DNA of 22,283 nt from NCBI GenBank assembly GCA_013204495.1, contig JABMNQ010000072.1, positions 1-22,283 on the forward strand, read 5' to 3'. The notes under the pieces are model-generated. The model worked only from the letters and a program-made list of their open reading frames with translations. It did not search any database and was not told the DNA's origin. Positions 1 through 22,283 of this stretch are shown piece after piece (within the stretch, counting starts at the first letter, position 1; every line of letters starts with the position of its first letter). Made by a program: the position numbers and the translations under genes. Source of the DNA: Candidatus Pelagibacter sp. (GTDB lineage Bacteria > Pseudomonadota > Alphaproteobacteria > Pelagibacterales > Pelagibacteraceae).

Positions 1-35
1 ATAGCAGTGATAAAAATTTTAAAATATAATTAAGT

Positions 36-929
36 ATGGACAAAAAAAGATTAACTGCAAAAGACTTTGATCACAGAATTTTAGAACTGTATGATTATTA
101 TGCACACGGTAAAATAACTAAAAGAGAATTTTTAAAAAACACTGCTAAGTATACGGCTGTTGGAGTAACCGCTTTAAGTGTATTTGATAGTTTAAAACCT
201 AATTATGCATTAGCAGAGCAAGTAAGCTTTAACGATCCTGAAATTAAAGCAAATTATATTACTTATAATAGTGCTAATGGTAATGGAGATATCAATGCTT
301 ATTATGTAAAGCCTGCAAAAGTAACGGATAAAACTTCTGCAGTTTTAGTTATTCACGAAAATAGAGGATTAAATCCATACATTAAAGATGTTGCAAGAAG
401 AGTTGCTAAAGCAGGGTTTATTGCACTAGCACCTGATGGTTTAAGTAGTCTAGGCGGTTACCCAGGAAATGATGGAGACGGCAAAGCTTTACAAAGTAAA
501 ATTGATAGAGAAAAACTTTTAAATGATTTTTTTAATGGCTTTGAATTTTTATACAATCATCAAGATACTACACAAAAAATTGGTGCAGTAGGTTTTTGTT
601 ATGGCGGTGGAGTTTGTAATGCTCTTGCAGTTGCTTATCCTGAGCTATCAGCTTCAGTTCCTTTTTATGGCAGCCAGGCAAAAGCAGAAGATGTTCCAAG
701 AATTAAAGCTCCGTTAATGCTGCATTTTGCAGAATTAGATGAAAGAATTAATAAAGGGTGGCCTGATTATGAAGCTGCTTTAAAAGATAATAATAAAAAG
801 TATGAAGCTCATATTTATAAAGATTGTAATCATGGCTTCCATAACGACTCAACTCCAAGATATGATGTGAAAAATGCAGATCTTGCTTGGAGTAGAACTA
901 TTGAATTTTTCAATACTAATTTAGTTTAA
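36..929 (+). CDS. Dienelactone hydrolase family protein, exported
   Basis: An alpha/beta hydrolase of the dienelactone hydrolase (YghX-like) family, 297 aa. The nucleophile elbow GFCYGGG places the catalytic Cys at residue 188; the rest of the triad is probably Asp235 (AELDER) and His266 (NHGFH). The HENRGL motif at 107-112 is typical of the family. The N-terminus carries a Tat-like signal: TKREFLK at 28-34, a hydrophobic stretch to about residue 50, and a possible cleavage site after YALA near residue 60. The usual twin arginine is Lys-Arg here. The enzyme is therefore probably periplasmic; the substrate is unknown (the family hydrolyses lactones and esters). The ATG start gives a complete signal region, but no clear ribosome binding site is seen just upstream. 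It lies upstream of the phosphate genes with a 330-bp gap, so a link to them is not implied. Confidence 0.85.
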   Translation: MDKKRLTAKDFDHRILELYDYYAHGKITKREFLKNTAKYTAVGVTALSVFDSLKPNYALAEQVSFNDPEIKANYITYNSANGNGDINAYYVKPAKVTDKTSAVLVIHENRGLNPYIKDVARRVAKAGFIALAPDGLSSLGGYPGNDGDGKALQSKIDREKLLNDFFNGFEFLYNHQDTTQKIGAVGFCYGGGVCNALAVAYPELSASVPFYGSQAKAEDVPRIKAPLMLHFAELDERINKGWPDYEAALKDNNKKYEAHIYKDCNHGFHNDSTPRYDVKNADLAWSRTIEFFNTNLV

Positions 930-1221
930 TTAAAAAAATTAAATCTAGGGTTCTAAAATTAATTAAACTTATAGTCTTTTTTTTTCATTAAGTTTCAAGA
1001 GATGTTAATAAACCAAACAATAATACATCTTCTCTAATTTAAAAAATATCCAACCAACCAATATGAAATATAATTTTAAAAATTTTATTGAAAATATTTT
1101 TACTTAATAAAACTTTAATAAAAATGAAATTTATGTGTAATATCTTTTAAGTAGATTGACTTAGCAAATTTAATATTTTTATAAATATTATTCCTCTCTT
1201 ATTAAATTTGTTGATTAACTA
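930..1221. other. AT-rich non-coding gap
   Basis: Gap between the hydrolase and the lysine-rich small gene. It is nearly all A/T with a T run near 977-985 and some weak A/T-only inverted repeats. I see no convincing ORF, RNA gene, promoter or GC-containing terminator until the hairpin at 1222-1251. Confidence 0.5.
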
Positions 1222-1251
1222 CTTACCCCCTTCTAGATCAAAGGGGGTAAG
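1222..1251. terminator. Perfect GC-rich hairpin, likely bidirectional terminator
   Basis: An 11-bp perfect inverted repeat (CTTACCCCCTT at 1222-1232, AAGGGGGTAAG at 1241-1251) with an 8-nt loop. It begins just past the stop codon of the minus-strand lysine-rich gene and is the most GC-rich element of the neighbourhood. No T tract follows on either strand, so it may be a non-canonical terminator or an mRNA 3'-end stabiliser. It lies between convergent genes (the hydrolase on plus, the small protein on minus). Confidence 0.55.
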
Positions 1252-1259
1252 ACGAAAAA

Positions 1260-1445
1260 TTAATTATTTATAGATGCTGTGCTTTTTTTAGCTTTTCTTT
1301 TAGCAGCTTTTTGTTCAATACTTGCAATTTTTACATTGATTTTGGACAACTTTTTCTCTTTAAGCCCAATTTTATTTTTTAATTTATCTATTGCTTTGAT
1401 AACTTTTTTTTTCTTTTTTACAGTTTTTTTTAGTTTTTTTACCAT
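1260..1445 (-). CDS. Lysine-rich small basic protein
   Basis: A 61-residue protein with about 23 lysines, including a run of five, and almost no aromatic residues. The middle (about 15-50) has heptad-like Ile/Leu spacing and could form a basic helix or coiled coil; the C-terminus (KRKAKKSTAS) resembles histone-tail-like nucleic-acid-binding segments. A strong Shine-Dalgarno AAAGGAG lies 6 nt before the ATG, which is unusual in this window and is the main evidence that the gene is real. A TATAAT hexamer (plus-strand 1460-1465) sits just upstream. The function is unknown; DNA, RNA or polyphosphate binding is inferred from composition only. The opposite strand is also open, but it codes a Phe-rich low-complexity sequence that is best read as the shadow. 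Confidence 0.65.
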   Translation of the reverse strand: MVKKLKKTVKKKKKVIKAIDKLKNKIGLKEKKLSKINVKIASIEQKAAKRKAKKSTASINN

Positions 1446-1511
1446 AACGAGCTCCTTTGATTATAAACCAATTAAAGCATATCTTTATATTTTTTTCTAG
1501 AAAATTAAAAT

Positions 1512-2042
1512 TTATTCAAATTTTATTCTTTTAAAGCTATCATCCTTTCTAATCCAGTGATGATATCCTGTAGCTAAAATATGCAATAAAAATGTATACA
1601 GTAGTAAATCTCCCATAATTCCATGAATTTGATGAGATAGTATTTCGAAGTCTCTATTTTGATCAATAAATTGTGGTAATTCATAGCCAAAAAAAGAAAT
1701 ATTATTACCCTCAATATTCATTAATAAATATCCTGTAATAGGTGCAAAAATCATACCAAAATAAAATATAAAAAATGACAAATTAGATAAGTAGTTAAAA
1801 AATTTATGAGTGACAATTTTTTTTGGTATTTTAGTGGACCATCGCCAGAATAATCTCAAAAAAACTAGTAAAAAAATTAAAATTCTCAATGAATTATGAA
1901 GCACCATAGAAACATCATAAATTTTACCCGAAAGATGCTCTGATAGATTACCAATTAGTAAAATAGTTAAGATTATAAATGCTATATACCAATGGAATAT
2001 TTTAGATATTAAACCATACTTAATGAAGTTATTAAAAATCAT
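1512..2042 (-). CDS. Cytochrome b561 family, di-haem membrane protein
   Basis: A 176-aa four-helix membrane protein of the bacterial CybB/cytochrome b561 family, which carries two b haems and passes electrons between quinones and partners in the inner membrane. Putative haem ligands are His17 (FHWYIA), His49 (VLHNSLR), His140 (HQIHG) and His154 (LLHILATG). The 14-residue step between the last two and the closing GYHHWIRKDD motif match the family. Membrane segments lie near residues 15-33, 45-66, 86-108 and 141-160. No strong ribosome binding site precedes the ATG. It is on the same strand as the lipid kinase upstream and the lysine-rich gene downstream, separated by about 65 bp on each side. 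The physiological partner cannot be told from the context. Confidence 0.85.
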   Translation of the reverse strand: MIFNNFIKYGLISKIFHWYIAFIILTILLIGNLSEHLSGKIYDVSMVLHNSLRILIFLLVFLRLFWRWSTKIPKKIVTHKFFNYLSNLSFFIFYFGMIFAPITGYLLMNIEGNNISFFGYELPQFIDQNRDFEILSHQIHGIMGDLLLYTFLLHILATGYHHWIRKDDSFKRIKFE

Positions 2043-2107
2043 AAAGTAAGATGATTAAATCTTATAAATATTGATTTTCTATTAACCTAATATGAATTAA
2101 TTGATAA

Positions 2108-2998
2108 TTATTCAGCTTTTAATAAATTAATTTTCTTATTAGATGATTTGATTATTATTTTATTTAATGAACCAAAATTATCACCATCTATTTGTACAGG
2201 TATTAGTTTATCTAAACCATCCATTTTAATTTCATTTACGTTTTTAATTATAACAGATGTTGATTTTTTTAAATTACCGTAAATAGTTATAAGATAAACA
2301 TAATATAAAAGCTTCAATCTCTTTAAATCTTTAAATACGTATGTAGTAAAGTTATTTTCAAAAATATTCGTATCTGCTATTTTGTGGTGCCCAGCATAGT
2401 ATTTGCTATTTGTGCATAAAACCCAATCAGCCAATATTTCCTTTTCATCTATAGTCACTTTAACTTTATTGTTGTTCATAAATATAAACTTTTCTAAACC
2501 TTTTAATCCAAAGATTATCTTACCTAGTATTTTTTTAATCTTGGTATTTATAGACTGCACTATTTGAGCATCCCAACCGATCCCGGCCATTAATACAAAG
2601 TATTGATCATTAATTTTTACTAAATTAGTTTTAGTTAGATTATTTGATGTAAGTGTTTTAGCTATGTTCTTAATATTTTTTGTCATTCCGAGTTCAGCTT
2701 GAAGTATATTTGCTGTACCCGCTGGAATATATCCGATTGCAAAATCATCCCCAATTATTGTTTTGTTTTTTATTAATTCATTAATTGCAAATGAAACTGA
2801 ACCATCTCCACCCGCTAAAATTAAACGTTGGTAATTATTTATGATTATATCTTTGATTATTTTTGAGGCTTCAATTATTGAGGTAGTTTCAAAAAAATCA
2901 ATTTCATGGTTGATTTTAATTTCATTATATATCTTTTTAATGAACTTTGACTTACGTCCACCTGCTGAGTTTTTGTTATAAATCAGACAAAATTTCAT
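2108..2998 (-). CDS. Diacylglycerol kinase family lipid kinase
   Basis: A 296-aa protein with the DAGK catalytic domain (YegS/DgkB/sphingosine-kinase superfamily), which transfers phosphate from ATP to a lipid alcohol such as diacylglycerol. Diagnostic motifs are the N-terminal NKNSAGG (8-14), the nucleotide-binding GGDGS (63-67), and IPAGTANILQAELG (91-104). GIGWDA near 138-143 is also typical. The C-terminal half (about 170-296) fits the lipid-binding beta domain. It starts about 80 bp from plcP on the opposite strand, sharing the promoter region at 2999-3077. Because PlcP makes diacylglycerol, a kinase that converts it to phosphatidate is a natural antagonist or recycler; this role is inferred from position. 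True lipid specificity cannot be read from the sequence. Confidence 0.85.
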   Translation of the reverse strand: MKFCLIYNKNSAGGRKSKFIKKIYNEIKINHEIDFFETTSIIEASKIIKDIIINNYQRLILAGGDGSVSFAINELIKNKTIIGDDFAIGYIPAGTANILQAELGMTKNIKNIAKTLTSNNLTKTNLVKINDQYFVLMAGIGWDAQIVQSINTKIKKILGKIIFGLKGLEKFIFMNNNKVKVTIDEKEILADWVLCTNSKYYAGHHKIADTNIFENNFTTYVFKDLKRLKLLYYVYLITIYGNLKKSTSVIIKNVNEIKMDGLDKLIPVQIDGDNFGSLNKIIIKSSNKKINLLKAE

Positions 2999-3010
2999 AA
3001 TTTAATAATT

Positions 3011-3031
3011 TTGTAACATTACCAATATAAT
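3011..3031 (+). promoter_or_regulatory. Possible PHO box and -10 in the dagK/plcP divergent region
   Basis: TTGTAAC-ATTA-CCAATAT at 3011-3028 shares TGTAACAT and the AAC-AT-WAC core with the pstS box, but its second half is weak. A TATAAT hexamer at 3026-3031 overlaps the end of the motif. It lies upstream of both the lipid kinase (minus) and plcP (plus). Direction and function are uncertain. Confidence 0.35.
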
Positions 3032-3077
3032 GATTCTACCTATATGAGAATCATAATCTTTTACAAGTTAAAAAAAA

Positions 3078-3893
3078 ATTACAACAGATAACCTGCAAAA
3101 TTATAAAAGCATTTTTATATCCGATATTCATCTTGGAACAAAAGGCTGCCAAGCTAGTAAGCTTTTAGAATTTCTTAAAAACAATAGATCCGAAAATTTA
3201 TATTTAGTAGGGGATATAATTGATGTTTGGGCAATGCAAAAAAACTTTTATTGGCCGCAAGAACACAATGATGTTATTCAAAAAATATTAAGAAAAGCAA
3301 AACAGGGGACTAAAGTTTTTTACATCATGGGAAATCATGATGAAATGTTAAGAAAATTTATACCAATGCATTTTGGAAGCATAAGAATGATTAATAGAGT
3401 TATTCATGAAACCTCCAATGGTAAAAGGTATTTGGTTGTGCACGGAGATGCCTGGGATGGTGTAATGAAATATGCCAAATGGCTTTCTAAACTTGGATCC
3501 ATTGCTTATGAATGGTTATTAAAATTAAATATTGTTATTAATTATTTTAGAAAATTAAGAGGCAAAGATTATTGGTCACTTGCAAAATTCCTAAAATACA
3601 AAGTTAAAAATGCAGTTAAATATATAGGTGAATACGAAAAAACAGTTTCTGAATATGCAAAGAGAAAAAAATTTGATGGAATTATTTGTGGACATATTCA
3701 TCATGCTGAAAACATAGATGTAGATGGAATCAACTATTTAAATTGTGGTGATTGGGTTGAGAGTTGTACTGCCCTGTGCGAAAAAAACGATGGAACTTTT
3801 GAGATTATATATTGGGATAAAATAAGAAAAAATTACTTAATAGATAAACAAACAAAAATTATAGAAGTGGATAATCTTAAAAAAGCTTCTTAA
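3078..3893 (+). CDS. plcP: PlcP-type metallophosphoesterase (LpxH-like)
   Basis: A calcineurin-like metallophosphoesterase, similar to UDP-diacylglucosamine hydrolases and to the PlcP phospholipase C of marine bacteria that strips phospholipid head groups under phosphate stress to give diacylglycerol. Counted from an ATT at 3078 (271 aa), the metal-site motifs are all present: DIHLG (16-20), GDIID (45-49), GNHDE (85-89), HGD (122-124) and GHIHH (205-209). The only in-frame ATG that would serve (3234) would delete the first two motifs, so the real start is upstream. The frame opens after a stop at 3069-3071; it offers ATT at 3078 and CTG at 3093 but no ATG, GTG or TTG. An ATG at 3044 is in another frame, separated by a 9-A run. 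The glycosyltransferase follows after 3 bp, which favours PlcP over LpxH. Confidence 0.8.
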   Translation: MTTDNLQNYKSIFISDIHLGTKGCQASKLLEFLKNNRSENLYLVGDIIDVWAMQKNFYWPQEHNDVIQKILRKAKQGTKVFYIMGNHDEMLRKFIPMHFGSIRMINRVIHETSNGKRYLVVHGDAWDGVMKYAKWLSKLGSIAYEWLLKLNIVINYFRKLRGKDYWSLAKFLKYKVKNAVKYIGEYEKTVSEYAKRKKFDGIICGHIHHAENIDVDGINYLNCGDWVESCTALCEKNDGTFEIIYWDKIRKNYLIDKQTKIIEVDNLKKAS

Positions 3894-3896
3894 TAA

Positions 3897-4904
3897 ATGA
3901 AAATCCTAATTGTAACTGATGCATATTTCCCCCAGGTTAACGGAGTGGTTAGAACTTTGCACGAAACAGGCGAAATTTTAAAATCACAAAGCCATACTAT
4001 TGAATATATTACGCCTCAACTTTTTTTTACATTTCCAATGCCAAAATATAATGAAATTCGATTATCTATTAATGTCTGGCCAAGAGTTGGTAATTTAATT
4101 AAAAGAATTAATCCTGATGCAATTCATATAGCGACTGAGGGTCCACTTGGAACAATGGCAAGAAGACATTGTATTAAAAATAATCTTAAATTTACAACTA
4201 GTTTTCATACAAGATTTGATAAGTATCTTAAATTGTATTTTCCAATTATTCCTTCAAAATGGGCAGAAAAATTTTTAGCTAATTTTCATAATAAAGCTGA
4301 ACGAATATTAGTGACAACTGAGACTATGAGAAAAGAATTGATTGAAATTGGAATAAACGATAGCAAAATGGTTACTTGGACTAGAGGAGGAAATCATGGT
4401 GCTTTTAAGAACCCCAAAAAAATTGACCTTCCCTATACAAGACCAATATGGATATATGTCGGAAGAGTTGCTATTGAAAAAAATATTCGAGCCTTTTTAG
4501 AATTAGATTTGAAGGGAACAAAAATAATCATAGGCAAAGGACCCGATCTTGAAAAATTAAAAAAAGAGTTCCCAAAAGATCATTTTTTAGGAGAAAAAAC
4601 TAATGGTCAGTTAGCTACTCATTTTGCTTCATCAGATGTTTTTGTATTTCCAAGTAAAACAGATACTTTTGGAATTGTGGTATTAGAGTCATTAAATTGT
4701 GGAACTCCAGTTGCAGCTTATCCAGTACCTGGCCCAATAGACATATTGGGTGGTAGTGAAATAGATACATTAGATAAAGATTTGAAAAATTCTGCATTAA
4801 AAGCTTTAAATGTAAGTAGGAAAGAATGTTTAAAATTTTCTAAAAAATATAGCTGGGAAGAAACTGCAAAAATATTTTTAGATAATATATCACCAAATAA
4901 TTAA
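3897..4904 (+). CDS. agt: GT4 glycosyltransferase, Agt-type glycolipid synthase
   Basis: A 335-aa GT-B fold glycosyltransferase of family 4. The N-terminal acceptor domain starts with MKILIVTDAYFPQVNGVVRT and contains EGPLGTMARRH (81-91) and FHTRFDKY (103-110). The C-terminal donor domain has YVGRVAIEKN (187-196), a GKGP loop (213-216) and the acid-x7-acid motif from Asp256 to Glu264 (TDTFGIVVLE). It follows plcP after tandem stops and 3 bp, so the two are almost certainly co-transcribed and translationally linked. The pairing matches the known plcP-agt arrangement in which Agt glycosylates the diacylglycerol made by PlcP, giving mono- or glucuronosyl-diacylglycerol at the inner membrane. Sugar donor specificity cannot be deduced. 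Its stop codon overlaps that of the convergent olsA. Confidence 0.85.
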   Translation: MKILIVTDAYFPQVNGVVRTLHETGEILKSQSHTIEYITPQLFFTFPMPKYNEIRLSINVWPRVGNLIKRINPDAIHIATEGPLGTMARRHCIKNNLKFTTSFHTRFDKYLKLYFPIIPSKWAEKFLANFHNKAERILVTTETMRKELIEIGINDSKMVTWTRGGNHGAFKNPKKIDLPYTRPIWIYVGRVAIEKNIRAFLELDLKGTKIIIGKGPDLEKLKKEFPKDHFLGEKTNGQLATHFASSDVFVFPSKTDTFGIVVLESLNCGTPVAAYPVPGPIDILGGSEIDTLDKDLKNSALKALNVSRKECLKFSKKYSWEETAKIFLDNISPNN

Positions 4905-5641
4905 TTAAGATTTAATACCTTTTTTTTAAGGTACTCAGCAATATTTGCATTATTCCATTTATTAAATTTTTCAGATTTTATACTTTTGCCAATTGTTAAA
5001 AAAAAAATATTATGGCGCTTATTTAAAAGTTCTCTAACAAATAATAGACGTCTCAAACTCTCACTAAAAAAACCAATTATTTGAAAAAACAATGAATTAT
5101 TACCGTGAAAATAAACTGGAAAAATTTTACAATTAGTTTTCTTAATTATGGATCCAATCAATGGTTTCCAATTTCTTTCAACAGCTTTATCAAAAATATA
5201 ATTAGAGGTAGCAACTTCACCAGATGGAAAGGCTATTAATACTCCTCCATTATTTACATGTTTAATAGCATTTCGTTTGGTTTGGATATTTTTTTTAATA
5301 TCTTTTTTAGCTGCAGAAAATTTAATGGGTAACAAATAATCTCTTATAAGATCTATTTGAGTTATCTCATCATTAATTAAAATTTTATAGTCACTTCTTA
5401 AATTTGTAATGATGGAAGAAATTATTAAACCATCTAGCAACCCAAAAGGATGGTTTGCAACAATAATTATGGGCTTTTTACTTGGAAATTTTTCTAAATA
5501 CCTTGGAAAGTATTTAATGTTTAAATATTCTAAAACTTTTTGCCAAAAATTATTAGAATTCTCAAGATCGTTATAATTATTTTCATAAAGTTTTTTTATT
5601 TTATCAAATTTTGTGATCTTATTAGTTAAGTATCTGATCAT
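4901..5641 (-). CDS. olsA: Lysophospholipid acyltransferase family protein, OlsA-like
   Basis: A 246-aa PlsC-superfamily acyltransferase. The catalytic motif is VANHPFGLLDG at 61-71, with His64 and Asp70; this is the NHPFG subclass with five residues between His and Asp rather than the usual four. The second block is AFPSGEVAT (137-145), equivalent to the FPEGT acyl-acceptor motif, and KIFPVYFHGNNS (172-183) is the third. It starts 2 bp after the stop of the OlsB-like gene, which strongly suggests that it esterifies lyso-ornithine lipid made by OlsB, completing ornithine lipid at the inner face of the membrane. A general lysophospholipid acyltransferase role is the alternative. Its end overlaps the end of agt by 4 bp, leaving no room for an intergenic terminator. 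Confidence 0.75.
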   Translation of the reverse strand: MIRYLTNKITKFDKIKKLYENNYNDLENSNNFWQKVLEYLNIKYFPRYLEKFPSKKPIIIVANHPFGLLDGLIISSIITNLRSDYKILINDEITQIDLIRDYLLPIKFSAAKKDIKKNIQTKRNAIKHVNNGGVLIAFPSGEVATSNYIFDKAVERNWKPLIGSIIKKTNCKIFPVYFHGNNSLFFQIIGFFSESLRRLLFVRELLNKRHNIFFLTIGKSIKSEKFNKWNNANIAEYLKKKVLNLN

Positions 5642-5643
5642 AA

Positions 5644-6468
5644 TCAGATTATTTTATTTATGTATTCATAATTAATTTTACTAGTTGGTAAGAAAACAAA
5701 CACATCTGTAGTTTTAAACTTGTTATCGACTACCACACCATCACCTATATACGCATTAAGCTTAATGTACCCCTTAATAAGAGTAGGTAATGATCTTATT
5801 AATTCTAAATTCAATTCAATTTTTTTGGTTGAATCAAGTTTAGCTCTAAATTTTTTTAATGCTTTAACTTCAATTAGATCAGGCATTTTATAGTTTTGTT
5901 GTAAAAATATTAATTGATCTTCAATTTTACTCACATCAGTTTCAAGAAAACTTGCTGTGCCAAACATAGCATCTATTTTATTTATACTAATATAATTATA
6001 TATTTCTCGCCACATCAACTTGAGAACATTTTTATTTCTAAAATGTTGTGATATACAGGATCTACTTAATTCAAGCATATTTGAATAATGATTTGCGGCA
6101 GTTAGTTTTGTTAAATCATATTCTTCAGAACTATAAAAACCAATTTTTTGTTCTGCTATTTTTTGCTTTAGTAATCTGTATGTACCTACGGTCTTACTTT
6201 TGGCAAATTTAGATTTTTTGTAACTTACTATTATATGATCACAATAACTGTCATATTTATCAGAATCCCTTCTAAAGTTGCTAATATTAAAAATTTTCTT
6301 TTTATTTCTGTCTGAAAAAAAAACCTCATATCGTAACTTTTGCGCTTTCTTAACTTCAGATTTAGTCTCTGCTAATTTAACTAAATAATCAGGTTTAAAA
6401 AAATTTTTAGTATTAATATAAATATTTTTAGTATGACTTGAATATAAATTTAGAGTATTTTTAATCAC
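5644..6468 (-). CDS. olsB: OlsB-like ornithine N-acyltransferase (GNAT fold)
   Basis: A 274-aa protein of the OlsB/hemolysin-like acyltransferase family, which joins a 3-hydroxyacyl group from acyl carrier protein to ornithine, the first step of ornithine lipid synthesis. Family marks are KAQKLRYEVFF (41-51), DSYCDHIIV (73-81), VGTYRLL (94-100), GFYSSEEYDL (110-119) and the ELSRSCI block (133-139) followed by MFGTASF (168-174). It is the first gene of a tight two-gene unit with olsA. Ornithine lipids contain no phosphorus and are made by many alphaproteobacteria under phosphate limitation. The divergent neighbour is phoR, only 69 bp away, consistent with a role in the phosphate response. Amino acid specificity (ornithine or another) cannot be read from the sequence. 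Confidence 0.8.
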   Translation of the reverse strand: MIKNTLNLYSSHTKNIYINTKNFFKPDYLVKLAETKSEVKKAQKLRYEVFFSDRNKKKIFNISNFRRDSDKYDSYCDHIIVSYKKSKFAKSKTVGTYRLLKQKIAEQKIGFYSSEEYDLTKLTAANHYSNMLELSRSCISQHFRNKNVLKLMWREIYNYISINKIDAMFGTASFLETDVSKIEDQLIFLQQNYKMPDLIEVKALKKFRAKLDSTKKIELNLELIRSLPTLIKGYIKLNAYIGDGVVVDNKFKTTDVFVFLPTSKINYEYINKII

Positions 6469-6512
6469 ACTCTATATATAAAATATTTTTATGAAAAAAT
6501 TATTAAGAAATT

Positions 6513-6530
6513 ATTTCAATTTTATTTCAA
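6513..6530. promoter_or_regulatory. 11-bp-spaced ATTTCAA direct repeat, possible degenerate PHO box
   Basis: ATTTCAA at 6513-6519 recurs exactly 11 bp later at 6524-6530, the periodicity of PhoB sites. Each copy matches the CTGTCAT unit at only about 4 of 7 positions. It lies between divergent olsB and phoR, close to the phoR ATG, so it would better suit control of olsBA on the minus strand, where TATATA-like sequence follows. Weak evidence. Confidence 0.25.
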
Positions 6531-6537
6531 AACTTTA

Positions 6538-7686
6538 ATGGAATTAGTTATTATTATATTATTATTAACAAATATTTTTTTATTGTATCTGCTTAATAAG
6601 AAATCAGTTAATTCCTTTAATACTGCAACTATTGTAAACAGAGAAAAAACTGATCATTTTAATAAAAAATTTATAGTTGATGAGTTAGATGATTTTTTAT
6701 TTGTTTTAGATAAATTTAATACAGTAAAATACTTAAACAAAAGTTCTGAAAAAAGATTTGGCCTCAACTTAATTGATAAAAATGTTTCATCAATAATTCG
6801 AGATAGTGAATTAATTAAAAATATAGAAATATCCTCCAAACAGAAAATTACCAAAAATATTAAAATTGAAATCACCACTCCATCTTTTCAATATTATGAT
6901 ATCTTTATTATACCTGGTCCAACTAATCTTTATCCAGTTGTGGGCTCTGTTGTTTTATTTATTAAAGATTTAACAGAAATTATAAAAGCTCAAAAATTTA
7001 GAACTGACTTTGTGGCAAATGTTTCTCATGAACTTAGAACACCCCTGATGTCCATTAAAGGATCAATAGAAACTATAGAAGATGCCGCCAAGGATGATCC
7101 CAAAGCACAAAAAAAATTTAGAAAAATAATTTTAGATCAATCCAACCGAATGCAAACTCTTATTGATGACCTTTTAATTTTATCAAGGATTGAGCTAGAT
7201 GAACATATCAGACCCAATGACAAAGTTAATGTAAATGACATATTCGATCAAATTGAATCAAATTTTGAATTAATAATGAAAGAAAAAAATATAAATTTAT
7301 TAAATAGTTTAGATAAGCCAACAGAAGTTATTGGAGATTATAATAAATTATTTACGTTGTTTTCAAATTTAGTTGATAATTCAATTAAATATTCTTTGAA
7401 CAATACTCGTATAGAAGTACATAGTGAAATCAAAAAAGGGAAAATTATTGAGAAAAGTATTTGTGTTAGTGTTAAAGATCAGGGAATTGGAATACCCAAG
7501 AAGCACATTGATAGAATTACAGAAAGATTTTATAGGGTTGACGAAAATAAAAGCCATAATGTTGGTGGCACAGGCTTAGGGCTTGCTATAATGAAACATA
7601 TTATCACTCAGCACAGGGGGGATTATGAGATTCTAAGTGATCTTGGCAAAGGAACTGAAGTTAAAATTTATCTGCCAACTACTTGA
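6538..7686 (+). CDS. phoR: Phosphate sensor histidine kinase PhoR
   Basis: A 382-aa membrane histidine kinase. One hydrophobic segment at 2-19 is followed by a PAS-like region (about 45-145) and a complete kinase core: phospho-acceptor His164 in NVSHELRTPL, N-box LVDNSIKYS (Asn281), DQGIGIP (314-320), the F-box around RFYRVDENKSH and the G-box GGTGLGLA (343-350). FYRVDENKSHNVGGTGLGL is the typical PhoR form. It should phosphorylate PhoB when phosphate is scarce, under control of the Pst complex and PhoU. The gene lies ahead of pstS, about 6 kb from phoB, with a terminator after it, so it is likely its own transcription unit. Having only one membrane segment and no large periplasmic domain is normal for PhoR. 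Confidence 0.92.
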   Translation: MELVIIILLLTNIFLLYLLNKKSVNSFNTATIVNREKTDHFNKKFIVDELDDFLFVLDKFNTVKYLNKSSEKRFGLNLIDKNVSSIIRDSELIKNIEISSKQKITKNIKIEITTPSFQYYDIFIIPGPTNLYPVVGSVVLFIKDLTEIIKAQKFRTDFVANVSHELRTPLMSIKGSIETIEDAAKDDPKAQKKFRKIILDQSNRMQTLIDDLLILSRIELDEHIRPNDKVNVNDIFDQIESNFELIMKEKNINLLNSLDKPTEVIGDYNKLFTLFSNLVDNSIKYSLNNTRIEVHSEIKKGKIIEKSICVSVKDQGIGIPKKHIDRITERFYRVDENKSHNVGGTGLGLAIMKHIITQHRGDYEILSDLGKGTEVKIYLPTT

Positions 7687-7689
7687 GTT

Positions 7690-7716
7690 AAAAAAGCCAA
7701 TTAATAAAGCTTTTTT
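7690..7716 (+). terminator. phoR: Terminator after phoR
   Basis: AAAAAAGC (7690-7697) pairs perfectly with GCTTTTTT (7709-7716) around an 11-nt loop, giving a stem whose 3' arm ends in a T run. It begins 4 nt after the phoR stop and separates phoR from the secreted-protein gene. Confidence 0.65.
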
Positions 7717-7723
7717 GATATCT

Positions 7724-7741
7724 TTTTAACATAACTTTTAT
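7724..7741 (+). promoter_or_regulatory. Possible PHO box before the unknown secreted gene
   Basis: TTTTAAC-ATAA-CTTTTAT at 7724-7741 has the 11-bp periodicity of PhoB sites and shares the run AACATAACT with the pstS box. It lies 34 bp before the ATG at 7776, leaving room for a -10 element. The units match less well than at pstS. Confidence 0.45.
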
Positions 7742-7775
7742 TGAAGTATGTTTTGTTTTTTCTTAAGATAAAATA

Positions 7776-8378
7776 ATGGTAAAATTATTTAATATTTTTC
7801 TTTTAATATTTTTATTTATTTTTAAATCCAATAGTTTTTCTAGTGAAATTAGCGAGCTGTTAAAAAAACAGCAATTAACAGTTTTTGATATTGGCATATT
7901 TAGATTGAAAGAAGATCTACTAAAAGCGCGTCAAGAAATTCATAAACATTTAGATACTAGTGAAGAAAATTTATATTTAGATGTAATAACTTCTTACAGA
8001 AGTGATCAAATAATTCTTATTGCTTCTATTCCAATGGATGAAAATTTAAATTCGTTAACTTATATGTCTGATTCTTTTAGATGTAGAAATATTTTTAATT
8101 CCATTAGAGACCATTTATTAAAACAAGAAATTTATAATGACTACCGATATTCAATGGCCAAAAGTTATCTCACTTCAGTATTTTCTACTCCATCTTCCTG
8201 GAGAAGTTGGCGATATACTGAAAAATTTAAAGAGGACCTAGTAAATTTAGTAAAACTTCAAGTTACACTTAGACCAACAAATAAATTAGCTTTAAAAGAG
8301 ACTGTTTATCCAGTTTCTTGTGAGGGTGGACTTGAATATGAAAAAGAAGAGCTAATTTTAACTAAAAAATACAACTAA
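7776..8378 (+). CDS. Unrecognised secreted protein between phoR and pstS
   Basis: A 200-aa protein I do not recognise. It begins with a basic residue and a strongly hydrophobic Leu/Phe/Ile segment (5-16), then SNSFSSE, which looks like a Sec signal with cleavage near residue 22, so the mature protein is probably periplasmic. The mature part has exactly two cysteines, Cys103 (FRCRN) and Cys182 (PVSCEGG), which could form one disulphide. A Trp/Arg patch, SSWRSWRYTEKF (140-151), and a conserved-looking C-terminal YPVSCEGGLEYE (178-189) stand out. There are no other membrane segments. A PHO-like box precedes it, phoR lies upstream behind a terminator, and pstS follows after 98 bp. This suggests a phosphate-stress role, perhaps at the cell envelope, but nothing in the sequence shows an activity. 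Confidence 0.75.
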   Translation: MVKLFNIFLLIFLFIFKSNSFSSEISELLKKQQLTVFDIGIFRLKEDLLKARQEIHKHLDTSEENLYLDVITSYRSDQIILIASIPMDENLNSLTYMSDSFRCRNIFNSIRDHLLKQEIYNDYRYSMAKSYLTSVFSTPSSWRSWRYTEKFKEDLVNLVKLQVTLRPTNKLALKETVYPVSCEGGLEYEKEELILTKKYN

Positions 8379-8392
8379 AAAGTTATCTTTTT
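8377..8392 (+). terminator. Weak A/T hairpin after the secreted gene
   Basis: AAAAAG (8377-8382), a TTAT loop and CTTTTT (8387-8392) form a short hairpin at the stop codon. It has only one G-C pair, so termination here is uncertain. Confidence 0.3.
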
Positions 8393-8399
8393 AATAAAA

Positions 8400-8445
8400 C
8401 TGTAACATAACTGTAATATTTAGTTATCAAAAAAATTCTATTAAC
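8400..8445 (+). promoter_or_regulatory. pstS: PHO box and promoter region of pstS
   Basis: CTGTAAC (8400-8406), ATAA, CTGTAAT (8411-8417) is a clean 11-bp tandem repeat matching the PhoB-binding unit CTGTCAT at 5 of 7 positions (first copy) and 6 of 7 (second copy). A -10-like TCTATT or TATTAA lies at about 8437-8444, at the distance expected for a PhoB-activated promoter lacking a good -35. It directly precedes pstS. Confidence 0.75.
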
Positions 8446-8476
8446 AGGCTTCATTAACAAAAAAAAGGAATAAAAA

Positions 8477-9472
8477 ATGAAAAAAATAACTTTAACTCTA
8501 GCTGCTTTAGTTGCATTTTCTTTTGCAACTGTTGCTCAAGCAAGAGATCAAATCCAAATCGTTGGATCATCTACTGTGTATCCATATGCGACGGTAGTAG
8601 CTGAAAGATTTGGTCAATCTGGTTTTAAAACACCAGTAATTGAATCAACAGGAACAGGCGGTGGTGCAAAATTATTTTGTGCTGGAGTAGGTGAACAATA
8701 TCCAGATATTACAAATGCATCAAGAGCAATGAAAGATGAAGAAAAAGCTTTATGTAAAAAAAATGGTGTCAACGAAATTGTTGAAATAGTTGTTGGTAAC
8801 GATGGGATTACTTTAGCTTACAGCAGAGATGAAAAACCAGTTAACTTTACAAAAGAACAACTTTGGAAAGCTCTAGCTAAAAATGTTGCCGTAAATGGAG
8901 AATCTGTAGCAAACCCATACAAAAAATGGAGCGATATAGATTCATCACTACCCAATCAAGCAATTAAAGTTATGGTGCCTCCAGGAACATCTGGAACAAG
9001 AGATGCATGGGACTCATTAGTTATGGGAAAAGGTATTGATAAAGCATCAAAAGATCTAAAAATTGAGCATGACGAATACAGAGAAGATGGTGCTGTAATC
9101 GAAGTTGGTGAAAATGACAGTCTTATCATTCAAAAATTGATAGCTGATAAAGAAATGTTTGGTTTCTTTGGTTTTAGTTACTTTTTAGCTTCTAAAGATA
9201 AGCTTCAAGCTGCAAGTATTGATGGTGGTCAACCAAGTCTTAAAGCAATTCAAGACTACAGTTATGCAGTAGCTAGACCTTTATTTTTCTATGTAAAAAA
9301 AGCTCATATTGGTGTGATACCTGGTTTACATGAGTTTGTTAAAGAGTTTACAACAAAAAAAGCTATAGGTAAGGGTGGTTATCTTGCTGATGTTGGACTT
9401 GTACCTTTAGATAATAAAAAATATAAAACTACTAGAGACAACGCAACTAAGTTAGTTGCTATGGCTAACTAG
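8477..9472 (+). CDS. pstS: Phosphate-binding periplasmic protein PstS
   Basis: A 331-aa substrate-binding protein of the high-affinity phosphate ABC transporter. A Sec signal (MKKITLTLAALVAFSF) with cleavage after AQA at residue 22 precedes the mature start RDQIQIVGSSTVYPYA. Phosphate-contact motifs are GSSTVYP near 30-36, ESTGTGGG near 55-62, the DITNASR block, GNDGITLAYS and PPGTSGTRDAW around 169-179. The ribosome binding site AAAAAGGAAT is well placed. A PHO box lies upstream and a strong palindromic terminator downstream, so it can be made in large excess over the membrane subunits, as usual for binding proteins. Codons look more optimised (fewer rare G/C choices) than in neighbouring membrane genes, consistent with high expression. 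Confidence 0.96.
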   Translation: MKKITLTLAALVAFSFATVAQARDQIQIVGSSTVYPYATVVAERFGQSGFKTPVIESTGTGGGAKLFCAGVGEQYPDITNASRAMKDEEKALCKKNGVNEIVEIVVGNDGITLAYSRDEKPVNFTKEQLWKALAKNVAVNGESVANPYKKWSDIDSSLPNQAIKVMVPPGTSGTRDAWDSLVMGKGIDKASKDLKIEHDEYREDGAVIEVGENDSLIIQKLIADKEMFGFFGFSYFLASKDKLQAASIDGGQPSLKAIQDYSYAVARPLFFYVKKAHIGVIPGLHEFVKEFTTKKAIGKGGYLADVGLVPLDNKKYKTTRDNATKLVAMAN

Positions 9473-9503
9473 TTTAAAGTATTATATTTAATATAAATTA
9501 ATT

Positions 9504-9531
9504 AAAAAGGGGTCATATGACCCCTTTTTTT
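9504..9531 (+). terminator. Palindromic terminator or attenuator between pstS and pstC
   Basis: A perfect 26-bp palindrome at 9504-9529, with arms AAAAAGGGGTCAT and its exact complement, is followed by further T. It is the strongest intrinsic terminator in the window. Lying inside the pst operon it should let only part of transcription reach pstC, lowering permease expression relative to PstS; it may also stabilise the pstS mRNA. Confidence 0.85.
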
Positions 9532-9551
9532 AAAACCCATAAAGGTAGACC

Positions 9552-10937
9552 TTGAATTCAATCATTTTTGCAATCATTCTTTTACTAGGTTTTACCACTT
9601 ATTATTTCGGGAAAAAAAAAGCTTTATTAATTAAAAATTCTAATACTAGATTAACCGCATTACCAAAATTTTATGGATATTACTTAGCAATATGGTGCGC
9701 AATACCAGCATTTATAATTTTTTCATTATGGTCTATTTTTGAACCTACGATAGTTAGACTATTAGTTTTAACCGATTATTCAAATCAAGGATATTTGAGT
9801 GATGAATTAAATTTGTTTTATGAAAAAACAAAAGCTCTATCAAGGGGATTGTATTCAGGAGAGGTCACTATATTTTTAGAAAATTCAGTTATCAAATATC
9901 AAAATTTAAATTCTATAGCTCAAAATTCTAAAATTGTGGTAATTTTAGCAATAATAATTTTTTCAACATTATTTTCCTATAAAAAAATTTCAAATAATCA
10001 CAGAACAAGAGAACCTGTTGAAAAATTTTTAAAAGCAGTTTTGTTCACTGCTTCACTTGCAGCTATTTTAACAACACTTGGAATAGTTTTTTCTTTAATA
10101 TTCGAAACTATAAGATTTTTTAAAGTAATACCTTTATTTGATTTTATTTTTGGAACACATTGGTACCCTGCAAAAACTTTTGTTAGAGACGCCTCTGCAG
10201 CAGTTGATCCTGACTTGTACAAAGACGCCTTTGGATCTGTTCCATTATTTGCTGGAACATTTTTTATTGCTTTCATAGCCATGTGTGTTGCAATACCAAT
10301 TGGTTTATTGAGTGGTATTTATTTATCCGAATATGCATCAAAAAACGTTAGAAAATATGTAAAACCATTAATTGAAATATTAGCTGGAATTCCAACAGTT
10401 GTTTATGGATTTTTTGCTGCTTTAACAGTAGGCCCTTTTTTGAGAGAAATTGGAATTAGTCTTGGCTTAGAAGTTTCCTCAGAGAGTGCATTAGCTGCAG
10501 GAGCTGTTATGGGAATAATGATTATTCCTTTTATTTCAAGTTTAAGTGATGATGTTATAACTAGTGTTCCTCAAAGCTTAAGAGATGGTAGTTATGCAAT
10601 GGGAGCAACAAAATCAGAAACAATAAAAAAAGTTATTTTTCCAGCTGCGCTGCCTGGAATTGTTGGATCGATTTTATTAGGTGTATCTCGGGCAATAGGT
10701 GAAACTATGATAGTGGTAATGGCATCAGGATTAGCAGCAAATTTGACATTCAACCCACTAGAATCAACATCAACTATTACCGCTCAAATTGTTGTAATTT
10801 TAATTGGTGATCAACAATTTGGGGACCCTAAAACACAAGCTGCTTTTGCTCTAGGCATGACTCTATTTCTTGTTACATTGTGTTTAAATATATTCGCATT
10901 AAAATTTGTTAAAAAATATAGAGAGAAGTATGAATAG
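9552..10937 (+). CDS. pstC: Phosphate ABC transporter permease PstC, long form
   Basis: A 461-aa permease, about 140 residues longer than the E. coli protein. The N-terminal extension (about 1-150) has membrane segments near 2-17, 42-62 and 126-141 around a periplasmic-looking stretch, typical of long alphaproteobacterial PstC. The transport domain (about 225-455) ends with the conserved cytoplasmic loop RDGSYAMGATKSETIKKV, which docks on PstB, followed by SRAIGETMIV. The start is TTG, preceded by AAAGGTAG. An alternative ATG is far inside, so the TTG start is preferred. It overlaps pstA by 8 bp, so translation of the two is probably coupled. Confidence 0.92.
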   Translation: MNSIIFAIILLLGFTTYYFGKKKALLIKNSNTRLTALPKFYGYYLAIWCAIPAFIIFSLWSIFEPTIVRLLVLTDYSNQGYLSDELNLFYEKTKALSRGLYSGEVTIFLENSVIKYQNLNSIAQNSKIVVILAIIIFSTLFSYKKISNNHRTREPVEKFLKAVLFTASLAAILTTLGIVFSLIFETIRFFKVIPLFDFIFGTHWYPAKTFVRDASAAVDPDLYKDAFGSVPLFAGTFFIAFIAMCVAIPIGLLSGIYLSEYASKNVRKYVKPLIEILAGIPTVVYGFFAALTVGPFLREIGISLGLEVSSESALAAGAVMGIMIIPFISSLSDDVITSVPQSLRDGSYAMGATKSETIKKVIFPAALPGIVGSILLGVSRAIGETMIVVMASGLAANLTFNPLESTSTITAQIVVILIGDQQFGDPKTQAAFALGMTLFLVTLCLNIFALKFVKKYREKYE

Positions 10938-12195
10938 AAAAGAAATATTTTTAAAAAAAAGATATAATTCTGAAAAAAGATTCAAATTATACGGTAAATT
11001 AGCTATTAGTTTTGCACTAATTTTTTTATGTATTTTTTTATATAAAATATTTTCAACAGGATTTAGTGCTTTTCAAAAGACCTTAATAAAAGTTGATGTT
11101 ACGTATAATTCAGAACTACTTTTTTTAGATGAAAACCCTTCATTAGATGATATTAAAAATGCAGATTATTATGATTTAGCATTAGAAACTATGGCTAATT
11201 TAGATCTTAATGCTGATGAAGATCAACAAAATGAATTAAAAAGAATGGTATCATACATTTTTGATACTGAGATTAAAAACCATTTATTAAAAAATCCAGA
11301 TTTATTAGGAAAAACTTCATCTGTTTTATTAACAGCTTCGGATGACCTTGATCAAATATTCAAGGGAAATTATCCAAGAGATATTCCTGAAGATTTAAGA
11401 AGAGTATCTGATTATCAGTTAACAGTTTATGATAAATTAATAAAAGATGAAAAGATTATTTCAAAATTTAATTTTAGCTTCTTTACAAGAGCGGACTCTA
11501 GAGAGGCCGAACTTGCTGGAATTGCAAGTGCCGTAGTGGGTTCTTTTTTTACAATCCTTGTGTGTTTATTTATTTCATTTCCTGTAGCAGTTTTAGCTGC
11601 AATTTATCTTGAAGAATTTGCGCCAAAAAATAAAATTACAGATTTTATAGAGGTTAATATTAATAACCTTGCTGCCGTGCCATCTATTGTTTTCGGATTA
11701 CTGGGACTAGGTATACTTTTAGCAGTCTTTCACTTGCCAAGGTCAACATCACTTGTTGGTGGAATAACTTTGTCATTGATGACACTACCAACAATAATTA
11801 TTGCTGCTAGAGCATCTTTAAAAGCAGTACCCCCTAGTATCAGGGAGGCTGCATTAGCGATGGGTGCTAGCAGGATGCAAACTACAATGCACCATACAGT
11901 TCCTTTATCAATGCCAGGAACATTATCTGGAACAATTATTGGATTAGCACAAGCATTAGGAGAAACAGCGCCATTAATATTAATTGGAATGGTTGCATTT
12001 ATAAACACAATACCAATGTCTCCTATGGATCCTTCTGCGAGTTTACCAGTCCAAGTTTATTTATGGGCAGAAAGTGCAGAGAGAGGGTTTGTAGAAAAAG
12101 TTTCAGCTTGTATAATGGTATTATTAGGCTTTCTAATTTTAATGAATTTACTAGCACAAATAGTTCGTCATAAATTTGAAACAAAATGGAGTTAA
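10930..12195 (+). CDS. pstA: Phosphate ABC transporter permease PstA, long form
   Basis: A 421-aa permease partner of PstC. It starts at an ATG (MNRKEIFLKKRY) just behind an AGAGAGAAG ribosome binding site, inside the last codons of pstC; a TTG 24 bp further upstream is also in frame but less likely. One membrane segment (about 22-42) leads into an extracytoplasmic domain of roughly 150 residues (DUF3333 type), rich in Asp and Leu. Then comes the transport domain, with the PstB-docking loop REAALAMGASRMQTTMHH and ALGETAPLILIG. Long PstA with this insert is common in alphaproteobacteria. PstB follows after 10 bp. Confidence 0.93.
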   Translation: MNRKEIFLKKRYNSEKRFKLYGKLAISFALIFLCIFLYKIFSTGFSAFQKTLIKVDVTYNSELLFLDENPSLDDIKNADYYDLALETMANLDLNADEDQQNELKRMVSYIFDTEIKNHLLKNPDLLGKTSSVLLTASDDLDQIFKGNYPRDIPEDLRRVSDYQLTVYDKLIKDEKIISKFNFSFFTRADSREAELAGIASAVVGSFFTILVCLFISFPVAVLAAIYLEEFAPKNKITDFIEVNINNLAAVPSIVFGLLGLGILLAVFHLPRSTSLVGGITLSLMTLPTIIIAARASLKAVPPSIREAALAMGASRMQTTMHHTVPLSMPGTLSGTIIGLAQALGETAPLILIGMVAFINTIPMSPMDPSASLPVQVYLWAESAERGFVEKVSACIMVLLGFLILMNLLAQIVRHKFETKWS

Positions 12196-12205
12196 ATAGA
12201 TTATT

Positions 12206-12961
12206 ATGAAAAAAATAAATGCAAAAAATGTTAACGTCTCGTACGGATCAAAACAAGCTCTTTTTGATATCAATATAGATATAGAACAGAATGAAGTTAC
12301 TGCTTTAATTGGACCTTCAGGCTGTGGTAAATCAACTTTTTTAAGATGCTTAAATAGAATGAACGATGTAATTGATATTTGTAAGGTTACGGGTGAAATT
12401 TTTATAAATGATTTTAATATTTTAGATAAAAAATGTGACGTAGTCCGTTTAAGAGAAAAAATTGGTATGGTTTTTCAAAAGCCAAATCCTTTTCCAAAAA
12501 CTATTTATGAAAATATTGCTTATGGTCCCACAATACATGGCATGACTCAATCTAAAGAGGAAATGGATGAGGTCGTTGAGTTAAGCTTGAAAAAAGCGGC
12601 TCTTTGGAACGAAGTTAAAGATAGATTACACGAAGTAGGGACCGGTTTATCAGGCGGACAGCAACAAAGATTGTGCATAGCAAGAGCAATCTCTGTTAGC
12701 CCAGAAGTTATTTTAATGGATGAACCATGTTCAGCGCTAGACCCAATAGCTACTGCTCAAATAGAGGAGCTTATAGATGAATTAAAAAATGAACATACAA
12801 TTATAATAGTTACTCATTCTATGGCTCAGGCTGCAAGAGTATCTCAAAATACAGGTTTTTTTCACTTAGGAAATTTGATAGAATTTGGTTCAACTGATAA
12901 AATTTTTAAAAATCCTGAGAATCAAAAAACTCAAGATTATATTACAGGGAGATTTGGATAA
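12206..12961 (+). CDS. pstB: Phosphate ABC transporter ATPase PstB
   Basis: The 251-aa ATP-binding subunit that powers phosphate import and helps to signal phosphate status to PhoR through PhoU. All ABC motifs are present: Walker [10 protein letters not shown] (36-44), Q-loop Gln91 (VFQKPNPFP, the PstB form), signature LSGGQQQR (148-155), Walker B VILMDEP (168-174) and the switch His204. Its stop codon overlaps the phoU start by one base (TAATG), so the two are translationally coupled. Confidence 0.97.
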
Positions 12962-13659
12962 TGAATAGCAATTCACCACATACAGTAAAGTCTTATGAAG
13001 AAGAATTAAAAAATTTAAATAACAATATTGTTAAAATGGGAGTATTATGTGAAGAAGCATTGAGAAAAAGCATTATTACGCTTGTCACAAATAATTCTGA
13101 ACAGGCTCATGAAATTATAAACAATGATCAAGAAATTGACAAATATGAAAATTTGATCGAACAGCAAGTAGTTAATTTAATTGCGCTTCGTCAACCTCTA
13201 GCAATCGATTTAAGAGAAACAGTCACAGCTTTAAAAATTTCATCTGACTTAGAAAGAATCGGAGATTTAGCAAAAAATATTGCAAAAAGATCTTTATTAA
13301 TTTCAGGTAACTTAAGTAAAAATTTGGTGGGTATTTTAAATGCATTATCTGAAAATGTTCAAAAACAATTAAAATCTGTAATTGATTCATATTTAGAAAG
13401 ATCATCGTCAATAGCATTAAATGTCTGGGAAAGTGATGAAAAAATTGATGATTTAACAAATCAATGCATGCAAGAAACAATAAATTTTTTAAAAGAAGAC
13501 CAAAATAACCTCAAAAATGGAACCCACCTATTATTTGTTGCAAAAAATTTAGAAAGAATGGGTGATCACACTACAAATGTAGCTGAACAGGTTTATTTTT
13601 TAGTCAAAGGTGAATATTTAGAAGGCGATAGACCGAAACATTCGGAGATTGGTAAATAA
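12961..13659 (+). CDS. phoU: Phosphate signalling protein PhoU
   Basis: A 232-aa all-helical protein made of two PhoU three-helix repeats. The metal-binding type motifs are in the first half (SSDLERIGDLAKNIAKR, about 97-113) and in the second half (AKNLERMGDHTTNVAEQ, about 194-210). PhoU connects the Pst transporter to PhoR, holding the kinase off when phosphate is plentiful, and limits Pst activity. The gene is coupled to pstB by a one-base overlap and lies 8 bp before phoB. Confidence 0.95.
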   Translation: MNSNSPHTVKSYEEELKNLNNNIVKMGVLCEEALRKSIITLVTNNSEQAHEIINNDQEIDKYENLIEQQVVNLIALRQPLAIDLRETVTALKISSDLERIGDLAKNIAKRSLLISGNLSKNLVGILNALSENVQKQLKSVIDSYLERSSSIALNVWESDEKIDDLTNQCMQETINFLKEDQNNLKNGTHLLFVAKNLERMGDHTTNVAEQVYFLVKGEYLEGDRPKHSEIGK

Positions 13660-13667
13660 TACAGAAC

Positions 13668-14351
13668 ATGCCTTCACATATTTTTATTGCTGAAGATGAA
13701 AACTCGATACTATCATTATTAAAATACAATTTAGAAAAAGAAGGCTATAAAGTAAGTTCAGCTGACAATGGTGAAGAAGCTTTAGAGTTGATAAAAGAAA
13801 AAAATCCAGATTTAATTTTAATGGATTGGATGTTACCAAATCTTTCTGGAATTGAAATTTCAAAACAGTTAAAAAAAGATAAAAAATATATCGATATACC
13901 CATTATTATGCTTACCGCAAAAGGAGAAGAAGAAGACAAACTTAAAGCCTTTGATGTTGGAACAGATGATTATGTTACAAAACCATTTAGTCAAAAAGAA
14001 CTCAATGCCAGAATAAAGTCATTACTAAAAAGATCTAAGCCTCAAAGTTCATCAGATATTGTAGAATTTACTGATCTTAAAATTGATAGAATCACAAAAA
14101 GAGTTTATAGACGAGAACAAGAAATTAATTTAGGACCAACTGAATTTAAACTTTTAGATTTTTTCATTAAAAATCCAAAAAGAGTATATTCAAGAGAACA
14201 ACTATTAAATAATGTTTGGGGTGAAAATATTTATGTTGAAGCAAGAACGGTGGATGTTCATATAAGAAGATTAAGACAAGCTATTAATTTAAAGGATTTA
14301 AAGCCATTAATCAGAACTGTGAGATCAGCAGGCTATTCGTTAGAATCTTAG
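13668..14351 (+). CDS. phoB: Phosphate response regulator PhoB
   Basis: A 227-aa OmpR/PhoB-family regulator. The receiver domain (about 1-120) has acidic Glu9/Asp10, phospho-acceptor Asp53 (LMDWMLP), Thr83 and Lys105 (TKPFS). The winged-helix domain (about 130-225) has the recognition helix EARTVDVHIRRLRQAI and a closing RTVRSAGYSLE, typical of PhoB. Phosphorylated by PhoR, it should bind the CTGTAAC/CTGTAAT repeat at pstS and related sites. It is the last gene of the pst operon; its 3' end overlaps convergent sixA by 4 bp, so there is no separate terminator between them. Confidence 0.95.
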   Translation: MPSHIFIAEDENSILSLLKYNLEKEGYKVSSADNGEEALELIKEKNPDLILMDWMLPNLSGIEISKQLKKDKKYIDIPIIMLTAKGEEEDKLKAFDVGTDDYVTKPFSQKELNARIKSLLKRSKPQSSSDIVEFTDLKIDRITKRVYRREQEINLGPTEFKLLDFFIKNPKRVYSREQLLNNVWGENIYVEARTVDVHIRRLRQAINLKDLKPLIRTVRSAGYSLES

Positions 14352-14860
14352 ATGTCCTTAGGTCGAATAAACTCAGCTAATTTTCCGGATTTTTCATTTA
14401 TTAAATTCCAATTATCAAAATTGAAAATTACCCTTGCATAAGCTGAGGTTGAGAACTTATAATTCAATAATTTAGTTAAGTTATTATTTTTGTTTTTGAT
14501 CAAAAAATTTGTCAAGTTTCTAACTGCAGGCTCATGATTGATTAATAAAACACTTTTATACTCTTGGCTCACACCATTTAATTTTGTTAGAATTTCATTA
14601 TCATTTGCTAGGTATAAATTTTTGGAAGTTATTATTTTTTTTGGCTTTTTTATTTTTTTTTTTAAAATTTTAAGTGTTTCAATAGTTCTTAAGGATGTTG
14701 ATAGCATTATTAAATCAAAGGAGATGTTTCTTTTAACAAAAAGTTCACAAATCTTTTTTGCGTTTTTTCGACCTCTTTTACTTAGTGGACGATCATGATC
14801 TGATAGATTTAGATCATCCCAACTGGATTTCGCATGACGCATAATATACAATTCAAGCAT
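14348..14860 (-). CDS. sixA: Phosphohistidine phosphatase SixA
   Basis: A 170-aa histidine-phosphatase-superfamily enzyme. The RHG-type motif is MRHAKSSWDD with catalytic His9 and Arg8; DHDRPLSKRG (21-30) is the SixA signature and LLINHEPAVRNL carries the second active-site His. SixA removes phosphate from phosphohistidine on signalling proteins (in E. coli on HPt or nitrogen-PTS partners). It is convergent with phoB, overlapping it by 4 bp, and divergent from ppk with only 18 bp between the starts. A role in trimming histidine-phosphate signalling of this island is possible but is inferred only from position. Confidence 0.85.
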   Translation of the reverse strand: MLELYIMRHAKSSWDDLNLSDHDRPLSKRGRKNAKKICELFVKRNISFDLIMLSTSLRTIETLKILKKKIKKPKKIITSKNLYLANDNEILTKLNGVSQEYKSVLLINHEPAVRNLTNFLIKNKNNNLTKLLNYKFSTSAYARVIFNFDNWNLINEKSGKLAEFIRPKDI

Positions 14861-14878
14861 ATATAAAAATACAGGATT

Positions 14879-17017
14879 ATGACTTTAATTAAAAACACTA
14901 AAAAGAACTTAAATAGGTTTATTAACCGAGAAATTTCTTGGTTAAAATTTAATGAAAGAGTTTTATCCGAAGCAAATAATAACACTATTCCATTATATGA
15001 AAGAGTGAAGTTTTTATCTATCGCTGGGTCTAATCTTGATGAATTCTTTATGGTTAGAGTTGCTGGATTACATAGTCAAATTAAACAAGATGTCGAATCA
15101 TTGAGTTCTGATGGTCTAACACCTAATGAGCAAATGAATGAGGTTGTTAAAAAAACTAAGGAACTTCTTAATAAACAAAATAAAATTTATAAAAATTTGA
15201 TTGAACTTTTATCAAAAAATAATATCAGTTTAGTCAAACCGAATTCACTAAATAAAGAAGAAAAAAAACAGATTTATAAGATTTTTTTAGAAGATATTTA
15301 TCCATTATTAACTCCTTCAGCGATAGATCCTGCACACCCATTTCCTTTTATTGGAAACAAAGAAAGATCAATAATCTTATCTTTACAAAAAAAGAATAAA
15401 AAAAAAATTTTAAATGCAATTATAGTAATTCCTAAAGCACTACAAAGGTTTATTTCGATAGGAAATTCAAAAAAAAATAAAAAATTTTTAATAATTGACG
15501 ATGTTATAAATCATTTTATTTCTGAAATCTTCCCAGGTCATGTAGCTAAAAACAAAATGGTTTTTCGAATAACAAGGGATAGTGATGTTGAATTTCAAGA
15601 AGAGTCTGAGGACCTGGTCCAATCATTTGAACTTGCCTTAAAACAAAGAAGAACAGGAGATATTGTTAGATTAGAAATACTTGAAAATTCAGACAAAGGT
15701 TTAGTAAAATTTATAACTGAAAAGCTAAAAATAGCTAATGAGTATTCTTATGTTGTTTCAGGGCTAGTGGGTATTCAAGATATTGATCAATTATGTAATA
15801 ATAAAAATTCCAAACACTTATTTAAACCATTCAAGCCTCGAGAAGTCGAACGACTAAAGGAACATAATAATGATTTTTTTGAGACAATAAAAAAGAAAGA
15901 TTTAATAGTTCATCATCCTTTTGAAACTTTCGATGCTGTTATCGAGTTTTTAAATCAAGCAGCTAAAGACCAAAAAGTTTTAGCCATCAAACAAACGTTA
16001 TATAGAACGACTTTAGACTCACCTATTGTAAGAGCTTTAATAACAGCGGCTGAAAACGGAAAGGTAGTTACAGCTGTAATTGAAATTAAAGCAAGATTTG
16101 ATGAAGAGTCTAATATTCAATTATCAAGAAGTCTGGAAAAAGTAGGTGTACAAATTGTCTATGGTTTTGCAAAATATAAAACGCACGCAAAGTCTTCCCT
16201 TATTTTGAGAAAAGAGGGAAATAAAATTCATACATATTTTCATCTGGGAACAGGGAATTATCATCCTATTAATGCCAAAATTTATACAGATTTATCTTTG
16301 TTTAGTTGTAATAAATTATTAGCAGCAGATGTTGAAAAGGTTTTTAATTATGTGACTGGTTATGCAAAACCAAAAAATCTTAATAAAATTTCCATATCAC
16401 CCCTTAATTTAAGAGAAACGATTGAAAAATTTATCGATAATGAAACTGTTAATGCTAACAACAATAAACCAGCTCAAATTTGGTTTAAATTAAATTCATT
16501 AGTTGATAGCAGGATTATTGACAAACTGTATAAAGCTTCAAATAGCGGAGTTAAAATCAATTTATTTGTAAGAGGCATTTGTTGCTTAAGACCTGGTGTT
16601 AAAGGTATGTCAGAAAATATTGTAGTAAAAAGTATAATTGGTCGTTTTTTAGAACACTCTAGGATTTATTGTTTTGCAAATGGGGAGTTGATGCCAAATA
16701 GAAATGCTAAAGTTTTTATTTCTTCAGCAGATTTAATGCCAAGAAATCTTAACCGTAGAGTTGAATTGTTAATCCCAATAGAGAATAAAACCGTACACGA
16801 GCAGGTGTTAGATCAAATTATGGTAGCTAATTATTTAGATAATGTGCAAAGTTGGCAATTAGATTCGATGATGAATTATAATAAGATTAAATATGATAAA
16901 AATAGTTCTTTTTCTGCACATGAATATTTTATGAAAAACCCAAGCTTATCTGGAAGAGGAAAATCTAAAATTAAGTTTAAACCCAAAAAACTACAGCTTT
17001 TAAATTTTAAAAAATGA
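14879..17017 (+). CDS. ppk: Polyphosphate kinase Ppk1
   Basis: A 712-aa enzyme that polymerises the gamma-phosphate of ATP into polyphosphate. The N-terminal domain opens with NREISWLKFNERVL (16-29) and SNLDEFFMVRVAG (51-63). Catalytic residues align almost one-to-one with the E. coli enzyme: phospho-acceptor His436 (KYKTHAKSS), His593 (LEHSRIY), Arg376 (LYRTT) and Arg406 (KARFDEE). GNYHPINAKIYTD (459-471) and GICCLRPGV (566-574) are further family blocks. The start lies 18 bp from divergent sixA, with AGGA just before the ATG. Its stop overlaps the ppx start (ATGA), so the synthesising and degrading enzymes are made from one coupled message. Confidence 0.96.
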   Translation: MTLIKNTKKNLNRFINREISWLKFNERVLSEANNNTIPLYERVKFLSIAGSNLDEFFMVRVAGLHSQIKQDVESLSSDGLTPNEQMNEVVKKTKELLNKQNKIYKNLIELLSKNNISLVKPNSLNKEEKKQIYKIFLEDIYPLLTPSAIDPAHPFPFIGNKERSIILSLQKKNKKKILNAIIVIPKALQRFISIGNSKKNKKFLIIDDVINHFISEIFPGHVAKNKMVFRITRDSDVEFQEESEDLVQSFELALKQRRTGDIVRLEILENSDKGLVKFITEKLKIANEYSYVVSGLVGIQDIDQLCNNKNSKHLFKPFKPREVERLKEHNNDFFETIKKKDLIVHHPFETFDAVIEFLNQAAKDQKVLAIKQTLYRTTLDSPIVRALITAAENGKVVTAVIEIKARFDEESNIQLSRSLEKVGVQIVYGFAKYKTHAKSSLILRKEGNKIHTYFHLGTGNYHPINAKIYTDLSLFSCNKLLAADVEKVFNYVTGYAKPKNLNKISISPLNLRETIEKFIDNETVNANNNKPAQIWFKLNSLVDSRIIDKLYKASNSGVKINLFVRGICCLRPGVKGMSENIVVKSIIGRFLEHSRIYCFANGELMPNRNAKVFISSADLMPRNLNRRVELLIPIENKTVHEQVLDQIMVANYLDNVQSWQLDSMMNYNKIKYDKNSSFSAHEYFMKNPSLSGRGKSKIKFKPKKLQLLNFKK

Positions 17018-18522
17018 GAAAATTAAATCAAGAAATAAAATATAGTATAGATCTAGAGACATCTAAAATTGCAATTATTGATATTGGGTCAAATTCGATA
17101 AGAATGCTTATATATGAAAATTTTAATTACTCTCGAGTGCCTTTTTTTAATGAAAAAGCAGTTTGCGAACTCGGGAAAAATTTAGATAAATCACGTAAAC
17201 TAAATATCAAGGGGAAACAATATGCTCTTAATGTTTTAAAAAGATTTTCTGAAATATTAAATGTTTCAAAAATTAATAATATAAGAATAATCGCTACAGC
17301 TGTTCTAAGAGAAGCCACAGATACAAATAATTTTGTTAAAGAAATTGAAAATTTATTTAATACAAAAGTAAATATTCTCTCAGGAAATGAAGAAGCAGAA
17401 CATAGCGCAGAAGGAGTTAAAATAGGTTTTAAACATGTTGATGGATTAGTTGCAGATTTAGGTGGTGGAAGTCTTGAACTAGCTAAAGTAGAAAATAATA
17501 TTGTAACCAATAAAACTTCATTACCCCTAGGTGTTTTAAGGTTACTGAATAATCCACTGATAAAAAAAAGAAATCTAAGTAAATATGTTAAAAAACTATT
17601 TAAAGATGAGAAATGGCTTTCTAAAAAGACTTTTAATAATTTATATTTAGTTGGAGGGACATGGAGAGCCTTACTTAAATTACATTTATTTCAAAATAAC
17701 CATCCTGTTCATATTATACATCAATATTCTGTGGAAAAAATAAAGATCCAATCTTTCATAAATAATATTTCTAGTTTTAATAAATCCAAGTTAAAATCTG
17801 TGGAATATATCTCTAAATCTAGAACTCCTTATTTGCCATTCAGTTCAATTATTCTAAACGAGATAATTGATTTAATTAATCCTAAAAATATTTTATGCTC
17901 AATAAGTGGTATTCGAGAAGGCGCACTTGCAATTGAATATTTTAAAGAGACATCTCATAATCAAATATTCAATAATTCCTTAAATTATATTGCTTTAAAA
18001 CGAGGTGACATTGGTTATAATTATAAAAAGTACTACAATTTCCTTAAGCCCATATTTGATGACAATGATTATTTTAATGATGATTTGTTAAATCTTGCTT
18101 GCGTATTAAGTCATATGGATTGGGGACTAGGAGCATTTCAAAAAGCTGAATTAGTTTTTAATGAAACACTTAATACACCATTATTAAGATTAACTCATAA
18201 CGACAGAATTAAACTAGCTCTTTCATGTTACTGGAGATACTGCAATATAAAATATAATCCACAAATAGAGTATTTGAAGTACTTAAATAATAATGAAATT
18301 TACTCTAGTAAGCAAGTTGGTGCAGCGCTTCGATTTGCTCATACCCTTACTTCAATTTCAACAATATTTTTAGAGGAATTTAAATTATACAAAAGAGGTA
18401 ATTCGTTATTTTTAAAGATCCCTTTTGATCATCAAGAAATAATCTCAAAGCAAGTAACTAAAAGATTTAAATCTTTATCTAGAGAAATGTTTTTAGAACC
18501 AAGAGTATTATATTCAAAATAA
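17014..18522 (+). CDS. ppx: Exopolyphosphatase of the Ppx/GppA family
   Basis: A 502-aa Ppx/GppA phosphatase of the actin-like ATPase fold, which removes terminal phosphates from polyphosphate or pppGpp. The two phosphate-binding loops are IIDIGSNSIRMLIYE (about 21-35) and VADLGGGSLELA (about 145-156), with ATAVLREATD and LSGNEEAEHSAEGV between them. The C-terminal part (about 315-502) is helical and fits the HD-like extension found in Ppx. The overlap of 4 bp with ppk supports polyphosphate as the substrate. No terminator is evident behind it before phoX. Confidence 0.9.
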   Translation: MRKLNQEIKYSIDLETSKIAIIDIGSNSIRMLIYENFNYSRVPFFNEKAVCELGKNLDKSRKLNIKGKQYALNVLKRFSEILNVSKINNIRIIATAVLREATDTNNFVKEIENLFNTKVNILSGNEEAEHSAEGVKIGFKHVDGLVADLGGGSLELAKVENNIVTNKTSLPLGVLRLLNNPLIKKRNLSKYVKKLFKDEKWLSKKTFNNLYLVGGTWRALLKLHLFQNNHPVHIIHQYSVEKIKIQSFINNISSFNKSKLKSVEYISKSRTPYLPFSSIILNEIIDLINPKNILCSISGIREGALAIEYFKETSHNQIFNNSLNYIALKRGDIGYNYKKYYNFLKPIFDDNDYFNDDLLNLACVLSHMDWGLGAFQKAELVFNETLNTPLLRLTHNDRIKLALSCYWRYCNIKYNPQIEYLKYLNNNEIYSSKQVGAALRFAHTLTSISTIFLEEFKLYKRGNSLFLKIPFDHQEIISKQVTKRFKSLSREMFLEPRVLYSK

Positions 18523-18587
18523 TTTGAATTTTATTCATTGTATAAATTATCAATTAAAAGTTGAGTTTTAATAAACTATTAATATTT

Positions 18588-18605
18588 TTGTAATACATTC
18601 TTAAC
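18588..18605 (+). promoter_or_regulatory. phoX: Possible PHO box before phoX
   Basis: TTGTAAT-ACAT-TCTTAAC at 18588-18605 has the 11-bp repeat spacing. The first unit matches CTGTAAT at 6 of 7 positions and the second is weaker. It lies 36 bp before the phoX start, between ppx and phoX. Confidence 0.45.
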
Positions 18606-18641
18606 AATTTAAATTTACTGTTACTTTTAAAAGGAGACATT

Positions 18642-20561
18642 ATGAAAAAATTAAATAATTATAATTACGAAAATTTATCAATTGATGAATTTGATGAAAT
18701 AAATAATCCACCACCAGCAGTTGTCGATTTCGATAAAATTCTTAAAAAAGCAATGACCAGAAGAAATTTTGTGAAAGGAAGTTTTATGTTTGGGACTTCT
18801 GCATTTGTATTGGGTTCTGGACTAAATATGTTAGCAACATCAGATGCTGAAGCATCTTTTTCAAGATTGATTGATTTTAAACCAATTAAATCAGATATGA
18901 CTGATGATATAACTATACCTGAAGGTTATAGCTGGGATGTTGTTGCAAAATGGGGAGATCCTTTATTTAGTAATGGAAAATGGTTCGACCATTACACCAG
19001 AGGTACCGGTGAGAGCCAAGAGCTAGCTTACGGTGATAATAATGATGGTATGGATACTTTTTATACTCAAGATGGAAAAACTATTATTGCTGTAAACAAT
19101 GAATATGTGAATAGATCAATAATGTTTGATAATCGAGGCTCAAAATTACCTGAGACAGAAGACGATATAAGAAAAGGAAAAGCGGGCCATGGTGTAAGTA
19201 TTTTTGAAATCTCAAATAATAATGGTGAATGGAAAATTGTGGTCGACTCTAAGTATAATAGAAGGATAACTGCAGACTCTAAAATGGAGCTAACCGGTCC
19301 TGCAAGAGGACACACTTTATTAAAAACAATTTCTGATCCAACTGGAACTGTTTCATTGGGAACATGGAATAATTGTGGAAATGGGAAAACTCCATGGGGA
19401 ACATATTTGGCTTGTGAGGAAAACTTCAATGGGTACTTCTCTAATACGGATTTAAATGCTGATATACCACCGGAGTTTAAAAGATATGGTATTTCAACAA
19501 AGGACTGGGGTTACGCTTGGGGCAAATTTGATAATAGGTTTAATTGGGACCTAGAACCAAATGAACCAAATAGAGCTGGTTATGTAGTTGAAATAGATCC
19601 GTTAAATCCCTCATCTACACCAAAAAAAAGAACAGCTTTAGGAAGGTTCAAACATGAAAATGCTGAAGTTGTACTAGGTAAAAATAATGAAGTTATTGTC
19701 TATCTTGGTGATGATGAAAGAGGAGAATATTTGTATAAATTTATTTCATCTAAAAAATATAAAAAGAACGGAGATAACTCTGATTTATTAGAAGATGGTG
19801 ATTTATTTGTTGCTAAATTTAAGGAGAACGGAACAGGTGAATGGTTACCTCTTACACCAGAAACAACAGGCATGAAATCTAAGGCTGAGATTGCAATTCA
19901 TACAAGAATGGCCGCATCCTCAGCTGGTGGAACTACAATGGACAGACCCGAGTGGGTTGCTGCGAATCCTCTTAAAGCAGAGTCATATGTTGCTTTAACT
20001 AATAATAAAAATAGAGGAAAAAAACCAAATGCAGGTGGTGATGATACTTCTATTAATGGGCCCAATCCAAGAGCTGATAACCAATATGGTCAAATTGTTA
20101 GATGGATAGCTGACAGAAATGATCATGCTTCACCTAACTTTAAATGGGATATATTTGCTTTAGCTGGGAATCCACCAGTTCATGCAGGATTAAAAGCTGG
20201 ATCAAAAAATATTAATAAGGATAATATGTTTAATTCTCCAGATGGTATTAAGTTTGATTCCCAAGGCGGGTTGTGGATCCAGACAGATGGAAACTATTCC
20301 AACAAAGGTGATTTTGCAGAAATGGGAAATAATCAAATGCTTTATGGAGATCCAAAAACTGGTGAAATTAAAAGATTTCTTGTAGGACCCAATGAATGTG
20401 AAGTAACTGGGTTAACTTGGAGCAAAGATTACAAAACTATGTTTGTTGGTATTCAACATCCAGGAGAGAAAGGTAACTCTACTTGGCCAGATGGACCTGA
20501 TACGGCACCAAGATCAGCATTAATTGCTATAAGAAAAAATGATGGTTCACGAATAGGATAA
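18642..20561 (+). CDS. phoX: PhoX-type alkaline phosphatase, Tat-exported
   Basis: A 639-aa DUF839/PhoX phosphatase, an Fe/Ca enzyme of the periplasm or cell surface that frees phosphate from organic phosphate esters. The N-terminus has a long leader, then the Tat motif MTRRNFVKGSFMF with Arg40-Arg41, a hydrophobic segment (47-64) and a likely cleavage site after DAEA at residue 71. PhoX metal-site motifs are visible: TYLACEENFNG with Cys258 and Glu259, KHENAEVV with Glu339, GDDERGEY with Asp357/Asp358, and SPDGIKFDSQGGLWIQTDG near the C-terminus. A strong AAAAGGAG ribosome binding site precedes the ATG. It follows ppx after 119 bp and has its own candidate PHO box and a strong terminator. 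Confidence 0.95.
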   Translation: MKKLNNYNYENLSIDEFDEINNPPPAVVDFDKILKKAMTRRNFVKGSFMFGTSAFVLGSGLNMLATSDAEASFSRLIDFKPIKSDMTDDITIPEGYSWDVVAKWGDPLFSNGKWFDHYTRGTGESQELAYGDNNDGMDTFYTQDGKTIIAVNNEYVNRSIMFDNRGSKLPETEDDIRKGKAGHGVSIFEISNNNGEWKIVVDSKYNRRITADSKMELTGPARGHTLLKTISDPTGTVSLGTWNNCGNGKTPWGTYLACEENFNGYFSNTDLNADIPPEFKRYGISTKDWGYAWGKFDNRFNWDLEPNEPNRAGYVVEIDPLNPSSTPKKRTALGRFKHENAEVVLGKNNEVIVYLGDDERGEYLYKFISSKKYKKNGDNSDLLEDGDLFVAKFKENGTGEWLPLTPETTGMKSKAEIAIHTRMAASSAGGTTMDRPEWVAANPLKAESYVALTNNKNRGKKPNAGGDDTSINGPNPRADNQYGQIVRWIADRNDHASPNFKWDIFALAGNPPVHAGLKAGSKNINKDNMFNSPDGIKFDSQGGLWIQTDGNYSNKGDFAEMGNNQMLYGDPKTGEIKRFLVGPNECEVTGLTWSKDYKTMFVGIQHPGEKGNSTWPDGPDTAPRSALIAIRKNDGSRIG

Positions 20562-20578
20562 TTCTTTACCCCTTAAAT

Positions 20579-20618
20579 AATACGCTTGATAACTTACTAT
20601 CAAGCGTATTTATTTTTT
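20579..20618. terminator. Shared terminator of phoX and the Nudix gene
   Basis: A 13-bp perfect stem (AATACGCTTGATA at 20579-20591 with its complement at 20598-20610) around a 6-nt loop is followed by TATTTTTT, an intrinsic terminator for phoX. The right arm also encodes the last codons and stop of the convergent Nudix gene, and on the minus strand the stem is followed by ATTTAA-rich sequence, so it may act both ways. Confidence 0.85.
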
Positions 20619-21085
20619 AAAAAATAAAACATCGCTATATGCGATGCATTATTAAATTTTCCAATTTTGATAAAGTTTAAAATTTGATTTTCAGTAGCGA
20701 GTAACAATTTAATTCCATTTTCTGGTTTACTTATTTGAGAAATATTATCAGTATAAAAACCTGTAATTGTTGTGGTTAACCTTCCCGGCTCTGTAAAAAA
20801 AGAAGTTATTTTTTTTAGTTTTAAATTTGATTTATATCCAGTTTCCTCTAGAAGTTCTTTATTTGCGGATATTAGTGCTGTTTCTTTTTTTTCAATAATT
20901 CCAGATGGAAATTCATAATTAACCTTATTTATTGGGATTTTTTTCTGCGAAACTAAAATAAATCTATTATTAATTTTAGGAATTATTAATGAAAGATTAG
21001 AAGTTGTTAAATAATGATAGTATTGATCCTTTTTAAATTTTTTATTTATTAAACTTATATTATGAGTGAGTTTAATATTTCTCAA
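20600..21085 (-). CDS. Nudix hydrolase
   Basis: A 161-aa Nudix-family pyrophosphohydrolase. The Nudix box starts at about residue 78, GIIEKKETALISANKELLEETGY, with Lys where the consensus Arg usually stands; the EExG glutamates are intact. EFPSG before it and TEPGRLTTTITGFYT after it resemble ADP-ribose pyrophosphatases (NudF-like), but the substrate is uncertain. The start is TTG, overlapping the aquaporin stop as TTGA; no useful ATG exists in frame before the catalytic box. It is the last gene of the arsenic-type run. Its final codons lie inside the phoX terminator stem. Confidence 0.8.
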   Translation of the reverse strand: MRNIKLTHNISLINKKFKKDQYYHYLTTSNLSLIIPKINNRFILVSQKKIPINKVNYEFPSGIIEKKETALISANKELLEETGYKSNLKLKKITSFFTEPGRLTTTITGFYTDNISQISKPENGIKLLLATENQILNFIKIGKFNNASHIAMFYFLKNKYA

Positions 21086-21741
21086 TTTTTCTTAATAAAT
21101 AAAATTTTTACTAAATAAATTGCAATTACCATTCCAAAAAATTCAGCAATTATATAAAAAGGGGTGTTTAAATAATTAATACCTGTAAAAGATTCAGTAA
21201 ATGTCCTAGCTATTGCTACTGCTGGATTAGCAAAGGATGTTGATGAAGTAAACCAATAACCAGCTGTAATATATAAACCAACTGATGCTGCAACTGTAAT
21301 TTTACCAGATTTCATTGAGCCAAAAATAATTAAAATTAAACCAAGTGTTGCAACAATTTCTGATACAAAAATATAAATCCCGTCTCTACTTTTTGTAGAG
21401 AGCTCATATATTTCATGCTCAAAGAAAAAATTAGCAAGTCCTACACCCAATAAACATCCAAATATTTGAGCTATAATATATATGGGAAGTAATTTCTTTT
21501 TTAAATTACCTGTATATGTAATTGCTATACTTACAAATGGATTAAAGTGAGCACCCGAAATATCTGCAAAGACAGTAATAAGTACAAATAAACCTGCACC
21601 AGTTGCAATTGTATTCGCAATTAGTCTAACAGCCACATCTTCAGTTAATTGTTCGGCCATTAAACCAGAGCCGACAATAATCATTACCAAGAAGCAACTA
21701 CCAATAAACTCTGATAAAAAATATTTTTGCTTATTTTTCAA
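21082..21741 (-). CDS. MIP-family aquaglyceroporin, likely arsenite channel
   Basis: A 219-aa channel of the major intrinsic protein family with six membrane segments. The two half-helix motifs are HFNPFVSIA (about 65-73; NPF instead of NPA) and FANPAVAIART (about 170-180), whose Arg is the selectivity-filter arginine. The first segment has the usual EFIGSCFLV with a Glu. It overlaps arsC by 11 bp. The AqpS channel of rhizobial ars operons lets arsenite made by ArsC leave down its gradient without a pump; this pairing suggests the same here. Small neutral solutes such as glycerol or boric acid are alternatives. Confidence 0.85.
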   Translation of the reverse strand: MKNKQKYFLSEFIGSCFLVMIIVGSGLMAEQLTEDVAVRLIANTIATGAGLFVLITVFADISGAHFNPFVSIAITYTGNLKKKLLPIYIIAQIFGCLLGVGLANFFFEHEIYELSTKSRDGIYIFVSEIVATLGLILIIFGSMKSGKITVAASVGLYITAGYWFTSSTSFANPAVAIARTFTESFTGINYLNTPFYIIAEFFGMVIAIYLVKILFIKKN

Positions 21742-22165
21742 AATTTATCCAATCATTGATGTGTTGATTAATATTATTAAATGTTTTTGTAATTATTTCA
21801 AATTTTTCTTCAGGAGGTTTATTAATAAGTTTTGATACAGGATCTTCAATATCCCAATGATCTATTTGATTTTTATCGGGCCAAATAGGGCACACTTCAT
21901 TGTTAGCGTTATTACAAACAGTGATTACATGATCAAGTTTGATTTTATCATCTATAAATTTTTGAAAATTTTTTGAACTATAGTCTTTCAGGTCATATTT
22001 TTTCACATTTTCTAAATATTCTTTTATATCTTCATTAATTTTACCTGAAGGGTTGCTACCAGCACTAAATGCTTTAAACGCATCGCTGTGCTCATTATTG
22101 ATAATACTTTCAGCTATGATGCTTCTTGCTGAATTACCAGTGCAAACAAATAAAATATTTTTCAT
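21731..22165 (-). CDS. arsC: Thioredoxin-type arsenate reductase ArsC
   Basis: A 144-aa low-molecular-weight tyrosine-phosphatase fold protein. The phosphatase loop CTGNSARS gives nucleophile Cys8 and Arg14. Further cysteines Cys84 and Cys92 (VCNNANNEVC) form the redox relay of the ArsC branch, and the general acid is Asp108 in WDIEDPVS. The relay cysteines separate it from true tyrosine phosphatases. It reduces arsenate to arsenite in the cytoplasm with thioredoxin or glutaredoxin as electron source. It is coupled to the aquaporin downstream. No arsR-type repressor or arsenite pump is seen in the window. Arsenate enters through phosphate transporters, so its place beside the pst/pho block is sensible. 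Confidence 0.9.
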   Translation of the reverse strand: MKNILFVCTGNSARSIIAESIINNEHSDAFKAFSAGSNPSGKINEDIKEYLENVKKYDLKDYSSKNFQKFIDDKIKLDHVITVCNNANNEVCPIWPDKNQIDHWDIEDPVSKLINKPPEEKFEIITKTFNNINQHINDWINFEK

Positions 22166-22179
22166 CCAACTGTAATTTT

Positions 22180-22283
22180 TTAAATTCCAATTAAAAACAA
22201 AGGGATTTGTAAGCCAAAGTTAGTTAATATTGCTTTATCTTTAGACATAAAGCCTGCTACAGTCCAACCAATGACACCTAGTC
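22180..22283 (-). CDS. C-terminal fragment of a membrane protein, cut by window edge
   Basis: Only the last 33 or so residues lie in the window: LGVIGWTVAGFMSK, then DKAILTNFGLQIPLFLIGI and a stop. It contains a hydrophobic segment at each end, so the protein is likely an integral membrane protein. It ends 14 bp before arsC on the same strand and may belong to the same operon. The family cannot be identified from so little. Confidence 0.55.
   Translation of the reverse strand, partial: LGVIGWTVAGFMSKDKAILTNFGLQIPLFLIGI

Follow-up and report, generated by a model that had tools for sequence, protein, structure and literature searches.

The closest described relatives of the locus presented here are phosphate gene clusters of SAR11 bacteria and of the order HIMB59. 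For the isolate HTCC7211, the sections of PMC4796936 on lipid remodelling report that PlcP complements a Phaeobacter plcP mutant and that Agt yields MGDG and GADG in E. coli; the same sections note putative Pho boxes in plcP gene clusters and define a type 2 arrangement, with plcP directly before agt as in our locus, for which HTCC7211 is an example. Flexible phosphate islands (fGIp-C/D/E/H) whose versions do not follow genomospecies are described in the island sections of PMC10734472 for HIMB59, and those of PMC7318151 describe, for SAR11, a flexible island in which pstSCAB-phoU and PhoB-PhoR occupy one position. According to a passage of PMC6298996 (citing Carini 2015), SAR11 isolates make ornithine, not glutamine, lipids under P depletion.

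We analysed one whole contig (hereafter the window; 22,283 nucleotides) of a Pelagibacteraceae (SAR11) MAG, which has 197 contigs, is 86% complete and has 2.5% contamination. The window is very probably the Pelagibacter (SAR11) Pho island in its full, HTCC7211-like version, a patchwork of a conserved backbone with olsBA and phoX separately gained or lost; passages of PMC12421899 are also counted in support of this explanation.

Gene content and proposed roles

The genes of the window run in the order dgk (reverse strand), plcP-agt, olsA and olsB (both reverse), phoR, X200, pstSCAB-phoU-phoB, sixA (reverse), ppk-ppx, phoX and a reverse-strand nudix/aquaporin/arsC block (Table 1); the nudix/MIP/arsC-like trio follows ppx in one relative (L130). 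The gene families named in the initial annotation are borne out by the ORFs and by Pfam/NCBIfam scans. X200 (7776-8378), sixA and the nudix-aquaporin-arsC block to 22165 were omitted there. PstC, PstA, PstB, PhoU, PhoB and Ppk1 score above curated NCBIfam cut-offs, and PhoX, Ppx/GppA, DAGK, Metallophos, GT4/GT1, acyltransferase, Acetyltransf_5 (OlsB-like), HisKA+HATPase and PstS-type PBP matches are above the Pfam cut-off. For PlcP, Agt, OlsA, OlsB, PhoR, PstS, the lipid kinase, SixA, Ppx, ArsC and MIP, the best relevant NCBIfam match is below the cut-off, so these proteins are named by domain, orthology or context. The ORF reading has no ATG, GTG or TTG upstream of the conserved N-terminal part of PlcP; an ATT start is assumed (first ATG at 3234). 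The olsA-like gene overlaps agt convergently. No solved relatives of Agt were found at E≤1e-20, and an Rfam scan of the window gave no matches.

Table 1. Genes and Pho-box-like sites of the window
Feature	Position	Strand	Evidence
dgk, diacylglycerol kinase-family lipid kinase	2108..2998	-	PF00781 E 2e-19; TIGR00147 below cut-off
Pho-box-like site, divergent dgk/plcP promoter region	3000..3017	+	PWM score 11.9
plcP, phospholipase C-type metallophosphoesterase	3078..3893	+	PF00149; start uncertain
agt, glycolipid glycosyltransferase	3897..4904	+	PF13439/PF00534
olsA-like acyltransferase	4901..5641	-	PF01553
olsB-like N-acyltransferase, GTG start	5644..6468	-	PF13444 E 4e-25
Weak three-half-site Pho-box-like repeat upstream of olsB	6502..6530	-	score 7.3
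phoR sensor histidine kinase	6538..7686	+	HisKA+HATPase; TIGR02966 297 bits vs cut-off 334
Weak Pho-box-like repeat upstream of X200	7713..7741	+	scores 9.2 and 9.3
X200, 200 aa	7776..8378	+	hydrophobic N-terminus, two invariant cysteines; no known-family match
Predicted three-half-site Pho box upstream of pstS	8389..8417	+	23.1 as triple
pstS phosphate-binding protein	8477..9472	+	PF12849
pstC permease	9552..10937	+	TIGR02138 285 bits, above cut-off
pstA permease	10906..12195	+	TIGR00974 210 bits, above cut-off
pstB ATPase	12206..12961	+	TIGR00972 402 bits, above cut-off
phoU	12961..13659	+	TIGR02135 205 bits, above cut-off
phoB response regulator	13668..14351	+	TIGR02154 325 bits, above cut-off
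sixA-like histidine phosphatase	14348..14860	-	PF00300; TIGR00249 67.8 vs cut-off 74.5
ppk1 polyphosphate kinase	14879..17017	+	TIGR03705 891 bits, above cut-off
ppx exopolyphosphatase	17014..18522	+	PF02541; TIGR03706 258 vs cut-off 307
Pho-box-like site upstream of phoX	18588..18605	+	score 12.6; weaker half sites from 18566
phoX alkaline phosphatase	18642..20561	+	PF05787 E 5e-169
nudix, MIP-family channel, arsC-like genes	20600..22165	-	PF00293, PF00230, PF01451; TIGR02691 below cut-off

In the general Pho model, a drop in phosphate is detected through PstSCAB/PhoU together with PhoR; PhoB, once phosphorylated, binds to boxes made of direct repeats. We infer the following regulation and enzyme activities for the window organism. 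Phosphorylated PhoB would bind before pstS, dgk/plcP and phoX, and possibly before X200 and olsB; PstSCAB would bring in phosphate, PhoX would release it from esters, and Ppk and Ppx would store it as polyphosphate and release it again. PlcP would remove phospholipid headgroups to leave diacylglycerol, which Agt would then glycosylate and which the lipid kinase could turn back to phosphatidate; OlsB/OlsA would produce an aminolipid without phosphorus, probably ornithine lipid. MIP and ArsC may handle arsenate that enters together with phosphate. SAR11 bacteria rank with the most numerous cells of surface seawater, and their phosphorus saving bears on ocean productivity.

Backbone and variable genes in relatives

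We compared the window with 80 named loci picked by PstS similarity, a selection that favours window-like versions. The backbone minus olsBA is present in every long-enough stretch of these loci. X200 lies directly upstream of pstS in 72 out of 72 testable loci (eight were too short), agt-phoR is kept in 59 out of 59 (21 too short), plcP-agt with the divergent dgk in 56 out of 56 (24 too short), and sixA-ppk-ppx follows phoB in 62 out of 62 (18 too short). phoX follows ppx in four out of 58 loci (this count excludes 18 loci without a ppx match and four ending after ppx), and olsB is found in none of 59 testable loci: the patchy parts of the island are olsBA and phoX. The order from dgk to ppk, including the reversed olsA and olsB, recurs in six relatives within the genus (L155-158, L163 and L164). 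In another family of the order (f2), a similar gene set surrounds pst in a different order in seven out of 11 stretches. The arrangement is more than chance, since the same order recurs in relatives; this recurrence also led us to reject the idea that the window is a one-off.

olsB occurs in 20 out of 399 genus genomes and lies away from agt/phoR in at least six of the 20. Three genomes (G230, G238 and G378) have the plcP-agt-phoR-pst run intact without olsBA, and in G373 dgk-plcP-agt-olsBA lies beside phosphonate genes on a stretch without pst. A locus of another genus (L188) has the plcP-agt-olsA-olsB-phoR-X200 run as in the window, but neither pst nor dgk on its 20 kb. In two loci (L159 and L165) the listed olsB neighbours have no evident phosphate role. 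A 696-aa protein beside olsB in L151 was considered as PhoX-like and dropped (no Pfam or NCBIfam match); a 110-aa protein next to olsB in L160 matched nothing in Pfam. In an OlsB tree of 16 loci and 21 hand-chosen sequences out of 120 listed homologues (leaving out L188 and the partial L167-169), the window OlsB falls among displaced copies and outside the same-slot HTCC7211 clade. Fresh insertion of olsBA in the window is doubtful: the HTCC7211 clade and another genus carry the pair in the same position, which makes an ancient slot that has been lost many times equally likely. More tentatively, the pair might be a small cassette that moves between phosphorus loci (pst, phnD, C-P lyase, GDPD) with a Pho-box-like promoter of its own. 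The gene-order comparison around pstS thus found scattered orthologues for the ols pair only. The gene set proposed in the initial annotation holds as a module in that its backbone is kept in relatives, but not as a single unit with both phosphorus-free lipid routes, as olsB is missing from all 59 testable loci and displaced elsewhere.

In genus relatives, several island versions (minimal pst, full pst, pst+ols and C-P lyase+ols) come after one and the same flank, which we read as valS-ilvD-sugar nucleotidyltransferase. Different versions thus share one chromosomal site, at which the window itself does not lie. Its left flank is cytb561 and dlh, not the usual sugar nucleotidyltransferase-ilvD-valS run; the sugar nucleotidyltransferase was not found in the incomplete MAG by a search without positive control. 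This flank does not place the window at the common site, so our claim concerns the gene arrangement. On a tree of core flank genes from 60 loci (a quick method and a biased sample), the full version requires four changes (shuffled mean 13.6, 0/500 as low), pst+ols two (mean 5.8, 0/500), all labels together eight (mean 14.7, 0/200) and the minimal version five (mean 5.8, 89/500); full, pst+ols and pooled labels are clustered, which leaves the minimal version as the only scattered one. Two sister loci (L099 and L113) carry full and minimal versions behind near-identical flanks. Different versions behind the same core genes, together with this scatter, suggest that one version may be exchanged for another.

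Predicted Pho boxes and the X200 gene

Sites were predicted from sequence with a PWM trained only on pstS upstream regions of relatives (threshold 11.5). Five out of six window matches at or above the threshold are intergenic, where intergenic DNA makes up 6.3%; column-permuted controls attained five intergenic matches in 2/300 cases, and the PWM with other spacers gave 0 or 1. One strong match lies inside pstB, and one intergenic match is poly-A-like. SAR11 sites fit the half site YTKTAAY: with up to one mismatch the consensus has 21 matches (11 intergenic) versus 4.5 expected, with 0/100 shuffles as high. The enteric-type TGTCAT-N5-TGTCAT (up to three mismatches) was rejected, with 21 matches versus 30 expected and no signal.

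Among relatives, 54 out of 54 distinct plcP upstream regions and three out of four phoX upstream regions score at least 11.5, and no box of this score was found upstream of phoR (0/31) or ppk (0/31). For X200 the median is 9.3 (random 95% point 9.2), with three out of 51 regions at 11.5 or above. Scored as three-half-site repeats, 17 olsB upstream regions reach 13.7-18.9, that of L188 only 5.4; scored as a pair, none of 16 distinct olsB regions attains 11.5. The predicted boxes speak for pstS, plcP/dgk and phoX being under common control. The co-regulation proposed earlier is therefore backed for these units, with weak sites at X200 and olsB and none reaching the threshold at phoR and ppk in relatives, and the proposed transferability is backed by versions that may be exchanged at one site in relatives; given the patchiness of olsBA and phoX, both ideas are supported in part, for a patchwork rather than for one unit.

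X200 is the least explained part of the island. Pfam and NCBIfam gave nothing for it at E≤0.001, none of its 104 homologues is listed with a Pfam domain, and VIA-align gave no clear relative. Foldseek hits (best E 0.022, unrelated large enzymes) were rejected. Every homologue with a name belongs to Pelagibacteraceae or Pelagibacterales. The contexts of X200 vary: it adjoins pstS in G423/L189, where phoR lies beyond the other end of the pst operon, and it stands beside phoR without pst in L188; in L191, a 27-31% identical homologue from another family has as neighbours an ABC ATPase and two periplasmic binding proteins of a different type. X200 is missing beside pst in eight minimal-version stretches and in 11 f2 stretches, which shows that pst can operate without it. 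The hydrophobic N-terminus suggests export, and a disulfide is predicted. We tentatively propose that X200 could found an undescribed Pelagibacterales family whose members are exported, probably carry a disulfide and serve ABC importers in the periplasm as accessory or signalling partners; in this island it might couple PstS/PstCA to PhoR. The gene is conserved and apparently unstudied, and it merits study.

Alternative explanations and known systems

Could the order be simply inherited, because SAR11 genomes rearrange little, with neither co-regulation nor module exchange? The invariant backbone in testable named loci, the clustering of most version labels on the flank tree and the lack of detectable boxes at phoR and ppk fit this reading, which we consider improbable, since L099 and L113 differ in version behind near-identical flanks, seven f2 stretches hold a similar set in another order, and the plcP and phoX boxes were found by a matrix trained on pstS regions only. 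Movement of the entire 18-kb stretch with both lipid routes as one mobile cassette is scarcely credible, even though the dgk-to-ppk order is common to the window and six relatives and L188 repeats the run around olsBA in another genus: olsB is missing from the testable named loci and lies away from agt/phoR in six genomes, olsBA stands without pst in G373 and without pst or dgk in L188, the window OlsB groups with displaced copies, and a tRNA scan of the window was empty, with no integrase among the proteins scanned (Pfam, NCBIfam). The displaced and pst-free contexts largely refute such a cassette.

As for the aminolipid, the olsB-like and olsA-like genes adjoin and have the right Pfam domains, but their curated scores are below cut-off (OlsB models 217 and 187 bits; for OlsA the nearest NCBIfam models are the OlsF N-terminal half, 133 bits, and GlsA, 92 bits), so sequence does not settle which amino acid forms the headgroup. 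Another product (e.g. glycine or glutamine lipid) or a phosphate-unrelated role, to which the OlsF and GlsA matches and the olsB neighbours in L159 and L165 would point, is about as improbable as inherited order alone, given that OlsB is 64% identical to the HTCC7211-like copy and that SAR11 isolates are cited as making ornithine lipids. A little more weight goes to a mis-binned or chimeric contig, with the flank and perhaps olsBA foreign to the MAG organism, although this too is unlikely: the MAG carries a second dlh (85%), the nearest copy from 296 other order genomes belongs to a different genus (84%), eight genus genomes have none, and the MAG consists of 197 contigs with 2.5% contamination, but the dgk-to-ppk order exists in genus genomes and the named X200 homologues are all of this family or order. 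GC per kb (22 to 36%) does not decide the question. The reading as a Pho island of conserved backbone and separately gained or lost parts is the one we retain. The 'special 18-kb island' then becomes a Pho backbone that is conserved and to which variable parts (olsBA, phoX, C-P lyase) are added, a picture that predicts the lipid-replacement route by lineage.

Among known systems, fGIp-C resembles the window in holding pst, phoR-phoB, ppk, ppx, sixA, an alkaline phosphatase, DGK and LpxH-like, glycosyltransferase, glycerol facilitator and tyrosine phosphatase genes in 18.5 kb; the HIMB59 islands belong to a different bacterial order, and the island sections of PMC10734472 mention hypothetical proteins and do not name olsB/olsA. 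The island of PMC7318151 has divergent versions (<60% aa identity) at the same position in gMED and gWID, and its description there does not mention lipid genes. The type 2 text of PMC4796936 does not describe olsBA, X200 or pst adjacency. The HTCC7211 region (L163 of G409, recognised by a PstS identical to 9JWY, the crystal structure of the HTCC7211 protein), compared from dgk to ppk, shares gene order and orientation with the window throughout. Window proteins are 46-85% identical to its copies (PlcP 79%, Agt 83%, OlsB 64%, PstS 73%); PlcP and Agt are thus orthologous to functional enzymes, which assigns the window to PlcP-Agt remodelling. The window differs in its cytb561/dlh left flank and in an OlsB of another clade, and its arrangement is not new: it is essentially that of the known isolate HTCC7211.

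Gene content and distribution of the island

ORFs and family scans bear out the genes listed in the initial annotation (plcP-agt, olsB-olsA, a lipid kinase gene (dgk), phoR, pstSCAB-phoU-phoB, ppk-ppx and phoX), and add X200 (encoding a 200-aa protein without known family, between phoR and pstS), sixA, nudix, a MIP channel gene and arsC. PstC, PstA, PstB, PhoU, PhoB and Ppk1 pass the curated NCBIfam cut-offs; PlcP, Agt, OlsA, OlsB, PhoR, PstS, SixA and Ppx fall under their own cut-offs, and their names come from Pfam domains, orthology and context. The window is one entire contig (C51) of a 1.22 Mb MAG (86% complete, 197 contigs). No ATG, GTG or TTG lies ahead of the conserved N-terminal part of plcP, whose frame begins past a nine-A run; a rare start codon is one possible cause, misassembly of the run another. 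GC content is highest in the phoX kilobase (36% vs 22-32% elsewhere in the window), a value compatible with phoX having come from a separate source. A second copy of dlh, a left-flank gene, is found in the MAG (G000:C194, L185; 85%); outside the MAG, the closest copy found (84%) belongs to another genus.

Positions of features in the window and, where a locus is named, in loci of relatives
Feature	Position	Strand	Remark
dienelactone hydrolase (dlh) and cytochrome b561 (cytb561)	36-929 and 1512-2042		left flank; differs from the usual island flank
Pho-box-like site, dgk-plcP intergenic	3000-3017		PWM at least 11.5
plcP, region of the start	3043-3234
Pho-box-like site, dgk-plcP intergenic	3067-3084	minus	PWM at least 11.5; poly-A-like
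X200	7776-8378
Pho-box-like sites 5' of pstS			two, overlapping; PWM at least 11.5
Pho-box-like match within pstB	12614-12631	minus	PWM 16.6
phoX kilobase	19001-20000
Pho-box-like site 5' of phoX			one; PWM at least 11.5
TMEM164-family membrane protein gene	L128:10067-10810
Secreted-looking 696-aa protein gene	L151:6875-8965		divergent from olsB
110-aa protein gene	L160:10575-10907		adjoins olsB
dgk-plcP-agt-olsA-olsB, then phosphonate genes	L162:6058-17544		olsA and olsB reversed

A PstS search of genome contigs matched 580 stretches, the best 80 of which (all titled Pelagibacteraceae or Pelagibacterales) form a sample biased to this island version. The earlier proposal of a single transferable or co-regulated module is right in part: among testable loci of these best 80 of 580, the dgk-plcP-agt arrangement with dgk reversed is found in 56 of 56, agt is immediately 5' of phoR in 59 of 59 and sixA-ppk-ppx is 3' of phoB in 62 of 62, but olsB is found in none of these 59 agt-phoR loci, and the gene after ppx is nudix in 54 and phoX in four (the sequence ends there in four more). 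pstS is present in 35 of 61 genomes (60 relatives and the window's own). For 36 relatives of the genus, their genomes often incomplete, PstS identity is 82-83% in ten and 64-66% in eight, with none in 18. The eight with 64-66% PstS have the minimal version, phoR-pstSCAB-phoU-phoB; plcP, agt, X200, ppk and ppx were not found in their pst stretches. In another family of Pelagibacterales (f2), agt, sixA, ppk, ppx, phoR and pst occur together in changed order in seven of 11 stretches.

Predicted Pho-box control

A PWM trained on relatives' pstS upstream regions only (15 distinct sites) gives six sites of at least 11.5 in the window; the one within pstB is probably a chance match. Five intergenic sites among the top six were reached by two of 300 column-permuted PWMs, and spacers other than 4 gave zero or one intergenic match. 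The plain consensus with at most one mismatch has 21 matches (4.5 expected), 11 of them intergenic. Such sites (at least 11.5) occur in 2.4% of random 165-bp stretches, and among relatives in all 54 plcP regions, all 48 shared divergent dgk regions, three of four phoX and three of 51 X200 upstream regions, and in 61 of 69 for pstS (training genes, hence not independent); none was found upstream of olsB (0/16), phoR (0/31), ppk (0/31) or arsC (0/1). For olsB, a three-half-site repeat scores 13.7-18.9 in 17 loci, both slot and non-slot (window, 7.3; L188, from another genus, 5.4), against a 95% point of 4.7 in random and 18.3 in AT-rich 170-bp stretches, both taken from loci holding real boxes; predicted Pho-box control of olsB is therefore suggestive only.

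Origin of the olsBA pair and inheritance of island versions

OlsB is encoded in one of 60 relatives. A set of 399 genus genomes, sampled from a larger group, has 20 that encode it, the window's own among them. Six of the 19 others (L155-158, L164 and the HTCC7211-like L163), followed from dgk as far as ppk, have the window-like order, with olsA and olsB reversed between agt and phoR, and with pst. L162 has usual flank genes, then dgk to olsB followed by phosphonate genes (PhnI and others), with pst not found on the stretch; in L167 and L168 olsB adjoins agt and the contig stops within olsB. In six more (L151-154, L160, L165) the stretch extends to either side of olsBA and lacks both agt and phoR, and L159, L161, L166 and L169 are cut stretches assigned to no context class. 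Conversely, G230, G238 and G378 have the plcP-agt-phoR-pst run without olsBA. Neighbours of olsB, listed for L151, L159, L160, L162 and L165, include GDPD (L151), phnD (L160) and PhnI among others (L162), with no evident phosphate role among those in L159 and L165. The secreted-looking protein of L151 has no Pfam or NCBIfam match; the 110-aa protein adjoins olsB in L160, L162, L165 and L166 (no Pfam match for the one copy scanned). A 298-aa metagenomic protein, P0180, lists both OlsB-type and DAGK Pfam domains, either a fusion or an assembly artefact.

In an OlsB tree of 38 rows, with long branches among distant rows (tool warning), the window clusters with displaced copies L151-154 (support 100/99), and the same-slot HTCC7211 copy falls with other displaced copies in a separate clade (100/99). 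G477, of another genus in the family, has plcP-agt-olsA-olsB-phoR-X200 with olsA and olsB reversed (olsB 47% identical; dgk and pst not found on its 20 kb). The slot is therefore old or repeatedly filled, and a recent insertion of olsBA is no more likely than its loss or relocation in most Pelagibacter. As for whole versions, valS, ilvD and a sugar nucleotidyltransferase gene (the transferase named by Pfam, the others by eye) precede the island, whichever its version, in most displayed genus loci; exceptions among those with enough flank are L032, L036, L089 and partly L093. Free exchange at this site is disfavoured by a tree of ilvD and the transferase (60 loci), on which labels cluster: four changes for the full version (45 loci; 13.6 shuffled), two for pst+ols (six loci; 5.8 shuffled) and eight jointly (14.7 shuffled), with no shuffle as low. 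The minimal version (six loci) needs five changes, which starred branches force, against 5.8 shuffled, and 89 of 500 shuffles need no more than five. One full locus, L099, is sister to a minimal one, L113. These counts suggest that versions are mostly inherited, the minimal version replacing others or being replaced. The window, with cytb561/dlh as its left flank instead of these genes, was therefore left off the tree.

X200 and comparison with known islands

X200 is immediately 5' of pstS in all 72 testable loci of the best 80 of 580; in G423, where phoR lies beyond the other end of the operon, it keeps this place. None of its 104 homologues has a listed Pfam domain. Across 35 aligned sequences, mean column identity is 71% and two cysteines are invariant; dN/dS values for eight pairs range over 0.05-0.38 (two being the same comparison, dS saturated in some). 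X200 occurs in 137 of 297 genomes of the order, and was not found beside pst in the eight minimal-version and 11 f2 stretches. A 27-31% homologue lies apart from pst in three f2 stretches (L191, L192, L198); its neighbours in L191 are two Peripla_BP_6 proteins, AtuA and an ABC ATPase. The phoR-pstS position that X200 holds in Pelagibacteraceae is taken by a TMEM164-family membrane protein gene in several f2 genomes. Foldseek with the structure model (pLDDT 79, pTM 0.75) gave no match at E<=0.001. We infer the function of X200 from position only, and the hydrophobic N-terminus suggests that the protein may be exported. This conserved gene is the part without explanation.

The initial observation of the island was right, and the arrangement belongs to an already known type. 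Mostly inherited versions with some replacement agree with PMC7318151 and, for HIMB59 islands, with PMC10734472. The closest known arrangement to the window is that of HTCC7211, whose PstS (9JWY) is identical to that of L163.
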